From: Dokdonia sp. PRO95
Lineage (GTDB): Bacteria; Bacteroidota; Bacteroidia; Flavobacteriales; Flavobacteriaceae
Assembly: GCF_000355805.1 (NCBI RefSeq)
Contig: NZ_CM001837.1
Coordinates: forward strand, 137,434-201,433
Reading direction: 5' to 3'
DNA: 64,000 nt
The notes under the pieces were generated by a model. It made no database searches. It was not told the DNA's origin and saw only the letters and a list, made by a program, of their open reading frames with translations. The position numbers were made by a program, and so were the translations under genes. Shown here one piece after another: positions 1 through 64,000 of this stretch (position 1 is its first letter; each line of letters starts with the position of its first letter).

Positions 1-1
1 C

Positions 2-1159
2 GAAGTGCAAGAGCAAATACTTGCACATATAGAAGGAACTATCTTAGGCCCAACGCTTGTGCACTTATCAATGAATGGTGCCTTTCATAAATATTTTATG
101 CAAGCCAGCTTTAAGCCTGAGGAGTTTCATGCAGATGGACAAAACTTTAAAAAGCTGCTAGATATGCTCTCCTATTTTGAACTTTTTAATAAAAAAGGAC
201 AGACCTACCAGTTTACAGACAAAGGACTATTTTTTGCAAAAAGAGCAAGCTCTTACGGAGTAACCGTATCTTACATACCTACCCTACGTAAACTTGATGA
301 TCTTATTTTTGGCGATGCATTGAGTGCAAAACACCATGGCGATGGAAACCAAGAAGGCCATGTAGATAGAGCTATGAATGTCTGGGGAAGTGGTGGTGCA
401 CATGCCACTTATTTTAAAGTGGTAGATACTATTATACTTGATATTTTCAATAAACCTCTAGACGAGCAACCTAAAGGGATATTAGATATGGGCTGTGGTA
501 ATGGTGCATTTTTAATTCACCTTTATAACCTCATCGAGCGTCACACTTTACGTGGTAAGCATCTAGATGAATACCCACTCATCCTTGTAGGAGCAGATTA
601 CAACCAAGCCGCCATAGACATTACTAAGCAAAACGTAATACAATCTGAAATCTGGGCAAAAGTAATGTGGGGAGATATAGGTGATCCAGAAAGACTAGCG
701 ACAGATTTAAAAGAAGAGTACGATATAACACTAGGAGATCTTCTCAATGTACGTTCTTTCTTAGATCACAATCGTGTTTGGAAAGCACCAGAGAAAAAGC
801 TTGAGCATGCAAGTAGATCAACAGGCGCATTTTCATATGAAGGAAAACGACTATCTAACAATGATGTGGAGGCGTCTCTTGCGGATCACTTTAGTAAGTG
901 GTCACCTTATGTAGGAAAACATGGATTACTGCTTATAGAATTACACAGTATCCCACCAGCGGTTGCTGCTCGTAATATAGGGCGTACTGCAGTTACAGCT
1001 TATGACGCTACACATGGATATTCTGATCAATATATTGTAGAAGTGCCAGTCTTTCATGATACACTTGCCGCTATTGGAATGAAAAGAGATGAAACCTTGA
1101 GTGCTAAGTTTCCAAATACAGAAGCAGCTACGGTAACGGTAAATCTTTTTAGACAATAG
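2..1159 (+). CDS. Class I SAM-dependent methyltransferase (5' end at window edge)
   Basis: A methyltransferase of unknown substrate. Residues 1-80, counted from the GTG at 5, look like a winged-helix or dimerisation region. A Rossmann methyltransferase core follows, with motif I (DMGCGNG, about residues 161-167), an acidic motif II (GADYN) and a GDIGDP stretch that could be motif III. The frame is open to the left edge, so the true start may lie upstream; GTG at 5 is the first start codon inside the window. The N-terminal helical layout resembles methyltransferases that act on small molecules or polyketides, but nothing here fixes the substrate. The next gene follows after 21 bases on the same strand and may be co-transcribed. 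The methyltransferase fold is secure, the function is not. Confidence 0.8.
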   Translation, partial: EVQEQILAHIEGTILGPTLVHLSMNGAFHKYFMQASFKPEEFHADGQNFKKLLDMLSYFELFNKKGQTYQFTDKGLFFAKRASSYGVTVSYIPTLRKLDDLIFGDALSAKHHGDGNQEGHVDRAMNVWGSGGAHATYFKVVDTIILDIFNKPLDEQPKGILDMGCGNGAFLIHLYNLIERHTLRGKHLDEYPLILVGADYNQAAIDITKQNVIQSEIWAKVMWGDIGDPERLATDLKEEYDITLGDLLNVRSFLDHNRVWKAPEKKLEHASRSTGAFSYEGKRLSNNDVEASLADHFSKWSPYVGKHGLLLIELHSIPPAVAARNIGRTAVTAYDATHGYSDQYIVEVPVFHDTLAAIGMKRDETLSAKFPNTEAATVTVNLFRQ

Positions 1160-1180
1160 TTTCTTTTATCTTTGCAGCCT

Positions 1181-1402
1181 ATGGAAGAGAAAAAAGCACA
1201 ACCTAACAATCCGCTGCACGGTGTGAAGCTTGCAGATATACTTGAATTTCTAGTTGAAAAATATGGCTGGAAGGAAATGAGCTTACAGGTAGATATCAAT
1301 TGCTTTAAAAAAGATCCTTCCATAAAATCTAGCTTAAAGTTTTTAAGAAGAACTCCATGGGCAAGGGAGAAAGTGGAGTATTTATACCTACAGTCTATAT
1401 AA
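1181..1402 (+). CDS. VF530/DUF2132 family small protein
   Basis: A 73-residue protein that matches the VF530 (DUF2132) family nearly end to end: the opening NNPLHGVKL, a central EKYGWKEM and the C-terminal [16 protein letters not shown] block are the family hallmarks. Members are small helical proteins, described as DNA-binding-like, with no settled role. I chose the ATG at 1181 over a TTG nine bases upstream because family members start just before the NNPLHG motif. It follows the methyltransferase closely, and a hairpin directly after its stop probably ends the transcript. Confidence 0.85.
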
Positions 1403-1405
1403 AGA

Positions 1406-1436
1406 AATAGCGCACTACTTTATATAGTGCGCTATT
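1406..1436 (+). terminator. Hairpin after the VF530 gene
   Basis: A 12-base stem (AATAGCGCACTA and its complement) around a 7-base loop, just after the stop codon. No strong T-run follows on the plus strand, so it is a weak intrinsic terminator or a 3'-end stabilising hairpin. Confidence 0.55.
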
Positions 1437-1446
1437 AATCATCCAC

Positions 1447-1475
1447 AAAAAAAAACACTACTCTTAAACAGTAGT
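1447..1475 (-). terminator. Terminator overlapping the stop codon of the VWA gene
   Basis: On the minus strand a 6-base stem (ACTACT/AGTAGT) with a 7-base loop is followed by nine T. The upstream arm lies in the last codons of the VWA gene and its TAA falls in the loop, so the terminator is built into the coding end. Confidence 0.6.
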
Positions 1476-2918
1476 TTGCACACCTGCATACTGCTCTATT
1501 AATCGTACCATTAAATCATTAAGTTTTTCTACTTTAAAACTTTCTGTAGTGGCTTCTATGTGATCATTTCCTATACCACTATCATCAGTTAAGAACACAT
1601 ATGTTCCATTAGTTGACACACTAAAAGACCTCATTAAAAACTCTACTTCTTTATTTGCTCCACTGGCAACTACTGGAATAATTTTTATACCCTGCTCTTT
1701 TGCTTTTGCAATTTGACTTTTAATCATGGCAACGTTTTCTTGATTAAAATGAGGCGGAGCATCTAGCATCAAAAAGAGTATCCTAGCCTTTGCTTTCTCG
1801 TTCCATGACTGTGACAATGATACCTTAAGCGCCTCCTCTACTGCTTCTTCATAATCTCCACCTCCAGCTGCATGCTGCGACGAAAGGAAGTCTTTTACTT
1901 CATTTACATCGCTGCTAAAATCTATTGTACGAGTTACATAATCATCACCATGGTCTCTGTACACCGTAAGCGCTACTCTCTTTTGTTCAACACTCGTATC
2001 TATCCTATTCATTATATTTTTGAGTTCTGACTTGAGATATGCAATCTCATCACCCATGGAACCTGTAGCATCAACTGCAAATAATATATCGATAGCATTA
2101 CTAGCTTGATGTTCATGAATTGTAAAAGAGACTTGTTTCTGATTTCTAGAGATTTTCTTTCCTTCTATCTCACCACTGTAATACAGTTGCACTAGATAAG
2201 TATCAGTTGGACTATATTTTCCTTTAAACAGCATACTCATTCCTGATGTATCTGTCATTCCTTTCATCAAGAGGTTATTATTTTTATAAAGAGCAACACC
2301 TACGTTTGCTACTGGCAGTCCGCTGTTATCCGTTACTTGTATATCAGTTCTACCATCATGATTAAATCCCCACTTCATTGCAATTTCCTTTGCTTCTCCG
2401 GAGTTGTAGATTTTCACAAACTCAGCGTATTTCTCTACATCATTTATTTCACCAGCTGTTAGTTGGCCATACGCAGGATCATTCTGAGAAATTCCAGAAG
2501 AAGGTTTGCCATCCGTAATATGTATTCCAGCAACTTTCCCTTCAAGTTTTGAAGAAACGGTAGAAACAGCATATCCTAATGCTTTCTTCTCTCTTCTTAC
2601 ACCCATGGCTGTAACCACGACTTCATCTAACTCACTACTGTATTCTAAAATGACATTTATAGTAGTCTGAGAATTAACAGGAATCTCTTTTGAATTATAG
2701 CCAACGTAGGTAAAGACTAATGTATCTGTAGCAGCAGCTTTAATCTCGTAGTTCCCATTAAAGTCGGACACAGCGCCTATCTCACTGTTTTTTACGAGAA
2801 CATTAGCTCCTGGAAGAGGTTCGCCATCATTTGATACGTTTCCTGAAATAATTATTTCTTGTGCTTGTACTCCTAGTATAAAAAGGAGCAGCATTATGAA
2901 TGTGCTAAGTGTTTTCAT
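1464..2918 (-). CDS. Secreted protein: SusC-like leader fused to a von Willebrand factor A domain
   Basis: A 484-residue exported protein. Residues 1-19 are a Sec signal peptide. Residues 22-100 form a carboxypeptidase-regulatory-like beta domain (GNYEIKA, FTYVGY), followed by ELDEVVVTAMGVRREKKALG, the junction normally seen between the N-terminal extension and the plug of SusC/TonB receptors. No barrel follows. Instead there is an Ig-like stretch (about 190-260) and a VWA domain from about residue 276 to the end, with a MIDAS motif DATGS at 283-287. The protein is probably a surface or periplasmic binding/adhesion protein whose leader derives from a TonB-receptor architecture. A hexanucleotide tract lies 100 bases upstream of the start. 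The VWA call is firm; the role is unknown. Confidence 0.8.
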   Translation of the reverse strand: MKTLSTFIMLLLFILGVQAQEIIISGNVSNDGEPLPGANVLVKNSEIGAVSDFNGNYEIKAAATDTLVFTYVGYNSKEIPVNSQTTINVILEYSSELDEVVVTAMGVRREKKALGYAVSTVSSKLEGKVAGIHITDGKPSSGISQNDPAYGQLTAGEINDVEKYAEFVKIYNSGEAKEIAMKWGFNHDGRTDIQVTDNSGLPVANVGVALYKNNNLLMKGMTDTSGMSMLFKGKYSPTDTYLVQLYYSGEIEGKKISRNQKQVSFTIHEHQASNAIDILFAVDATGSMGDEIAYLKSELKNIMNRIDTSVEQKRVALTVYRDHGDDYVTRTIDFSSDVNEVKDFLSSQHAAGGGDYEEAVEEALKVSLSQSWNEKAKARILFLMLDAPPHFNQENVAMIKSQIAKAKEQGIKIIPVVASGANKEVEFLMRSFSVSTNGTYVFLTDDSGIGNDHIEATTESFKVEKLNDLMVRLIEQYAGVQTTV

Positions 2919-3018
2919 ATCCTTTGGTTTTTAATTATGAGGTGAAATTAGAGTAGACACCACCTTTTAAAAACCTAGATTGAGGGAACAGGATGTTTGA
3001 GTGAGGGAAGTAACCCTT

Positions 3019-3098
3019 AAGTTGAAGTTGAAGTTGAAGTTGAAGTTGAAGTTGAAGTTGAAGTTGAAGTTGAAGTTGAAGTTGAAGTTGAAGTTGAA
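3019..3098. repeat. Hexanucleotide tandem repeat (AAGTTG, about 13 copies)
   Basis: Eighty bases of uninterrupted AAGTTG units (TTCAAC on the minus strand), without a single mismatch. The tract lies between mazG and the VWA gene, about 100 bases upstream of the VWA start codon, so it is in that gene's leader or promoter region. Perfect short tandem repeats of this length are prone to slippage. Copy changes of six bases would alter spacing rather than a reading frame. Confidence 0.95.
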
Positions 3099-3173
3099 TA
3101 TTAATTAAAATTCCTTCCGGAAACATAATACACCAAACTCAAAAAGAAATGTAAACACATTGCTATAAACCAA

Positions 3174-3950
3174 TTACAACTTCTTAGCCTCCTCCCAAAA
3201 AGCGTCCATTTCGGCAAGCGTCATGTCTGAAAGGTCTTTATTAAGTTCTTTGGCCTTACCTTCTAAGTACTGAAAGCGTTTTATAAATTTCTTATTGGTG
3301 CGCTCTAGTGCGCTTTCTGGATCTACTTTTAAGAAGCGGGCGTAGTTAATCATTGAAAAGAGTACATCACCTAACTCGGCTTCAATCTTTTCTTGATTGT
3401 TTTCATTTACTTCGTGCTGTAGCTCCTCAAGTTCTTCTTGCACTTTTTCAAAAACCTGCTGTGGTTCTTCCCAGTCAAAACCTACACCTGCTACTTTATC
3501 TTGAATTCGGCTAGCTTTTACTAGTGCGGGTAATCCCTTTGGCACACCTTCTAGTACAGACTTCTTACCTTCTTTAAGCTTAAGCTTTTCCCAGTTGCGC
3601 TCCACCTCTTTTGCGTCGGCAACATCTATATCTCCATAAATATGAGGATGGCGAGAAATAAGTTTATCTGAAATACTGTTTGCAACATCTGCGATATCAA
3701 AGTCCTTGGTCTCGCTTCCTATTTTGGCATAGAATACAATGTGTAATAAGAGATCTCCAAGCTCCTTTTTTACTTCTTCTAGATCATTATCTAGTATGGC
3801 GTCGCCTAGCTCATAAGTCTCCTCTATGGTAAGATGGCGCAGGCTCTCCATCGTTTGTTTTTTATCCCAAGGACAACCTACGCGTAGCTCATCCATTATG
3901 GTTAGTAATCTATCAAAGGCTTGTAATTGTGTTTCTCTTGTATTCATCAT
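3174..3950 (-). CDS. mazG: Nucleoside triphosphate pyrophosphohydrolase MazG
   Basis: Hydrolyses (d)NTPs to monophosphates and pyrophosphate, a house-cleaning activity in the cytosol. The 258 residues hold two MazG all-alpha domains. The first carries EETYELGDAI with ELGDLLLH downstream (about residues 38-72), the second EELEELQHE and AELGDVLFSM (about 170-200). The acidic EExxE and ExxD patterns are the Mg2+ ligands known for the family. Length and two-domain layout match typical bacterial MazG. Two ATGs are adjacent (3950 and 3947); either could be used. A terminator hairpin and a palindrome copy separate it from DUF5606 upstream, so it probably has its own promoter. Confidence 0.95.
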   Translation of the reverse strand: MMNTRETQLQAFDRLLTIMDELRVGCPWDKKQTMESLRHLTIEETYELGDAILDNDLEEVKKELGDLLLHIVFYAKIGSETKDFDIADVANSISDKLISRHPHIYGDIDVADAKEVERNWEKLKLKEGKKSVLEGVPKGLPALVKASRIQDKVAGVGFDWEEPQQVFEKVQEELEELQHEVNENNQEKIEAELGDVLFSMINYARFLKVDPESALERTNKKFIKRFQYLEGKAKELNKDLSDMTLAEMDAFWEEAKKL

Positions 3951-4027
3951 CCCTTGTGTAAGTGTAGCGGCAACTATTTGCTGTTGTCACCTCTATTCAG
4001 TGTTATTTACAGTATTCTGGTTTGGCA

Positions 4028-4043
4028 CATTTTCGCGAAAGCG
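4028..4043. repeat. TTTCGCGAAA palindrome, one-armed form
   Basis: Core TTTCGCGAAA with a GCG arm only on the right; the left side reads AT, the pattern seen in all one-armed copies. Intergenic, between mazG and DUF5606. Confidence 0.9.
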
Positions 4044-4060
4044 TAACCACCATTAAAACT

Positions 4061-4096
4061 AAAAAAGCCTTTACACATAAACTGTAAAGGCTTTTT
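4061..4096 (-). terminator. Intrinsic terminator between DUF5606 and mazG
   Basis: The 14-base arm AAAAAGCCTTTACA pairs with TGTAAAGGCTTTTT across a 7-base loop, with A/T runs on both sides. It sits 22 bases past the end of the DUF5606 gene and should end the ruvX-def-DUF5606 transcript. It could work in either direction. Confidence 0.85.
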
Positions 4097-4117
4097 AATA
4101 TTATAAAAAGTTATGCA

Positions 4118-4543
4118 CTATTCCTCTTCTTCGCTTGCTGCTGCAGGAGCTGCTGGCGCTTCAAAATTGAGCATATCTTTTGCTTGTAAGATGTTGTACC
4201 ACTGTACTACCTTTTTGATGTCACTAGCATACACACGATCCTCATCATAATCTGGAACTACGTTAAAGAAAAACTCTTCAAGTTCATCTTTTGACACTTT
4301 ATGATTAATAGTAGGTGCTCCGTTTTCTTTATCTTTTATAGCTTGTAATACCTCTCTCAGTGGCTTTTCTTCACTTAGGGTATAGATAGCAATTTCTGAA
4401 AGTACACTTACATTATGACGAATACCTACAGTAATTCTCTTACCATCTACAAGAGATTCTGCCACAAAACCACTACGTGTTTGCTTCTTTAACTCATATA
4501 TTCCAGGCTTTCCAGCGATTGCAATTACTTTATCTAAACTCAT
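4118..4543 (-). CDS. DUF5606 family protein
   Basis: A 141-residue cytosolic protein of a Bacteroidota-restricted family with no established function. The N-terminus (MSLDKVIAIAGKPG) and the middle (FFNVVPDYDEDRVY, then DIKKVVQWYN) match what I recall of DUF5606 members. The N-terminal half looks like a small beta domain, the C-terminal half is helical, and the tail is rich in Ala and Glu. It follows def by 99 bases in a conserved block with ruvX and def, which hints at a house-keeping role in translation or nucleic-acid upkeep, but this is guilt by association only. Confidence 0.8.
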   Translation of the reverse strand: MSLDKVIAIAGKPGIYELKKQTRSGFVAESLVDGKRITVGIRHNVSVLSEIAIYTLSEEKPLREVLQAIKDKENGAPTINHKVSKDELEEFFFNVVPDYDEDRVYASDIKKVVQWYNILQAKDMLNFEAPAAPAAASEEEE

Positions 4544-4642
4544 ATGTTATTAAAATTGGGTGGCAAAGATGCACTTTGCGATACTTATTTACAAATTTTG
4601 TTTGCAAGGATTTGTTAATCTTCACAGAAGACCTTGAGAATA

Positions 4643-5233
4643 CTAGCGTTTTTTTGATGCAGCCGGAAAACGCATACGATATTCTGCACTGCACTTCCCT
4701 TTTGAGATATTTGCGAGCTTCCCTTTTATTAAGCGTTTTTTAAGACTAGAGAGTTTATCTGTAAAAAGTATACCATCTATGTGGTCATACTCGTGCTGTA
4801 TCACACGTGCTATAAGACCATCATAAGTCTCTGTATGCTCTTTAAAGTTTTCGTCTTGATACTTGATGGTTACCGTAGGCTTTCTAAAAACATCTTCGTT
4901 TATACCAGGTATGCTCAGGCACCCTTCAGAAAAAGCCCACTCCTCGCCTTCTTCTTCTAGAATCTCTGCATTGATAAAGGTTTTCTTAAAGCTAGATAGC
5001 TGCTTTTGCTCCTCTGCTGTAAAGCTCTCATCATCTGCAAATGGTGTTGTATCTACAAGAAAGATGCGTATAGGTAATCCCACTTGTGGTGCTGCAAGGC
5101 CTACGCCGTGCGCTCCATACATTGTCTCATACATATTCTCAAGGAGCTCACTAAGATTAGGATACTCTGGAGTAATGTCTTTTGCCTTTTTCTTAAGCAC
5201 GGGACTTCCGTATGCTACTATAGGTAATATCAT
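4643..5233 (-). CDS. def: Peptide deformylase
   Basis: Removes the formyl group from the initiator methionine of new proteins. The 196 residues contain all three signature motifs: GVGLAAPQVG (43-52), EGCLSIPG (103-110, metal ligand Cys105) and HEYDH (147-151, metal ligands His147 and His151, catalytic Glu148). An insertion between motifs I and II and a basic C-terminal tail are common in Bacteroidota enzymes. The start is two bases after the ruvX stop, so the two genes are almost certainly co-transcribed and translationally coupled. Confidence 0.97.
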   Translation of the reverse strand: MILPIVAYGSPVLKKKAKDITPEYPNLSELLENMYETMYGAHGVGLAAPQVGLPIRIFLVDTTPFADDESFTAEEQKQLSSFKKTFINAEILEEEGEEWAFSEGCLSIPGINEDVFRKPTVTIKYQDENFKEHTETYDGLIARVIQHEYDHIDGILFTDKLSSLKKRLIKGKLANISKGKCSAEYRMRFPAASKKR

Positions 5234-5235
5234 AT

Positions 5236-5646
5236 CTATTTATTATACAGGTAATCCTGCAGTATAATGGTTGCACTTATTTGATCTACAAGTGCTTTGT
5301 TTTGTCTTTTCTTTTTACCGATGCCGCTATCTAGCATAGTCTGGAAAGCCATCTTTGAGGTAAAACGTTCATCTTGCCTAATGATTTCAAGCTCGGGATG
5401 TTTTTTTTCTACGCTTTCGCGAAAGCGTACAATATCTACCTCTACATCACTCGCCTCATTATTCATGCGCTTAGGCTCACCTATCACCATAGCCTCCACT
5501 TTCTCTTCTGAAAGATATTTCTTTAAAAATGTAAAGATATCCTTAGTATCAACAGTTGTAAGACCAGAAGCGATCATTTGCAACTCATCTGTCACTGCAA
5601 TACCAGTGCGCTTTGTTCCATAATCTATTGCAATGATGCGTGCCAT
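5236..5646 (-). CDS. ruvX: Holliday junction resolvase-like YqgF/RuvX
   Basis: A 136-residue RNase H-fold protein of the YqgF/RuvX family, linked to pre-16S rRNA 5'-end processing and proposed to act as a resolvase. The N-terminal ARIIAIDYGTKRTGIAV carries the first catalytic Asp, VIGEPKRMN matches the family GxP loop, and ERFTSKMA and ALVDQISATIILQDYL complete the conserved pattern. It heads the ruvX-def-DUF5606 run. A full copy of the TTTCGCGAAA palindrome lies inside the coding frame and encodes the residues RFRES. Confidence 0.95.
   Translation of the reverse strand: MARIIAIDYGTKRTGIAVTDELQMIASGLTTVDTKDIFTFLKKYLSEEKVEAMVIGEPKRMNNEASDVEVDIVRFRESVEKKHPELEIIRQDERFTSKMAFQTMLDSGIGKKKRQNKALVDQISATIILQDYLYNK
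5412..5427. repeat. TTTCGCGAAA palindrome inside ruvX
   Basis: A two-armed copy (ACGC and GCGT arms) in the ruvX coding frame, read as RFRES on the minus strand. It is one of three coding copies in the window. Confidence 0.9.
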
Positions 5647-5957
5647 CTATAAAATTTGGTGCAAAAATAAGGAAAAACGAGCTATAAGATTGCTCGTCGT
5701 AGCGGCTTTCGTTGTTACTTCACTTTATCAATATAAAAAATCCACACTCAATGAACTTATATTTGAAGAAGTAAGTGAGCTTCTCTAGCAGGCTAAGGTT
5801 TATACCGTTGTTTTATATATAACAACAAACTGCAAACTTGTTTCCTTTTTGACACCTTGGTAATTGTTAAAAAAGCAATTGAAACTTTATCTTTGAACTC
5901 CGTTAATGACTACTGAGAGACTTATTAATATCTCTCTCGGCGTTTAAAAATTATCAA
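5647..5957. other. Divergent intergenic region between ruvX and dapD
   Basis: A gene-free stretch of 311 bases that must hold promoters in both directions. The only element I can place is the dapD promoter at 5864-5895. No hairpin, repeat copy or RNA gene was recognised in the rest. Confidence 0.5.
5864..5895 (+). promoter_or_regulatory. Candidate Bacteroidota promoter of dapD
   Basis: TTG at 5864-5866 and TATCTTTG at 5888-5895, separated by 21 bases. This fits the Bacteroidota consensus TTTG-N19(+/-2)-TAnnTTTG. It leaves a leader of about 55 bases before the dapD ATG. Confidence 0.6.
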
Positions 5958-6773
5958 ATGACACAACTTAGAAATATCATCGAAGAGGCGTGGGAAGATC
6001 GCTCACACCTTACAAATCCAGTTACTATTAATGCAATACGAGAAGTAGTAGACATGCTAGACCGCGGTACACTACGCGTAGCAGAACCTACTGACGACGG
6101 ATGGCAAGTAAATGAATGGGTGAAAAAAGCCGTTGTACTTTATTTTCCCATCCAAAAAATGGAAACACTTGAGGCTGGTATTTTTGAGTATCATGACAAA
6201 ATTCCATTAAAAAAGGACTTTGCAAATCGTGGTATTCGCGTAGTGCCTAATGCAGTGGCACGTCACGGAGCTTATATCTCTAAAGGCGTAATCCTTATGC
6301 CAAGTTATGTAAACATAGGAGCTTATGTAGATGAGGGAACTATGGTGGATACATGGGCAACCGTAGGAAGTTGTGCGCAAATAGGTAAAAACGTACACCT
6401 AAGTGGTGGTGTAGGTATAGGTGGTGTTTTAGAACCACTACAAGCATCTCCAGTTATCATAGAAGATGGTGCTTTTATAGGATCTAGATGTATCGTAGTA
6501 GAAGGTGTACACGTTGAGAAAGAAGCTGTTTTAGGAGCAAACGTAGTACTTACTATGAGCACAAAGATTATAGATGTAACAGGTGATGAGCCTGTAGAAA
6601 TGAAAGGACGTGTACCTGCAAGATCTGTAGTAATACCTGGAAGTTACACTAAGAAATTTGCTGCAGGAGAGTACCAAGTTCCTTGTGCATTAATCATAGG
6701 GAAACGTAAAGAAAGTACTAACAAAAAGACATCACTTAACGATGCCTTAAGAGAGTATGACGTAGCGGTATAA
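5958..6773 (+). CDS. dapD: 2,3,4,5-tetrahydropyridine-2,6-dicarboxylate N-succinyltransferase
   Basis: Transfers succinyl from succinyl-CoA to tetrahydrodipicolinate in the succinylase branch of lysine and meso-diaminopimelate synthesis. The 271-residue length is typical. An N-terminal helical domain (1-100) precedes a left-handed beta-helix built of hexapeptide repeats from about residue 105 (for example MVDTWATVGSCAQIGKN and GVGIGGV), and the C-terminal part has the family's PCALIIGKRKEST segment. It has its own promoter. The Stealth gene starts one base after its stop, an odd pairing of cell-wall precursor and surface-polysaccharide genes. Confidence 0.97.
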   Translation: MTQLRNIIEEAWEDRSHLTNPVTINAIREVVDMLDRGTLRVAEPTDDGWQVNEWVKKAVVLYFPIQKMETLEAGIFEYHDKIPLKKDFANRGIRVVPNAVARHGAYISKGVILMPSYVNIGAYVDEGTMVDTWATVGSCAQIGKNVHLSGGVGIGGVLEPLQASPVIIEDGAFIGSRCIVVEGVHVEKEAVLGANVVLTMSTKIIDVTGDEPVEMKGRVPARSVVIPGSYTKKFAAGEYQVPCALIIGKRKESTNKKTSLNDALREYDVAV

Positions 6774-6774
6774 T

Positions 6775-7776
6775 ATGACAACGGAGCAGACTAATGATAT
6801 TCAAATAGATGCAGTTATTACATGGGTTAATGGTGATGACTTAACATGGCAGCACAAAATCAACACCTATCTTGCTACTAAGATTGATTTCTCTAAAAAA
6901 GCAGAAAGCACTCGCTATAATGCGATAGGCGAAGTGCAGATTGCAATAGCATCGATTATCAAGTTTGCTCCGTTTATAAAAAACATATACCTAGTTACCG
7001 ACAACCAAGTACCACAAGGCTTTGACAGACTATGTACAAAGGCCCAAGAACATGGAGTTAACCTAGAAATTATAGATCATACGGTAATTTTTAGAGGCTA
7101 CGAGGAGTCTTTACCGAGCTTTAACTCTATCTCTATAGAAGTTATGCTCTATAGAATCCCAAACCTGTCTGAGCACTTTATAGTTTTTAATGATGATTTT
7201 TTCCTAATGAGAGCTACCGCTCCCGAAGATTTTTTTATCAATGGAATGCCCGTATTGCGCGGCTCATGGGAAAAATTTAATGAAGACAGAACACTTAGAG
7301 TTTACTTTCAGAAGCTACTCAAGCTTATAGGGAAAGCACCAGACCCTAATAGAACAAGCTTTAAAAGACTACAGCAACAAAGCGCTATGCTAGCTGGCAC
7401 AAAGAAGTATGTGAGAAGATATCACACCCCTATGAGTGTAAGAAAATCTACGCTAGTTGATTATTTTAACGAACATGAGGACTTGCTCAAAAAGAATATT
7501 TCATTTAGGTTCCGCGATAAGAGTCAGTTTTTACTGTCTTCCCTATCTGAGCATCTCGAAATTAAAAAGGGAACCTTTCACTACTCAAAAGACACGCGAC
7601 TAACTTATTTCAGATCTTACAAGAAACCTTCAAGTGTAAAAAAGAAGTTGGCTCAATTTATAGAAGATCCATCTAAAATATTTGTAACCTTCCAGAGCTT
7701 AGAAAGAGCAGATCCTGCTTTACTTGCACATATTAAAAACTGGATATCTAGTAGACTAGATCAAGATCTCAGCTAG
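6775..7776 (+). CDS. Stealth-family sugar-phosphate transferase
   Basis: Stealth proteins transfer sugar-1-phosphate units when phosphate-linked capsular or surface polysaccharides are made. The 333-residue protein begins with the conserved region 1 signature (IDAVITWVNGDD, residues 11-22). Conserved region 2 is at 116-144 and includes HFIVFNDDFFL, and a later YHTPMSVRKSTLVD stretch fits region 3 with its PxPM-like pattern. No signal peptide or membrane segment is visible, so it is cytosolic or peripheral. It starts one base after dapD, which implies one transcript. Two glycosyltransferase genes lie convergently downstream, so this is probably a small surface-glycan locus. Confidence 0.88.
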   Translation: MTTEQTNDIQIDAVITWVNGDDLTWQHKINTYLATKIDFSKKAESTRYNAIGEVQIAIASIIKFAPFIKNIYLVTDNQVPQGFDRLCTKAQEHGVNLEIIDHTVIFRGYEESLPSFNSISIEVMLYRIPNLSEHFIVFNDDFFLMRATAPEDFFINGMPVLRGSWEKFNEDRTLRVYFQKLLKLIGKAPDPNRTSFKRLQQQSAMLAGTKKYVRRYHTPMSVRKSTLVDYFNEHEDLLKKNISFRFRDKSQFLLSSLSEHLEIKKGTFHYSKDTRLTYFRSYKKPSSVKKKLAQFIEDPSKIFVTFQSLERADPALLAHIKNWISSRLDQDLS

Positions 7777-7855
7777 AAAATTATTTTTTGATAGATAAAT
7801 GCTACTTTCCATGCAAAGTCATGGAGAGACAAATCCATGATTCACAAAAAGATCC

Positions 7856-8683
7856 CTACATTTCTTTTAAGTCTATATTAAAATGTAACGCTAGGTTTTC
7901 CCACTGCACTCTATTGCGGTCCTCATTAACGTTTGTTTTTTTAAGGGCCACTTTTTGACTACCTACAAGTGGTATAGGGTCTTCCACAGTATATGGTGCA
8001 AATCGAGATAATGTCCCATTTAAAAGCGCCATTGTTTTAAACCACAGATCATCACTTTTGGGAGATAATTCTTGAAAAAGATCTACATTTAAAACTTGTT
8101 TATTAAGAGACCCTACAGGATATAAAACTCCACATACTCCCACAGGCATCATTGTCATATCTTCAATGGCAGCAGATGTTACATGTTTCCATTGTTTATA
8201 AGGAAGGACTTCTCCTTGTTCATTGTATGATATACTCCTTACTCTATTTGCAATAATATCCTTTGGATATTCTAGGTGGGACTTATACAATTGCCCTAAT
8301 AAATTAGGATGGTACATCACATCATCATCAACGGTCACGATTATGCTATCAGGAAAAAGCTCTAAAGAATGGATAAGCTTACGGTGAGAAAAAGTATAGG
8401 GCGAGTATCTTATCTCAAACACATCACCTTCTAACGCTTTGAGTCCTGCTGGCACAGCACTTTCTAAGTCTTCGTTAAGCCAAAGAATAATTTTATCTGG
8501 TTGAGGATTTGCAGAAAGTAGACTCCTCACTGTATATTGAACAAGCTTAAGACGAGAAGGAATTGTGGTAAGTGACACAATCAATGGCACCGTATTCTTG
8601 TTTCTTGACTTAATCTTACTAACAGATTTGTTTTTTAACGCAAAACTTTTAAGTATGGATGGAAAATATTCTTTTAACTTCAT
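7856..8683 (-). CDS. Glycosyltransferase, GT-A type
   Basis: A 275-residue protein with a GT-A-like architecture. The N-terminus is basic. From residue 33 the sequence PLIVSLTTIPSRLKL opens a nucleotide-binding fold, and VTVDDDVMYHP carries the DDD metal motif at 119-121. The C-terminal PVGVCGVLYPVGSLN and KSDDLWFKTMALLNG resemble acceptor-binding loops seen in relatives. I know of no substrate assignment. It lies 23 bases downstream of another glycosyltransferase on the same strand, so the two probably act on the same glycan. Confidence 0.75.
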   Translation of the reverse strand: MKLKEYFPSILKSFALKNKSVSKIKSRNKNTVPLIVSLTTIPSRLKLVQYTVRSLLSANPQPDKIILWLNEDLESAVPAGLKALEGDVFEIRYSPYTFSHRKLIHSLELFPDSIIVTVDDDVMYHPNLLGQLYKSHLEYPKDIIANRVRSISYNEQGEVLPYKQWKHVTSAAIEDMTMMPVGVCGVLYPVGSLNKQVLNVDLFQELSPKSDDLWFKTMALLNGTLSRFAPYTVEDPIPLVGSQKVALKKTNVNEDRNRVQWENLALHFNIDLKEM

Positions 8684-8706
8684 AATTCAATAAAAATAGC
8701 GGCTAT

Positions 8707-9549
8707 CTAAATAGTAACATCATGATTTTTATCGATACCATGAATTGCGTAAGTCACTTTATTGTCACGAGTATTTTTTCTAATCGCCGCATTTTTGTCA
8801 AGAGTTTCTTGTGTCTTGTATCCTCTTGCGTGATCTAAATGAACACAAATTGCAGTATAACGTATCTGAATAGATTTTATGCCAGAATTCATCAAGCGCT
8901 CGCCAAGCTCCCTATCTTGTCCTCCGTACTGCATGCGCTCATCAAAACCATTTACCCTCACAATATCTTCTTTCCAACCGCTAGCGTTGTGACCATTCCA
9001 ACTAGCATTTGTAGGAGTAAGAAAATTTAGGGCTCTTGAAGTAAATTTGCCAGCCGTGAGTTTTTTATTTTTAAATGAAGATTTTAAACCACGCTCTTTT
9101 AACCAGTTTACATCAAAACAATTTTGATTCTGGATATCTGCATAATTTATTGAATTTGATATATCTAAAGGAAGTTTGAAATAACCTCCCGAAAGAAAAT
9201 AACCTTTCCTTCTATGTTTTATATGCTCTTCAACAAAGTTATTTTTTGGTATACAATCACCATCACTCATTAATATGTAATCCGAGTTACAGGCAACTAT
9301 GGCTTTATTGAGAATACGTGATTTTTGAAAACCTTCATCTTCCTGCCATACATGTATAATAGGAACTGGAAAATCTTTTGAAAAATCTTCTAAAAGCTTT
9401 TTTGTCTGTGGTCCAGATCCATCATCTGCTATAACAATTTCAAAATCGAAGGTCGTTTGAAATTGATATCCCCAAAGTGTTTTTTCTAACCAATCAACAG
9501 CATTATACGTGCTTAATATTACGGAAACTGATGGCTTAAGTGATTTCAT
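8707..9549 (-). CDS. Family 2 glycosyltransferase
   Basis: A 280-residue GT2-type enzyme. SVSVILSTYNAVDWLEKT opens the nucleotide-diphosphosugar-binding domain, ADDGS (41-45) and SDGDC with the DGD metal motif (96-98) complete it. The C-terminal third has GWKEDIVRVNGFDERM and YGGQDRELGERL, the galactosyltransferase-like ED region found in chondroitin- or heparosan-polymerase-type GT2 domains. No membrane segment is seen. It is first of a two-gene minus-strand unit with the other glycosyltransferase, convergent with the Stealth gene. The sugar specificity cannot be read from the sequence. Confidence 0.85.
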   Translation of the reverse strand: MKSLKPSVSVILSTYNAVDWLEKTLWGYQFQTTFDFEIVIADDGSGPQTKKLLEDFSKDFPVPIIHVWQEDEGFQKSRILNKAIVACNSDYILMSDGDCIPKNNFVEEHIKHRRKGYFLSGGYFKLPLDISNSINYADIQNQNCFDVNWLKERGLKSSFKNKKLTAGKFTSRALNFLTPTNASWNGHNASGWKEDIVRVNGFDERMQYGGQDRELGERLMNSGIKSIQIRYTAICVHLDHARGYKTQETLDKNAAIRKNTRDNKVTYAIHGIDKNHDVTI

Positions 9550-9702
9550 AGGCAGGAGACAAAACTAGCTAATTATTCATAAAATAGCTAGCATATTTAG
9601 TACAATAGAACAACGTACACCATAACACAAAGCATTCACCGTATTCCTAAGTGATGATGCCCATTTTAATCAATATATTATTCATAGGAAAGCAAAAAAA
9701 AA

Positions 9703-9722
9703 CCTCTCAGTTTCCTGAGAGG
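9703..9722 (-). terminator. rpsA terminator
   Basis: A perfect 8-base stem CCTCTCAG/CTGAGAGG with a 4-base loop, followed on the minus strand by nine consecutive T. It lies 30 bases past the rpsA stop. Confidence 0.9.
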
Positions 9723-9751
9723 CTTTTAGTATAAGAACTAGATGGTGAGAA

Positions 9752-11584
9752 TTACTCTCCTCCTTCCATTTTCTTTTTAAGAGCTGCAAGAGCATCGTTT
9801 GCATCACCTAAAGTAGGCTTAGACTCATCTGCTTGAGTTTTAGCTTTCTTAGCTTGTTGCTTAACGATCTTAGCTTCTTCTTCTTTATGGATAACCATAT
9901 GTGAAGCAACTACACGCTTGAAGTCTTTGTTGAATTCAATAATTTGGAATTCTGCCTCTTCTCCTTTTCCTAATTTAGTTCCGTCTTCTTTTTCAAGGTG
10001 ACGAGTAGGAACAAATGCAGTAATATCCTCGTTAAAATCGATAGTAGCTCCTTTGTCTACAATCTCTGTGATTGCAGCTTTGTGAGTAGTACCCATTTTG
10101 AACTCATCCTCGTACTTATCCCAAGGATTTGCTTCGATTTGTTTGTGACCTAAAGATAATTTACGTCCATCTACGTCAAGCTCAAGAACCACTACTTCTA
10201 GTTTATCTCCTACCTCACAGAATTCTGATGGGTGCTTCACTTTCTTAGTCCAAGAAAGATCTGAGATGTAAATTAATCCATCAATACCTTCTTCTAGTTC
10301 TAAGAACACACCGAAGTTTGTAAAGTTACGCACGATACCTTCGTGACGTGAACCTACAGGGTATTTAGAAGTAATATCTGTCCATGGATCTTGCGTTAAT
10401 TGCTTGATACCAAGGCTCATCTTACGATCTTCACGATCTAAAGTAAGAATTTGAGCATCTACTACGTCTCCTACTTTTACAAAGTCTTGAGCGCTACGTA
10501 AGTGCGTAGACCATGACATTTCTGATACGTGAATAAGACCTTCTACTCCTTCTTCTACTTCGATAAATGCACCGTAATCTGCGATTACAACTACTTTACC
10601 TTTTACGTTATCACCTACTTTAAGCTCTTCTCCTAAAGCTTCCCATGGGTGCTTAGAAAGTTGCTTAAGACCTAACTGGATACGTGTTTTATCCTCATCA
10701 AAGTCAAGGATTACAACATTCAGTTTCTGATCAAGCTCAACGATTTCGTTCGGGTGGTTGATACGTGACCAAGAAAGGTCTGTAATGTGTACCAGTCCAT
10801 CAACACCTCCAAGATCAACAAATACACCGTAAGAAGTAATGTTTTTAACAACACCTTCAAGTACTTGTCCTTTTTCAAGCTGCCCGATGATCTCCTTCTT
10901 CTGCTCTTCGATATCTGCTTCGATAAGCGCTTTGTGAGATACGACAACGTTTTTAAACTCGTGGTTGATTTTTACAACCTTGAATTCCATTGTTTTGTTT
11001 ACATACTGATCGTAATCACGTATAGGCTTCACATCAATTTGTGATCCTGGTAAGAATGCTTCGATACCGAAAACATCTACGATCATACCTCCTTTAGTAC
11101 GAGCTTTTACAAATCCGTTTACGATAGTTCCCTCATCGTGTGCAGCGTTAACGCGATCCCAAGCCTTGATAACACGTGCCTTACGGTGTGATAATATCAA
11201 TTGCCCAGTTGCATCCTCACGTACGTCGATAAGTACTTCTACTTTATCACCTACTTTAAGGTCTGGATTGTAACGGAACTCGTTAAGAGAGATTACTCCT
11301 TCAGACTTAGCGTTAATGTCAATGATTGCATCACGATCAGTAAGTGTAATTACTGTTCCTTCTACAACATCGTCATCAAGTGTATCTACAAAGTTACTTG
11401 CTACAAGCGCTTCAAATTCTTCAAGTTGCTTGTCATCTACAGTATCGATTCCTTCTTCGTACTTCTCCCAGTTAAAGTCTTTAAGAAATTGTTCTGGGTT
11501 TTCTTGAGCTGGAGTTAGCTCAACTTTTGGTGCTGCTACTGCAGCTTCTTCCTGAACTTCAGGATTTTTTGTTTCTTCAGCCAT
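9752..11584 (-). CDS. rpsA: 30S ribosomal protein S1
   Basis: Binds mRNA on the small ribosomal subunit and promotes initiation. The 610 residues comprise an acidic N-terminal tail and six S1 OB-fold repeats (roughly 75-135, 155-220, 238-308, 325-393, 410-480 and 495-565). The repeats show the pattern GxVxxxxxxGxFVxL, for example VVKNITSYGVFVDLGGVDGL and RNFTNFGVFLELEEGIDGL. The C-terminus is basic and Lys-rich. Transcription probably starts from a consensus promoter about 165 bases upstream, leaving a long leader. Ribosomal protein S1 autoregulates its own translation in E. coli; whether this leader does the same is not known. Confidence 0.97.
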   Translation of the reverse strand: MAEETKNPEVQEEAAVAAPKVELTPAQENPEQFLKDFNWEKYEEGIDTVDDKQLEEFEALVASNFVDTLDDDVVEGTVITLTDRDAIIDINAKSEGVISLNEFRYNPDLKVGDKVEVLIDVREDATGQLILSHRKARVIKAWDRVNAAHDEGTIVNGFVKARTKGGMIVDVFGIEAFLPGSQIDVKPIRDYDQYVNKTMEFKVVKINHEFKNVVVSHKALIEADIEEQKKEIIGQLEKGQVLEGVVKNITSYGVFVDLGGVDGLVHITDLSWSRINHPNEIVELDQKLNVVILDFDEDKTRIQLGLKQLSKHPWEALGEELKVGDNVKGKVVVIADYGAFIEVEEGVEGLIHVSEMSWSTHLRSAQDFVKVGDVVDAQILTLDREDRKMSLGIKQLTQDPWTDITSKYPVGSRHEGIVRNFTNFGVFLELEEGIDGLIYISDLSWTKKVKHPSEFCEVGDKLEVVVLELDVDGRKLSLGHKQIEANPWDKYEDEFKMGTTHKAAITEIVDKGATIDFNEDITAFVPTRHLEKEDGTKLGKGEEAEFQIIEFNKDFKRVVASHMVIHKEEEAKIVKQQAKKAKTQADESKPTLGDANDALAALKKKMEGGE

Positions 11585-11747
11585 TTGCTAAAATTTACAT
11601 CTACCTAAAAACAAGCGTTTTATAGACAGATGGGTTTTGTATTTTACGTTTCTGCGAAAGCTTCATAAACCTAGAAACCGTAAAAGGGTTTGTTTTATTT
11701 TTTAAATACCTCAATGGCAGCTTTCTAAAGGTGGCCAAAAAGGAGTG

Positions 11748-11778
11748 CAAAAATACACCCTTTATCTTTATTTACAAA
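11748..11778 (-). promoter_or_regulatory. rpsA promoter, consensus Bacteroidota type
   Basis: On the minus strand TTTG (11778-11775), exactly 19 bases, then TATTTTTG (11755-11748). This is a full match to the Bacteroidota consensus TTTG-N19-TAnnTTTG, as expected for a highly expressed ribosomal gene. The predicted leader is about 155 bases. Confidence 0.8.
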
Positions 11779-12041
11779 GGGGTTGTGAGATAAAAAAGCG
11801 TCTCCATAATTATCCTCCATTCCTAGAAGAACAAACTTACTCTTCTAAGGCTATTAAACCCACTAATTACAAAGATTAAAGCCATATGCCTAAGCTTATT
11901 ACACACAAGATCTTGTCGTAAATTTTACAAAAAAATAACAAGCCTAAAGGAAAACCGTAAACAAGTGTGAAAATCTATTTGTAGATTCGCTAAGTCCATT
12001 TTCACTTAAACACTAAAAAGTATTGATTCTTAGAATTTTAA

Positions 12042-12057
12042 CGCTTTCGCGAAAGCC
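12042..12057. repeat. TTTCGCGAAA palindrome, two-armed form
   Basis: Core with an ACGC left arm and a GC right arm (third base changed to C). Intergenic, upstream of the lipoprotein gene at 12171. Confidence 0.9.
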
Positions 12058-12170
12058 CATTTCTATAATAATCTACCCATATATTTAGAAAGCCATCGAA
12101 ATATTAACCAAGTGAGAAATTGCAACAAGATGATAATCTAGGACAGCACTTTAAATAAACTCAATAAACA

Positions 12171-12803
12171 ATGAAAAACTTTCACATAATCAAATCTATT
12201 GTGTGTTTATTATTACTTTCAAACATAAGTTGTGCGGATAATGAGAAACAATCACAAAAAGACTTACAAAATCTCTTCTATAAATATCATTTAAAGAACT
12301 CAACTATTGAAAAGTCTAAAAATGAAATTGAAATCATAAGTTCAAAGGAAATTCATTCATACTATAACGGAGTGTTTTACAAGATAAAAGGCACAAATGA
12401 ACTATATTTTGGAATCACCGATAAAAATAAAATCCTCTCCATTAACCATCTGCAAGGAAAGGAAAAATCTTCATTATTTAATAAAAGTAACTGCATTGTA
12501 CGTTCCAATAATAAAGGAAATACAAAATCTCAAGATATAGATGATTGCTTTACATTTTTTGCCGGAGAGTTTCCTTATCAAGGTTACACTCAGTTAGAGT
12601 TTAAATGGGATTGTTCAAATAAAGATGTAGCTTCAGAGAATCTTCTTGAAGGAAAATATTTCTTCTTTTTAAAAGAAGGTGAAAACCATGAAATTTGTAA
12701 TCTAAGAGCTAAAAAGGAAGATGGGCAATTTGTCAATATTACTTACAATATAAATGATAAATTATTCAAAAAAACAACCAATATTCTAACCGTAAGTCGT
12801 TAA
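12171..12803 (+). CDS. Lipoprotein of unknown function
   Basis: A 210-residue protein with a lipoprotein signal peptide: basic start, hydrophobic core and lipobox SNISC, with the modified Cys near residue 21. The mature part is charged and contains several Cys residues (for example SNCIV, DDCFTF and WDCSN) that might form disulfides in the periplasm. I recognise no domain. Codon use is markedly AT-rich compared with the house-keeping genes nearby, which suggests an accessory or recently acquired gene. A second lipoprotein follows 51 bases later. Confidence 0.7.
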   Translation: MKNFHIIKSIVCLLLLSNISCADNEKQSQKDLQNLFYKYHLKNSTIEKSKNEIEIISSKEIHSYYNGVFYKIKGTNELYFGITDKNKILSINHLQGKEKSSLFNKSNCIVRSNNKGNTKSQDIDDCFTFFAGEFPYQGYTQLEFKWDCSNKDVASENLLEGKYFFFLKEGENHEICNLRAKKEDGQFVNITYNINDKLFKKTTNILTVSR

Positions 12804-12854
12804 TCTTTATTCATAATATTTATTAGTATTACCTAGTTGATAAAAAACATAACT

Positions 12855-13418
12855 ATGAAACTTTTTCTAAACCTCCTTTTAGCTTCTACACTCTTACTTA
12901 CCTCTTGTGATAGTGATGACGACACCACAAATACAGATAGCCTTTCTACACTTACAGACTTGAATGGTGAAACTGGCTTATCATATGATGAAAGTTTAAG
13001 CAAGTGGACAGACTTAAAAAATGATAATGGGAAATCTTACATCTATCAAACAGACATTATCTCCTTTACAGGTGATGGAAGCACTACAGAAATCAAAGTG
13101 ATAAATAACAGTGTGGTCTCTAGAGTATATCAAGCCTTTACTGTAAATGGTGAGACTGGAGAAAGAACAATTACAGACACTTACTCTGAAAACGAAGCTG
13201 CATTAGGAACAAACCCAGAAGGCGCTGCACCACTCACAATAGACGAGTTATATAATTCTTGCGCAAGCGAATACCTCGTAGTAGATCAAGAGAACAATAC
13301 GATATCCTTACAAACTGAAGTAAATGGCTTACTTACATTATGCGGTTTTACACCTAATGATTGTGCAGATGATTGTTTTACCGGTATTTCCATAAAAGCA
13401 TTTGACTGGATTAACTAG
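12855..13418 (+). CDS. Small lipoprotein of unknown function
   Basis: 187 residues. The signal peptide ends in the lipobox LLTSC, followed by an Asp-rich stretch (CDSDDD), a common surface-export type signal in Bacteroidota lipoproteins. The rest is acidic and probably beta-rich, with four Cys in the last third (LTLCGF, NDCADDCF). I used the ATG at 12855, since an in-frame TTG 18 bases upstream would only lengthen the n-region. No known domain is recognised. It follows another orphan lipoprotein on the same strand. Confidence 0.7.
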   Translation: MKLFLNLLLASTLLLTSCDSDDDTTNTDSLSTLTDLNGETGLSYDESLSKWTDLKNDNGKSYIYQTDIISFTGDGSTTEIKVINNSVVSRVYQAFTVNGETGERTITDTYSENEAALGTNPEGAAPLTIDELYNSCASEYLVVDQENNTISLQTEVNGLLTLCGFTPNDCADDCFTGISIKAFDWIN

Positions 13419-13599
13419 TCCTATTTAACGCACAGCATGTTTTCGTGAGGTCCATAACTGTCGTTAAGATTCTTTTCCCTTAAGCAATCCTATCGTCCTA
13501 CTTATAGATTGTATATTTATGCTATAGAACAATGGTAAGATCAGCCGCTACAATCCATTTATTTGTATCAAATCTTATTTGAAAATCCCTATAGCAATA

Positions 13600-14250
13600 A
13601 TGAAAACATTAAAAGAACAAACATACGCCAAAATTGAAGCTGGAAGACAGGCAAAACCTGACTTTATGAAAGGCGTAGATAAAGTTATCGAGGAGGCTAA
13701 AGCTTTTTTAACTGGAAAGGATGCGCTTCAAGTAGGTAACAAAGCTCCAGAGTTTGAACTTCCTAATCCTAAAAAGCAGAAGATATCTCTCACCACTTTA
13801 TTGAGTCAAGGTCCTGTTGTGGTTACATTTTATCGCGGTGATTGGTGTCCTTATTGCAACTTACAACTACGAGCATTACAGTCAAAACTAGAGGAAATTC
13901 GCGCGCTAGGTGCAACACTTGTTGCCATAAGTCCACAGGTGCCAGATGGATCTATGACAGAAAGTGAGATTAGCAATATGGAATTTACGGTACTATCTGA
14001 TCAAGATGCAAAGGTGGCTTCTCTATATGGAGTGTCATGGGAGGTGCCAGCATTTTTAATGGATCACATGAAGGTAGATAGAGGACTAGATTTAGATAAA
14101 ATAAACAATGGCAAAGGAAGCATATTACCTATTCCTGCCACTTTTGTGCTCAATAAAGAAGGCATAGTTACATGGAGCTATGTAAATGTGGACTATAGAA
14201 CACGAGCAGAACCTAGTGACATTATTGAGGCTCTTAAAGTAATTTCTTAA
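13600..14250 (+). CDS. Peroxiredoxin-like (AhpC/TSA) family protein
   Basis: A 216-residue thioredoxin-fold protein of the peroxiredoxin-like family, probably reducing peroxides or other substrates in the cytosol. An N-terminal helical region (1-40) precedes GNKAPEFELPNP and VVVTFYRGDWCPYCNLQL. The WCPYC motif places Cys83 and Cys86 where the peroxidatic Cys usually lies, giving a CxxC instead of the classic TxxC. ISPQVPDGS and FTVLSDQDAKVASLYGV match the rest of the fold. I used the ATG at 13600, seven codons after an upstream TTG. No signal peptide. It is flanked by lipoprotein genes and probably has its own promoter in the 181-base gap upstream. Confidence 0.85.
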   Translation: MKTLKEQTYAKIEAGRQAKPDFMKGVDKVIEEAKAFLTGKDALQVGNKAPEFELPNPKKQKISLTTLLSQGPVVVTFYRGDWCPYCNLQLRALQSKLEEIRALGATLVAISPQVPDGSMTESEISNMEFTVLSDQDAKVASLYGVSWEVPAFLMDHMKVDRGLDLDKINNGKGSILPIPATFVLNKEGIVTWSYVNVDYRTRAEPSDIIEALKVIS

Positions 14251-14296
14251 TATAGAACTAGTGATAGTGCAAACCGTTGTTCAAACTCTTTTATCA

Positions 14297-14833
14297 ATGT
14301 TAAGAAAAATCTATATAATCGCTATTATGCTAGCCTTTACTAGCTGCGACTCTAGCAAACACATACGAGACCATAAGAGTAGTGAGAACACAACTGCAGT
14401 AATAGAAAAATTGAATAGTAGTAGTTTTGTAAATGACTTCCTTTCTTTCTCTTATCCCGCATCATTCAAGACCTCTTATGAAGCACACGAGACTTTAAAA
14501 GTAAACACGCTAAAGGGTGATAGCACGACTATCGTGATTTATGAAATGGATCAAGAATTAAAACTTGAAGATTTTGCAAGAGCGTTCATTAATAACATGA
14601 ATACATCTACTCAAGAGATAAATAGTCTAGATTTTCAATTAGGTAATGACACACTGCCTGCAAAGAAAGCAACCATAAACAATAGTAAAGAGGTACTAAT
14701 TCTAGAGGTGAAAAACTCAGCCAAAAAAACATTGTTCGTGAGTTTTGAAAAACTCATGACAAAAGACGGAGATTTTACAGAAGAAACCAAATCAACAATG
14801 CAACTGATTAACTCAACAATTAATTATAATTAA
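14297..14833 (+). CDS. Lipoprotein of unknown function
   Basis: 178 residues with a lipoprotein signal (ending LAFTSC). The mature part reads like a small domain of the kind found in many flavobacterial orphan proteins: DFLSFSYPASFKTSYE, then TLKGDSTTIVIYEMDQ, suggesting a beta-sheet fold similar to PsbP/MOG1-type domains. This is inference from the strand pattern only. I preferred the ATG at 14297 because the in-frame codons upstream would put extra residues before the basic signal start. It follows the peroxiredoxin-like gene by 46 bases. Confidence 0.65.
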   Translation: MLRKIYIIAIMLAFTSCDSSKHIRDHKSSENTTAVIEKLNSSSFVNDFLSFSYPASFKTSYEAHETLKVNTLKGDSTTIVIYEMDQELKLEDFARAFINNMNTSTQEINSLDFQLGNDTLPAKKATINNSKEVLILEVKNSAKKTLFVSFEKLMTKDGDFTEETKSTMQLINSTINYN

Positions 14834-14896
14834 TCCAGCAATCTTAAGTGCATATATTTATAGCCCGCCACAAACAATGATTAGTATTAGAAGAGT

Positions 14897-15886
14897 ATGG
14901 ATTGGAGCACCTTTGAGATAGACAATAAACCATTTAGTTGGGGACAAACATTTAATCACGTCTTTGAAATCTTTAAGCGTGAAAACCTCAACAAGTATAC
15001 TAGTTCTTGGAAGCTACACAAAGTACCTTCAAACGGATTTTTAGGCTTAGATGGTGTTTCATGTGAATTCTACGGGCCTTCTTATAACAGACCAATTTCC
15101 TCCATTTCATTTGGATTAAAACCTATCAAAAAGGGATGGTTTCAACAGCACCACGCGCCTTATATGAAGCAGCTCATATCTATTCTAGGCGAACCTCATA
15201 ACATTAATAAGAATCCGCTGCCGGATGGTAAAAAGTATAACGAGGGATATAGCAGCGGCAGTGTTATTTATGCTGCACACTGGTGGTTTGGCGATATAAG
15301 GATTGGTCTCTCTGTCTATGGAGGTATTAGAAATGAGTCATTAGGAAAAACAGCGGCACTCCTCTATATAGGTTGGTATAATGAGATAGCAATGGCTAAG
15401 CCATACATCGATGAGTATTATGATAGAGAAGCTCGTATAAGCAAGCAGCTCACTCTAGTAGAAACCTTTACACTCAGCTATGGCCAGTTAAAAACACTTC
15501 GTAGATCTTATGAGCTACCTAGTGATTTACTGGCAGATAAGGAAGATGAAATTCACGCAGCACAGCTCACTTTATACCACGCTAACGTTTATAGGACTCC
15601 AAAAAACCTTGCACAACAAATGCAACCTAACCAGCTACGGCTTTTATCTCTAGACACTACCCAGCATTACGCACTAGCCACTATGTACGACTTCACGGTA
15701 TTTGACTATGATAGCGAGCTCGTGTTTACTAATGTACTACCAGCAAAAGGAGCCGGAGCTACAGAGATTACTGTAAACAACATAACGTATAGAGACAGTC
15801 CTAATAGTGTCCCGTTATCTGAACTCAAAACCAAAATCAAATCTTTAGGATTTACCATTAAAACCGCCGAGTTTTACGATGCTTGA
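14897..15886 (+). CDS. Hypothetical cytosolic protein, 329 residues
   Basis: I do not recognise this protein. It has no signal peptide or membrane segment. The first 180 residues are rich in aromatic residues and glycines (SWGQTFNHVFEIFKRE, VIYAAHWWFGDIRIGLSVYGG), which suggests a compact mixed alpha/beta domain. Residues 180-230 look helical, and the C-terminal 100 residues have beta-strand character (ALATMYDFTVFDYDSELVF). Codon use resembles that of the core genes. It has no obvious operon partner: a 276-base gap follows and a lipoprotein gene precedes it by 63 bases. Immunity-like or metabolic roles cannot be told apart. Confidence 0.6.
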   Translation: MDWSTFEIDNKPFSWGQTFNHVFEIFKRENLNKYTSSWKLHKVPSNGFLGLDGVSCEFYGPSYNRPISSISFGLKPIKKGWFQQHHAPYMKQLISILGEPHNINKNPLPDGKKYNEGYSSGSVIYAAHWWFGDIRIGLSVYGGIRNESLGKTAALLYIGWYNEIAMAKPYIDEYYDREARISKQLTLVETFTLSYGQLKTLRRSYELPSDLLADKEDEIHAAQLTLYHANVYRTPKNLAQQMQPNQLRLLSLDTTQHYALATMYDFTVFDYDSELVFTNVLPAKGAGATEITVNNITYRDSPNSVPLSELKTKIKSLGFTIKTAEFYDA

Positions 15887-15963
15887 TGATTACAAATGGC
15901 ATTCGTAATAGCTTTATCAAACTAGCAGCTTACAGCATATTCTGATTAAATTGAGTGGTGCTA

Positions 15964-15979
15964 CGCTTTCGCGAAAATA
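15964..15979. repeat. TTTCGCGAAA palindrome, one-armed form
   Basis: Core with the CGC arm on the left and AT on the right. Intergenic, in the 276-base gap before the TlpA-like gene. Confidence 0.9.
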
Positions 15980-16162
15980 TGCACACAATAACTATTTCTA
16001 GTAGCGAGACACGCTGCGCTAGATTTACAAATAAGTGTATATTTAGACAATCAATTAAAAAACAAGTAATTGCACATACTTTAAGTAATATCAGATTTTC
16101 AATGAGACTTCTATGATTTGATCTCTGTTTGCTTTGTAAGATTGTTTTTTATCCGCTCACAA

Positions 16163-17611
16163 ATGAAAAATATATACACAATACTTTTACTTCTTTCGAT
16201 ACTTAGTTGTACCGAAAAAAAGATAAATACTATTATCGAGCCTCTAGTTAACAATAAGGTAACAACTAAAAAGAGAAACGAGGTATTTATAAAAGTAAAT
16301 GACACTATAGATTCTTTTTTTACGAATTTAACGCTGGATGAGATGCAGGCTATGCCTGACATGTTATACCTAGGCAAAAAGGAGAATAAATCATCTATAA
16401 CAATTCCTACAGACACTACAGTTTATATAATAGGTGGAGACCCTTTCATTTCAATGTTTTACAAACTTGAAATTGAGAAAGGCGACAGCATTTTAATTAA
16501 TGTCGAAAACACAAGAATTAATTCTTCCAAGCAAGTTAAATATCCAGTTTTTACACACTTAAATAGTGATAAATCATGGAGCGAAACTAACTTTGATTAC
16601 CTTCTGTTTAAGCAAAATCTAAATAGTGAGGCAATTGTAATCGACGAAGATAAATTTCAAAACAATAAGTTCTCAATAAAACAAATACATAAAAATTCAA
16701 ACTTGCTATTGGATAGTCTAAAAGCTATTAATAGTATCTCAGATGAGTTCTACAGAAGTACAAAGCTTGACCAGCAACTTAAGTACGCAACATCGAAAGT
16801 AAGAGAAGCTAGAAAGCAGCATTTAAAATTGGATATTGATAGTTTAGATATAAAAATAAATAGTGAAGAATTATTTGAACGCAATGAATACGTAAGTTTT
16901 TTAAAAGCTTTGGTGTTATATAAATATTTTCAAAACGATAAAAGAGTTTCAAACACTGTACAATTTGATGTTGTTACTAAAGAAACAAAGCTATTTAATC
17001 AGTCAACAAAGGAAATGTTACTAAGTGCTTATCTTAAAAGCATCTATTTTTTGGAGAAATCAAAATTTCAGAATTACTTAGCAAAATTTCACACTATAAA
17101 CACTAGTAATAAGTTTAAAAACAAATGGCACATAATCGTTCAAAACCAACAAGAAAATGCTAAGAAATTAGACATAAACAACCGTACTATTGGAATTTTA
17201 TCCAATTTGGTTAATGACAACCAATTGACATTTGAAGAAATTCTCTTAAAAGAAAAAGGAAAAATAGTGCTAGTTGATTTTTGGGCAAGTTGGTGTGTAC
17301 CTTGTAGAAAAGAAATGCCATTTCTAGAAGATTTAAAAGCAACGTTCAATGAGACAGAATTTGAAATTATTGAAATTTCAATTGACAAAGAATACTCAGC
17401 TTGGGTTCGTGCTAGTAAATTAGAAAACCTATCAACTGAAGAAAATAATTATATAATTGCAGATTGGAAGAAGTCAAAACTCTATAATAATTACAATATT
17501 AAGACAATTCCAAGGTACCTCCTTTTTGACAAATTTGGAAAAATCATTGATGATAATGCTCCAAGACCAAGTGATAATGAGCTTGCATCCTTGATTAAAG
17601 CTAACTTATAA
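16163..17611 (+). CDS. TlpA-like thioredoxin lipoprotein
   Basis: A 482-residue periplasmic thiol-disulfide protein. The signal peptide ends in a lipobox (ILSC), so it is membrane-anchored. About 330 residues of low-complexity, helix-rich sequence precede a C-terminal thioredoxin domain: IVLVDFWASWCVPCRKEM, with the CxxC at Cys378 and Cys381, and the cis-Pro region TIPRYLLFD near residue 450. This layout matches Bacteroidota TlpA/ResA-like proteins in which the N-terminal part binds an unknown partner. I used the ATG at 16163; an in-frame TTG 45 bases upstream would break the signal peptide. The gene is notably AT-rich, like the lipoprotein at 12171. Confidence 0.8.
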   Translation: MKNIYTILLLLSILSCTEKKINTIIEPLVNNKVTTKKRNEVFIKVNDTIDSFFTNLTLDEMQAMPDMLYLGKKENKSSITIPTDTTVYIIGGDPFISMFYKLEIEKGDSILINVENTRINSSKQVKYPVFTHLNSDKSWSETNFDYLLFKQNLNSEAIVIDEDKFQNNKFSIKQIHKNSNLLLDSLKAINSISDEFYRSTKLDQQLKYATSKVREARKQHLKLDIDSLDIKINSEELFERNEYVSFLKALVLYKYFQNDKRVSNTVQFDVVTKETKLFNQSTKEMLLSAYLKSIYFLEKSKFQNYLAKFHTINTSNKFKNKWHIIVQNQQENAKKLDINNRTIGILSNLVNDNQLTFEEILLKEKGKIVLVDFWASWCVPCRKEMPFLEDLKATFNETEFEIIEISIDKEYSAWVRASKLENLSTEENNYIIADWKKSKLYNNYNIKTIPRYLLFDKFGKIIDDNAPRPSDNELASLIKANL

Positions 17612-17812
17612 GAAATGCCATTAATATTTATACACTCCCGTAGTTGCACGGCGCCATTTCATAATCAGGATTATGGCACAGCGTTATCAACCTAACAACA
17701 TAAAGAGTAATATGGTAAAAAAGGAATTGGATCTATAAAAACAAGATTACTTCTGCTTTATTTCCGCAAGCTTAATCCTCAATTTGATTTACTAAAGTAT
17801 CAAATCACTTCA

Positions 17813-17828
17813 CATTTTCGCGAAAGCG
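17813..17828. repeat. TTTCGCGAAA palindrome, one-armed form
   Basis: Core with GCG on the right and AT on the left. Convergent intergenic region. Confidence 0.9.
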
Positions 17829-17880
17829 CACTTATTTTTTATACCACGTATCATAGCGCATAAAATTCTTACAACAATAA

Positions 17881-17909
17881 AAAGGCAGCAATATAGTATT
17901 GCTGCCTTT
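17881..17909 (-). terminator. Terminator of the 18-22.8 kb cluster
   Basis: A 13-base arm AAAGGCAGCAATA pairs with TATTGCTGCCTTT around a 3-base loop. On the minus strand the stem runs into TTTTT. It should end the minus-strand cluster that finishes at 17981, and may also serve the plus strand. Confidence 0.85.
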
Positions 17910-17944
17910 CCTTCTTTGGAGCCCCCTAAACCCCATTCTAGCCT

Positions 17945-17960
17945 TGCTTTCGCGAAAGCG
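17945..17960. repeat. TTTCGCGAAA palindrome, two-armed form
   Basis: Core with TGC and GCG arms, 20 bases beyond the stop codon of the M48 protease gene. Confidence 0.9.
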
Positions 17961-17980
17961 TAGAAATCTTTAAACCGTTG

Positions 17981-19474
17981 TTAGTCTACTCCTTGTGCGT
18001 CGCTTATGACACGGTCTATAAAGTCTGTATTGATATGTAGCAATCTTGCTAGGTTGTATAGCACGATAACCTCGCTGTCATCTATCTCACCATCTGCATA
18101 GGAGATGATAGATAAATCACGTAGTAAATTGAGTTTTTGCATGACCGAAAGCACAATATGTAAATCACGTGTGAGCTCTTGTACCTCGCTTATCATCTCA
18201 TCTTCTGTGAGTCCTTTGATAGTCATCATACAATTTGCAAAAACCTTAGGCGCTACAATACTGCTCAATGCTTGGATCTCTGAGTCGTCTACCACGCCAT
18301 CTGCATTTGATATGAGGTAACCACCTAAGAACATTAAACGCTGTATTTTTTCTGAATGTTCGCTTTCGTCCTCTAGGTTTTCTGGCTCCATTAATGACAT
18401 AATGCGCTTGATTTCTAGCTCCATCGCCTCTTCTGTAATCTCACCCTTGATGGTATCGTTAAAGGCTGCGTAGGTCTCACTCTTATTAAAAAGCTCGAGT
18501 GCCTTAATCCTAAGCGGACTAAAAGGATGCGTGCTATACCAGTCTGAAGGGTCGTGATTTGAGTCGTTAAGAACTTCCTCAAGATCACTAAACTGCTCTA
18601 TGTATGCATTAAGCTGGAAGTCTAATGAATCTGTTGTTACGCCAGAAGATAGTTTGAAAAAGGTGCGACCTACGGCTTCAAAATCTTGACAACACAGCAG
18701 TCCTGCTCTATCTGCGCTTATCTCTGCATTTCTATTCCACGCAAATAATTTCATCGCGTGTATAGGTGCGAGATCATTCTCACCTTGATCAAGTATCTGT
18801 CTCACAGGGTAATCAAAGTGTTCAAATAACACATGCCCTATCTCATGCCCTACTACAAAGGTGAGCTCATCTTTTGAGAATCGCTCCAGTATTCCTGATG
18901 ATAGAATGATGTATAACTTATTATCATCAGGTGGATAGCATGAGGCATTAAACATATCACTTTGATATACAAAAAACTCAATATCTGCCTTAAGTTTCAA
19001 GGTTTGCTTGCAGTGCTCTCCTATCTCATGGAGCATGGGTGCAAGTGTTTTTGTAAGTCTTAAACTAGATTTTAATAGGTGTTTTCTAGACTTAAACTTG
19101 CTATTACCTTTATTTACTTTTTCCAGCGTCTTTTGAATCAGCTCGTCTTTTTGAAAAGCGATTACATAGTCTCTATCTCCATCATATACAAGTAGGTTTA
19201 AATCTACATCTGCCCTTTTATTTGTATAAATTTCTGGTTCTTGCTCTACAGTGGCTTTGTGATTGAGTGCATTTATTTCTTCTATACGTTTTGCATATGC
19301 AGTCGCTAGCTCAGAGGTTACATTTTGAAAATCTACGCTTGCTTCTTGCAGTTTTGCATGATCTCCAGATGCTTGTGCATCGCTTAGCTCGCTTAACATT
19401 TTATCTTGTGCAGTAGCTAGTGCTACTTGATGCTCTTTTTCTAGTGCTGAGAGTGTTTCTGATGTGTATGACAT
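17981..19474 (-). CDS. M48-type metalloprotease with a C-terminal TerB-like domain
   Basis: A 497-residue cytosolic protein with no signal peptide or clear membrane segment. Residues 1-75 are a probable coiled coil. Residues 160-330 form a zincin core with HEIGH (210-214) and a downstream EISADRAG (from 251) supplying the third ligand, as in M48 proteases. Residues 375-497 have two Asp-rich turns, NADGVVDDSE and YADGEIDDSE, spaced as in the TerB/DjlA fold, a putative metal-binding domain. The soluble form is unlike HtpX, which is membrane-bound. It is last in a five-gene minus-strand cluster and starts four bases after the preceding gene, so it probably acts with it. The target is unknown. 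Confidence 0.75.
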   Translation of the reverse strand: MSYTSETLSALEKEHQVALATAQDKMLSELSDAQASGDHAKLQEASVDFQNVTSELATAYAKRIEEINALNHKATVEQEPEIYTNKRADVDLNLLVYDGDRDYVIAFQKDELIQKTLEKVNKGNSKFKSRKHLLKSSLRLTKTLAPMLHEIGEHCKQTLKLKADIEFFVYQSDMFNASCYPPDDNKLYIILSSGILERFSKDELTFVVGHEIGHVLFEHFDYPVRQILDQGENDLAPIHAMKLFAWNRNAEISADRAGLLCCQDFEAVGRTFFKLSSGVTTDSLDFQLNAYIEQFSDLEEVLNDSNHDPSDWYSTHPFSPLRIKALELFNKSETYAAFNDTIKGEITEEAMELEIKRIMSLMEPENLEDESEHSEKIQRLMFLGGYLISNADGVVDDSEIQALSSIVAPKVFANCMMTIKGLTEDEMISEVQELTRDLHIVLSVMQKLNLLRDLSIISYADGEIDDSEVIVLYNLARLLHINTDFIDRVISDAQGVD

Positions 19475-19478
19475 ATTG

Positions 19479-20648
19479 TTAAGCTTGAACGGTTATTTTT
19501 GAATTAGATAGTTTCATGAGTCTTCCCTTGAGGTCAAAGATTCCAAGAATTTGATCTTCGCCCTTTTGAGCAATAATGTTATTACCTGGCAACTCTACCT
19601 CATAACCTTTCTTTTTAAGGTAGAAATACAGACTGTATTTGTGAGGGAAGGAATAGTTTGCAGCAATAAATGTGAAGTGAGAGCATAACAAAGCCGGTGC
19701 GGTTCTCACCTTACTCTCTACCTCTTCTGAAGTAATAGTCACATATACTGTTATGCCTTTAAAAGGTAACGCGAGGTAACAGCTCTCATTTGCCATTACT
19801 GAGGCTATGGTCGCAAAATAAATACCGGGATCTGAGTCAATCTCAAATTTTGGAGCTATAAAATCCTCAATATTACACGCCTTTCCTAATGCTTGTACTG
19901 CTTGTGATGTTTGTAAAAACTTTTCTGGTATACCGCTTTGATTATTTGCCCATGCCCACAACCAGCTTTTCTCGTTTTCTGAATACGTTCCTAGTACTTG
20001 AATGTCAAAGACCTTATCATCACCAAAGGTTACCTTACCCTCGAGCATATCAAAACTCCATCCTAAATCTTTTACCAGCTCATCAAATATTTCTTGCTTC
20101 TCTAGTGAGAGTGCAATAGACTGGTTATACATTTCTTGTATAGTCACTGTAGACTCGCCAGCATCTTTTTGCTCATCTCCGGCAGCTGTGTCTGATGTAC
20201 TTGCTGTAGCTGTTTCTGTAGTTTCCTCTGCAAACTCTTCTAGTTTTTCTTCAAGAAGTGACGTAATGCGTTCGGCTCTTTCTTCTACTTTGTCTGCGTT
20301 AACCACTGGTCCGTGATTTATTTTCAAAATGCCTTCTTCAAAGGTGATAGCGCGTTCTAGATTATGCTCGTCATTTTCATTTACAATCACTACACTTTTT
20401 AAGCCTCCCTTTAACAGCTCTACTCCCATAGCGTCCTCGCAAACCACCTTAAAAGCTTCTATTAACGGTAAAAAGTAAATTTTAGGAAATGTCTCATTAT
20501 ACAAGTGGGAGAAACGGTCTTCCATTAATGTATTCCACTCTATTTGTAAAGGAACTGTATAACCGGCAGCTCTGTTGATTTCTGTTTCTAATTGTGGAAA
20601 TACTTCTTTTTGAAATGCTTGAATAATTCTTTTTTCTTTAAGTCCCAT
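19479..20648 (-). CDS. Two-domain protein with a DUF6882-like C-terminus
   Basis: A 389-residue cytosolic protein. Residues 1-140 form a domain that is paralogous to the whole 136-residue product at 22365-22775: both begin MGLKEKR and share a motif HLYNE/HLYSD followed by PKIYFLP, at a similarity I judge to be near 45 percent. An acidic, Ala/Ser/Thr-rich linker (about 140-170) follows. The second half contains LGTYSENEKSWLWAWAN and the KFEIDS region, which resemble DUF6882 proteins; that family name is from memory. No enzymatic motif is visible. It lies between the Sm-like gene and the M48-TerB protease in one transcription unit. Confidence 0.65.
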   Translation of the reverse strand: MGLKEKRIIQAFQKEVFPQLETEINRAAGYTVPLQIEWNTLMEDRFSHLYNETFPKIYFLPLIEAFKVVCEDAMGVELLKGGLKSVVIVNENDEHNLERAITFEEGILKINHGPVVNADKVEERAERITSLLEEKLEEFAEETTETATASTSDTAAGDEQKDAGESTVTIQEMYNQSIALSLEKQEIFDELVKDLGWSFDMLEGKVTFGDDKVFDIQVLGTYSENEKSWLWAWANNQSGIPEKFLQTSQAVQALGKACNIEDFIAPKFEIDSDPGIYFATIASVMANESCYLALPFKGITVYVTITSEEVESKVRTAPALLCSHFTFIAANYSFPHKYSLYFYLKKKGYEVELPGNNIIAQKGEDQILGIFDLKGRLMKLSNSKITVQA

Positions 20649-20681
20649 AATGTTGTGTTTTTATAATTGATAAAATTGTTT

Positions 20682-21338
20682 TTATAATAATTGAAGTAAT
20701 TTTTCTTCTAATAATGAAGAAAGGTTTTGAGGCAAGGCTTTGTGTATTGCAATTGATATAGTTAGTGTGCTTGCCTCAATAGTAAGTTGTAATTTTTCTG
20801 CTTGTTGTATGACGATGTTGTCAACCCCAAGCCAGGCTTCCTTCCCCAAACTGTCTTGTGTGATGGAGTCTATACTGTTTTTAAATGTTACAAATAGATC
20901 TTGAACATTGAGTCTATTATTCTCCTCTTTGAGATCTAATGCTTCTACATTGACATGTTTAATCTGACTTCCTAACTGTGATTTTTCATTTTTTAACCAG
21001 ATTTTGAGTTGTAATACTGTCAACGCATTTGTAGTTGATGATAGCGGCCTACTTATGGCTCCTTGTGATAGCTCTACAACCATTTTTTTAGGTTGTTTTA
21101 CTGTAACCATCGTGATGCTATGCATGTGTACAAAGGATATTTCCTCGTTTTGAGTGCCTAAACAGATAGCTGTAGTGTGATTATCATCTTTTTTAAGATC
21201 AATGAGTAACCCCTCTAGGTAGACTCCGTTAGTCAGTGAAATCGCTATTAAAACGTCTTCTTCTTTTTTAAAAATAGACTGTAGGACTCCCTCTAACGTC
21301 TGGGCTACAAACGCTTTATAGTATGGTGATGTATTCAT
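20682..21338 (-). CDS. Hypothetical protein, possible Sm-like N-terminal fold
   Basis: 218 residues with no signal or membrane segment. Residues 25-80 (EDVLIAISLTNGVYLEGLL, then EEISFVHMHSITMVTV) alternate as in a five-stranded Sm/LSm-like barrel: a variable strand, a Gly-containing turn and a C-terminal strand ending in a hydrophobic V-T-V pattern. This is inference from pattern alone, without a profile search. The C-terminal half is helical with hydrophobic repeats, suggesting oligomerisation. It is third in the five-gene cluster; the product preceding it is a lipoprotein, the following one the DUF6882-like protein. Confidence 0.5.
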   Translation of the reverse strand: MNTSPYYKAFVAQTLEGVLQSIFKKEEDVLIAISLTNGVYLEGLLIDLKKDDNHTTAICLGTQNEEISFVHMHSITMVTVKQPKKMVVELSQGAISRPLSSTTNALTVLQLKIWLKNEKSQLGSQIKHVNVEALDLKEENNRLNVQDLFVTFKNSIDSITQDSLGKEAWLGVDNIVIQQAEKLQLTIEASTLTISIAIHKALPQNLSSLLEEKLLQLL

Positions 21339-21351
21339 AATGTAAGGTGTT

Positions 21352-22323
21352 TTAAGAATCCTCTATGAGGTATTTGTAGTCATCTGGCAGTTGCTCCATG
21401 AGATCAAGAAATATGTTATCTCGGGAGATGGTTTTATAATCGTAGTATGACATGATTTTTAAATCCAGATCATCATAATCCATTTTTACTAAGAACATCC
21501 CAGCACCCTCGGTCAAGTTATTAGGATTTTGAGCTCCTTCACGAGGCTTGTGCTTCTCGATAGCCAAGTACATCGAACTTAAATCTGATTGATGTACCCA
21601 TATTCGATTCAAATAAACTGGAGCATTAGGTTTTGAAAACTCTTGTTGCACTAGATGATCAATAGTATCGGCTTTTTTTGATCCGTAATTATTGATAATT
21701 ATGGAGTTAGGATGATATCTATACGACTCTCTACTATCATCATAATTATTAGGTTTTACGATTAGTTCATAAAAACCTTTTCGCTCGGCTTTCAGCCTGA
21801 AATCAACACGCGCCTCTCTCGTCCAGGTATTGGGATATTTATCTAATACACTGCAAATTTTATTTGAGAAGAATTGAAAATCATCAAAGGAAGGATCCTT
21901 ATCTAGTGTGATGTTAATTTCATGATTAAAGACATTTACCTCCATGGCTACTACATCATTATCTAAGACTTGATGCATCTCTTCCCTCAATACAATTTCT
22001 TGCTTTTGATATTGTGTTAAGGCTTCAATACTTCTATCGTCTTCATAAAAATCTGGAACATATACATCCTTGTTTTGCGCATCCCATCTAAAATTAATGA
22101 CAATCTCTGGGTTTTCTTTAAGGCTTAATTCTACCCAATACAAATTAGGATTCATGGTAGCCGCATTAAAGTTCCTTTTAAAAGTTAGGATATCATATTT
22201 GTTATGATGATGCGTGTTCAAATACGTATCAAATCCTTTTTTTGCGTTAGCGCTAGAAACTCCGCAACTTCCTAAGATCAGCAATACTGCTATAAAAATT
22301 AATGAAACAATAAATCTATACAT
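21352..22323 (-). CDS. Lipoprotein of unknown function in the 18-22.8 kb cluster
   Basis: 323 residues. The N-terminus is a lipoprotein signal (basic start, hydrophobic core, LGSC lipobox). The mature part is charged and predicted mixed alpha/beta, with an Asp-rich region around 100-170 and a Tyr-rich segment near 205 (ESYRYHPNSIIINNYGSK). I recognise no family. Its place between the small paralogue gene and the Sm-like gene, with gaps of 41 and 13 bases, indicates co-transcription with cytosolic partners, so the cluster seems to span the envelope. Confidence 0.6.
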   Translation of the reverse strand: MYRFIVSLIFIAVLLILGSCGVSSANAKKGFDTYLNTHHHNKYDILTFKRNFNAATMNPNLYWVELSLKENPEIVINFRWDAQNKDVYVPDFYEDDRSIEALTQYQKQEIVLREEMHQVLDNDVVAMEVNVFNHEINITLDKDPSFDDFQFFSNKICSVLDKYPNTWTREARVDFRLKAERKGFYELIVKPNNYDDSRESYRYHPNSIIINNYGSKKADTIDHLVQQEFSKPNAPVYLNRIWVHQSDLSSMYLAIEKHKPREGAQNPNNLTEGAGMFLVKMDYDDLDLKIMSYYDYKTISRDNIFLDLMEQLPDDYKYLIEDS

Positions 22324-22364
22324 ACCAATACCTCTTACTAGTTCTACTTAAATGACACCTATGA

Positions 22365-22775
22365 TTACAAATTGTTTTCTAATACGTTAGTAAGCACTTT
22401 AACTCTGCTCTCTACGTCATCTGCGTTCAATATTGGGCTGTGATCCAAGATTAGTACACCATTAGAAAATGTAAATCCGTTTGTAGGATTGTGGTGATCT
22501 TTAGTATTAGTAATATGTATTTCCTTTAAGCTCTCGGCTAGCGCTTCCTTACCCATCTCATCTGCTGTGATAGCTTTAAATGCCTCGATGATTGGTAAGA
22601 AATAAATTTTTGGATAAGAATCGCTATAAAGATGTAAGAAGCGATCTTCAAATAATGTGTCCCATGCTATGTTAAAAGTAACATCAAAACCTGCTGCTTC
22701 AATGATCGCTTTTTGTAATTGTGGAAACTGCTCTTCTTGAAATGTTTTAGTAAATCTTTTTTCTTTTAATCCCAT
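22365..22775 (-). CDS. Paralogue of the N-terminal domain of the 389-residue protein
   Basis: A 136-residue cytosolic protein that is almost entirely one domain: MGLKEKRF, DTLFEDRFLHLYSD, PKIYFLPIIEAFKAI, and an acidic C-terminus. The same domain opens the DUF6882-like protein at 19479-20648. The gene heads the cluster and has a candidate promoter 31-65 bases upstream. A single-domain copy beside a longer two-domain version suggests a regulator/partner pair or a dominant competitor, but the function is unknown. Confidence 0.65.
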   Translation of the reverse strand: MGLKEKRFTKTFQEEQFPQLQKAIIEAAGFDVTFNIAWDTLFEDRFLHLYSDSYPKIYFLPIIEAFKAITADEMGKEALAESLKEIHITNTKDHHNPTNGFTFSNGVLILDHSPILNADDVESRVKVLTNVLENNL

Positions 22776-22806
22776 GATATTTTGTTTTTAAAGTTGTTAT
22801 CTGCTT

Positions 22807-22840
22807 CAAAACTAAGACAGGGATAAGGGTATTCTACCAA
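22807..22840 (-). promoter_or_regulatory. Candidate promoter of the 18-22.8 kb cluster
   Basis: On the minus strand TTG (22840-22838), a 23-base spacer, then TAGTTTTG (22814-22807). The -7 box matches TAnnTTTG; the spacer is longer than the usual 19-21, so confidence is modest. Confidence 0.45.
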
Positions 22841-22878
22841 GCGTTTTACATTCGCTATTTTTGGTTTTATAAGTGCGT

Positions 22879-23616
22879 TTAGAGTGTATCTAGCACTTGT
22901 TTTAAGTACGATTTTTTACGTGTAGCTACTGGTATTTCCTCACCGTTTGTAAGATGTACTGTATTATTAACATTAATAGTCTTAATGTACTTTATGTTTA
23001 CTAAGTGTGACTGATGCACGCGTACAAAGGTGTGCTCGCTTAGTATATTTTCATAGTACTTAAGATTACGAGCGCTCATTATAGTTCTATCTACTGTATG
23101 AAATACCGTATACGCTCCATCAGACTGGCATCGTACGATATCTTTAGTTTGTAAAAAATATTGTGCTTCTGCTGTTTTAATTAATAGGGTTTTCTCAATC
23201 TCTTTTTGATTGATCTCTGAGACTTTATCTACCGCATTTTTATAGACTTGCTCTTTTTTATAAGCGACTCTAAATCTATCTATACATTCTGAAAGCTCAT
23301 CAGAATCAATAGGCTTCAACAAATAATCTATGGTGTCAAATTTTATAGCTTTTATCGCAAATTCATCATAAGCCGTTGTAAAGATTATTTTAAAATTAAT
23401 ACTATCAAGTGCTTCTAGTATTTGAAAAGCATTTCCTCCTATTAACTCTATATCTAGAAAAACAAGATCAAGACTTTCTGCTTTTAAAAATGAAATTGCT
23501 TCTGGTACATTATCAATTTTGGCTATAACATCAATGTCCTTTTGCGTGTACCGTATGAGTTTATCTAATGTATTTAATGCATTAAACTCATCTTCTATAA
23601 TAACTGCTTTAATCAT
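22879..23616 (-). CDS. LytTR-family response regulator
   Basis: A 245-residue two-component regulator. The receiver domain (1-125) has the acidic pocket (IEDE), the phosphoacceptor Asp55 in LVFLDIEL, a Thr in FTTAYDE and the Lys in LLKPID. The C-terminal LytTR DNA-binding domain (about 140-245) shows the family's VRVHQSHLVNIKYI pattern. The partner kinase gene overlaps it by one base (TAATG), so the pair is co-translated. It lies between the unknown cluster and the kinase on the minus strand; no evidence here links its target to the cluster. Confidence 0.93.
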   Translation of the reverse strand: MIKAVIIEDEFNALNTLDKLIRYTQKDIDVIAKIDNVPEAISFLKAESLDLVFLDIELIGGNAFQILEALDSINFKIIFTTAYDEFAIKAIKFDTIDYLLKPIDSDELSECIDRFRVAYKKEQVYKNAVDKVSEINQKEIEKTLLIKTAEAQYFLQTKDIVRCQSDGAYTVFHTVDRTIMSARNLKYYENILSEHTFVRVHQSHLVNIKYIKTINVNNTVHLTNGEEIPVATRKKSYLKQVLDTL

Positions 23617-25466
23617 TACTGCTTTAATTTAAATGAGACCTTCGTTCCTGCGGGGTTCTTCTGTTCATCAAAGAGATCTTCAATTATAAATGATTTCTCC
23701 TCCCCCATTTTTCTCATTTTTAAACGTTCTTTAAAAATAGCGGTTGCGTGTAATTCTTCGGTCACTTTTTCTTGCTTTGCTTTTGCAGATCTTCCTACTC
23801 CATTATCTACAATAACAAATAATAGCTGCTTTGCCTCTTTTTCTATCTTAATCTCTAGCGCTCCTCCTTCTTTTCTTTCTTTGAGCCCGTATTCGATAGC
23901 ATTTTCAACAAAAGGTTGCAACATCATAGGTGGCACTTTAACCTCTTTAGGATTGATGTCTGGATCATGATGAATTACATAGGTAAATGCATTATTAAAA
24001 CGAAGTTGCTGGGTTTCTATATAATTAGAAATCATGGCTATCTCTTTATCTAAAGTGATAGACTCCTTCCTTACGTAATCAAAGTTTTGCCTGATGAGCT
24101 TTGAGAATTTTGCAATATAATTAGATGACTTTATAGCATTCCCCTCTAGTGTGATATTTTGAATTGCTGCTAGTGTATTAAATATAAAGTGTGGATTCAT
24201 TTGCGCACGCAGTAAGCTTTGCTCTAGTGTTGTAGCTTTATTTGCTGCTCTTAACTTTGCGCTATAAACGTAAAAACCAATTGCCACAAGGAGTGCAAGA
24301 AATAACAATACGATACTTATTAATAGCCATTTATTTCGAGTATTAATCTCCTGTTGATGTTCAATTTCTGTTTCTTTCTTCTTTATTTCATAATTGACAT
24401 TTGCAAACTCTAAAAGATTGTCCTGCTCTAACCTACTTACATCTAGCTGCAGGCTATCTCTAATTATTTGATTATTTAAAGCTTGTGCATAATCACCATA
24501 AAAAAGCGAAACCGCCACCAGCCTGTCTCTCACATTTATCTCTTCCTTCGCATCCTTATTGGATTGATAAATGCGAAGCGCCTTATCATAATTAACGCGA
24601 GCAGAATCAATTTCTGAGGTCAATAAAAATAAATTACCCAGCCCTTTATATGGTGCTGCATTTACGACATTAATATTCTTATTTAACCTGATTGCCCCTC
24701 TTAAAAATTGTTCTGCATTCTCATATTTTCCAGCCTCTATATATGTGTATCCTATATTATTGAGCACACTTACTAATATCTTGGGGTCACCCTTAGACTG
24801 ACTCAGATTCATAGCTTCGGAGTAGCTATTTAATGCCTTGTTATATTCTTTTAACTCTAGATATATACTCGCTTTATTATTCTTTATCGCTATAATAGAA
24901 AGCGTGTCTGCTTGTTTGGTATATAAACTATCTGTAGCTTCTATATAAGACAACGCCTTCTCATAATCTTTTAACTGGTAATGCAGTTTAAATAATTGAT
25001 TATAAGCCTTCCCTTCTATACGAGTATTATCAATAAGTTTAGATAAATGCAACGCCTTTAGTGCATATGCTTGAGAACCTTCTACGTCACCCATATGTAA
25101 CGAAGCGCCACTTAACGTGATTAAGGCGCGACCTTCATTATAACTATCATTTAAGTTTGCAAAAAGCTCATAGCTTTCCAGCTGAGTATTAAATGCTTCC
25201 TCATAATGATAACTTACATATTGAGCTTCTCCTTTTTGAAACAAAAGTAATGCTCGTTCTCGCACACTAAGATCTTCGTGGTCGTTCAGCACGCTATCTA
25301 GTATCACAATAGATTGCTCTGGTTGTAATTGTACCAGACTATCCATATTAGCAAGCTTATTTTCAATACTTGGACGAATTGAATTTTCCTTTGTACAAGC
25401 AGAAAAAAGAAGTAATAAGCAAATACTAAAACTCCATCTTTTCAGCGTTTTAATTGTTGTCATCAT
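23616..25466 (-). CDS. TPR sensor histidine kinase of the LytS/YehU type
   Basis: 616 residues from the ATG at 25466. A basic N-terminus and hydrophobic core end in a lipobox-like LFSAC (Cys24), so the sensor may be exported and lipid-anchored. About 350 residues of tetratricopeptide repeats (for example YEKALSYIEATDSLY, YNKALNSYSEAMNLS and YENAEQFLRGAIRL) form the extracytoplasmic sensor, followed by a membrane segment (about 380-404). The HisKA_6-type kinase module has MNPHFIFNTL (His426) and a catalytic domain with QPFVENAIEYGLK (Asn522) and DNGVG. A TTG 13 codons earlier is possible but would bury the signal peptide. The partner is the adjacent LytTR regulator. Confidence 0.9.
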   Translation of the reverse strand: MMTTIKTLKRWSFSICLLLLFSACTKENSIRPSIENKLANMDSLVQLQPEQSIVILDSVLNDHEDLSVRERALLLFQKGEAQYVSYHYEEAFNTQLESYELFANLNDSYNEGRALITLSGASLHMGDVEGSQAYALKALHLSKLIDNTRIEGKAYNQLFKLHYQLKDYEKALSYIEATDSLYTKQADTLSIIAIKNNKASIYLELKEYNKALNSYSEAMNLSQSKGDPKILVSVLNNIGYTYIEAGKYENAEQFLRGAIRLNKNINVVNAAPYKGLGNLFLLTSEIDSARVNYDKALRIYQSNKDAKEEINVRDRLVAVSLFYGDYAQALNNQIIRDSLQLDVSRLEQDNLLEFANVNYEIKKKETEIEHQQEINTRNKWLLISIVLLFLALLVAIGFYVYSAKLRAANKATTLEQSLLRAQMNPHFIFNTLAAIQNITLEGNAIKSSNYIAKFSKLIRQNFDYVRKESITLDKEIAMISNYIETQQLRFNNAFTYVIHHDPDINPKEVKVPPMMLQPFVENAIEYGLKERKEGGALEIKIEKEAKQLLFVIVDNGVGRSAKAKQEKVTEELHATAIFKERLKMRKMGEEKSFIIEDLFDEQKNPAGTKVSFKLKQ

Positions 25467-25654
25467 AAATAAAAATCTGGATATTGATTTCGTGTAGTAG
25501 TGCAAAGAAGTAATTGTTTTGAATAAATAAGATTGCTATAATTTTCAGAAACAATCATGAGCTCAACAAATATAACCTTATGATGTAATCTATTAAAGAT
25601 TATTAGAATGTCATCTGATATTATGACCCACAATTTAAGCACTAGAATTTATTA

Positions 25655-25670
25655 CGCTTTCGCGAAAGCG
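25655..25670. repeat. TTTCGCGAAA palindrome, two-armed form
   Basis: Core with TTACGC on the left and GCGCAA on the right. Intergenic, in the divergent region upstream of the ankyrin-repeat gene. Confidence 0.9.
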
Positions 25671-25745
25671 CAACTCGACTTCTCAACTAAGCATAAGTAA
25701 TTTATCTAGCAAATATTATATCTTTAAGCTACCAATCAAAACTAA

Positions 25746-26780
25746 ATGAGCCTAAAAATCACCTTAGAATACATCGCAGAAACTGAATTTTTCAATGAAA
25801 AACCTCTAAAATTCAACGACAATTTAAAAAAAGCAATCGCTAGCGTATCTGAAGGTAATAGTGACTTGCACAACTTTATAAATGAAGATTTAGAAGAGTC
25901 GTTACTCTCATCATCTAGTATTGTTTTAAAAACAGATATATCTAATAGTAGAGTGTTTTCAGTAATTACATATACTACTAGTATAGAGCTATCCTGTTCA
26001 CAGTTAGACTCAGTTGTATCTGCCACTACAAGCCAACTATCTGATGGTTATGGTGAAGAACCCTTAGAGATTTTATTGAGCAATAGACTCTTTTCAAAAA
26101 AGAAAATATACATAGGCCTACTTCAAATGTCACTGCAGTATCCTTATAAAATTGAGACTAATTATAACGACAGTATAAATACCATATATCAGCAAGTAGA
26201 TTGCCCTCTAGCGCTTTTAGAAGCTGTAGACCAAGGCGACCTAGAACTTGTCATTTCCTTACTAAAATTTGAAGAGGCAGTAAATTGCACCACTGCAGAG
26301 GGTGACTCTTTACTCATATATGCTATCACAAAAAAACAAGAGGAAATCGCTTTATATTTAATAGAAAATGGTGCAGATATCTCAAATATAGATGTGCTAT
26401 TTATGCACACCGTATACGTGGGTTCTATAAAGTTGAGTCAGTTTTTACTAGAAAATGGCGCCGTTATAAACAAACCGTTACTCAATGAAATGCCCGCACT
26501 ACTATGGGCCGTAAACAATATTGAGATGGCTAAGTTTTTGATACAAAGAGGCGCAGATGTAAACACACAAAACGACTACCAGAGATCTGCATTGAGCTTA
26601 TCAAGCAATCCGGATGTGGTTGCATTATTACTAGAAAATGGTGCAAACCCAAACCATATCTCAGAAGAAGATAAAACTCCACTTGATTATTTAAAAGAAG
26701 ATTTAAGCTATACCGATGACGCAAGGCTCTCTGTAAATTATAAGAAAATTATTGCCCTACTAAAAGCCCACAATAAATAA
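25746..26780 (+). CDS. Ankyrin-repeat protein
   Basis: A 344-residue cytosolic protein. The N-terminal 150 residues are a region I cannot assign. From about 155 to 340 come five to six ankyrin repeats, with signatures such as ALLEAVDQGDLELVISLL, ALYLIENGADISN, MAKFLIQRGADVNTQND and VVALLLENGANPNHIS. Ankyrin repeats mediate protein-protein contacts, so a regulatory or adaptor role is plausible. A perfect palindrome copy lies 22 bases after its stop. The repeat assignment is secure, the partner unknown. Confidence 0.8.
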   Translation: MSLKITLEYIAETEFFNEKPLKFNDNLKKAIASVSEGNSDLHNFINEDLEESLLSSSSIVLKTDISNSRVFSVITYTTSIELSCSQLDSVVSATTSQLSDGYGEEPLEILLSNRLFSKKKIYIGLLQMSLQYPYKIETNYNDSINTIYQQVDCPLALLEAVDQGDLELVISLLKFEEAVNCTTAEGDSLLIYAITKKQEEIALYLIENGADISNIDVLFMHTVYVGSIKLSQFLLENGAVINKPLLNEMPALLWAVNNIEMAKFLIQRGADVNTQNDYQRSALSLSSNPDVVALLLENGANPNHISEEDKTPLDYLKEDLSYTDDARLSVNYKKIIALLKAHNK

Positions 26781-26801
26781 GCAAAGTTTTAAATCAAAAT
26801 G

Positions 26802-26823
26802 TTACGCTTTCGCGAAAGCGTAA
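26802..26823. repeat. TTTCGCGAAA palindrome, perfect 22-base form
   Basis: A perfect 22-base palindrome: core flanked by TTACGC and GCGTAA. It lies 22 bases after the ankyrin-repeat gene's stop, just ahead of the TetR operator. Confidence 0.95.
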
Positions 26824-26840
26824 TTCAAAACAAAAAATAG

Positions 26841-26854
26841 ACAGACCTGTCTGT
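26841..26854. promoter_or_regulatory. TetR operator in the tetR-like promoter
   Basis: Inverted repeat ACAGAC-CT-GTCTGT, 42 to 29 bases upstream of the regulator's ATG. The same ACAGAC/GTCTGT arms occur upstream of the SDR gene, as expected for an autoregulated TetR-family repressor. A TATATTTG box at 26871-26878 is a possible -7 element. Confidence 0.75.
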
Positions 26855-26882
26855 TTTAAATATTTTACTCTATATTTGCCGT

Positions 26883-27446
26883 ATGAAACACGCCGTAGTA
26901 AAAAGTAGAATTATAGAAACCGCCTCAAACTTATTTTATAAGAACGGTTATAATACTACAGGTATCAATCAGATTATTGCTGAAGCTGGTATTGCAAAGG
27001 CGACCCTCTATAATCATTTTAAATCTAAGGAGGAAATTTGTCTAGCATATCTCAAACACAAAAACATAAGCTTTCTTAAAGATTTTGAAGCATTTACCAC
27101 TTCAAAAACAAAGGGAAAAGAACAACTCCTCGCTATTTTTGACTTCTTAACGTTATTCTTTAAACAGAAGGATTTTAATGGATGCTGGTGTATAAAAACA
27201 GTAGCAGAAATACCAAAAGACAATACGCTCATAAGAAACGAAATCCAATTACAGAAAAACACCTTCATTGATCTTATCACAAAACTAGTAGCGACCAACT
27301 TAGATGAAAAAGATGAGGCACAAACAGCCTCTCTTGCTAGACAAATCTATTTACTTTATGAGAGCGCTGTAGGAGAAAGTCACCTGCACCAACAAGACTG
27401 GCCTATCTTAGAGTCAAAAAATATTTGTGAAAGACTGATTGCCTAA
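26883..27446 (+). CDS. TetR/AcrR family transcriptional regulator
   Basis: A 187-residue repressor. The N-terminal helix-turn-helix (about residues 8-52) shows RIIETASNLFYKNGYNTTG and a recognition helix with AKATLYNHFKSKEEI, the TetR consensus. The C-terminal ligand domain has a central KDFNGCWCIK segment with two Cys, which may act as a sensor. Matching inverted repeats stand upstream of this gene and of the SDR gene that follows 62 bases later, so it most likely represses itself and the SDR. The ligand is unknown. Confidence 0.93.
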   Translation: MKHAVVKSRIIETASNLFYKNGYNTTGINQIIAEAGIAKATLYNHFKSKEEICLAYLKHKNISFLKDFEAFTTSKTKGKEQLLAIFDFLTLFFKQKDFNGCWCIKTVAEIPKDNTLIRNEIQLQKNTFIDLITKLVATNLDEKDEAQTASLARQIYLLYESAVGESHLHQQDWPILESKNICERLIA

Positions 27447-27464
27447 AAAAATTTGAATACTAAA

Positions 27465-27482
27465 AGACAGACTTGTCTGTCT
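27465..27482. promoter_or_regulatory. TetR operator in the SDR promoter
   Basis: Inverted repeat AGACAGAC-TT-GTCTGTCT, 44 to 27 bases before the SDR start codon. It shares the ACAGAC/GTCTGT arms with the operator at 26841 and extends them by two matched bases on each side. Confidence 0.8.
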
Positions 27483-27508
27483 ATATTTAATAATTAAATA
27501 ATTGAACT

Positions 27509-28255
27509 ATGAAAGAATTTCAAAACAAAGTAGCCTTAGTAATAGGTGGAACAAGCGGTATCGGCAATGCGACTACAAACACTTTACTAGAAGGTGGTGC
27601 AACGGTACACGTGGTAGGTAGAAACACAGATAAAATAAGTGATGCTCCTAACCTTATCAAACACACCGTGAATATCTCAAACACACAAGAAGTAGATGGT
27701 TTAGTTGCTAAAATCAGCGAGCTAGAAAACTTAGATTATCTTGTAAATGCTTCTGGAATCTTTGGCCCTAAGCCATTTTTAGATCACACTATGGAAGATT
27801 ATAACTCTTACCAAGATCTTAATAGAGGTTTCTTTTTTATCACGCAGAGTGCTGCAAAGAAAATGAAAGCTACTCAAGGTGGTTCTATTGTAAATGTAGG
27901 ATCTATGTGGGCTAAGCAAGCAGTAAAGGCAACTCCATCTTCTGCATATTCTATGCAAAAAGCAGGATTACACTCCCTCACGCAACACCTAGCAATGGAA
28001 CTTGCAGATGATAACATACGTGTAAATGCAGTATCGCCTGCGCTAGTAAATACCCCTGTTTATAATAATGTTTTTGGCGGTGAAGAAGAAGCTCAAAAAG
28101 CGCTCGTTGGTTTTAACGCTTTTCACCCAATAGGACGTTTTGGTGAGGCTCAAGACATCGCAAATAGTATTACATTTTTACTCTCTGACAAAGCAGCCTG
28201 GGTAACAGGTGCAATATGGGATACAGATGGCGGTGTAATGGCTGGAAGAAATTAA
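27509..28255 (+). CDS. Short-chain dehydrogenase/reductase
   Basis: A 248-residue classical SDR oxidoreductase with a Rossmann fold. The cofactor motif GGTSGIG (13-19), the Asn-Ala-Ser-Gly element (NASG), catalytic Ser132, and Tyr147-x-x-x-Lys151 (YSMQK) are all in place. The Arg after the second strand (GRNTDK) suggests NADP(H) preference, which is inference. It is probably under control of the adjacent TetR regulator; such pairs often handle reactive carbonyls or xenobiotics. The substrate is unknown. A terminator follows 19 bases after its stop. Confidence 0.92.
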
Positions 28256-28274
28256 AAAGCACACATATTCACTC

Positions 28275-28311
28275 AAAGCCATAGCTCGTATTGTACGAGC
28301 TATGGCTTTTA
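28275..28311 (+). terminator. Terminator of the tetR-SDR unit
   Basis: A stem of about 16 base pairs (AAAGCCATAGCTCGTA and its complement) with a 3-base loop, ending in TTTTATTG. Ends the SDR transcript. Confidence 0.9.
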
Positions 28312-28511
28312 TTGTTTATGAGCACTATGTGTTTTTAAATGAATATTTCTCTTTTTCCACCTCTTTGCGGAAATCCGTAGCGAGATTTTAAAAAGAGTTT
28401 GTAGTTTCGTTTTGAGAAGCTACTAAACATTAAAAAAAATTACGACTGTATTGTTTTACGCTTTCTCAAAAGTTTAAATTAAGACATTACTAAACATCAA
28501 CTAATCAATAA

Positions 28512-29159
28512 ATGGACAGAAGAAAACTCAAATCAGTAATAGATCAAAAAAGAGAAAGAAATAAACACTTAAATGTTCAAATCAATTACTTACAAATAGT
28601 TGAAGAAGAGCTATCATATAATAAATTCGTACGCTTTTTTAGCACCACATACCTCATTATCAAACGATTTATATTAGTTACAGCATCATTATTTTTAATA
28701 ATTGCTGGACTTGTTACTTATATCAATCCAGATTGGATATATGAAAACACAAATGTTGATGAATTTTTAATAGCCGATACAGAGAAATATTATAAGGATG
28801 TAGCTGGTGAAACATTTAAAGATTCCTTAATTAATCTGTCGACTAGTAATTCAGAAATAACACCCAATTCTATATTTGAAAGTTTAGAATATGGATTCAA
28901 TAAAGCTATTGAAAATGAAGTGCATGAGATAATTGTTAGTTTTGGAATTCTTTCAATCTTTATAGGATTTTTATTGCTGTATATCTCTAGATTGACTAAA
29001 AAACTACGTGCACGAAATAAACAAATCGCAATAGCCGAGGAGAAAACATCAACAGTTTTAAATGAATTTAAAAACATTTTCAACTCTGAAGAATGTGAAT
29101 TACAAAATCTCGAAGATATTTATGACCATAACATAGTAGGTGAACAACAACGGAACTAG
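28512..29159 (+). CDS. Membrane protein with two transmembrane segments
   Basis: 215 residues. A basic, coiled-coil-like N-terminus (about 1-45) precedes a membrane segment (about 55-77, FILVTASLFLIIAGLVTYI), a 65-residue extracytoplasmic loop, a second membrane segment (about 143-162, IIVSFGILSIFIGFLLLYI) and a C-terminal coiled coil. I recognise no family. The gene is AT-rich relative to its neighbours. A degenerate relative of the palindrome (ACGCTTTCTCAAAAG, near 28458) lies just upstream. Confidence 0.65.
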   Translation: MDRRKLKSVIDQKRERNKHLNVQINYLQIVEEELSYNKFVRFFSTTYLIIKRFILVTASLFLIIAGLVTYINPDWIYENTNVDEFLIADTEKYYKDVAGETFKDSLINLSTSNSEITPNSIFESLEYGFNKAIENEVHEIIVSFGILSIFIGFLLLYISRLTKKLRARNKQIAIAEEKTSTVLNEFKNIFNSEECELQNLEDIYDHNIVGEQQRN

Positions 29160-29192
29160 AAAAACATCCCATTATCATCAACCCCAATTCCC

Positions 29193-29208
29193 TATTTTCG
29201 CGAAAGCA
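29193..29208. repeat. TTTCGCGAAA palindrome, one-armed form
   Basis: Core with a shortened GCATA right arm and AT on the left, 34 bases after the membrane-protein gene. Confidence 0.9.
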
Positions 29209-29247
29209 TAACTAATTATTATAAAAATAAATCACTTCATCTCATTA

Positions 29248-29748
29248 ATGAAACATTCCCTAAAAGCAGCATTTCTACTAATAGCCTTATTTGTATTTCA
29301 CTCTGCGGTTGCACAAGAAAATTTTAAAAAAACAACACTAGTCAAGAACATCTTCTCTGCATTGAAAAACCAAGATGACACAAAGATCATAGAAAGTCTG
29401 GCTAATGAAGAGGAGATCTTATACCTCATCCCTATTATGCAAGCAAGTTCTAGCGAAAACATACCTGAAGTAGCAACCATAATAGCCAACTTTAAAACAG
29501 AAGCAGCCAAGGATTTTAAAGAAGTACTGAGAAAGGGATCGGCCTTTAATGTGCAATGGGAAGACATTAAGTTACAGACGGTTCGTTATGAACCTCAAGA
29601 TAATAATAAGATTGCTGCTATTGAGAAGGGACATATCATTCTAGTATGCAGTAGCAATGACGTTGACTTTGAAGTTATTTTAAGAAAATCTATCAAAATA
29701 AAAGACCACTGGCGATTAATGGATAGAATGAAGTTTAGACTGCTGTAA
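29248..29748 (+). CDS. Small exported protein of unknown function
   Basis: 166 residues with a classical Sec signal peptide (cleavage near AVAQE, about residue 23). The mature part is helix-rich at first, then ends in strands (IAAIEKGHIILVCSSNDVDFEVILRKSIKIKDHWRLMD), a pattern seen in NTF2-like domains; this is inference. No enzymatic motif. Palindrome copies lie on both sides, and the next gene is unrelated. Confidence 0.65.
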   Translation: MKHSLKAAFLLIALFVFHSAVAQENFKKTTLVKNIFSALKNQDDTKIIESLANEEEILYLIPIMQASSSENIPEVATIIANFKTEAAKDFKEVLRKGSAFNVQWEDIKLQTVRYEPQDNNKIAAIEKGHIILVCSSNDVDFEVILRKSIKIKDHWRLMDRMKFRLL

Positions 29749-29785
29749 TTACATAAATGCCTTAACAAAGATTTAATCGAAATCC

Positions 29786-29801
29786 TATTTTCGCGAAAGC
29801 G
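29786..29801. repeat. TTTCGCGAAA palindrome, one-armed form
   Basis: Core with GCGTAA on the right and AT on the left, 38 bases after the small exported-protein gene. Confidence 0.9.
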
Positions 29802-29840
29802 TAATTATCTATCTTTATCTAGCACTTTAAAAACAAGCAT

Positions 29841-30122
29841 ATGAAACTTACAGACGATCAAATCAACAATAGACTAGAAGATTTTCCAGACTGGGAGTAT
29901 GACGATAACGCGATACACACCACGATAGAGTTTGAGAACTTCCGCGAGGTGTTTGCAACCATGACGCGCATTGCCTTTGAGTGTGAGAAAATGGATCACC
30001 ACCCTACCTGGACAAACACGTATAATGAGCTAGAAATCTCTCTTAACACACACGATGCAGATGGTGTTACAGAAAAGGATTTTGACCTTGCAGCGGCTAT
30101 AGATGATATTTTAGGCGCATAA
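29841..30122 (+). CDS. phhB: Pterin-4a-carbinolamine dehydratase
   Basis: A 93-residue PCD/DCoH protein that dehydrates 4a-hydroxytetrahydrobiopterin, recycling the pterin cofactor of aromatic amino acid hydroxylases. The motif EKMDHHPTWTNTYNEL carries the conserved HHP and the following pattern, and HDADGVTEKDFDLAAAIDD matches the C-terminus. The length is typical. No phenylalanine hydroxylase gene is visible in this window. A terminator follows. Confidence 0.93.
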   Translation: MKLTDDQINNRLEDFPDWEYDDNAIHTTIEFENFREVFATMTRIAFECEKMDHHPTWTNTYNELEISLNTHDADGVTEKDFDLAAAIDDILGA

Positions 30123-30166
30123 AGGACTATAAATTTTAAAGAAATCAACCGATTTCATATTTTTAC

Positions 30167-30200
30167 CGCGGTCAATACTATTTGTATTGATCGCGTTTTT
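30167..30200 (+). terminator. phhB terminator
   Basis: A stem of 12 base pairs (CGCGGTCAATAC with GTATTGATCGCG, one G-U pair) around a 5-base loop, directly followed by TTTTT. It sits 44 bases past the phhB stop. Confidence 0.85.
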
Positions 30201-30262
30201 AATTACACTATTATTAAAAAAGAGATTTTTGCTTACGCGAAAATATCTATTACTATATATAC

Positions 30263-30991
30263 ATGGGAAGAGCATTTGAGTTTAGAAAAGCACGTAAAAT
30301 GAAGCGCTGGAGCGCTATGTCTAAAGCATTTACACGCATAGGTAAGGATATTGTAATGGCCGTTAAAGAAGGTGGTCCAGATCCAGACTCAAACTCAAGA
30401 CTGCGTGCGGTAATACAGAATGCTAAGGCGGTAAACATGCCTAAGGACAATGTAGAACGCGCTATTAAAAGAGCCTCAGATAAGAGCCAAGGCGACTACA
30501 AGGAAGTAATCTTTGAAGGATATGCACAACACGGTATCGCCATACTTGTAGAAACTGCTACAGATAACAATACACGTACGGTAGCAAACGTGAGAGCAGC
30601 TTTTAATAAATGTGACGGTAACCTAGGTACTTCTGGGTCTGTAGTATTTATGTTTGATCACACTTGTACTTTCCGCGTAAATGCAGAAGGACAGGATGTA
30701 GAAGAGATAGAACTTGAGTTTATAGATTTTGGTGCCGAAGAAGTTTTTGAAGACGAAGACGGGATACATATCTACGCCCCTTTTGAAAGCTACGGAGCGA
30801 TACAAAGCGCCCTTGAAGAAAAAGGAATTGAAATCTTAGAATCTGGTTTTGACCGTATACCTCAAGTGACTAAACAACTTACTCCAGAAGAAGAGGCAGA
30901 TGTAAACAAGCTTATCGATAAGCTGGATGAAGATGATGATGTGCAGAATGTGTTCTCTACTATGCAAGCAAGCACAGAGGAAGAAGAGTAA
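30263..30991 (+). CDS. YebC/PmpR family regulatory protein
   Basis: A 242-residue member of the YebC (TACO1) family, reported as a DNA-binding regulator in some bacteria and, more recently, as a translation factor for proline stretches. The signature opening MGRAFEFRKARKMKRW, SDPDSNSRLR-like GGPDPDSNSRLRAVIQNAK, and GYAQHGIAILVETATDN are present, and the acidic C-terminus is typical. The start fits the family. Terminator at 31005. A possible one-base variant of the palindrome core (TTACGCGAAA, 30233-30242) lies upstream. Confidence 0.95.
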   Translation: MGRAFEFRKARKMKRWSAMSKAFTRIGKDIVMAVKEGGPDPDSNSRLRAVIQNAKAVNMPKDNVERAIKRASDKSQGDYKEVIFEGYAQHGIAILVETATDNNTRTVANVRAAFNKCDGNLGTSGSVVFMFDHTCTFRVNAEGQDVEEIELEFIDFGAEEVFEDEDGIHIYAPFESYGAIQSALEEKGIEILESGFDRIPQVTKQLTPEEEADVNKLIDKLDEDDDVQNVFSTMQASTEEEE

Positions 30992-31004
30992 AAGATATAA
31001 CACA

Positions 31005-31042
31005 TAAAAAAATCCCTCAAGATTTCTCTTGAGGGATTTTTT
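31005..31042. terminator. Bidirectional terminator
   Basis: A stem of 11 base pairs (ATCCCTCAAGA/TCTTGAGGGAT) with a 4-base loop, flanked by A- and T-runs. It serves the YebC-family gene on the plus strand and the lipoprotein gene on the minus strand. Confidence 0.9.
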
Positions 31043-31060
31043 TATGGATTTATGAGACTA

Positions 31061-32089
31061 CTACTCCTGGTATAAATACAAAGATGAAGCGCCTTCTAAT
31101 TCGTTGTTTACAGTTGGAGTAAGATCTCCTCCAGCTTCTACATTTGCAAATGCAAGTACTCTACCACCTGCGTTTGCTCTCTCAGCAATATATACAACGT
31201 CATTTGCTGCATCATACTCTGCTGCTACTGGATTACCTAAAAAGGTAGCTGCTCCAGCTACACGTACTTGGTTTCCTGCTACTGCAAGAGTTTCTCCATT
31301 TGCTACTGCAGCAAATTTAGATTCAAAGTTTGAGATCACGTGAAAACCACCATCTGTATCTGATGCTGCATCTCCTACATCTGTAAGAATCATTGTACCA
31401 TTGCTCTCTGCAATACCGTGTGTTCTTACAATACCTTCTATAGTAATTCTCTTAGTAGGTGTGATTGCCGCATCTGCTGTATTTGTAGCTGTAAAGTTTG
31501 CAAATACTGCTACGTCAGATGTTTTATCTACTACAGCATAGAGGTTATCTCCTACAAATTCAATTCCCCATAAGGCAAAATCAGTAGTTACTGTGTTTCT
31601 TAGAGTAAATTCGCCATTTGTTTTCTGGAAAATAAATATTCTACCGTCTGCAGTGTCTGGGTTTCCATCTACGTCTGCGTTATCTGCAACAACATAAAGA
31701 TCACCATTAACAGCAAGGTCACGTGGACTTACTAAGACTGCATTACTACTTAAAGTGGCAGTAAGATTAATACCCGCAGTAGAAAGAAGCACGTTTCCGT
31801 AAGCATTTAATTGTAATCCTGATCTAGATGCTTGAGTTACCTCATCACTAGAACCGTCATAATAAATACCCTCTGCATCTGTAGAAACAGTTCCAAAGCT
31901 AGCAGCTGTAATATTTGATGTGTCTCTCACATCATACACTGTTACATCACCATCACTATTACTTGATGCATAAAGTTCTGCACGTGAATCTGCAGTTACG
32001 ACAGTTGATCCTCCTTCATCATCAGTTGAACAGCTAGCAGCTACTAATGCTGCTCCTAATAGTAATCCACAAATTTTTAATGATTTCAT
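31061..32089 (-). CDS. Lipoprotein with a beta-propeller-like repeat
   Basis: 342 residues. A lipoprotein signal ends at ASC, followed by the acidic STDDEGG stretch that marks surface-exposed lipoproteins in Bacteroidota. The mature part carries repeated strands such as ELYASSNSDGDVTVYDVRD, YVVADNADVDGNPD and YAVVDKTSDVAVFANF, suggestive of a beta-propeller. It is Ala-rich and seems adapted to the outside of the cell. I cannot name a family. A 599-base gap lies between this gene and divergent speA. Confidence 0.7.
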   Translation of the reverse strand: MKSLKICGLLLGAALVAASCSTDDEGGSTVVTADSRAELYASSNSDGDVTVYDVRDTSNITAASFGTVSTDAEGIYYDGSSDEVTQASRSGLQLNAYGNVLLSTAGINLTATLSSNAVLVSPRDLAVNGDLYVVADNADVDGNPDTADGRIFIFQKTNGEFTLRNTVTTDFALWGIEFVGDNLYAVVDKTSDVAVFANFTATNTADAAITPTKRITIEGIVRTHGIAESNGTMILTDVGDAASDTDGGFHVISNFESKFAAVANGETLAVAGNQVRVAGAATFLGNPVAAEYDAANDVVYIAERANAGGRVLAFANVEAGGDLTPTVNNELEGASSLYLYQE

Positions 32090-32688
32090 AAACGTAATTT
32101 TAAGTTAAATTGATTATTGTTTGGGATATGTACGCTGAAAAGGGTTTGAAAGGTTTTCTAAAAAGATAAGATTAACACAGTTTAACGATTAACACCCCTG
32201 CTGTGATACTTCTTGAAAGACTATAATTTCTTTATCTAAGGAGTTATTATACGGCAGTGGATAGCTCATAATCAAAAAATTACACGCCATTTTTGTTTGT
32301 CAAAAAATACACACCAAACTTTTAAAAGTTAAATATTTGTTAATTACTTGACAAGCTATTTCACCAATTGAAATTTGAGTTTATGTTTGCCGCGCAAAAT
32401 AAGTTTGATCAATCAAGCTTATTGCCTACTCTTAATGAAAAACAATTTCATATTCGGGCTTAGGATGATTACAAGATTTAATCCAACAGCTGCTCAAAGA
32501 TTTGAGAACCGAGTATTCTGGCCGTCTTGTACCATCAATATCGCTCTAAAGCGTCTAGAGGAATTTGCATTCTCTCCATTTACCGTTTTTATTTTCCGTA
32601 TCTGAGGTTCATAGACTTAACCATTTCTTAAAGGGGATACCTTCCCTATTTCTATACCTTTTTTACCTTTCATTTTTAAAATAAACCA
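32090..32688. other. Divergent intergenic region upstream of speA
   Basis: 599 bases without a confident gene. On the plus strand a TATGTTTG box at 32382-32389 could be the speA -7 element, though no good -33 TTG stands at the usual distance. The next 290 bases could form a long leader. It contains a 56-codon ATG frame (32435-32605) whose product is Arg-containing; it might be an arginine-sensing leader peptide but could equally be chance. Confidence 0.4.
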
Positions 32689-34080
32689 ATGAAGACCAAG
32701 TACATTGATCTCATCGAGCAAACGTATTATTTCCCACAAGAGGAATTTAATCTCAACAAAAACCATCTTGAGTTTCACGGCATTGACCTAATGAAACTTG
32801 TAGAGCAATATGGTGCACCACTTAAGTTTACTTATCTACCTAAAATCTCTGATAACATACAGCGAGCAAAAAAATGGTTTGCAGATGCTATCGAGGCAAA
32901 TGGTTATGAAGGAAGCTATAACTACTGCTACTGTACAAAAAGCTCACACTTTAAGCATGTACTCAATGAGGCGTTGTCTAATAATATCCACATCGAGACT
33001 TCGTCTGCATTTGACATAGATATCGTAGAGAGCTTAAAGGCTGCTGGAAAAATAACAGACGACACCTATGTAATAAGCAATGGTTTTAAACGTGATAGAT
33101 ACGTAGAAAACATCGCACGCCTAATTAACAATGGTCATGAAAATGCAATTCCAGTAATTGACAATTATGAGGAGATAGAACTACTAAGTAATCAGATCAA
33201 TGGTAAATTTAAAGTAGGTATTCGAATCGCATCTGAAGAGGAGCCTAAGTTTGAATTCTACACCTCAAGACTTGGAATAGGATATAAAAATATCGTTCCA
33301 TTCTTTAATAACCAGATCAAAAATAACGAGAAAGTTGAGCTTAAAATGCTTCACTTCTTTATAAATACAGGTATACGCGACACCGCATATTACTGGAACG
33401 AGCTCATGAAGTGTATTAAAGTGTACATTAATCTTAAAAAGATTTGTCCGTCACTTGATAGTCTAAACATAGGTGGAGGTTTCCCTATTAAAAACTCGCT
33501 TGCCTTTGAGTATGATTATGCATACATGATTAACGAGATCATCGCACAAATCAAACAAGCTTGTGATGATGCTGATGTAAAAGTGCCACATATTTTTACT
33601 GAGTTTGGCAGCTTTACTGTTGGTGAAAGCGGTGGAGCTATTTATGAAGTACTTTACCAGAAGCAACAAAACGACCGTGAGAAGTGGAACATGATTAACT
33701 CTTCATTTATCACAACATTACCAGATACCTGGGCTATAAATAAACGTTTTATCATGCTAGCGGTAAATCGCTGGAATGAGGAATATGAGCGTGTATTATT
33801 AGGAGGTCTTACCTGTGATAGTGATGACTATTACAACAGTGAGCAGCATATGAACGCGATTTATATGCCTAAGTACAAAAAGGACAAACCACTTTACATA
33901 GGTTTCTTTAATACTGGGGCGTACCAAGAGTCTATAGGGGGTTTCGGCGGACTGCAACACTGCCTTGTTCCTTCTCCTAAGCATATCCTTATTGACCGGA
34001 ATGAAGATGGAGAGATTACCACAGAAATATTTGCAGAGCAGCAGACTAGTGATCAATTGCTAGGCATTTTAGGGTATTAA
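32689..34080 (+). CDS. speA: Arginine decarboxylase, PLP fold III
   Basis: Converts arginine to agmatine, the first step of polyamine synthesis. 463 residues, the short type known from Bacteroidota, with an alanine racemase-like barrel. The PLP-binding Lys is probably Lys84 in YCTKSS, and LNIGGGFP (Gly-rich phosphate loop) and GAYQESIGGFGG near the C-terminus are the other hallmarks. Agmatinase follows 112 bases later, and a palindrome copy lies four bases after its stop. Agmatinase next door argues strongly for arginine over lysine or diaminopimelate as substrate. Confidence 0.9.
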   Translation: MKTKYIDLIEQTYYFPQEEFNLNKNHLEFHGIDLMKLVEQYGAPLKFTYLPKISDNIQRAKKWFADAIEANGYEGSYNYCYCTKSSHFKHVLNEALSNNIHIETSSAFDIDIVESLKAAGKITDDTYVISNGFKRDRYVENIARLINNGHENAIPVIDNYEEIELLSNQINGKFKVGIRIASEEEPKFEFYTSRLGIGYKNIVPFFNNQIKNNEKVELKMLHFFINTGIRDTAYYWNELMKCIKVYINLKKICPSLDSLNIGGGFPIKNSLAFEYDYAYMINEIIAQIKQACDDADVKVPHIFTEFGSFTVGESGGAIYEVLYQKQQNDREKWNMINSSFITTLPDTWAINKRFIMLAVNRWNEEYERVLLGGLTCDSDDYYNSEQHMNAIYMPKYKKDKPLYIGFFNTGAYQESIGGFGGLQHCLVPSPKHILIDRNEDGEITTEIFAEQQTSDQLLGILGY

Positions 34081-34083
34081 ACA

Positions 34084-34099
34084 CGCTTTCGCGAAAGCA
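34084..34099. repeat. TTTCGCGAAA palindrome, two-armed form
   Basis: Core with CGC and GCA arms, starting four bases after the speA stop codon. Confidence 0.9.
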
Positions 34100-34192
34100 A
34101 AACAAAAAATATTAAATAAATTATATAACCACTAACAGTAACAACACCGAGAAAACAACATTCTCACTTTACATCTAACATCTAGTATCACC

Positions 34193-35122
34193 ATGAAAAC
34201 GTACGCAGGCATACCACAAGAATATGCAGGAGCTGAAAAAGCTAAAATTGTTTTACTCCCTGTCCCTTACGACGGAACTAGTACTTGGGGCAAAGGAGCC
34301 GACAAGGGTCCTGAAGCATTTTTACATGCTTCTGAAAATATGGAGCTTTACGACATAGAAACTGAAAGCGAAGTTTACAAACAAGGGATACACCTTGCAG
34401 ATCCTATCACAGAAAATGCATCACCAGAAGCAATGGTGGAAGCTGTGCACAAGATGGTAAAGAAAAACATTAAACGTAACAAGTTTGTTACCATGTTTGG
34501 TGGAGAGCATTCTGTATCTATAGGTGCGATACGCGCATTTAATGAGACTTTTGATAACCTCACAGTATTACAACTAGACGCACATGCAGATTTACGTGAG
34601 TCTTATGAAGGCTCTACTTGCAATCACGCATGCGCTGTGTATGAAGCAAACCAAACTACAAATCTTGTACAAGTAGGAATACGTAGTATGGATGCCATAG
34701 AAAAAACAGTGATGAATGAAGACAATGTCTTCTTTGCTCACGAGATGGCAACAGATGATTACTGGATGGACAATGCGATTGAGGCAATGACAGAAAATGT
34801 ATATGTAACATTTGATCTAGATGCCTTTGATCCATCTGTACTTCCTGCTACAGGAACTCCAGAACCTGGAGGTTTATTTTGGTATGAAACACTAGACTTC
34901 TTACGTCGCGTGTTTGCAGAGAAGAATGTTGTAGGTTTTGATATTGTAGAGCTTTGCCCTAATGGAAACAGCAAACCTTCTGAGTTTGCAGCGGCAAAAT
35001 TATACTACAAAATGCTTAGCTATAAGTTTGAGCAAGAAGATGCCGAAGAAGAATATGAAGTAAGCGGATTACAAGAAAAGAGCAAAAAAATTAATCAAGA
35101 AGAAGACGACTATAATGACTAA
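34193..35122 (+). CDS. speB: Agmatinase
   Basis: Hydrolyses agmatine to putrescine and urea. The 309-residue ureohydrolase has the three Mn2+ motifs: FGGEHSVSIG, LDAHADLRESYEG and FDLDAFDPS. The C-terminal 35 residues form an acidic, Lys/Glu-rich extension not seen in E. coli SpeB. Its last eight bases overlap the start of the deoxyhypusine-synthase-like gene, so the two are coupled. With speA it provides putrescine. Confidence 0.94.
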   Translation: MKTYAGIPQEYAGAEKAKIVLLPVPYDGTSTWGKGADKGPEAFLHASENMELYDIETESEVYKQGIHLADPITENASPEAMVEAVHKMVKKNIKRNKFVTMFGGEHSVSIGAIRAFNETFDNLTVLQLDAHADLRESYEGSTCNHACAVYEANQTTNLVQVGIRSMDAIEKTVMNEDNVFFAHEMATDDYWMDNAIEAMTENVYVTFDLDAFDPSVLPATGTPEPGGLFWYETLDFLRRVFAEKNVVGFDIVELCPNGNSKPSEFAAAKLYYKMLSYKFEQEDAEEEYEVSGLQEKSKKINQEEDDYND

Positions 35123-36089
35123 TAAAGGAGCAATATCACAATTTATTGAGAAGTACTATCTACACTTTAACTCTGCTGCGCTAGTAGATGCTGCCAAAGG
35201 GTATGAAGCTCAACTAGAAAATGGGTCAAAAATGCTTGTTTCCCTTGCTGGAGCAATGAGTACTGCAGAGATAGGAAAAATCTTTGCAGAGATGATACGC
35301 CAGAAAAAAGTGCATATTATCTCATGTACAGGTGCAAACTTAGAAGAAGATATCATGAACTTAGTTGCTCACAGCCACTACAAGCGTGTACCTAATTATA
35401 GAGATCTTACTCCTCAAGATGAGTGGGATTTACTAGAAAAAGGTCTCAACCGTGTTACAGACACGTGTATTCCAGAAGAAGAAGCTTTCCGTCGTATTCA
35501 AGAACATATTGTAAAGATATGGCAAGAAGCAGAGGCTGCTGGTGAGCGTTATTTACCGCATGAGTACATGTATAAATTATTACTTTCTGGAGTATTAGAG
35601 CAATACTACGAGATAGACATTAAGGATAGCTGGATGTATGCAGCTGCAGAGGCAAACTTGCCTATTATCTGTCCAGGTTGGGAAGATAGCACTATGGGTA
35701 ACATCTTTGCGAGCTATGTGATGAAAGGCGAACTTAAAGCCACAACTATGAAGTCGGGCATTGAGTACATGACATTCCTCGCAGACTGGTATACGGCAAA
35801 CTCAGAAAATGGAATAGGTTTCTTCCAGATAGGTGGAGGTATTGCTGGTGATTTCCCTATTTGTGTAGTGCCTATGCTTTACCAAGATATGGAGCGCACA
35901 GAAACTCCTTTCTGGAGCTATTTCTGCCAGATAAGTGACTCAACTACAAGTTATGGATCTTATTCTGGAGCTGTACCTAATGAAAAAATCACTTGGGGAA
36001 AACTAGATATGGATACTCCTAAATTTATCATCGAGAGCGATGCGACTATTGTAGCGCCATTAATCTTTGCTTACCTGTTAGATATGTAA
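35115..36089 (+). CDS. Deoxyhypusine synthase-like protein
   Basis: 324 residues of the deoxyhypusine synthase fold (NAD+-dependent aminobutyl transfer from spermidine). The family pattern LVSLAGAMSTAEIGK opens the NAD-binding part, and TSYGSYSGAVPNEK followed by ITWGKLD contains the catalytic Lys (Lys296). Bacteria lack eIF5A, so in this context it is likelier to act as a homospermidine-synthase-type enzyme that uses putrescine or another acceptor; that substrate call is inference. It overlaps speB by eight bases and is followed after 38 bases by an acidic conserved protein. Biochemical identity is not settled. Confidence 0.8.
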   Translation: MTNKGAISQFIEKYYLHFNSAALVDAAKGYEAQLENGSKMLVSLAGAMSTAEIGKIFAEMIRQKKVHIISCTGANLEEDIMNLVAHSHYKRVPNYRDLTPQDEWDLLEKGLNRVTDTCIPEEEAFRRIQEHIVKIWQEAEAAGERYLPHEYMYKLLLSGVLEQYYEIDIKDSWMYAAAEANLPIICPGWEDSTMGNIFASYVMKGELKATTMKSGIEYMTFLADWYTANSENGIGFFQIGGGIAGDFPICVVPMLYQDMERTETPFWSYFCQISDSTTSYGSYSGAVPNEKITWGKLDMDTPKFIIESDATIVAPLIFAYLLDM

Positions 36090-36127
36090 TTAAGGTGTCT
36101 CAACACATCTTTAATAAGAAACGCACA

Positions 36128-36433
36128 ATGAGAAAACCAAACAACCTAAGACGCGTCATTGTAGACTATGCAAAGCTCAATGACGATATATTAAACTTAC
36201 TAGTAGCAAAGTATCCAGATGGATATGAGTCTCATCATATTATCTCTTTTAAAAATGCTCAAGGTGAGATGGTAGATTGTGTAGAAGTAACTACAGAAGA
36301 CACCTTATACCTTGTTAAAGTAAGTAAGCGCCTTGTTGTGGCGATGGAGGACTTTGACCAAGATGAATATGATGATGATGACAATCTAGATCTCGATATA
36401 GAAGACGAAGATCAAGAAGAACGAGAGGACTAA
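36128..36433 (+). CDS. Conserved hypothetical protein with an acidic tail
   Basis: A 101-residue cytosolic protein. The N-terminal 75 residues look folded (RRVIVDYAKLNDDILNLL, then VEVTTEDTLYLVKVS), and the last 25 are almost all Asp/Glu (EYDDDDNLDLDIEDEDQEE). I recall the N-terminal part from many Bacteroidota genomes without a name. Acidic tails occur in proteins that mimic nucleic acid or shield basic partners. I chose the ATG at 36128; an in-frame GTG 33 bases upstream begins with residues unlike the rest. It follows the polyamine block by 38 bases. Confidence 0.7.
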   Translation: MRKPNNLRRVIVDYAKLNDDILNLLVAKYPDGYESHHIISFKNAQGEMVDCVEVTTEDTLYLVKVSKRLVVAMEDFDQDEYDDDDNLDLDIEDEDQEERED

Positions 36434-36595
36434 AAATAATTGCAATTATTTAAAAAAATTGCAACTCCTTTTGTAACATTCTTATCTCCCACTACGTATA
36501 AGCTATAGGGTAAAATCCTAGATTGGGAAATCTATTCAATAGTGGTCGCACACGCGGCACTTTTAAATTAACAACAATTTTTAATTTACACTATT

Positions 36596-36895
36596 ATGAA
36601 AACAATTTTTATTGCCCTTTTTACAGCGGTAACACTTGCACTTAACCTACAAACAGATAATGTAACAGCTACATTTACAGGGTATGCAGATGGTTCTTAT
36701 TATTTTGAGGATGCAGATGAGCTTACACATTCTTTTGATGCAATAAGCGAGACTGCAGCAACGCAGTACGACCTTACTACAGACGCGTACAAGGGAAAAA
36801 CCTTCAAAGTATCTTTTACTTCAACGACAGAGGTAAATGAAGATGACGAGGAGTATGAAGTACTTTCTATTACTGCTCTTGAGTTAATCAAATAA
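36596..36895 (+). CDS. Small exported protein
   Basis: 99 residues with an N-terminal signal-like segment (MKTIFIALFTAVTLAL) and a Thr/Asp-rich mature part probably made of beta-strands (ATFTGYADGSYYFEDA, then FKVSFTSTTEVNEDDEEYEV). No family is recognised. The start follows an AT-rich stretch with an 18-base palindrome at 36435. It has a clear terminator of its own, so it is a single-gene unit. Confidence 0.7.
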   Translation: MKTIFIALFTAVTLALNLQTDNVTATFTGYADGSYYFEDADELTHSFDAISETAATQYDLTTDAYKGKTFKVSFTSTTEVNEDDEEYEVLSITALELIK

Positions 36896-36914
36896 TCTCA
36901 ATAACCTTATAACC

Positions 36915-36949
36915 ATAGGGCAGTTGGTCATACCTTCTGCCCTATTTTT
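36915..36949 (+). terminator. Terminator of the small exported-protein gene
   Basis: A 9-base stem ATAGGGCAG/CTGCCCTAT with a 13-base loop, followed by TTTTT. Confidence 0.85.
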
Positions 36950-36963
36950 ATGGATTTGATGTA

Positions 36964-36979
36964 CGCTTTCGCGAAAGCG
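36964..36979. repeat. TTTCGCGAAA palindrome, two-armed form
   Basis: Core with TACGC and GCG arms, in the gap between the terminator at 36915 and the PLP-enzyme gene. Confidence 0.9.
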
Positions 36980-37028
36980 GTATTCCCTCCACACCAAGTA
37001 GTACTCCACAAGTTTAAGTTTTAAAATT

Positions 37029-38090
37029 ATGAATCTTAAAGACGGTGTAAAATCATCAGATAATAAAGTATCCTCAGAAGCAATGGCACTTAGTCTGTTT
37101 GTAAAAGACACCACAAAATCACTTACAGACCGTTTAGAATCTTACGAAGACATTATCAACTTAGAAGTAGGTGATACAGGTCTAACAAGAGCAAAATCTC
37201 TTGAACGTGAGTTTGACATTAGACAGTTATACATCAAATACGAAGGTGATAACCCTACGGGAACACAAAAAGATAGAATTGCCTTTGCACAAGTATATGA
37301 TGCCCTGCGTAGAGATTTTCATACCATGTCACTCGCTACTTGCGGTAACTACGGTGTCGCAGTTGCACTTGCTGCAAAGTTAGGCGGAATTGCTTGTAAC
37401 ATATACATTCCAGAGTCCTATCACACAGATCGTGTTGTAGAGATGGAACGTCTGGGAGCTACAATTTTTAGACTAGAAGGTAGTTATGAGGATGTAGTCA
37501 CTGCTAGTAGTAAACTAGCACAAGAACATGAATGGTATGATGCAAATCCTGGAGGTGCAAATACACCGCTACAGATATCTGCATACTCACAAATTGCAGT
37601 AGAGATTGTAGATGAATTAGGTGACGCGCCACAGTATTGCGCTGCACCGGTTTCTAATGGGACATTATTTGCTGGGATTTATAGAGGCTTTGTGAGTTTA
37701 TATAAACGAGGCAAAACCTCTCGCATTCCTAAAATGATTGCAGCTTCTTCTACAGGTAAAAATCCTATTATTCAATCTCATAAAGAAGGTCTAGACCACT
37801 GTCGTGATCTTGATCCAGATAAGATTAAAGAAACTAAGTACAATGAGCCACTTATAAACTGGCACAGCTTTGATGGAGAGGAAGCTCTGTATGCTATCCA
37901 GCAATCTGATGGAAAAGCATTTAACATTAGTGATAAAAAAATGCGAGAGATGAGTACGCTCCTACTTAAAAAAGAGGGACTACGCATTCTTCCTGCATCA
38001 ACTGCTGGTCTTATTGCACTCTTAGAACATGATGAAAAGGAGAATCTCGCTCCAGATCGTTTTGTAGCAGTACTTACTGCTAAAAATTAA
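37029..38090 (+). CDS. Threonine synthase-like PLP enzyme (fold II)
   Basis: 353 residues of the tryptophan-synthase-beta superfamily. The PLP Lys is probably Lys81 in NPTGTQKDRIA, CGNYGVAVALAAK gives the cofactor-binding Ser/Asn-Gly loop, and SNGTLFAGI is the phosphate-binding loop. It is annotated as threonine synthase in close relatives, but it lies 60 bases upstream of DUF1611 and enolase-superfamily genes that form a D-amino-acid catabolic pair elsewhere. It may therefore work on an amino acid side of that pathway, for example as a racemase, lyase or dehydratase. Substrate unknown. Confidence 0.75.
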   Translation: MNLKDGVKSSDNKVSSEAMALSLFVKDTTKSLTDRLESYEDIINLEVGDTGLTRAKSLEREFDIRQLYIKYEGDNPTGTQKDRIAFAQVYDALRRDFHTMSLATCGNYGVAVALAAKLGGIACNIYIPESYHTDRVVEMERLGATIFRLEGSYEDVVTASSKLAQEHEWYDANPGGANTPLQISAYSQIAVEIVDELGDAPQYCAAPVSNGTLFAGIYRGFVSLYKRGKTSRIPKMIAASSTGKNPIIQSHKEGLDHCRDLDPDKIKETKYNEPLINWHSFDGEEALYAIQQSDGKAFNISDKKMREMSTLLLKKEGLRILPASTAGLIALLEHDEKENLAPDRFVAVLTAKN

Positions 38091-38150
38091 CTATCACCAG
38101 CAGTCGCTGGATATAACTTTAACACATACCTGTTTAGTCAGGACACATAT

Positions 38151-39224
38151 ATGAAAAAATCAATAGACGGAAATGCGCTTGTATACTGTCAAGGCGCTTT
38201 TAATACTGCAAATGGAAAAACAGCTCACGGCTTAGTGCGCTTTACAGAACGTTATAATGTAGTAGGTGTTATAGACAGCACGTACGCAGGTAAAGATGCT
38301 GGCGAAGTGCTGGACGGGAAACCAAATGGAATACGAATTTTTGAAAACATCGAGACTGCTATTAAAGCGTTACAAGGTGAAAAAGAGTTTCCAAAATCAC
38401 TTGTTATCGGTCTTGCACCAGATGGTGGGCGTCTTCCTAAGGAGGCAAGAGAAACTATTGCAACAGCGATTAAACAGGGCTGGAATGTTGATAGTGGTTT
38501 ACATGATTTCCTTACTAATGATGAGCATCTTGTAGCGCTAAGTAAGGAGCACAACATTCAAATACGTGACGTACGTAAAACTCCGGACCGCGATACCTTG
38601 CACTTTTTCTCTGGCGAAATAGAAAAAGTGAATTGTCTTAAGATTGCTGTTTTAGGTACAGATAGCGCTATTGGTAAACGCACAACCTCATGGTTAATCG
38701 TACACGGACTGCGCAACGGCGGAAAAAAAGCGGAGATGATTGGTACCGGTCAAACTGCGTGGATGCAAGGAGCAAAATACAGCATGGTAATGGATAGCTG
38801 CATTAACGACTTTGTGTCTGGAGAGATAGAGCACGCAGTAGTGAGTGCATACAATAATGAACAACCTGATGTAATCGTGATAGAAGGTCAAGGAAGTCTT
38901 ATGAACCCAGCATACCCTGGAGGTTTTGAAATCCTTGCGGCTGGAAGACCAGATTATGTTATCTTACAACACGCTCCTAAACGTCTGGAATATGATGGAT
39001 TCCCTGGCTATAAATTGCACTCATTACAAGAGCAGGTTAATGCCATCGAGGTAATCTCTGGCAAGAAGGTCATTGCGGTGACAGTAAACCACGAGAATAT
39101 GACACCAGAACAAATTGAACCAGCTTGTAAAGCGATTACAGACGAGACAGGCCTTCCCGCTTTTGATGTACTTGCTCATGGCGTACAAGGCTTAATAAAG
39201 GTTCTTGAAAAACACATTAAATAA
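38151..39224 (+). CDS. dgcN: DUF1611 family protein, DgcN-like
   Basis: 357 residues. The C-terminal two thirds form a P-loop-like domain: VLGTDSAIGKRTT (about 167-179) resembles a Walker A, and VIEGQGSLMNPAYPGG follows. DUF1611 was recently linked to DgcN, an N-acetyltransferase acting on D-glutamate in marine Proteobacteria, paired with DgcA, an N-acetyl-D-glutamate racemase of the enolase superfamily. The next gene is exactly such an enolase-superfamily enzyme, so a D-Glu route is likely here. The gene symbol is by homology and context; the N-acetyl donor is not shown by sequence. Confidence 0.65.
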   Translation: MKKSIDGNALVYCQGAFNTANGKTAHGLVRFTERYNVVGVIDSTYAGKDAGEVLDGKPNGIRIFENIETAIKALQGEKEFPKSLVIGLAPDGGRLPKEARETIATAIKQGWNVDSGLHDFLTNDEHLVALSKEHNIQIRDVRKTPDRDTLHFFSGEIEKVNCLKIAVLGTDSAIGKRTTSWLIVHGLRNGGKKAEMIGTGQTAWMQGAKYSMVMDSCINDFVSGEIEHAVVSAYNNEQPDVIVIEGQGSLMNPAYPGGFEILAAGRPDYVILQHAPKRLEYDGFPGYKLHSLQEQVNAIEVISGKKVIAVTVNHENMTPEQIEPACKAITDETGLPAFDVLAHGVQGLIKVLEKHIK

Positions 39225-39227
39225 TCC

Positions 39228-40289
39228 ATGAAAATCACAAACGTTAGTTACGAGCGTCTAGAACTTACACTCACTGCACCCTATACGATTGCTTATGAGA
39301 CTGTATCGCAGGCAACTAATTTTATTCTCAAAATAGAGACAGACAGCAACATCATAGGTTTAGGTTGTGCTGCTCCAGATCTTGAGGTAACAAAGGAAAC
39401 TGGTGATGATGTAGCTAGAGCGCTAGACCTTGTGATCATTCCATATCTTAAAGGTAAAAATGCACTCAACTATGCGCGCATTCTTGATGAGTTAAAACCA
39501 CTGCTCAGCGTTATCTCCTCTGCGCTGGCGATGGTGGACATGGCGTTGCTAGACATTGCTTCAAAAAAGATGGATGTGCCGCTTTATCAATTTTTAGGTG
39601 GTTATCGTGATAGTATTGCAACGAGTATTACCATAGGTATTTTAAGTGTAGAAGAGACTTTGAAGCAAGCTCAAGAATATGTAGACCAAGGATTTACAAT
39701 TATTAAGCTTAAAGGAGGATTATCGCTAGAGGAGGATATAGAAAAAATACACCGCTTGCGCGAAAATCATCCACACCTCACCCTACGCTTTGATGGAAAC
39801 CAAGGCTACACAGTAGCGCAGGCTGTGACATTTGTTGAACAAACAAGAGCGTCCCGCATAGAAATACTCGAACAACCTACCCTAGTCGCAGACGAAGAAA
39901 AACTAGGAGAAGTAAAGAGAAAAGTTCACATCCCAGTTATGGCAGATGAGAGTTTAAAATCACTGAAAGATGCCTTTAGACTTGCTCAAAATAGCCGTAT
40001 GAATATGGTAAATATCAAGATTCAAAAGGTAGGTGGTATTATGGAGGCGATGCATATCAACTCTGTAGCGAGAGCTGCAGGACTAGAAGCAATGATAGGC
40101 TGTATAGATGAGTGTAGACTTGGCATTTCTTCTGGATTACACTTTGCATTATCTCGTCCTAATACAGTGTATGCAGATCTTGATGGACATCTAGATTTTG
40201 AGAATGATCCTTTTAAAGGATTGTTTAGCCTAGAGAAAGGAATCTTAAAACCTAATGGAAAAACTGGTTTGGGATTGAGTGATTTTTAG
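39228..40289 (+). CDS. dgcA: Enolase-superfamily racemase, DgcA / dipeptide epimerase-like
   Basis: 353 residues with the MR/MLE layout. The acid/base pair KxK is Lys160 and Lys162 (TIIKLKGG), and the metal ligands are Asp189 (RFDGNQGY), Glu215 (LEQP) and Asp240 (MADES), with a third Lys in VNIKIQK on the opposite face. These are the residues expected for L-Ala-D/L-Glu epimerases and for N-acetyl-D-glutamate racemase (DgcA). It starts three bases after the DUF1611 gene, so the two are translationally coupled. The neighbour favours DgcA over a peptidoglycan-peptide epimerase, but either is possible. Confidence 0.8.
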   Translation: MKITNVSYERLELTLTAPYTIAYETVSQATNFILKIETDSNIIGLGCAAPDLEVTKETGDDVARALDLVIIPYLKGKNALNYARILDELKPLLSVISSALAMVDMALLDIASKKMDVPLYQFLGGYRDSIATSITIGILSVEETLKQAQEYVDQGFTIIKLKGGLSLEEDIEKIHRLRENHPHLTLRFDGNQGYTVAQAVTFVEQTRASRIEILEQPTLVADEEKLGEVKRKVHIPVMADESLKSLKDAFRLAQNSRMNMVNIKIQKVGGIMEAMHINSVARAAGLEAMIGCIDECRLGISSGLHFALSRPNTVYADLDGHLDFENDPFKGLFSLEKGILKPNGKTGLGLSDF

Positions 40290-40305
40290 GGGATAAAACG
40301 ATAGT

Positions 40306-40332
40306 AAGGCAAGTTAAATCAACTTGTCTTAT
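40306..40332. terminator. Hairpin between the convergent D-Glu operon and a small membrane gene
   Basis: An 11-base stem (TAAGGCAAGTT with AACTTGTCTTA, one G-U pair) with a 5-base loop. It overlaps the end of the minus-strand gene at 40319. No long T-run, so it is a moderate terminator in both directions. Confidence 0.5.
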
Positions 40333-40738
40333 TGTCTTTAATTAAAATAATAACTCCAATAAAAATCAATAGAGACGCAAAAACGAATTGCATAGGATCG
40401 TACTCTCCTTCAAATATAAAATAGTCTTGATCTTTATTAGATAACATTCTAACCTGATTATTACCAGAAACAAGATGACAGAATTTATTGCCTGCCTTCT
40501 TTCCATAGGTTTCACCTTTAAATAGAAGTTTACAATAGCCTCCTCTAGTACTCAAATTACGACAAGATAATGGAGCCTCTATGACATCCATAATAACTAT
40601 CATATTAGCATCGACCATCTCCTTCTTTTCAAAAGTATTGTAGATCAAAAGAAAGGCAACAGTAATCATCAGTCCCGCTCCTATTTTGAGGCCTTTACTG
40701 ATAATTAAATAGAGAAACTTATTCTTCAACAACTTCAA
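40319..40738 (-). CDS. Small membrane protein
   Basis: 139 residues with a probable membrane segment near the N-terminus (about 15-38, KIGAGLMITVAFLLIYNTF) and a second at the C-terminus (about 115-133, PMQFVFASLLIFIGVIILI). The loop between carries three Cys (LSCRNLS, GGYCKLLF and KFCHLV). No family is recognised. The start is a TTG at 40738 that overlaps the lipoprotein gene upstream by 20 bases; an ATG at 40669 would cut into the first membrane segment. It looks AT-rich. Confidence 0.55.
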   Translation of the reverse strand: MKLLKNKFLYLIISKGLKIGAGLMITVAFLLIYNTFEKKEMVDANMIVIMDVIEAPLSCRNLSTRGGYCKLLFKGETYGKKAGNKFCHLVSGNNQVRMLSNKDQDYFIFEGEYDPMQFVFASLLIFIGVIILIKDNKTS

Positions 40739-41330
40739 TTAGTCCAGAGTTTTCAAACATAAATCCAAAATCTACATTACTTTCAATACTATTAACTTCA
40801 TTAATTATTTTAAGTAATAAAATTTTTGTGTCATCAATCTTTTTTGACTCATCAACGTTGATACTTATCCACTTTCTTTCTGTAACTAGAGGGTAATTAT
40901 TATCACCATTAAAATTTAGCAAGTAATAACGCAATACCGAGTTTAGACTATCTATTGGATATTTTAGATCATTATTTACAGTAATACTATCTGTATTAAT
41001 ATAAATTACTTCTTTCATTTTATAATGAAATATATCTCCGCAAAATTGTAGTGGTTGTATTTCAAAGATTTTACTATTAGTTTCTAGCTTAAATAGCGCA
41101 TAATTTTTTTCGCAATCAATCTCTTCTAAAATTTCAGTTATTTCACTAAAGCTCGCTAATGTGTCGATATCATACTCAATAAATCCATTCGCCAGATTTC
41201 TAATTGTAAGAAAATTTTGCTGCTCTTTCTTAAATGGATTTTTGCCATTATTATGATTACAGCTAGTTGTGAAATACATCAAAGCTGAAACAATTATTAT
41301 GTTTCTAAAGCTTTTAAAAAATTTCATCAT
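40719..41330 (-). CDS. Lipoprotein of unknown function
   Basis: 203 residues. A lipoprotein signal ends at FTTSC. The mature part is AT-rich in coding and lacks a recognised domain, with strands alternating with charged loops. Both ends overlap neighbours: its first 17 bases overlap the DUF4345 gene and its last 20 overlap the small membrane protein. Three overlapping genes in a row suggest tight co-expression. Two adjacent ATGs are possible starts (41330, 41327). Confidence 0.6.
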   Translation of the reverse strand: MMKFFKSFRNIIIVSALMYFTTSCNHNNGKNPFKKEQQNFLTIRNLANGFIEYDIDTLASFSEITEILEEIDCEKNYALFKLETNSKIFEIQPLQFCGDIFHYKMKEVIYINTDSITVNNDLKYPIDSLNSVLRYYLLNFNGDNNYPLVTERKWISINVDESKKIDDTKILLLKIINEVNSIESNVDFGFMFENSGLIEVVEE

Positions 41331-41703
41331 AAAATCTAAGATTCCATAAACCCCACCACATCATGACAGCTTCGGCTATCATTCCTGCGCCGTATTGTGG
41401 TGACCAGCCGTCTAGAATGGTGCTGACTAACCTACCTCCTGCGAGACCACCCATAAACAGTATGTTTACTATGGTTGCAGATTTCCAGTGGTTTTTATTA
41501 ATAATACCATAAATCCAATAACCACCAAAGGCGATGTAGATTCCCATTATTGCTCTAAAGATATTTTTGAGCTCTAAATCTAGAACTTCAAAACCAAAAA
41601 TGTAAGGCAGTATAACACTGGGATGCGCTCCATAAACGAATGACATGGCTATTACAATACATGCAGATAGTGCTAGTTGTAAATTTTTAGGGAGCCTAGA
41701 CAT
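41314..41703 (-). CDS. DUF4345 family membrane protein
   Basis: 129 residues with four predicted membrane helices (LALSACIVIAMSFVYGA, IFRAIMGIYIAFGGYWIYGI, IVNILFMGGLAGGRLVSTIL and IAEAVMMWWGLWNL), matching DUF4345 in length and in its GGLAGGRL motif. Function unknown. It starts six bases after the cmk stop, so it could be transcribed with cmk. Confidence 0.75.
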   Translation of the reverse strand: MSRLPKNLQLALSACIVIAMSFVYGAHPSVILPYIFGFEVLDLELKNIFRAIMGIYIAFGGYWIYGIINKNHWKSATIVNILFMGGLAGGRLVSTILDGWSPQYGAGMIAEAVMMWWGLWNLRFYDEIF

Positions 41704-41709
41704 TAGTAA

Positions 41710-42405
41710 TTAAACGAGACGTTTTGCAATACGATCTTTTGCCAGTTGTAAGATAGTATGAAACTGATCTTCAATATTAGTTTCTGTATTGTCTATCTCA
41801 ATAGCATCAGCTGCTTTTACGAGTGGAGAATCTTCACGAGTAGTATCTATATGATCTCGCTCTACTACGTTAGAAAGTACAGCATCATAACTCACTTTAT
41901 CACCTCTTTCTACAAGTTCATTGTACCGACGTTTTGCACGCTCCTCTGCACTGGCAGTCATAAATATTTTGAGCTCAGCTTTAGGAAATACTACGGTACC
42001 TATATCACGACCATCCATTACGATTCCTTTTTCTTCTCCCATGCGTTGCTGTTGCTCTACAAGTTTAGCACGCACTTCAGATATAGTAGCTATAGGGCTT
42101 ACAAAGGAAGAAACCTCGAGGGTTCTGATGTACTTCTCGACACTCTTGCCATTAAGACAAACCTCTGCTTTTCCAGAAGCGGTATCTCTTGTAAATGAAA
42201 TCTTAATATCATCAAGCCTTTTTACTAACGTTTCTTTGTCAAAAAAACCATCAGAGATAAGGCTATTTTCCATTGCATATAGGGTCACTGCACGATACAT
42301 CGCACCCGTATCTACGTAAATGTATTCTAGCCACTCTGCAAGTTGTTTGGCTACTGTACTTTTTCCTGTGGATGAATATCCGTCTATGGCAATGGTAATT
42401 TTCAA
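41710..42405 (-). CDS. cmk: Cytidylate kinase
   Basis: Phosphorylates CMP and dCMP to the diphosphates. 231 residues with the P-loop GYSSTGKS (9-16), the CMP-binding region MDGRDIGTVVFP and the RRYNELVERG stretch of the lid. The start is TTG: the sequence before it has no in-frame ATG, and the first internal ATG lies downstream of the P-loop, so TTG is forced. A weak start may limit expression. It lies downstream of porQ, as in many flavobacteria. Confidence 0.95.
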   Translation of the reverse strand: MKITIAIDGYSSTGKSTVAKQLAEWLEYIYVDTGAMYRAVTLYAMENSLISDGFFDKETLVKRLDDIKISFTRDTASGKAEVCLNGKSVEKYIRTLEVSSFVSPIATISEVRAKLVEQQQRMGEEKGIVMDGRDIGTVVFPKAELKIFMTASAEERAKRRYNELVERGDKVSYDAVLSNVVERDHIDTTREDSPLVKAADAIEIDNTETNIEDQFHTILQLAKDRIAKRLV

Positions 42406-42536
42406 GAGTATGTATTTTACACAAAAATAGGAAAACGTATGCTAGTGCTTACCATATAGATTTAAAGATTATTTCTACTAGTATAGATGAGCATACTCGC
42501 TTCTTTAAATAGAAGAAAGCGACACCATGACTCGCT

Positions 42537-42606
42537 AGCCCCGATTGCAATGAAAATCCCGCAGTGTAGCGATAGCGCAACGAGGAATTGTAATGAAAAG
42601 CGGGAA
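42537..42606 (+). repeat. Dispersed hairpin repeat, copy 1
   Basis: About 70 bases whose ends match the copy at 57049 in reverse orientation. The left end (CCCCGATTGCAATG) and the right end (GAATTGTAATG) contain the shared word ATTGYAATG. The inner TCCCGC and GCGGGA are inverted, so the element can form a hairpin. The middle differs between copies. It lies between porQ's 3' end and cmk, pointing against their transcription. An overlapping reading frame in this element is not a gene. Confidence 0.8.
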
Positions 42607-42656
42607 ACCACCTTGCAAATATGCTCAAAATGGACTGCTCCTAAAATTGAAAAGAA

Positions 42657-43673
42657 TTATTGTAAATCGATGCCTAGTCCAAAGAAACTACTAGCAGCGG
42701 CACTGTTATAACGAGCATATGCATAATTGAAACGCATCTTGTTAATCTTAATCCCAAAGCCTGCACTGATACCCGCAAAACTACGCTGATTGATAATACG
42801 CAACTCCTCACTCCTACGGAAGTTGTAGCCCAGTCGCACATTAAAACCTCCTTTAGGAAACAACTCTACACCCACAATCGCGTGACGTATTACGTTATCA
42901 AGAAGTCCTATTTTTTCTGTGGTGGTATTGCCGTCAAGATCTGTGGTACCTCTAGCTTCATTCTCAAAAGCGATGTTCCATAATTGCAGGTTTTCTAGCG
43001 TCACGTGCCAGCGTATAGGCACGTTAGGTAATATCTGAGAAATACCAGCATCAATCTCTAGCGGAAGCTTCTCAAAAGTATCTACATAAGGTGTAAACTG
43101 AGTTCCTATATTGCGTACTACTACTGCTGCGTTGAGATCCCAATCTTCATAATTATAGGTAAGTCCAAGATCTACCGCTCCTCCCGCCGAAGAATACTCG
43201 GCTAGTGTGGAGGTGATTAATTTTACATTTGCACCTACATAAAAATCTGAGTACGGAATATTAATCGCATAACCCAATGAAAGCGACGCCTCACTACCAC
43301 CAAAATCTCCAGTTGCATTCCCATTCTCATCCCTACCATCAAAGGTTCCATAATTTACATAGGTGATTCCCGCATGCAAGACTTGCGTGCGTCTATCCCA
43401 TAAATAGGCATAAGAGGCGGTACCGTAATTGATATCTGCCAGATAGTTTACATAGTTTACAGAAAGCTGATTATCCATCCTGTAATTAATGTTGGCTGGA
43501 TTATAGAGCGCAGAGTCTGGGTCGTAATCGTAGTTTGTAATGATTTTTCCTCCTAAAGCAGCTTGTCTAGGTGATGACATCAAGTTGAGAAACTGATAGG
43601 TAGCACGTCCCCCTAACTGGCTATATGCCGTTAGTGAACACGTAAACAACAATAAAAAGAAGCTCTTTTTCAT
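42657..43673 (-). CDS. porQ: Type IX secretion system protein PorQ
   Basis: 338 residues, an outer-membrane barrel-type protein of the PorV/PorQ group that acts in type IX secretion, probably with PorU and PorZ at the attachment complex. Residues 1-18 are a signal peptide, and GGRATYQFLNLMSSPRQAAL (about 21-40) with the NPANI motif is the PorQ opening. The strands then alternate to an aromatic C-terminus (FFGLGIDLQ). The lon-porQ-cmk order is what I expect in Flavobacteriaceae. Lon lies upstream, separated by a terminator and a palindrome copy. Confidence 0.9.
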   Translation of the reverse strand: MKKSFFLLLFTCSLTAYSQLGGRATYQFLNLMSSPRQAALGGKIITNYDYDPDSALYNPANINYRMDNQLSVNYVNYLADINYGTASYAYLWDRRTQVLHAGITYVNYGTFDGRDENGNATGDFGGSEASLSLGYAINIPYSDFYVGANVKLITSTLAEYSSAGGAVDLGLTYNYEDWDLNAAVVVRNIGTQFTPYVDTFEKLPLEIDAGISQILPNVPIRWHVTLENLQLWNIAFENEARGTTDLDGNTTTEKIGLLDNVIRHAIVGVELFPKGGFNVRLGYNFRRSEELRIINQRSFAGISAGFGIKINKMRFNYAYARYNSAAASSFFGLGIDLQ

Positions 43674-43760
43674 TAATCAGTACTGCATCATGATACTTAA
43701 CGATTGCAATGATAGTATATTTTGAGAGGGATGGGAAATAATTAGAACTATAGGATAAAT

Positions 43761-43794
43761 AAAAAGGGAAACTCGTGATGAGTTTCCCTTTTTA
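43761..43794 (-). terminator. lon terminator
   Basis: A perfect 14-base stem (AAAAAGGGAAACTC with GAGTTTCCCTTTTT) around a loop of about five bases, with A/T flanks. It sits 38 bases beyond the lon stop. Confidence 0.9.
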
Positions 43795-43802
43795 TGGTTT
43801 AA

Positions 43803-43818
43803 CGCTTTCGCGAAAATT
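43803..43818. repeat. TTTCGCGAAA palindrome, one-armed form
   Basis: Core with CGC on the left and AT on the right, 14 bases beyond the lon stop codon. Confidence 0.9.
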
Positions 43819-43831
43819 TGATAAACTATCC

Positions 43832-46285
43832 TTAAGCTAGTTTTTTTGCATTTTTTACTTTTTGCTTAGTAAGTGCTAGTTCTAACACCTCGCTCATGTC
43901 ACTTACATAGTGGAATGTTAAGCCCTTTAAGTAGTCTTGTTTGATCTCTTCTATATCGCGACGGTTCTGCTCACATAAGAGTATCTCCTTAATTTTAGCA
44001 CGCTTTGCTGCAAGAATCTTTTCTTTGATTCCTCCTACTGGCAGTACTTTGCCTCTTAAGGTAATCTCACCTGTCATCGCTAGATTTTTCTTCACTTTAC
44101 GTTGTGTAAATAAAGAAACTAAAGATGTAAGCATAGTGATACCTGCACTAGGTCCATCTTTAGGAGTTGCTCCTTCTGGTACGTGAATGTGTACATTATA
44201 CTTATCAAAGATGGTAGGCTCTAACCCTAGAATCTCGGCGTTTGCTTTAATGTACTCCATGGCTATGGTAGCACTCTCCTTCATCACTTTACCTAAGTTT
44301 CCTGTGATAGATAGTGTCCCCTTGCCCTTTGATAAAGCAGATTCTATAAATAAGATATCGCCTCCTACTCTCGTCCATGCAAGTCCTGTAACTACTCCGG
44401 CAACTTCGTTATTTTCATACTTGTTGCGTTCCATTTTTGGAGAGCCTAGTATCTCAATAACATCTTCATTAGATATTTTCACATTGTACTCTTCTTCCAT
44501 CGCGAGATTTTTTGCCCCGTAACGCACCATTTTTGCAACTTGCTTTTCTAGGCCACGTACTCCAGATTCTCTTGTATATCCTTCTACAATTTTTTCTAGT
44601 TGTGGCTTAGCTATTTTAAGTTGGTCATCTGTCATACCATGCTCTTTAAGCTGCTTAGGTAGTAAGTGACGTTTTGCAATCTCTGTCTTCTCTTCTATCG
44701 TATATCCAGTAACGTTTATAATCTCCATACGATCTAACAAAGCTGGTTGTATGGTATTTAAACTATTTGAAGTAGCGATAAACATCACTTTAGAAAGGTC
44801 ATACCCCATCTCAAGGAAGTTATCGTGAAACTCACTATTCTGCTCTGGATCTAGTACCTCAAGTAATGCAGATGATGGGTCTCCCTGGTTTCCTGCGCTT
44901 AATTTATCTATCTCATCAAGTACAAAAACTGGGTTGCTAGTTCCTGCCTTACGCAAGCTCTGGATAATACGTCCAGGCATTGCTCCTATATATGTCTTTC
45001 TGTGACCGCGTATTTCAGACTCATCACGCATTCCACCTAGACTTACTCTTACGTACTCACGCCCTAATGCTTCTGCAACAGATTTTCCTAGCGAGGTTTT
45101 ACCTACACCTGGAGGTCCGTACAAACATAAAATAGGCGACTTCATATCATTACGTAATTTTAGTACCGCTAGATATTCTATAATACGTTTCTTCACATCA
45201 TCAAGACCATAATGATCACGGTCTAGAATCTTCATCGCGCGTTTTAAATCAAATTTATCTTTAGAGAACTCATTCCAAGGAAGGTCTAAAAATAAATCAA
45301 GATAATTGCGCTGTATGCTATACTCAGCTACCTGAGGATTCATGCGTTGCATTTTTGAAAGTTCCTTATTAAAGTGCTTCTCAACTTTTGCATCCCACTT
45401 CTTTTTCTTTGCGCGTGCACGCATTTCTTCTAGATCATCCTCAGAGCTTGCGCCTCCCAGTTCTTCTTGGATAGTCTTCATTTGCTGGTGCAAGAAATAC
45501 TCACGCTGCTGCTGGCTCATGTCATTTTGAACCTTGCTCTGGATATCATTTTTGAGCTCCAGCTTCTGGCGCTCCATATCCATAAACTTAAGCGTCTCAA
45601 GTGCTCGCATATGCAAGTCGTCTATGTTAAGAAGCTCTTGCTTCTCTGCAACAGAGAGGTTCATGTTTGAACTCACAAAGTTGATTAAGAAAGAATCACT
45701 CTGGATATTCTTAATTGCAAAGGAAGCCTCTGAAGGTATATTTGGAGAGTCTTGGATAATCTTAAGCGACAATTCTTTTATAGAATCGATAACTGCTTTA
45801 AAACCTTGATCTCCTGCTTCTGGGCGTACTTCTACATATTCCTTAATAGTAGCCTTCATATAAGGCTCTACCTGCGTTACTTGATCTACCTCAAAGCGTT
45901 TTTTACCTTGTATGATAACTGTAACATTACCGTCAGGCATTTTAAGCACACGTAAAATACGTGCTACTACACCTACTTTATGAATATCATCTGCAGTTGG
46001 ATTTTCTACTTCTTCATCCTTTTGCGCCACTACTCCTACTACTTTCCCTCCCTTATTTGCTTCATCAATAAGCTTTATAGAAGTATCTCTTCCTGCCGAA
46101 ATAGGAATAACTACTCCAGGAAAAAGCACCGTATTACGTAAAGGTAAAATAGGCAAGCTTTCTGGAAGCTCCTCGTTATTAATTGCCTCCTCATCTTCTG
46201 GAGTCATTAACGGGATTAATTCTGCATCTCCATCTATCTCTTGCAGTGACAATCTGTCTAATGTTGTAAATTTTGGTTTTGCCAT
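43832..46285 (-). CDS. lon: ATP-dependent protease Lon
   Basis: Degrades misfolded and regulatory proteins in the cytosol. 817 residues from the ATG at 46285. A LON substrate-binding domain (about 40-245), a AAA+ module with Walker [10 protein letters not shown] and Walker [10 protein letters not shown], and a protease domain with the Ser-Lys dyad ([11 protein letters not shown] and [18 protein letters not shown]) are all present. The start was set at MAKPKF because a TTG six codons earlier would give an odd MWHTLY leader. A palindrome copy and the lon terminator lie just beyond the stop. No heat-shock promoter element was placed. Confidence 0.97.
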
Positions 46286-46439
46286 ATATAATGTGTGCCA
46301 CAATGTCGCATATTCCTATGCGCCCTGTGGATGTATAACTATTAGTATTCTCTTTAAATATAGCGAGTTTAGCCTATTATAAGATAATGGTTACCCTCAC
46401 GGTAAGCTTTAATTCAATTGTTGTGCCAAGCGAGTACTT

Positions 46440-46455
46440 TGCTTTCGCGAAAATT
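46440..46455. repeat. TTTCGCGAAA palindrome, one-armed form
   Basis: Core with GC on the left and AT on the right, in the lon/sigma-factor divergent region. Confidence 0.9.
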
Positions 46456-46552
46456 TGAAGAAACAACACAAATGCGCGTTCTTTATCTATAATGTAATTA
46501 TCTACTTGTATTAGAGCGATTCAAGATAATGTTATAAAATTTTTACGAAAGT

Positions 46553-46577
46553 GTAACAAAGAAATAAAACACGCATC
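46553..46577 (+). promoter_or_regulatory. Possible ECF-type promoter of the sigma-factor operon
   Basis: GTAACA at 46553-46558 and CGCATC at 46572-46577. Many ECF factors autoregulate through an AAC-containing -35 and a CGTC-like -10 element, but the spacing of 13 bases is short, so this is a low-confidence guess. Confidence 0.3.
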
Positions 46578-46599
46578 TTTACTATAGAATGAACCAAAA

Positions 46600-47178
46600 G
46601 TGAATTTTACCAACCATCAAATAACCGAATTAATAACACTGTGCCAGCAAGGTAATCAGGGTGCTCAAATGGAGGTGTATAACCGCTACTACAAAGCGAT
46701 GTACAACACTTCGCTACGCATTGTGAAACACGAAGCAGAGGCAGAAGATATTATGCAAGAGTCCTTCTTGAGTGCTTTTACAAAGCTGGATAGTTATAAA
46801 GGTGAGGCATCCTTTGGGAGTTGGTTAAAACGTATTGTGGTAAACAACAGCCTCAATGCTTATAACAAAGGAAAGAAGCTCGATGAGACACCGCTAGAAG
46901 ATCATTTATATAAAATAGAAGATGATGCAGAAGGTGTGAGTGAGGTAGACCTCACAAGTGTGAGAGCACAAGAAGTCGTTCATGCTATGAGTATGCTTAA
47001 AGATAATTATAGACAATCACTGTCTTTACATCTTATAGAAGGTTATGACTACGAGGAAATGAGTGAGATTATGAATGTAAGCTATGCAAACTGTAGAACC
47101 ATGGTGTCAAGAGCAAAAGACAGCTTACGAAAACTATTAAACAACAATGAAAAAGGAACCTATAGATCAAGTATTTAA
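46600..47178 (+). CDS. ECF-type RNA polymerase sigma factor
   Basis: 192 residues from a GTG start. Sigma region 2 includes VYNRYYKAMYNTSLRIV and EAEDIMQESFLSAFTKLDSY, and region 4 (about 125-180) has MLKDNYRQSLSLHLIEGYDYEEM and a recognition helix NVSYANCRTMVSRAK. The start overlaps a four-codon ATG frame ending in TGA at the GTG, a possible coupling device. The gene overlaps the anti-sigma-like gene by 32 bases and heads a four-gene operon of exported adhesin-like proteins, which are its likely targets. Confidence 0.92.
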   Translation: MNFTNHQITELITLCQQGNQGAQMEVYNRYYKAMYNTSLRIVKHEAEAEDIMQESFLSAFTKLDSYKGEASFGSWLKRIVVNNSLNAYNKGKKLDETPLEDHLYKIEDDAEGVSEVDLTSVRAQEVVHAMSMLKDNYRQSLSLHLIEGYDYEEMSEIMNVSYANCRTMVSRAKDSLRKLLNNNEKGTYRSSI

Positions 47179-47707
47179 ACGTCTGGAAGGACGCCTGGAT
47201 ACCGCTGCACCTAGTGCAGATCACAAAGCTAATTTTCTAGCAAAATTACAGGCGCAAGCTACAGAAGATATTCCTGCAAAGGAAACAAAAACGATACAAT
47301 GGATGCGACCGCTGTTTATTGCAGCGAGTGTGATTCTTCTTGCAGGATTAATGTTTACACAGTTTAACGCTACACCTAAAGCTAAGGAACTCGCAGATGT
47401 TTCTCCAGAAATGGAAAACACGCAGGATTTCTTTACAAAAACAATAGAACGTGAGCTCTTTGAGATTAAGGAGAACATGAATCCAGAAAACCAAGCCATG
47501 GTTATGGATGCCATAAAACAACTTGAAATCTTAGAGAAAAACTATGATGATTTAAAAAAAGACCTTTCTGAAAGTGGAGAAGACAAGCGTGTGATCTACG
47601 CAATGATAGATAACTTCCAGAATAGAATTGACCTTCTACAACATGTAGTAGAACAAATGGATGCCATCAAAGAATTAAATGCTATTGAAAAAGCCGTAAC
47701 GCTATAG
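47147..47707 (+). CDS. Probable anti-sigma factor, membrane-anchored
   Basis: 186 residues. A cytosolic N-terminus (1-48) is followed by one membrane helix (about 51-67, LFIAASVILLAGLMF) and a helical, charged extracytoplasmic part. No zinc-binding HxxxCxxC motif is visible, so it is not a classic ZAS protein. The role as anti-sigma factor is inferred from its position directly after, and overlapping by 32 bases, the sigma gene and from its single-pass topology. Confidence 0.65.
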   Translation: MKKEPIDQVFKRLEGRLDTAAPSADHKANFLAKLQAQATEDIPAKETKTIQWMRPLFIAASVILLAGLMFTQFNATPKAKELADVSPEMENTQDFFTKTIERELFEIKENMNPENQAMVMDAIKQLEILEKNYDDLKKDLSESGEDKRVIYAMIDNFQNRIDLLQHVVEQMDAIKELNAIEKAVTL

Positions 47708-47726
47708 TTACTCAAATTATAAACTT

Positions 47727-48815
47727 ATGAAAACGAAAATAACACAACTCTTACTTATAGTGCTCATGATCCCTTCTATCATGATGGCCGCAAGTGTAGA
47801 TCCTCAGGGGAAATACACTAAGGAAAAGAGAATCAAAAAGGAATATACTGTAAACCCAGATGTAAAACTAGTGATTGACAATAGCTACGGAAATGTCAAT
47901 ATGGTAAGCTGGAACGAAGATAGAATCGTCATTGAAGTTCTAGTAAGAACTAATGGTAATGACGAGGATCGTGTAAAAGAAAAACTAGACGAAATAGATG
48001 TCAATTTTGAAGGATCAAGTAGCTATGTGAGCGCAAAAACAAACTTCGAAAAAAGCAGTAGCAGATCATGGTGGAACAGTTGGAAAAACAGCAATGTTAA
48101 TATGGAAATTAACTATACCATTAAACTTCCAGCAACTAGTGTGGTAGATGTAAGCAATGATTATGGAGGTATAAACATAGACCGCCTAGAGGGAAATGCA
48201 AAAATAAATTGTGACTATGGGAAAATCACGATAGGCGAACTGCTAGCAGAAAATAACTACCTCAACTTTGATTATACTAAAAATAGCACCATAGGTTACA
48301 TGAGAAGTGGGCGCATTAATGCAGACTACTCAAGCTTCTTCTTAGAAAGAGGTGGAGATATCGAACTTAATGCAGATTATAGCAAGTCAGAATTTGGACG
48401 TATTGAGAATCTAAATTACAACTGCGACTATGGCTCTGTAATTACTGGAGACACTAAAGATATTATAGGTCGAGGAGATTACATCTCTGCAAAAATTGGT
48501 GTAGTACATGGAGATCTAAATATCAATGCAGATTATGGAAGTATACGCATAGAGGAGCTGGCAAGTGATGCTGGAGACATCTCTATACAAAGTGACTACA
48601 CCGGTATTAAAGTAGGCTATAACCCTCAATACAGCTTTACGTTTGCTATAAAACTCGAGTATGCTGGATTAAGCGGTAAAGAAGATCTAACTTTTAATAA
48701 GGAGCGTATAGAATCTTCAGACAAGTATTATGAAGGATATAGAGGGAACTCTAATACTAATAACCACGTAAACATCAACTCAGAATATGGTGGTGTTACT
48801 TTATTCAAAAACTAA
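47727..48815 (+). CDS. Exported DUF4097-like repeat protein
   Basis: 362 residues with a signal peptide (about 1-22). The mature protein is made of short strands with the repeated motif N-x-DYG (NDYGGI, NCDYGKI, NADYS and NCDYGSV), typical of right-handed beta-helix, DUF4097/DUF2807-like adhesins. It sits third in the sigma-factor operon. The function is unknown; surface contact or envelope stress buffering is plausible. Confidence 0.75.
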   Translation: MKTKITQLLLIVLMIPSIMMAASVDPQGKYTKEKRIKKEYTVNPDVKLVIDNSYGNVNMVSWNEDRIVIEVLVRTNGNDEDRVKEKLDEIDVNFEGSSSYVSAKTNFEKSSSRSWWNSWKNSNVNMEINYTIKLPATSVVDVSNDYGGINIDRLEGNAKINCDYGKITIGELLAENNYLNFDYTKNSTIGYMRSGRINADYSSFFLERGGDIELNADYSKSEFGRIENLNYNCDYGSVITGDTKDIIGRGDYISAKIGVVHGDLNINADYGSIRIEELASDAGDISIQSDYTGIKVGYNPQYSFTFAIKLEYAGLSGKEDLTFNKERIESSDKYYEGYRGNSNTNNHVNINSEYGGVTLFKN

Positions 48816-48839
48816 TAATCAATCATCAAAACAACAATT

Positions 48840-49565
48840 ATGAAAAAATTAATCGCACTCAGTTTTATTCTTTTAGTAAGTACACAAATCCATGCGCAAT
48901 GGTGGGGAAAGGGAGTAAAAGGTAATGGTCAAGAAGAAACCGAAACACGCAACGTGGGTGAATATGACGAGATAAGCATTGCAGGTTTCTTTGACGTGAC
49001 ACTTGTTGCAGGTAATGAAGGAGAAATCACATTACAAGGAGAAAGTAACTTACTAGATTATGTTGAAACAGAAGTAAACGGCGATAGACTTACTATCAAA
49101 GTTCAAAACAAACAAAATCTAAAGACGAGCTACGGAAAGGATATTAAAATTAAAATCCCTTTTAGAGATTTAGATCGTGTATCATTATCAGGATCTGGGG
49201 AGATTATGAGTGATGATGTAATCAAAGCAAATACTTTTGAGGTTTCTGTCTCAGGTTCTGGAGATGTTGCTCTTATTGTGGAGGCAAATCGCACAGAGAG
49301 TCGCGTTACAGGATCTGGTGATCTTATTCTCAAAGGCTACACAAAAGACCATACTGTAAAAGTTACTGGATCTGGTGATATAGAAGCAGGACGTTTTAAA
49401 GCAGAAATGGTAGATGCTCAGGTAACTGGATCTGGTGACATACGCGTAGCTTGTGAAAAAAGTATCAAAGCCCGTGTAACTGGGTCTGGAGATATTGAGT
49501 ATCTGGGTAATCCAACAAAGCAAGACACTAAGGTTTCTGGATCTGGAGATATTACAAGAGGATAG
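48840..49565 (+). CDS. GIN-domain (DUF2807) putative auto-adhesin
   Basis: 241 residues. A signal peptide (about 1-19) precedes a head GIN domain: GFFDVTLVAGNEGEITLQGE opens it and a run of the motif V-[ST]-GSGD[ILV] follows six times in the second half (VSGSGDV, VTGSGDL, VTGSGDI). These strands build a beta-helix. The family is annotated as putative auto-transporter adhesin. It is last in the sigma-factor operon, followed by a bidirectional terminator. Confidence 0.85.
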   Translation: MKKLIALSFILLVSTQIHAQWWGKGVKGNGQEETETRNVGEYDEISIAGFFDVTLVAGNEGEITLQGESNLLDYVETEVNGDRLTIKVQNKQNLKTSYGKDIKIKIPFRDLDRVSLSGSGEIMSDDVIKANTFEVSVSGSGDVALIVEANRTESRVTGSGDLILKGYTKDHTVKVTGSGDIEAGRFKAEMVDAQVTGSGDIRVACEKSIKARVTGSGDIEYLGNPTKQDTKVSGSGDITRG

Positions 49566-49587
49566 TTTTTAAACTCTTCTTTATAAC

Positions 49588-49619
49588 AAAAAAATGCCCT
49601 CTTATTAGGGCATTTTTTA
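49588..49619. terminator. Bidirectional terminator
   Basis: A 12-base stem AAAAAATGCCCT/AGGGCATTTTTT around a 6-base loop, between the convergent GIN-domain genes. Confidence 0.9.
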
Positions 49620-49637
49620 TTGACTTATGGAATACAA

Positions 49638-50477
49638 CTATTCCTCTTTCTTTAAGATTTTTGAAGTTCCTGTAAAACGTTCTATCGTTAATTTAGGTTC
49701 ACCATATACTTGAAGTTGTGCTTTATCTGCAAGATCTACAACAATCTCTTGATCTGCAGTTACAATTGTTGTTGTGCTTCCTACGCCTATTACATTAATC
49801 ACATCTGTATTAAAAGTTTGAGCTCTACACTCTGCATTATCTTTTAAATCCAGCGTTACCGTTTGAGCATTTCCCATTAACTCTAGGTCTGTTCTTTCAG
49901 ATGCCGAGAGCGTGAATTTTTTAGTGTTGATATCTGCTTTCGCGAAAGCGTTATCTGTAACACTCACAGTCAGATCATCTCCCATATAATCCATCTCTAT
50001 TTTTGAATTTGAATTTGCCGTTATGGTAGCTTGGGTTGCTTTTATCTCCCCTTGAAACTGGCTATCATCTAGAAAGTTTCCTGTAAAAGAATCTGCTTTA
50101 AGAATGGATTGCGCTTTCACTTTACTCTTAGCATCTAGACTTACAGAATTGAGCGTAACAAAACGCACGGTAATATTAAGACGTTTTGCACTTCTGATAT
50201 CTTTTCTAGCCGAAACTAACAATAGACTATCACGCACATCAAAGCTTATGAGTTCTATAAGGTTATCATCCATCTCAAGATCATAGCCTGGTTGAGAATC
50301 TGCTATAAGTGTTACTTCTAGACCATCTGTTACTTTAATATCTGTAAATGGGCGTAATACTTCAGATACATCTTTCACATTTCTACTTCCTTTTACTCGC
50401 TCCCTTTGAGCGCATACAGTCGCAGTCACAAACATGAGCATAGCAATAGCTATACCTTTCATATATATTTTTTTCAT
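49638..50477 (-). CDS. GIN-domain (DUF2807) exported protein
   Basis: 279 residues with a signal peptide (about 1-23) and a GIN domain (TDIKVTDGLEVTLIADSQPG, then repeated short strands such as SILKADSFTGNFLDDSQ). It shares its fold with the two genes across the terminator but lies on the other strand. A palindrome copy sits inside its frame and encodes AFAKA. Function unknown. Confidence 0.8.
   Translation of the reverse strand: MKKIYMKGIAIAMLMFVTATVCAQRERVKGSRNVKDVSEVLRPFTDIKVTDGLEVTLIADSQPGYDLEMDDNLIELISFDVRDSLLLVSARKDIRSAKRLNITVRFVTLNSVSLDAKSKVKAQSILKADSFTGNFLDDSQFQGEIKATQATITANSNSKIEMDYMGDDLTVSVTDNAFAKADINTKKFTLSASERTDLELMGNAQTVTLDLKDNAECRAQTFNTDVINVIGVGSTTTIVTADQEIVVDLADKAQLQVYGEPKLTIERFTGTSKILKKEE
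49935..49950. repeat. TTTCGCGAAA palindrome inside the GIN-domain gene
   Basis: Two-armed copy in coding sequence, read on the minus strand as AFAKA. This is a different frame from the RFRES copies in ruvX and glgA. Confidence 0.9.
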
Positions 50478-50525
50478 AGAATTAAATGTACAATAAATGA
50501 GCCATCATTAATAATAACACATAAA

Positions 50526-50551
50526 AAAAGCATCTGATTACAGATGCTCTT
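50526..50551 (-). terminator. Terminator of the Cys-repeat lipoprotein gene
   Basis: The stem AAAGCATCTG/CAGATGCTCTTT with a 4-base loop; on the minus strand it runs into a T-rich stretch. It lies 24 bases beyond the stop. Confidence 0.8.
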
Positions 50552-50574
50552 TAAAATAATGTCGTTTATAGATA

Positions 50575-51633
50575 TTAATAGACAATGTTAATCACTCCAT
50601 CTACTGTGAGTACTTCTTCGTCATCTGGATTTGTAAAGGCTCCAGAAAAAGTTCCTACGATTGTAGTACCATCGTTTGCAGTGATATTATTTACAAATGG
50701 AGTCGTCGCTTCTATAGATGGTGTGTGCACAACACCATCTTTAGTTATAATTGTGTTTTGCATCACACTATCTCCCGTTTGTTCTAGCACGATGTCAAAT
50801 CTAAAAGTATCTCCCGTATCCATGTCTGTGCTCACTACACTTAGCAAAGAGCCACTTATAGAAACATTCGTTGTATTAAAGTTTATAAAATCGCCTCCTA
50901 CGGTTCCTTGTACAAAGCCATCTCGCGCTGGCGACGAGCAATCTCCTAAGTCTTCTAGAATAGCTGTAAGACTTCCATCTTCGTCTCCACATGCAGCTAT
51001 TTCTTCTTCTAATGCTGCCGTATAGATTTGACATGCAGCTATCAATGCATCTTCATCCTCTGTATCTACCGCATTAAATTCTTCTTGCGCTACTAACGCA
51101 GCTTCTTGTGCAGCGGCACAATCACCTCCACAGTTTAGAGAATCAATAGTCAATTGGATATTACCATCTGCATCACCGCAGGCAGCTATCTGAGCAGATA
51201 AGGCGTTGCTATATGCAACACAAAGCTGCTCTTCATTATCACTACTAGCATTACTAAAAGCTGCTAAAGCAACGTTTGTGGCTACTCTAGCTTGTAAACA
51301 CGGGTCTGCTGTTGAGCAGTCGCCTAGACTTGTAAGCATTGATTGTAGTTCCCCAGAGGAGTCTCCACAAACTGCAATAGTTGCCTGCAGGGCTATCGAG
51401 TATGCTTCACATGCTTGAGCATAATTTGAAGCAGTTGCTCCAGAAAATGTAGCCTGCGTTACAGCCAGAACATCAAACGCTGTCTGACATTCTTCACTAT
51501 CGGGATCTATCGCATCAGGATCAGAGCCATCACCTGTAACGCTAAAAACTCCTTCTAGAGGTTCGTCATCACAAGAGGTCACCGTCACGGCAATCATCAT
51601 TATAAATAAAAATAAAACGTGTAGTTTTTTCAT
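50575..51633 (-). CDS. Lipoprotein with three Cys-containing repeats
   Basis: 352 residues. A lipoprotein signal ends at VTSC (Cys21), followed by acidic linker sequence. Residues 49-106, 112-168 and 172-232 are three repeats of about 58 residues, each with the pattern C-x(23-28)-C-x(13-15)-CGD-x2-G-x(8-12)-C and a conserved core A-C-G-D. The Cys spacing suggests four Cys per unit, probably forming disulfides. The C-terminal 120 residues are a separate beta-rich domain. I do not recognise the repeat family. It is Ala-, Asp- and Glu-rich and likely surface-exposed. Confidence 0.75.
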   Translation of the reverse strand: MKKLHVLFLFIMMIAVTVTSCDDEPLEGVFSVTGDGSDPDAIDPDSEECQTAFDVLAVTQATFSGATASNYAQACEAYSIALQATIAVCGDSSGELQSMLTSLGDCSTADPCLQARVATNVALAAFSNASSDNEEQLCVAYSNALSAQIAACGDADGNIQLTIDSLNCGGDCAAAQEAALVAQEEFNAVDTEDEDALIAACQIYTAALEEEIAACGDEDGSLTAILEDLGDCSSPARDGFVQGTVGGDFINFNTTNVSISGSLLSVVSTDMDTGDTFRFDIVLEQTGDSVMQNTIITKDGVVHTPSIEATTPFVNNITANDGTTIVGTFSGAFTNPDDEEVLTVDGVINIVY

Positions 51634-51699
51634 CGTAGTAGGAATTTCTAAATCTGAAACACAAACATAATCAAATTATTGGACTGTTTTGTGCTTAGG

Positions 51700-52134
51700 T
51701 TATGAGCCATTGCGAGCCTTTAGCAACTTATTTTGCTCTTGCATAAGATGTTCAATATTTGAAAGGAGCTCAATATTTTTAGGAGTTTTTTCTTCTGTAT
51801 TTTTAGGATCTTCTGCTTTATCCTTAAATCTATTTATTCCTTTAATCACTACAAAAATGGTAATTGCGATTACCAAAAAATCTATGGACACCTCAATAAG
51901 CTCTCCATAACCTATTGCTATCTCTGTCACTTCCCCTTCGGCTGCACGTAAAAGGTATTTTCTATCGGATAGGTTTATACCATCTGTAAGTAACGAAAGT
52001 GGTGGCATCACTACTTTTTTTACAATAGTATTTACCACATTATTAAAAGCAGTGCCTATAATAATACCTACTGCCATGTCAATCATGTTACCCTTAATCG
52101 CAAAATTTTTGAATTCTTGAATAAATCCAGCCAT
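51700..52134 (-). CDS. mscL: Large-conductance mechanosensitive channel
   Basis: 144 residues, a homopentameric channel that opens under membrane tension. The N-terminal amphipathic helix (FIQEFKNFAIKGN) leads into TM1 (about 18-40, MAVGIIIGTAFNNVVNTIV), then a periplasmic loop, TM2 (about 78-98, IDFLVIAITIFVVIKGIN) and a cytosolic helix. The pore-lining DMAVGIIIG motif is conserved. A typical length. Confidence 0.95.
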   Translation of the reverse strand: MAGFIQEFKNFAIKGNMIDMAVGIIIGTAFNNVVNTIVKKVVMPPLSLLTDGINLSDRKYLLRAAEGEVTEIAIGYGELIEVSIDFLVIAITIFVVIKGINRFKDKAEDPKNTEEKTPKNIELLSNIEHLMQEQNKLLKARNGS

Positions 52135-52199
52135 AACTATCTCTTATATGCCGTAGCAACTTAAATATTGAATAATAAATTTTAAAGAAACCCAATCTA

Positions 52200-52241
52200 C
52201 TTGTAATAGCGGGATTTTTTTACGCTTTCGCGAAAGCGTAA
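52200..52241. repeat. Perfect TTTCGCGAAA palindrome with a possible repeat remnant
   Basis: The perfect 22-base palindrome occupies 52220-52241, two bases beyond the MFS gene's stop. The 20 bases to its left (CTTGTAATAGCGGGATTTTT) resemble the right end of the dispersed hairpin repeat and may be a remnant of it. Confidence 0.75.
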
Positions 52242-52242
52242 C

Positions 52243-53559
52243 CTACGTAATTACCGTTCTGTCTTTAGGCACTCGAAGTAATAGTAAGACACCTGCTGCA
52301 AAAAATAAAATTAAAAACACAATCGAATAGCGCATGCTTCCAGTAAGTTCCTCTATGAAACCATATAGAAACATACCGATGATGATCCCTATTTTCTCGG
52401 CAACATCATAAAAGCTGAAGTATGAGGTGGTGTCCTCTGTTTCTGGTAAAAACTTAGCATAGGTAGATCGTGATAGTGATTGTATACCACCCATTACTAA
52501 ACCTACAAACCCAGCAGTAATGTAAAATTGGAACGGCGTATACACAAAGTATGCCCAGCCACAAATTACGATCCAAATAATATTAATAATTACCAGTGCC
52601 TTTATATTACCCACACGCGCCGAAAGTTTTGAAGTAAGTATAGCTCCCAGCACTGCTACAAGTTGTATTAAAAGTATACTCACAATTAATCCCGTCGTGC
52701 GCTCGCTATCACTACCCCACTCTAGTTCTTGCTCTCCAAAATATGCTGCAGCAAGCATCACTGTCTGTACGGCCATACTGTATACAAAAAAGGCGATAAG
52801 ATACTTTTTAAGACGTAGTTGGTCTTGCATAGACGACCAAATAGCTCTTAACTCCTTAAAGCCATTAAAGAATACATCTTTGGTAAGCTTTCCTTGTGCT
52901 TGATTTCCTTGAGGCAAATAGGCGTAGGTATACTGACTAAAACCTATCCACCAGACTCCAGTAAGAACAAATGATAAACGTGTGGGGAAACCTTCGTCTT
53001 CAAAACCAAATGTTTCATACCCAAGTATCATTGCTAGACAAACTACAAGTAGCAGCACGCTCCCTATGTACCCTAGGGAATATCCCTTTGCACTTATCTT
53101 ATCATGCTGCTCCGGATGCGCAATATCTGGCAAGTATGAATTGTAAAAAACTAGACTTCCCCAGAAACCTATAAGTCCCAATGCGTATAACGTAAGACTC
53201 AAGTATATATGCTCAAGGCTAAACCAGTATAAACCTATTGTAGAGAAAGCTCCTAGATAGCAAAAGAGTTTTAAAAAGAATTTCTTATTGCCCAGATAAT
53301 CTGCCACTCCAGAGAGAATAGGAGAAATAATAGCTACTATTAAAAAGGCAACCGCTGTGGTATAAAATATAAGCGGGCTACGACGCAGCATCATCCCAAA
53401 AACTTCAATCTCTTCTATACCGGCTCCTCTAAAAAGAGCTCCATAAAATAATGGAAATATAGCAGATGCAATGACAAGACTGTAGGTGGAGTTTGCCCAG
53501 TCATAAAATGCCCAAGCATTTAATAATTTCTTGTCACCTTTTTTGAGTTGTTCTTTCAT
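52243..53559 (-). CDS. UMF1-type MFS transporter
   Basis: 438 residues with about 12 membrane helices. The N-terminal NAWAFYDWANSTYSLVIAS is the hallmark of the UMF1 (Atg22-like) family of MFS transporters. Bacterial members have no settled substrate; a nutrient or metabolite exporter role is possible. Its 3' end abuts a perfect palindrome copy, and the M48 protease gene lies upstream on the same strand, 63 bases away behind a terminator. Confidence 0.88.
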   Translation of the reverse strand: MKEQLKKGDKKLLNAWAFYDWANSTYSLVIASAIFPLFYGALFRGAGIEEIEVFGMMLRRSPLIFYTTAVAFLIVAIISPILSGVADYLGNKKFFLKLFCYLGAFSTIGLYWFSLEHIYLSLTLYALGLIGFWGSLVFYNSYLPDIAHPEQHDKISAKGYSLGYIGSVLLLVVCLAMILGYETFGFEDEGFPTRLSFVLTGVWWIGFSQYTYAYLPQGNQAQGKLTKDVFFNGFKELRAIWSSMQDQLRLKKYLIAFFVYSMAVQTVMLAAAYFGEQELEWGSDSERTTGLIVSILLIQLVAVLGAILTSKLSARVGNIKALVIINIIWIVICGWAYFVYTPFQFYITAGFVGLVMGGIQSLSRSTYAKFLPETEDTTSYFSFYDVAEKIGIIIGMFLYGFIEELTGSMRYSIVFLILFFAAGVLLLLRVPKDRTVIT

Positions 53560-53572
53560 AGCACTAAAATAA

Positions 53573-53600
53573 AAAAGCTGTGCGAGTGCACAGCTTTTTA
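53573..53600 (-). terminator. Terminator of the M48 lipoprotein gene
   Basis: A 12-base stem AAAAAGCTGTGC/GCACAGCTTTTT with a 4-base loop. It ends the minus-strand M48 transcript. Confidence 0.9.
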
Positions 53601-53622
53601 AACTATATATTATTGTAATTTC

Positions 53623-54444
53623 TTATTTGAAGCTCGTCACGCCAAATTTTGCAGCTTCTGCTCTGGCCATTGGCGCTTTGGCAGTAAGATTTGCAATACG
53701 ACTATCTGATGATGGGTGCGTACTCATAATCTGTGGTGGTGCTTCACCTCCACTTGCAGCTTTCATACGTTTCCATAACTCTGCTGCTTCATCAGGGTTG
53801 TATCCAGCTATAGCAGCGATTACAATACCTATCTCGTCTGCTTGAGTTTCATGGCTACGTGAGAAAGGAAGCATCCCTCCTACTTGTGAACCTATACCAT
53901 AAAGTTGCATGATTTGCTGCTGCTTTGCTTGATCTTGACCTCCTACCGCAATAGCAGTGGCAACACCTCCATATTGTTGTAATTGTGCAGCACTCATACG
54001 TTGTGCACCGTGATCTGCAAGTGCGTGAGCAAGCTCATGTCCCATTACCATGGCAAGTCCAGTTTCAGATTGAGTAATTGGTAAAATCCCAGTGTACACT
54101 ACAATCTTTCCTCCTGGCATACACCAGGCATTTACTGCTTCATCTTTTACTAGATTATATTCCCAGCGGTAATCTTGTAAATATCCAGGCTCTCCTAATG
54201 CCGTAAGGTAACGCTCTGCTGCTACGGCTATTTTTTCACCTACACGCTTTACCATATTAGCATCTGCTGTTCCAGTAATCACATTATTTTCAGATAGAAA
54301 TGCGTCATACTGCTGGAATGCCATTGGAAATAACTGATCGTTACTTACAAAGTTAAGTGTCTTCTTGCCTGTAAACGGGCTTGTCTTACATGCACATACA
54401 AGAAGTAAAGTCATGATAAGAACAAATGTATTTTTAAGTTTCAT
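53623..54444 (-). CDS. M48-family lipoprotein protease (LoiP/BepA type)
   Basis: 273 residues. The signal peptide ends in a lipobox (LVCAC), so it is membrane-anchored in the periplasm. The zincin motif is GHELAHALADH, and AVNAWCMPGGKIVVYTG, EIGIVIAAIAGYNPDEA and STHPSSDSRI are family blocks. Such proteases degrade or help assemble outer-membrane proteins. This is the second M48-type enzyme in the window and is unrelated in layout to the TerB-linked one. Confidence 0.93.
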   Translation of the reverse strand: MKLKNTFVLIMTLLLVCACKTSPFTGKKTLNFVSNDQLFPMAFQQYDAFLSENNVITGTADANMVKRVGEKIAVAAERYLTALGEPGYLQDYRWEYNLVKDEAVNAWCMPGGKIVVYTGILPITQSETGLAMVMGHELAHALADHGAQRMSAAQLQQYGGVATAIAVGGQDQAKQQQIMQLYGIGSQVGGMLPFSRSHETQADEIGIVIAAIAGYNPDEAAELWKRMKAASGGEAPPQIMSTHPSSDSRIANLTAKAPMARAEAAKFGVTSFK

Positions 54445-54483
54445 AATGATGGTTTTAAATCAGAATATAAAAATACGCAAATG

Positions 54484-56886
54484 TTAAATACCGCTTAGGT
54501 GTAGCTCTGTGAAATCTTTCTTAATGATTAAAGCACAAGCTTTCGGGTCAAAATGCACATCTTCCATAGAAATCTCTTCATTATCTAACTCTATAGTCGT
54601 GATTTCAAACGGTAAACCTATTAAGTGTATTCTAAAAGTGTCATATGTAGTAATAAAGTCCCCACGTTTGTGCTGTTGTATAATCCAGTCTTTCTCTCTA
54701 CCTACCATTTTGAAGGTGCGGTAACTGTAACGATCTTTTTTATAATCGTATCCATCTTGAGCATCTTCATATAATTTTGAAGCATTTTTACCTAGACCGT
54801 AGTACACCTCAAGTTCTACTTGCTCTATCTCAAGCTCTCCTACATATTGCTGTATAGGATACTTAGGTAAGATGGTTCCTTCTTTTACAAACAATGGCAT
54901 CTCGTCAATATCTGCATCCACCCACTGCTCTTTACCTCCTTGTACAATTTGCTTAGTCCAGTAGTTATACCATTGTCCTCTAGGAACGTACATACGACGT
55001 CCTTTAGCATTTGGCTCTAGTATCGGACAAACTAGAATATGATGTCCAAAGATAAACTCGTCTGTACGATAATGCGTTTGCGCATCATCTTGATCAAAAT
55101 ATACAAGCGGCTTTAATAATGGCGTGCCTTTCTTGATATACTCATAAAACATAGTATATAAATAAGGTAATAATCTATAACGCAAGTTGATAAATTTACG
55201 AGCGATATCTGTCACACCTTCGTCAAAGGTCCACGGCTCTTGGTCTCCATGATGCCCAGAGGAGTGTGTACGGCAGAAAGGATGAAAAACTCCTAGCTGT
55301 ATCCATCTAGCATAAAGCTCTCCCGTAGGTTGCTCTGCAAATCCTCCTATATCTGTACCTGTAAAACTCATCCCTGAGATACACATACGTTGCACTTGGA
55401 TATTTGCTACCCATAAATGCTCCCAGCTAGCCACGTTATCACCCGTCCAAGAACTTGTGTAACGTTGCGCTCCTGAGTATGCAGACCTTGTGATTACAAA
55501 AGGACGTTTAGGATACGCAAATTTCTTCACTCCTTCATAAGTAGCGCGAGCCATTTGAGTACCGTAAATATTATGTGCTTTTAAGTGGCTACAAGGGTGC
55601 CCGTCGTAATTATGACGCACATCTGGAGGAAATGTTTTTCCTGGAACCTCCATCACTGCAGGCTCATTCATATCATTCCACACTCCTTTTACGCCTACAT
55701 CTTGAATAAGCTCTTTGAATAAACCAGCCCACCAATCGCGTACCTCAGGGTTTGTATAATCAGGAAAATTACACTCTCCCGGCCATACTTTACCTTTCAT
55801 AGCTGGACCATCTGCGCGTTTACAGAAGTAGTCATTTTCTACACCTTCATTATAAACCCAATAATCTTTATCTATTTTAATCCCTGGATCTATGATCACA
55901 ATGGTTTTAAAACCATCATCTGCTAGTTCTTTTACCATTCTCTTAGGGTCAGGAAAATGATCTTTATTCCATGTAAAACATCTCCAGCCATCCATATAAT
56001 CGATGTCTAGATAAATCCCATCACAAGGAATTTTGAGTTCGCGAAATTTACTTGCAATCTCCTTTACATTGCTTTCTGGAAAATAACTCCACTTGCACTG
56101 GTGATACCCCAGTGCCCATAACGGTGGCAACTCAGGAACTCCTGTAAGGTTTGTATAACTCGCTACCACATCTGGCATCTCAGGACCATAGATGAAGTAA
56201 TAATTCATCTCACCTCCTTGAGCCCAAAAGCTTGTAACTCCCATACGCTCATGAGCAAAATCAAAATAAGTTTTAAAGGTGTTGTCAAAAAACACACCGT
56301 ATGCCTTCTTTTGATGTAGCCCTATGTAAAAAGGGACGGCTTTATATATAGGATCTTGATCCTTTGCAAATGCATATTGATCTGTTGCCCAGTTATGTAC
56401 TCGTTTTCCTCGTAAGTTAGAATGCATAGGCTTATCACCTAGCCCGTAATAGGACTCAGCATGCTGCGCCTTCTTACTCATCTTAACTATATTACCTCCA
56501 TACTGGAAGCTCTCCTCATAGTGAAAACCTAATTCGTCTTCGTTTATGAGATTACCTTCTGTATCATAAATACTGGTCTGTAGGCTCTCTTTTTCAATAC
56601 GTATATGAAGCTTTGCGGTGTTTACATGATAATAGTTATCATCATCTGTAAGCTCTAGATGATTGTAGCCACGAGGAGCATCTTCATCTATCGCATAAGA
56701 AAAGTCTGGCTCAAAAACGCCACCTGTTGCAAAGCGAAAACGTATCACACTATCTCGCAGCACAGTAAGTTCTAAAATCACCTCATTTGAGGTAGTAAAA
56801 TATAAGATATCTGTCTCTTGTTTGACATCTACCACCTTTTTAGGAAATTGATTCCCTTTTTGCTCTAATTCGGTATTTACAATCAT
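54484..56886 (-). CDS. Glycoside hydrolase family 31, alpha-glucosidase type
   Basis: 800 residues. An N-terminal beta-sandwich (about 20-240, galactose-mutarotase-like) precedes a TIM barrel with the nucleophile Asp405 in GVWNDMNEPAV and the acid/base Asp483 in SWTGDNVASWEH. IYLDIDYMDG and GTDIGGF are further family blocks, and a C-terminal beta domain (from about 680) follows. No signal peptide is visible, so it probably acts on intracellular alpha-glucans, in line with the glg genes upstream. The gap of 310 bases to glgB holds a copy of the dispersed repeat. Confidence 0.93.
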   Translation of the reverse strand: MIVNTELEQKGNQFPKKVVDVKQETDILYFTTSNEVILELTVLRDSVIRFRFATGGVFEPDFSYAIDEDAPRGYNHLELTDDDNYYHVNTAKLHIRIEKESLQTSIYDTEGNLINEDELGFHYEESFQYGGNIVKMSKKAQHAESYYGLGDKPMHSNLRGKRVHNWATDQYAFAKDQDPIYKAVPFYIGLHQKKAYGVFFDNTFKTYFDFAHERMGVTSFWAQGGEMNYYFIYGPEMPDVVASYTNLTGVPELPPLWALGYHQCKWSYFPESNVKEIASKFRELKIPCDGIYLDIDYMDGWRCFTWNKDHFPDPKRMVKELADDGFKTIVIIDPGIKIDKDYWVYNEGVENDYFCKRADGPAMKGKVWPGECNFPDYTNPEVRDWWAGLFKELIQDVGVKGVWNDMNEPAVMEVPGKTFPPDVRHNYDGHPCSHLKAHNIYGTQMARATYEGVKKFAYPKRPFVITRSAYSGAQRYTSSWTGDNVASWEHLWVANIQVQRMCISGMSFTGTDIGGFAEQPTGELYARWIQLGVFHPFCRTHSSGHHGDQEPWTFDEGVTDIARKFINLRYRLLPYLYTMFYEYIKKGTPLLKPLVYFDQDDAQTHYRTDEFIFGHHILVCPILEPNAKGRRMYVPRGQWYNYWTKQIVQGGKEQWVDADIDEMPLFVKEGTILPKYPIQQYVGELEIEQVELEVYYGLGKNASKLYEDAQDGYDYKKDRYSYRTFKMVGREKDWIIQQHKRGDFITTYDTFRIHLIGLPFEITTIELDNEEISMEDVHFDPKACALIIKKDFTELHLSGI

Positions 56887-57196
56887 GGTAATTGTTATTT
56901 TACTCTCAAATAAACACTATATCGTGTAAAAATGAAGTTAATTCGTAATTAGTTATTAACGCTAACGTTTTCGTAAGCTCAGAAATGGTATTTATATGAC
57001 TTTTAGAGGATTTAGAACACACAATCATTGCTCTTTATCTAGATCTTCATCCCGCTTTACATTACAATTCCTCATCGCGACTTGGGTCTGCTCTTGCGGG
57101 ATTTTCATTACAATCGGGGTTATAGAGTCCCGCAAGTGTGCATTTATATAAGCCTCATTATTTTCTCTGTTTACCAAATTGAAATGTAGTCACTAA
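56887..57196. other. Intergenic region between glgB and the GH31 gene
   Basis: A 310-base gap. It contains the dispersed hairpin repeat at 57049-57122 and otherwise AT-rich sequence, presumably with the GH31 promoter, which I could not pin down. Confidence 0.5.
57049..57122 (-). repeat. Dispersed hairpin repeat, copy 2
   Basis: The reverse complement of 57049-57122 matches the copy at 42537 at both ends (CCCCGATTGTAATG and GAATTGTAATG), with the inverted TCCCGC and GCGGGA inside. It points in the same direction as the glycogen genes. The middle 25 bases differ from copy 1. Confidence 0.8.
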
Positions 57197-59110
57197 CTAC
57201 TTCTTCAATTCAAAAATCACTCCCGCCAAAGGCCCTATTTTCACCACCGCCGAGTGATCTTTTCCATTCCAAGAGGTTTGGGTAACATCTAATGCTTTGT
57301 TATGATAATCACCAGTACCAGCATACTTACTTGCGTCGCTGTTATATATTTCGCGTAAGCTTCCTTTAAAAGGTAACCCTATGCGATACTGAGGTTGGGG
57401 TGTAGGTGTCATATTAAACACACACACAACTACACTATTCTCATCATTGCCCCTTCTAATGTAACTTAGTACGGCATTTGTATTATCGTCATGTGCAATC
57501 CATTCAAAACCTTCTGGTTCAAATTGCTTCTCGTACAATGCTGGTGTACTTGTATACAGACCATTAATATCTTTAAAAGCACTTAGTGCTGCTTTGTGAA
57601 TATCATATTCTAGCACGTACCAATCTAGTTGTTCTTGAAAATTCCACTCTGTACCTTGACCAAATTCGCTTCCCATAAATAGCAATTTCCCACCCGGATG
57701 CGTATACATATAGGTATACAGAAGACGAAGATTTGCAAAGCGTTGCCACTCATCACCAGGCATTCTACCTATAATAGAATTTTTACCATAAACCACCTCA
57801 TCATGAGATAAGGGTAGCATAAAGTTTTCTGTAAAACCATAGGTCATTGAGAAGCTAATCTCATTGTGGTGATGATTTCTATAGATAGTATCTCTTTTAA
57901 AGTAAGCAAGGCTATCGTGCATCCATCCCATCATCCACTTCATCCCAAAACCTAAACCTCCTGAAAATACTGGCCTACTCACTGCTGGAAAATTAGTAGA
58001 CTCCTCTGCAATGGTTTGAACATCTGGAAAACTAGCATACACCTCTGCATTAAGCTCCTTTAGAAACGAAATTACAGCGAGGTTTTCTCTCCCTCCTTGA
58101 TCATTAGGCTCCCACTCGCCTTCTTCCCTACTATAATCGAGGTAAAGCATAGAAGCTACAGCATCTACTCTCAAGCCATCTACGTGATATTGCTCTAACC
58201 AGAAGAGCGCATTACTAATCAAGAAGCTTCTCACTTCACTACGTTCGTAATTGAATATAAGTGACTTCCAGTCGGGATGCCATCCTTTCTTTCTATCTGG
58301 GTGCTCGTAACAGGCTGTCCCATCAAAGTTACCAAGACCGTGCGCATCTTCTGGAAAATGAGAAGGTACCCAGTCTAAAATTACTCCAATGTCATTTTGA
58401 TGCAACGCATCTATCAAAGTCATTAACTCCTCAGGATATCCAAATCGAGAGGTAGGCGCAAAATATCCTGTAATTTGATAACCCCAACTAGGATCATAGG
58501 GATGCTCCATTACTGGCATAAACTCCACATGTGTAAAGTTTAATTCTTTTACGTAAGCCACGAGTTCGCTGGCTAGTTCGGTATAACTAAGGCTGCGGTT
58601 TCTTTCTTCCTGCTTTCTTCTCCAACTCCCTAGGTGCATCTCATACACCGAGTAAGGTGCACTAAGACTATTATGCTTGTGGCGTTTTTTCATCCACGCA
58701 CCATCCTTCCAGTTATGATTTGTTTTATAAACTACAGAAGCGGTTTGAGGTGGGTGCTCTGCTCGTCTCGCATACGGGTCTGCCTTTTCTGTAACAACAC
58801 CGTTGTGGTTGGAGTGAATTTTGTATTTGTATACTTCACCATGAGATACTTTTGGGATAAAACCTTCCCAAATCCCGCTTCCATCCCATCGTACGTTGAG
58901 AATATGCTCGTCCTCATTCCAGTAATTAAAATTACCTACTACAGATACGCGTTTTGCACTAGGTGCCCATACGGAAAAATAAGTTCCATCTACACCGTCT
59001 ACAGTTATGGCGTGACTACCCATTTTATCATGGAGACGGTAGTGTTTTCCTCCCTTAAAAAGGTCAATGTCAAATGCTGTAAATAAGCTATGTGCTATTA
59101 CTTCTGCCAT
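57197..59110 (-). CDS. glgB: 1,4-alpha-glucan branching enzyme
   Basis: Adds alpha-1,6 branches to glycogen. 637 residues: an N-terminal CBM48 domain (about 35-125, YFSVWAPSAKRVSVVGNFN) and a GH13 barrel with the nucleophile Asp316 (DGLRVDAV), the acid/base Glu369 (TIAEESTNFP) and SHDE at 434-437. A C-terminal beta domain follows. The start codon overlaps the glgC stop by one base (TAATG), so the two are coupled. Confidence 0.97.
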   Translation of the reverse strand: MAEVIAHSLFTAFDIDLFKGGKHYRLHDKMGSHAITVDGVDGTYFSVWAPSAKRVSVVGNFNYWNEDEHILNVRWDGSGIWEGFIPKVSHGEVYKYKIHSNHNGVVTEKADPYARRAEHPPQTASVVYKTNHNWKDGAWMKKRHKHNSLSAPYSVYEMHLGSWRRKQEERNRSLSYTELASELVAYVKELNFTHVEFMPVMEHPYDPSWGYQITGYFAPTSRFGYPEELMTLIDALHQNDIGVILDWVPSHFPEDAHGLGNFDGTACYEHPDRKKGWHPDWKSLIFNYERSEVRSFLISNALFWLEQYHVDGLRVDAVASMLYLDYSREEGEWEPNDQGGRENLAVISFLKELNAEVYASFPDVQTIAEESTNFPAVSRPVFSGGLGFGMKWMMGWMHDSLAYFKRDTIYRNHHHNEISFSMTYGFTENFMLPLSHDEVVYGKNSIIGRMPGDEWQRFANLRLLYTYMYTHPGGKLLFMGSEFGQGTEWNFQEQLDWYVLEYDIHKAALSAFKDINGLYTSTPALYEKQFEPEGFEWIAHDDNTNAVLSYIRRGNDENSVVVCVFNMTPTPQPQYRIGLPFKGSLREIYNSDASKYAGTGDYHNKALDVTQTSWNGKDHSAVVKIGPLAGVIFELKK

Positions 59111-60378
59111 TAAATAGTTGTTCCTGACACTATAGTAGCTCCATTCTTTACAACCACGATGCCATCCCGCACTACATAAGTATCTGTTTCTACATCGTCT
59201 AGATGCTTTCCTCCAGTAATACGAACATCGTCACCTATTTTTGCATTTTTATCAATAATACAGTTAGTTATAAAACAGCGATCTCCTATACCTACGTGTG
59301 GGATTCCTTTATCACGAGCGGAGTTAATCTCTTCAAGATCTAAGAAGCGATTACTTCCCATCACGTAACAATTTTCTATAACTGTACCTTTACCTATACG
59401 TGATCGTATTCCTATGACAGAATTTGCAATACGACTACCATGTACGATACTACCCTCCGCTACTATAGATTTTTCAAGCGTTGTTCCAGAGATTTTTGTT
59501 GGTGGTAATACACGTGGTCTCGTTAAGATACTTTGCCCTTTATTAAATAAATTAAACTTAGGTATATCTGACGTTAGATCTATGTTTGCCTCAAAAAAGG
59601 AATCGATATTCCCTATATCTGTCCAATACCCTTCATAGGCATAACTAAGTACCTTATGGTTTTCTATAGATTGCGGAATAATCTCTTTTCCAAAATCCAT
59701 GGTATCCGTCCCCTCTAGCAGATTAATCAATAAATCTTTATTAAAAATATAAATCCCCATAGATGCGAGATAGTGTTTACCCTCGCTCTTCATTGCTGGT
59801 GAAACTTCAGATTCCCATTCTGGAAGAAGTTCGGCAGCTGGTTTTTCTATGAAAGAGTCAATCATATTGTCATCTTTAGTTTTGAGAATACCAAACGATG
59901 TCGCGTCTTTTGCATTTACCGGCAGTGATGCAATACTTATCTCTGCTCCAGAAGCCTTATGAGCATCTAGCATTTCATTAAAATCCATCTGATATAATTG
60001 ATCTCCAGAGAGTATCATAATATAATCAGACTCATAACCTTTAAAGTGGTGTAAACACTGTCTTACAGCATCTGCAGTGCCTTGAAACCAACCTTTATTT
60101 TCTGGAGTTTGCTCAGCTGCAAGAATATCTACAAATGCGTCAGAAAAATATGAAAATTGATAAGTGTGCTTAATATGCTTATTAAGGGAAGCCGAGTTAA
60201 ACTGAGTTAACACAAACATCCTTTTAATATTGGAATTCAAACAATTTGAAATAGGAATATCTACTAGACGATATTTTCCTGCTATGGGAACTGCGGGTTT
60301 TGATCTTTGTGCTGTGAGTGGATATAATCTTGAGCCTTGACCGCCCCCTAATATTATTGCTAGTACTTCCTTATTCAT
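59110..60378 (-). CDS. glgC: Glucose-1-phosphate adenylyltransferase
   Basis: Makes ADP-glucose, the committed step of glycogen synthesis, normally under allosteric control. 422 residues. The nucleotidyltransferase domain opens with ILGGGQGSRLYPLT, and KPAVPIAGKYRLVDIPISN and WFQGTADAVRQ are further blocks. A C-terminal left-handed beta-helix (about 290-410) regulates and oligomerises the enzyme. It lies between glgA (29 bases upstream) and glgB (one-base overlap). Confidence 0.97.
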   Translation of the reverse strand: MNKEVLAIILGGGQGSRLYPLTAQRSKPAVPIAGKYRLVDIPISNCLNSNIKRMFVLTQFNSASLNKHIKHTYQFSYFSDAFVDILAAEQTPENKGWFQGTADAVRQCLHHFKGYESDYIMILSGDQLYQMDFNEMLDAHKASGAEISIASLPVNAKDATSFGILKTKDDNMIDSFIEKPAAELLPEWESEVSPAMKSEGKHYLASMGIYIFNKDLLINLLEGTDTMDFGKEIIPQSIENHKVLSYAYEGYWTDIGNIDSFFEANIDLTSDIPKFNLFNKGQSILTRPRVLPPTKISGTTLEKSIVAEGSIVHGSRIANSVIGIRSRIGKGTVIENCYVMGSNRFLDLEEINSARDKGIPHVGIGDRCFITNCIIDKNAKIGDDVRITGGKHLDDVETDTYVVRDGIVVVKNGATIVSGTTI

Positions 60379-60407
60379 GTTTGTGTTGCTTTTAGAGTTT
60401 GGTATTT

Positions 60408-61835
60408 TTATTTTTTTATGTTGACTTCCTTAGGTATCATTTCTTTATATAATGAGACATAGGTTTCTGCTGCGTTTTCCCAGCTGTGGTCTATCTCCAT
60501 CATTTGTTTTTGATTTGCACTAAAGGCTTTCTTATCCTTATAAAAAAGAGAAGCGCGCTCTATGCTGTATACAACATCCCATACAGAAGTTTGATCATGA
60601 CAAATACCATGACCGCCATCCCCTATATCTATAACTGTATCTTTTAACCCTCCAGTGCGTCGCACAATAGGCATACAACCATATCTTAAGCTATATAACT
60701 GATTTAAACCGCAAGGTTCAACCCTACTAGGCATTAAAAGAAAATCTGCTCCAGCATATACTTGATGTGACATCCTTTCTTCATAACCTATATGAGCATT
60801 ATATCTTCCTTTATACTTGGTCTTAAGTTCCTCTAGCTGGCGTTCTACTTCTTGCGAGCCGCTCCCTAATAAAATGATATTAATATCATGCTGTTTTAAA
60901 GCAGTATCAATAATCTCAGGTAATAAATCTGCTCCTTTCTCCCAGACCAGCCTACCTATAAACCCGAAAAGTGGTTTTGAGGCGTCTAACCCAAACTCAT
61001 CACAAATAGCCTTTTTATTAGCCTCACGGCCTTTAACTCTCGTTCTTATTGTATAATTTTTAATAAGGTAATCATCTGTAGCAGGGTTCCATGTTTCGGC
61101 ATCAATACCGTTTAGAATCCCCACGCACTTTGATTTTTCGTCTCTAAGCAAGCCTTCTAGTCCATTTGCTTTTTCTTGTAATTCCACCATATATGATGGA
61201 GATACAGTATTCACTCGCCATGCACATTTAATAGCAGCAGCAAGTGGGTTTATATCACCGTACCAATCTAGGAGTCCTTTATCGCTTTCGCGAAAGCGTG
61301 GTAACATTCCAACCATATCGTGTGAGAAGTTACCTTGATACTGCGCATTATGTATAGAAAGTAAGGTAGGTACTTTCATAAGGCTATCAAACTCTGGGCA
61401 ACGTTGCATCATAAAAGGTATAAATCCTGTATGATGATCATGGCAATGCATGATATCTAGTTTTTTCTTTAAACTTAACACCCATTGTAGCACTACTCGT
61501 TGAAAAGCAACAAAACGCAATGGATCATCTTCATATCCATATACCTTCCTTCTATCTGTAAGCTCTGTGATTCTGACTAAAAACAATGGAAAACCCAGCT
61601 CATTATCTACATCTATAACTTCGCCAAAATACGTTGTACCCTCTATGACTATGTTGTGAAAAAAGACTATAGAACCTGTCGCCCGTTCCACCCAGCTCGT
61701 TTTATAATACGGCATTATCACCGCAGCAGTATGACCTATGCGATTTTGATATTTTGGGAGAGCACCAACCACATCTGCTAGCCCGCCTACTTTTGCAACA
61801 GGATAACACTCGGCACTTACATGAAGAATATTCAT
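60408..61835 (-). CDS. glgA: Glycogen synthase
   Basis: Elongates glycogen with ADP-glucose. 475 residues, a GT5 GT-B enzyme. The N-terminal KVGGLADVVGALP carries the KxGGL motif, HNAQYQGNFSHD and the ADP-binding PSRVEPCGLNQLYSLRYG are present. It heads the glgA-glgC-glgB-GH31 run. A palindrome copy lies inside the frame and encodes RFRES. Confidence 0.97.
   Translation of the reverse strand: MNILHVSAECYPVAKVGGLADVVGALPKYQNRIGHTAAVIMPYYKTSWVERATGSIVFFHNIVIEGTTYFGEVIDVDNELGFPLFLVRITELTDRRKVYGYEDDPLRFVAFQRVVLQWVLSLKKKLDIMHCHDHHTGFIPFMMQRCPEFDSLMKVPTLLSIHNAQYQGNFSHDMVGMLPRFRESDKGLLDWYGDINPLAAAIKCAWRVNTVSPSYMVELQEKANGLEGLLRDEKSKCVGILNGIDAETWNPATDDYLIKNYTIRTRVKGREANKKAICDEFGLDASKPLFGFIGRLVWEKGADLLPEIIDTALKQHDINIILLGSGSQEVERQLEELKTKYKGRYNAHIGYEERMSHQVYAGADFLLMPSRVEPCGLNQLYSLRYGCMPIVRRTGGLKDTVIDIGDGGHGICHDQTSVWDVVYSIERASLFYKDKKAFSANQKQMMEIDHSWENAAETYVSLYKEMIPKEVNIKK
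61283..61298. repeat. TTTCGCGAAA palindrome inside glgA
   Basis: Two-armed copy in coding sequence, read on the minus strand as RFRES, the same frame as in ruvX. Confidence 0.9.
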
Positions 61836-62133
61836 AGTTTCAGGTAATTAGGTAATATCTTAAATGTAACTATTATTAAGAGTACAACTCTTTATGAGCT
61901 ATTAAATATAGGTTAAATCATAAATAACTAAGCATGAATTATTCACATTTATAAGGTACAAAATCAAGGGATATCATAATTTATTAATAATATTATTACA
62001 ATACATGACCAGCAGATGTATATTTTATGTCGTTATATACAAGTTTAAAATTGAGGATACCATGTCATTTTCACAATGCTTTAACGACCAAGTCTACAGT
62101 AATGAATTAACTTTACTTAAAAAGAAAATTGAT

Positions 62134-62613
62134 ATGAAAAGAATAATAGGAGTATTTGCTTTATTAAGCATTTTTACTAGTTGCACAGGGTCTGCTCAAG
62201 AGAGCAAAAAAGAAAGCTTTGAGGTTACAAAAACAGATGCGGAATGGAAAGCACAGCTAACCGAAGAACAATATTATGTATTGCGTTTAGAAGGTACAGA
62301 GCGACCTAACTCTAGCCCGCTCAATAATGTAAAAGAAGCGGGAACTTTTCACTGTGCTGCTTGTGACACACCGCTTTTTAAAACAAAAAATAAATTTGAT
62401 AGTGGAACTGGCTGGCCTAGTTTTGACAGAGGTATAGAAGGAAATATAGCATATAGCTCTGATCGTAAACTTGGTTATACAAGAACCGAAGAGCATTGTG
62501 CTACATGTGGAGGACATCTAGGACACGTTTTTAACGACGGACCTAAAGAAACTACAGGAAAAAGACATTGTATTAATGGAGATGCACTCGTATTTGTGCC
62601 AGAATCAAAATAA
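62134..62613 (+). CDS. msrB: Methionine sulfoxide reductase B, lipoprotein form
   Basis: Reduces methionine-R-sulfoxide. 159 residues. A lipoprotein signal (MKRIIGVFALLSIFTSC) anchors it in the envelope. The Zn Cys pairs are Cys74/77 (FHCAACD) and Cys122/125 (HCATCGG), and the catalytic Cys146 is in RHCIN. I used the ATG at 62134; a frame opening 129 bases earlier at an ATG gives a non-signal leader with no support. Another msrB follows one base after its stop. Confidence 0.93.
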   Translation: MKRIIGVFALLSIFTSCTGSAQESKKESFEVTKTDAEWKAQLTEEQYYVLRLEGTERPNSSPLNNVKEAGTFHCAACDTPLFKTKNKFDSGTGWPSFDRGIEGNIAYSSDRKLGYTRTEEHCATCGGHLGHVFNDGPKETTGKRHCINGDALVFVPESK

Positions 62614-62614
62614 T

Positions 62615-63004
62615 ATGAGTTACCCAATACAAAAAACGGAGGCAGAATGGCTCGAGGAGCTAGGCCCAGAACGTTATCGCATACTGAGAGAAAAAGGAAC
62701 AGAACGCCCATTTACTGGAACTTATAATCTACACAACGAAGAAGGCGCTTACCATTGCGGTGCCTGTGACCAAAAGCTTTTTGAAAGCGCATCAAAATTT
62801 GACAGTGGTTGTGGATGGCCTAGTTTTGACGAGTCCATCCCAGGAACTGTAGAGTATGTACGTGACAAATCACTGGGAATGATAAGAACGGAAATTCTAT
62901 GTTCTAATTGCGGTTCTCACTTAGGACACGTTTTTGACGATGGCCCTACTGCAAGCGGACAACGATACTGTGTAAATTCACTAAGTATAGATTTTGAAAA
63001 ATAA
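62615..63004 (+). CDS. msrB: Methionine sulfoxide reductase B, cytosolic form
   Basis: 129 residues, no signal peptide, so a cytosolic MsrB. The Zn Cys pairs are Cys48/51 (YHCGACD) and Cys96/99 (LCSNCGS), the catalytic Cys119 is in RYCVN. It starts one base after the lipoprotein msrB, so the two form an operon with an envelope and a cytosolic version. A perfect palindrome copy follows four bases after its stop. Confidence 0.95.
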   Translation: MSYPIQKTEAEWLEELGPERYRILREKGTERPFTGTYNLHNEEGAYHCGACDQKLFESASKFDSGCGWPSFDESIPGTVEYVRDKSLGMIRTEILCSNCGSHLGHVFDDGPTASGQRYCVNSLSIDFEK

Positions 63005-63007
63005 GAA

Positions 63008-63029
63008 TTACGCTTTCGCGAAAGCGTAA
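63008..63029. repeat. TTTCGCGAAA palindrome, perfect 22-base form
   Basis: Perfect 22-base palindrome, four bases after the second msrB stop and just before a terminator. Confidence 0.95.
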
Positions 63030-63040
63030 AAACAACAATT

Positions 63041-63067
63041 AAAACCGAAGCAAACACTTCGGTTTTT
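63041..63067 (+). terminator. Terminator of the msrB pair
   Basis: A 10-base stem AAAACCGAAG/CTTCGGTTTT with a 6-base loop and a T-run. It lies 37 bases after the second msrB stop. Confidence 0.9.
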
Positions 63068-63135
63068 GTGTTTTATATATGACGGGATAATCCGTATTTT
63101 TGAACTACAATAATTAGACTTAAAAAAATCTAGAT

Positions 63136-64000
63136 ATGAGCAAATATGATGTAATCGTTTTAGGAAGTGGTCCAGGCGGATATGTAACAGCAATACGCGC
63201 AAGCCAGTTAGGCTTAAAAACTGCGGTTATTGAAAAAGAAAGCCTAGGAGGCGTTTGTTTAAACTGGGGTTGTATCCCTACAAAAGCCCTTCTTAAAAGT
63301 GCTCAGGTATTTGAATACTTAAATCACGCAGAAGACTATGGTCTTAAAGCAACAGGAGTAGAAAAAGACTTTACTGCAGTTGTAAAACGTAGTCGTGGAG
63401 TGGCAGAGGGAATGAGCAAAGGTGTTCAATTCTTAATGAAGAAAAATAAAATAGACGTTATAAACGGTTTCGGAAAGATCAAGCCTGGTAAAAAGGTAGA
63501 TGTAGACGGTAAAGAATATAGCGCAAACCATATTATAATCGCAACGGGCGCTCGCTCACGTGAGTTACCTAATCTTAAGCAAGATGGTGAGACGGTAATA
63601 GGTTACCGTAAAGCGATGACACTTGAGAAGCAACCTAAATCTATGATTGTAGTAGGATCTGGAGCTATAGGTGTTGAGTTTGCTAGTTTTTATAACACAA
63701 TGGGTACAGAAGTAACTATTGTAGAGTATTTACCAAACGTTGTTCCTGTAGAGGATGAAGATGTATCAAAACAATTTGAGCGTTCAATGAAGAAAGCTGG
63801 AATTAAAGTGATGACAAACTCTTCTGTAGAAAAAGTTGAAAAAACAAAGACTGGTGTAAAAGCTACGGTAAAGACTAAAAAAGGAGAAGAAATCCTTGAG
63901 GCTGATATCGTATTAAGTGCTGTAGGAATCAAAACTAATATTGAAAACATAGGCTTAGAGGATGTAGGTATCGTAACAGATAAAGACAAAATTATCGTTA
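63136..64000 (+). CDS. lpdA: Dihydrolipoyl dehydrogenase, 3' end outside the window
   Basis: The E3 component of 2-oxoacid dehydrogenase complexes: re-oxidises dihydrolipoyl groups with NAD+. 288 codons are visible before the window ends. The FAD motif VLGSGPGGYVTAI (8-20) and the redox disulfide GGVCLNWGCIPTKALL (Cys41, Cys46) are clear, and the NAD domain begins near MIVVGSGAIGVEFA (about 173-186). The start ATG at 63136 fits the family opening MSKYDV. The reading frame is open to the right edge. Confidence 0.95.
   Translation, partial: MSKYDVIVLGSGPGGYVTAIRASQLGLKTAVIEKESLGGVCLNWGCIPTKALLKSAQVFEYLNHAEDYGLKATGVEKDFTAVVKRSRGVAEGMSKGVQFLMKKNKIDVINGFGKIKPGKKVDVDGKEYSANHIIIATGARSRELPNLKQDGETVIGYRKAMTLEKQPKSMIVVGSGAIGVEFASFYNTMGTEVTIVEYLPNVVPVEDEDVSKQFERSMKKAGIKVMTNSSVEKVEKTKTGVKATVKTKKGEEILEADIVLSAVGIKTNIENIGLEDVGIVTDKDKIIV

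Follow-up and report, generated by a model that had tools for sequence, protein, structure and literature searches.

The window, a stretch of 64,000 nucleotides of Dokdonia sp. PRO95 DNA that includes the lon gene, contains 18 exact copies of the palindromic core TTTCGCGAAA, all at the positions named in an earlier sequence-only reading, where dinucleotide shuffles expect 0.04. The repeat unit around each core is a dyad of about 52 bp, GCTTTCGCGAAAGC plus flanks. The copies are listed below with their left/right arms, their setting, and the state of the core in related genomes (G numbers).

4010..4061, unstranded: core 4031-4040, AT/GC, intergenic; altered in G301 (TTTCGCAAAA), retained in G303, GC/GC in G299, G304 and G313
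5394..5445, unstranded: core 5415-5424, GC/GC, within a predicted gene (FRES frame); exact in G301, G303, G299, G304 and G313
12024..12075, unstranded: core 12045-12054, GC/GC, intergenic; exact in G303, the sole relative aligned there
15946..15997, unstranded: core 15967-15976, GC/AT, intergenic; exact in G301 and G303
17795..17846, unstranded: core 17816-17825, AT/GC, convergent gap, next copy 132 bp away; exact in G301 and G303
17927..17978, unstranded: core 17948-17957, GC/GC, convergent gap, stop codon at 24 bp; exact in G303
25637..25688, unstranded: core 25658-25667, GC/GC, divergent gap; exact in G303
26787..26838, unstranded: core 26808-26817, GC/GC, 22-bp perfect palindrome, intergenic; exact in G303 and G313
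29175..29226, unstranded: core 29196-29205, AT/GC, tandem gap; exact in G301 and G303
29768..29819, unstranded: core 29789-29798, AT/GC, tandem gap; exact in G301, G303, G299 and G313, lost in G304
34066..34117, unstranded: core 34087-34096, GC/GC, stop codon 7 bp before; exact in G301 and G303, the G304 copy aligning 52 bp off instead
36946..36997, unstranded: core 36967-36976, GC/GC, tandem gap; exact in G301, G303 and G304
43785..43836, unstranded: core 43806-43815, GC/AT, lon stop codon 17 bp before; retained in G301, lost in G303 and G308, GC/GC in G299, G304 and G313
46422..46473, unstranded: core 46443-46452, GC/AT, upstream of lon; lost in G301 and G308, retained in G303, G299 and G313
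49917..49968, unstranded: core 49938-49947, GC/GC, within a gene (AFAK frame); exact in G301, G303, G308, G299, G304 and G313
52205..52256, unstranded: core 52226-52235, GC/GC, 22-bp perfect palindrome, stop codon 8 bp before; exact in G301, G303, G308, G299, G304, G313 and G300
61265..61316, unstranded: core 61286-61295, GC/GC, within a gene (FRES frame); exact in G301, G303, G308 and G313
62993..63044, unstranded: core 63014-63023, GC/GC, 22-bp perfect palindrome, stop codon 10 bp before; exact in G301, G303 and G308 (left arm altered in G308), lost in G313, where the alignment is gapped

The PRO95 genome holds 1018 such cores, one per 3.2 kb, compared with 10 occurrences of a reversed control word, and a 464-kb sample of it contains 147 sites where a third-order Markov model expects 0.43 (294 and 0.87 when the same run is counted over both strands). 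A genome-wide count near the Markov background had been set beforehand as the result that would refute the over-representation, and the count lies far above it; the over-representation is thereby confirmed as real, and it extends far beyond the window.

Architecture, placement and conservation of the element

In the symmetrical frame of the dyad, the outward strand of each flank avoids G out to about position 20, with a limit at about position 20-21 that is sharpest in Dokdonia, and both flanks are G-poor whether the copy is coding or noncoding, the 3′ strand being G/T-rich and C-poor 5′ of the core. In Dokdonia, G is less depleted at flank positions 10 and 16, which gives a 6-bp rhythm that is weak in Nonlabens; no conclusion is built on it. 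Perfect 22-base palindromes are present at 26802, 52220 and 63008, as had been noticed from the sequence. Over Dokdonia sites (280 with wide margins, some being mutual orthologues), however, the arms show no overall covariation and match less often than in shuffles at positions 7-12 (z −4.7), and hence the palindrome extension is not a separate class; position 15 alone has arms matching above shuffles (z 3.7).

The division of the window copies into 11 with two GC arms and seven that combine one GC arm with one AT arm (exactly 4031, 15967, 17816, 29196, 29789, 43806 and 46443) is borne out, the third G being missing on one side in four of the 11 (12045, 17948, 34087 and 49938). The suggestion that the alternative arm goes beyond simple decay also stands, since among the 147 sampled sites AT occupies one side in 17, AA in six, AC in three, and GT, AG and TC in one each, and none of the 147 lacks GC on both sides at once. 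The share of AT arms in the window (7/18) is not general, as only 10 of 129 copies in the rest of the sample carry one. Within Dokdonia they occur in PRO95 (17/147), Dokd-P16 (6/17), 4H-3-7-5 (3/16), G299 (3/21) and G313 (3/21), and are absent from the copies of G304 (0/16), G308 (0/7), D. sinensis (0/31) and G306 with G300 (0/7); outside the genus they number 1/130 in Nonlabens and 0/78 in G190. All AT arms in the PRO95 sample are noncoding (17 of 76 noncoding copies, including three near stretch ends, versus none of 71 coding copies; Fisher p 6e-6). The proposal of two functional classes therefore holds for part of Dokdonia and fails beyond it, AT arms being nearly absent from Nonlabens, G190 and several Dokdonia; some Dokdonia do have the AT arm as a genuine noncoding variant, and it is no universal class.

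The apparent intergenic preference of the window (3/18 copies in genes) is not a general rule, because 71 of the 147 sampled copies, about half, lie in predicted genes, where the reading frame continues through the element. Density is nonetheless 7-fold higher between genes than inside them, with 1.40 copies per kb in tandem gaps, 1.11 in divergent and 1.01 in convergent ones. A 3′-end bias is substantiated for tandem gaps, where 40 of 49 PRO95 copies are closer to the upstream stop than to the downstream start, a lean repeated in Nonlabens (23/29) and G190 (6/10). The count of at least six window copies within about 25 bases of a stop codon was slightly generous, since by our gene calls five qualify (17948, 34087, 43806, 52226 and 63014) and 26808 lies at 28. 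No trend along the chromosome was obvious by inspection of twenty 20-kb samples, which hold 3-10 copies each.

Comparison of orthologous loci, which the sequence-only reading had called for, found the exact core kept in 56 of 64 aligned comparisons with seven relatives, a count that covers alignable sites only and relatives that are mutually non-independent. By arm class, 35 of 37 GC/GC and 21 of 27 AT comparisons retain it, and AT sites thus tend toward more loss (6/27 versus 2/37, p 0.06). One-mismatch sites are few, the ratio of exact 14-mers to these being 118:9 in PRO95, 124:13 in Nonlabens and 57:22 in G190, from which a mutation-selection formula with 42 possible one-mismatch words gives 2Nes of about 6.3, 6.0 and 4.7, respectively; the passage of the source that sets out this formula reports a ratio of 2.4 for the Neisseria DUS, corresponding to about 4.3 (PMC2397512). 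Spacings under 1 kb are rarer than in 1000 simulations preserving gene layout (PRO95 15/126 versus 39.9; G190 3/56 versus 11.4; Nonlabens 2/102 versus 25.8). Across 13 of 18 Dokdonia genomes (at least 93% completeness, rounded sizes), the 14-mer count grows weakly with genome size (slope 46/Mb, r 0.34; mean density 214/Mb).

Distribution among genera and phages

Hundreds of copies are present in all 18 Dokdonia genomes, and the carriers among 299 sampled genomes of the family belong to only three genera, Dokdonia, Nonlabens and a third (G190), which a Lon tree does not place in one clade with confidence. In Altibacter and Aquimarina the elements are clustered in patches. A search for other "dialects", which sees words of 8 or more letters, found no comparable high-copy word in 100 kb each of the non-carriers G087, G157 and G175, and local repeats only in G254. 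Among 16 tabulated phage contigs, 14 hold at least two full elements with G-poor flanks, their densities coming mostly from stretches chosen for containing a match, and at least five element-bearing phage contigs encode an integrase or transposase. The Nonlabens phages P12024S and P12024L, which have no annotated integrase and encode ERF and YqaJ recombination proteins of their own, have no copies in 30 of 35.7 kb each; this contrast comprises two related phages, with the element content of the host strain outside the comparison.

Candidate functions of the element

Overall the element looks like a genome-wide self-tag, closest to the uptake tags by which some bacteria recognize self DNA, and we infer, tentatively, that it may act like a DNA uptake sequence read by a hypothetical receptor. 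Such a sequence-specific receptor would recognize the 52-bp dyad on kin DNA, and because element-bearing DNA would then be taken up or recombined more often, element alleles would displace element-free ones by molecular drive. This drive would fill permissive places, such as intergenic gaps and tolerant protein stretches (for example AFAKA at apparent signal-peptide ends), and the addition of copies would cease once one falls within a typical conversion tract. What counts toward uptake is the presence on phages, the absence from the 30 kb of each P12024 phage, the patches in Altibacter and Aquimarina, the retention of the core at alignable orthologous sites, the weak growth of copy number with genome size, and the copy number, exactness and spacing. 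The DUS profile in the portion of PMC2397512 that describes it resembles this, being made up of strict conservation, permissive core-genome places and spacing matching conversion tracts. Against uptake, the symmetrical dyad fits a dimeric intracellular DNA-binding protein at least as well, and one-mismatch copies are scarcer than reported for DUS.

In six of seven carriers tested, PRO95 included, the type IV pilus/T2SS ATPase (PF00437) is below cut-off, only N. xylanidelens (G242) lying above, so that these genomes lack the classical uptake machine; a type IV pilus was rejected as the uptake machine on this ground. The machine would instead be of the Flavobacteriaceae type found in Riemerella, of which PRO95 encodes ComEC and a DUF5689-family protein. 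Both domains occur in 28 of 28 genomes tested, including 14 non-carriers equally, and the DUF5689 protein was rejected as the receptor, as ten aligned sequences show no carrier-specific insertion and every genome tested possesses it. According to the relevant parts of the published accounts, pilus-independent transformation genes occur in Flavobacteriaceae (PMC8459023), and Riemerella columbina shows a preference for self DNA, a tag being unproven and the printed word table holding A-rich words only, with an unproven role (PMC7965970).

Among known systems, the Neisseria DUS and Pasteurellaceae USS share with the element the massive excess of one exact word (hundreds-fold there), strict conservation at orthologous sites (here at alignable ones), spacing more even than chance (here in three lineages) and extended flank preferences. 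DUS also occupy permissive parts of the core genome and are rare in recently acquired DNA; the observations on the element that bear on this are its 7-fold greater density between genes and the weak growth of its copy number with genome size. DUS and USS are asymmetric words, whereas the element is a perfect palindrome framed symmetrically over 52 bp, is found in Bacteroidota, has fewer one-mismatch copies, and would have its putative uptake role in a strain lacking the type IV pilus ATPase that serves DUS. Its TTTC...GAAA dyad presumably resembles Noc-binding and parS-type palindromes, from which it would differ in having many more copies and a different half-site spacing. A literature search outside subscription journals returned no description of the element among the matches listed, and the exact-word matches listed concerned other subjects.

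Two of the alternatives place the function on the chromosome itself. A lineage-specific dimeric nucleoid or condensation protein might bind the 52-bp dyad, evenly placed sites being needed for chromosome folding or segregation and prophages adapting to them; we regard this as rather unlikely, but the nucleoid-protein site, like the uptake tag, is retained from the sequence-only reading as a candidate. The perfect dyad with a frame closing at about position 20-21, the even spacing with no obvious chromosomal trend in the twenty samples, and sequence identity far above the usual strictness all agree with it, as do the copies on phage contigs with integrase or transposase and their absence from the 30 kb of each P12024 phage. 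It demands, however, effective selection at about 1000 sites in three lineages that are not confidently one clade in the Lon tree, copy number rises only weakly with genome size, and no candidate protein was found. A two-way Chi-like signal is unlikely: AddAB arriving from either end would read the palindrome on the 3′-ended strand and switch to recombination, and RecA loading would be favored by the G/T richness of the strand on the 5′ side of the site. The AddAB or RecBCD enzyme that Chi calls for is present: all 18 genomes tested have an AddB-like gene, and 12 of them have a further, AddA-like match (names assigned from size and family). The strand 5′ of the core is indeed G/T-rich and C-poor. 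E. coli Chi occurs about 1000 times per genome, close to the frequency of the element, and P12024S/L, with their own ERF and YqaJ, lack copies. The element, however, is a palindrome of 14 bp and far more exact than the known Chi sites, which are short, asymmetric words, and its per-site conservation is of a strictness unexpected for Chi. Non-carriers G087, G157 and G175 (100 kb each) lack a comparable word of length 8 or more, and AddB was rejected as the determinant because its tree (18 genomes, six carriers) fails to unite the carrier lineages.

Other explanations invoke mechanisms that copy or transcribe the repeat. HIP1, in the part of the source that describes it, is a palindrome iterated genome-wide in coding and noncoding DNA (PMC4390886), as is the element; HIP1 and the alternate HIPs are also lineage-restricted. 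Iteration of this type by a DNA methyltransferase with methylation-directed repair is nevertheless very unlikely. PRO95 has two C5-methylase matches, G206, G299 and G010 also have some, and G010 and G190 have an N4/N6 match, but G301, G303, G304, G313 and G242 carry hundreds of copies with neither PF00145 (C5) nor PF01555 (N4/N6) over cut-off (G301 has one match below it), the N6-adenine families PF02086 and PF02384 being left out of the comparison. One-off copies, reported as common for HIP1 and with their changes concentrated at the ends of the word, are rare here (9 versus 118 exact in PRO95, 13 versus 124 in Nonlabens, 22 versus 57 in G190), and strict kinship with HIP1 is unsupported in view of these two results. 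HIP1 is moreover 8 bp long, whereas the element has a 14-bp core, long flanks, about one copy per 3.2 kb and 7-fold greater density between genes, and the 52-bp frame would be left unaccounted for. A REP/REPIN-like repeat mobilized by a RAYT transposase, or a MITE, is highly improbable, even though the element is high-copy, palindromic and enriched between genes and Y1_Tnp proteins occur in three of seven carriers (G206, G010 and G242). RAYT spread is ruled out in the four without Y1_Tnp (G000, G299, G301 and G190), missing copies with well-aligned flanks (for example 11650, 30233, 57349 and 28462) differ by substitutions, and half of the copies are genic and translate in frame; the gapped alignments at 34087/34139 and 63014 are uninformative on substitution versus insertion. 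The lean toward upstream stops in tandem gaps could point to a terminator or an mRNA 3′ stabilizer, yet an RNA element is scarcely credible: divergent gaps are as dense as convergent ones and the G-poor flanks lie on both sides of coding and noncoding copies. The stabilizer, an earlier candidate, is unsupported because half of the copies are genic (71/147) and the arms are unpaired, positions 7-12 even anti-matching.

Returning to the uptake-type tag, a broader claim, possible but doubtful, is that the element is the first of its kind in Bacteroidota, a palindromic tag of about 52 bp forming a common dialect of Dokdonia, Nonlabens, the third genus, their temperate phages and donated genes, with a putative receptor independent of type IV pili, and that it would define a cross-genus gene-exchange community. 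Dokdonia and Nonlabens provide a strong candidate word for kin-DNA recognition in pilus-independent transformers, and therefore this question becomes directly testable. Were the element a nucleoid or Chi-type site instead, it would be an unusually exact and regular example. On either reading, it provides a cheap sequence marker of DNA that has passed through the carrier genera, phages included.

A palindromic word within a frame of about 52 bp

The sequence-only reading counted 18 copies of a 10-bp palindromic core in the window, with two types of arm, and all of these were found as described. The window (positions 137434-201433) lies on the single 3,305,093-bp contig of PRO95, which holds 1018 cores compared with 10 for a reversed-word control, and in a 464-kb PRO95 sample, made up of the window and twenty 20-kb stretches, 147 sites were observed where 0.43 were expected. 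GC flanks the core on both sides at 118 of the 147 sites, giving the 14-mer GCTTTCGCGAAAGC; the other sites are one-sided variants (AT 17, AA 6, AC 3, GT 1, AG 1, and TC 1), and each of the 147 has GC on at least one side. AT arms tend toward AT(G/T)TGA (32 arms from seven related, and hence not independent, genomes). The ratio of exact 14-mers to one-mismatch sites is 118:9 in PRO95, 124:13 in Nonlabens, and 57:22 in G190, a genome of a third carrier genus.

Outward from the core, both flanks are GCGTAA-like, or GCG(A/G)AA in Nonlabens. On the outward strand of Dokdonia copies, coding and noncoding alike, the frequency of G is 0.04-0.14 at positions 6 to 20, compared with a background of 0.186, and it rises again beyond this frame (0.12 at position 21, 0.19 at 22). 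Nonlabens flanks are equally depleted (0.01-0.10), clearly to positions 21-22 in coding copies and with G still low (0.06-0.13) further out in noncoding copies, while in G190 the depletion is weak. Because the G-depleted flanks end at about position 20-22, the whole element forms a dyad that measures about 52 bp. Overall, its left and right arms vary independently and matching is avoided at positions 7-12, and the element is therefore not an extended hairpin. The depletion in Dokdonia is relaxed at flank positions 10 and 16 (ending at 22), a possible 6-bp rhythm that is weak in Nonlabens.

Placement, spacing and conservation

With genes predicted by a custom ORF caller, 71 of the 147 PRO95 copies lie within genes, and density is seven times higher in intergenic than in genic DNA (1.28 vs. 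0.175 per kb; 0.76 vs. 0.13 in Nonlabens and 0.30 vs. 0.16 in G190). The AFAK-reading frame is used by 43 of the 71 genic copies, and several, judged by eye, are at apparent signal-peptide ends. Among the coding copies in the analyzed stretches L031-L050, the element supplies AFAKA at such ends in several genes (for example L034 5991, L034 6723, L042 6900, and L045 17862), an instance in which protein sequence is shaped by a DNA tag.

Close spacings are avoided relative to simulations that preserve gene layout, those below 1 kb numbering 15 of 126 in PRO95 (simulated 39.9), 3 of 56 in G190 (11.4), and 2 of 102 in Nonlabens (25.8). Counts per 20 kb are likewise under-dispersed, with variance/mean ratios of 0.45 (p 0.02), 0.56 (p 0.05), and 0.43 (p 0.005), respectively. 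Among the first 100 listed PRO95 sites, only two pairs are less than 500 bp apart, at nearly equal spacings:

Window 17816/17948: close pair, 132 bp
PRO95 genome (G000:C1) 324155/324291: close pair, 136 bp

The window also contains two matches to Flavo-1 RNA above the Rfam threshold:

42533-42611, plus strand
57044-57125, minus strand

Orthologous stretches were compared from nine relatives, seven of which gave at least one aligned site (none came from D. sinensis or the Dokdonia genome G306). In a tally compiled by hand, covering alignable flanks only and relatives with shared history, the exact core was retained in 35 of 37 comparisons at window sites with GC on both sides and in 21 of 27 at AT sites. 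Some copies in relatives are absent from the window:

28462: G303 (Dokd-P16; alignment edge) and G313
57349: G299, G304, and G313
11650, 30233, and 34139: G304

Wherever flanks align well, presence or absence of a copy is a matter of substitutions; the alignment is gapped at 34087/34139 and 63014.

Distribution among genomes, phages and putatively transferred DNA

The 14-mer occurs at 369-905 copies per genome in all 18 Dokdonia genus members (control 0). More than 34 copies were found in only 5 of 299 family genomes, which represent 236 genera sampled out of a larger group: PRO95 and D. sinensis (Dokdonia), G010 and N. xylanidelens (Nonlabens), and G190. Contigs of two relatives measure 3,389,993 bp (Dokdonia 4H-3-7-5) and 3,623,447 bp (Dokd-P16). 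Copy number is not proportional to Dokdonia genome size: over 13 of 18 genomes it rises by 46 per Mb (r 0.34), with density averaging 214 per Mb. A scan of named genomes, in which records close to PRO95 are possibly missing, gave at least 111 matching stretches; the 80 matches listed comprise 31 from Dokdonia, 20 from Nonlabens, 4 from strain BBFL7, and 25 scattered, of which 13 (an "other" bin, mean G+C 0.58) are without G-poor flanks (G 0.31) and the remainder have 1-3 copies each. In a tree built on Lon, Dokdonia, represented by 17 of 18 genomes, forms a single clade; G190 belongs to a loose group surrounding that clade, and Nonlabens, represented by one genome, is placed elsewhere on a long branch. 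The distribution looks patchy, via independent origin, transfer, or loss. In G190, one-off copies are more frequent (22 to 57), flanks weak, and the intergenic preference small, as if the system there were decaying or young. The non-carrier G254 (L370-L374) has its own locally repeated words, GTCGCTCCTT, CGTCATTGCG, and TGAGTGGTGA.

Viral contigs yielded at least 120 matching stretches; 11 of the 80 listed have two or more full 14-mers, and the majority of the others look like chance. Among 16 tabulated contigs, 14 (35-46% G+C) contain 2-5 cores at 0.10-0.25 per kb, most densities coming from stretches chosen for containing a match, with flank G of 0.02-0.18. The remaining two, both from sample 3300040801 (contigs 6104 and 2026), have a single 14-mer each and were excluded from the count. 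Contig 3300040801_003070, covered over its full length, carries five in 27 kb. Five element contigs (those of L219, L227, L267, L311, and L314) encode an integrase or a Mu-type transposase. Portal, head, or tape-measure proteins occur in a subset of these five and also in further contigs. The Nonlabens phages P12024S and P12024L showed no core, no TCGCGA, and no annotated integrase within the 30 of 35.7 kb read. In an element-bearing contig from IMG/VR (L247:7628-9370), a protein shows, over its first 42 residues, a weak match (E 9e-6) to an SbcC-like family, a type of protein that cleaves palindromes.

Two elements lie inside one outer-membrane efflux gene of Aquimarina, adjoining a multicopper oxidase (L415:115-4401), and Altibacter lentus has a few clusters. 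In both of these genomes with few elements, properly flanked copies are grouped in patches, and each has a pair separated by 933 bp, which may suggest DNA shared from a carrier lineage.

Relation to known systems and a possible drive

The element was not filed with DUS/USS, from which it departs in pilus and asymmetry, with HIP1 (methylase and one-off pattern), with REP (RAYT, in four carriers), or with Chi, as the AddB subunit does not track it across lineages. We infer that its working is closest to that of DUS, and the reported profile of Neisseria DUS matches its signature (PMC2397512). The usual pilus cannot be the uptake machine in the window's species; a pilus-independent transformation system is present in the family (PMC8459023), and one relative prefers its own DNA (PMC7965970). 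ComEC and DUF5689 occur in carriers and non-carriers alike and hence do not pinpoint a specific receptor. A nucleoid or Chi-like site instead of an uptake tag stays a serious rival, because the symmetrical frame suits an intracellular dimer equally well. Molecular drive acting through biased uptake or recombination of element-bearing DNA would produce the exact word, the intergenic preference, the even spacing, the nearly size-insensitive copy number, and the presence in integrating phages.
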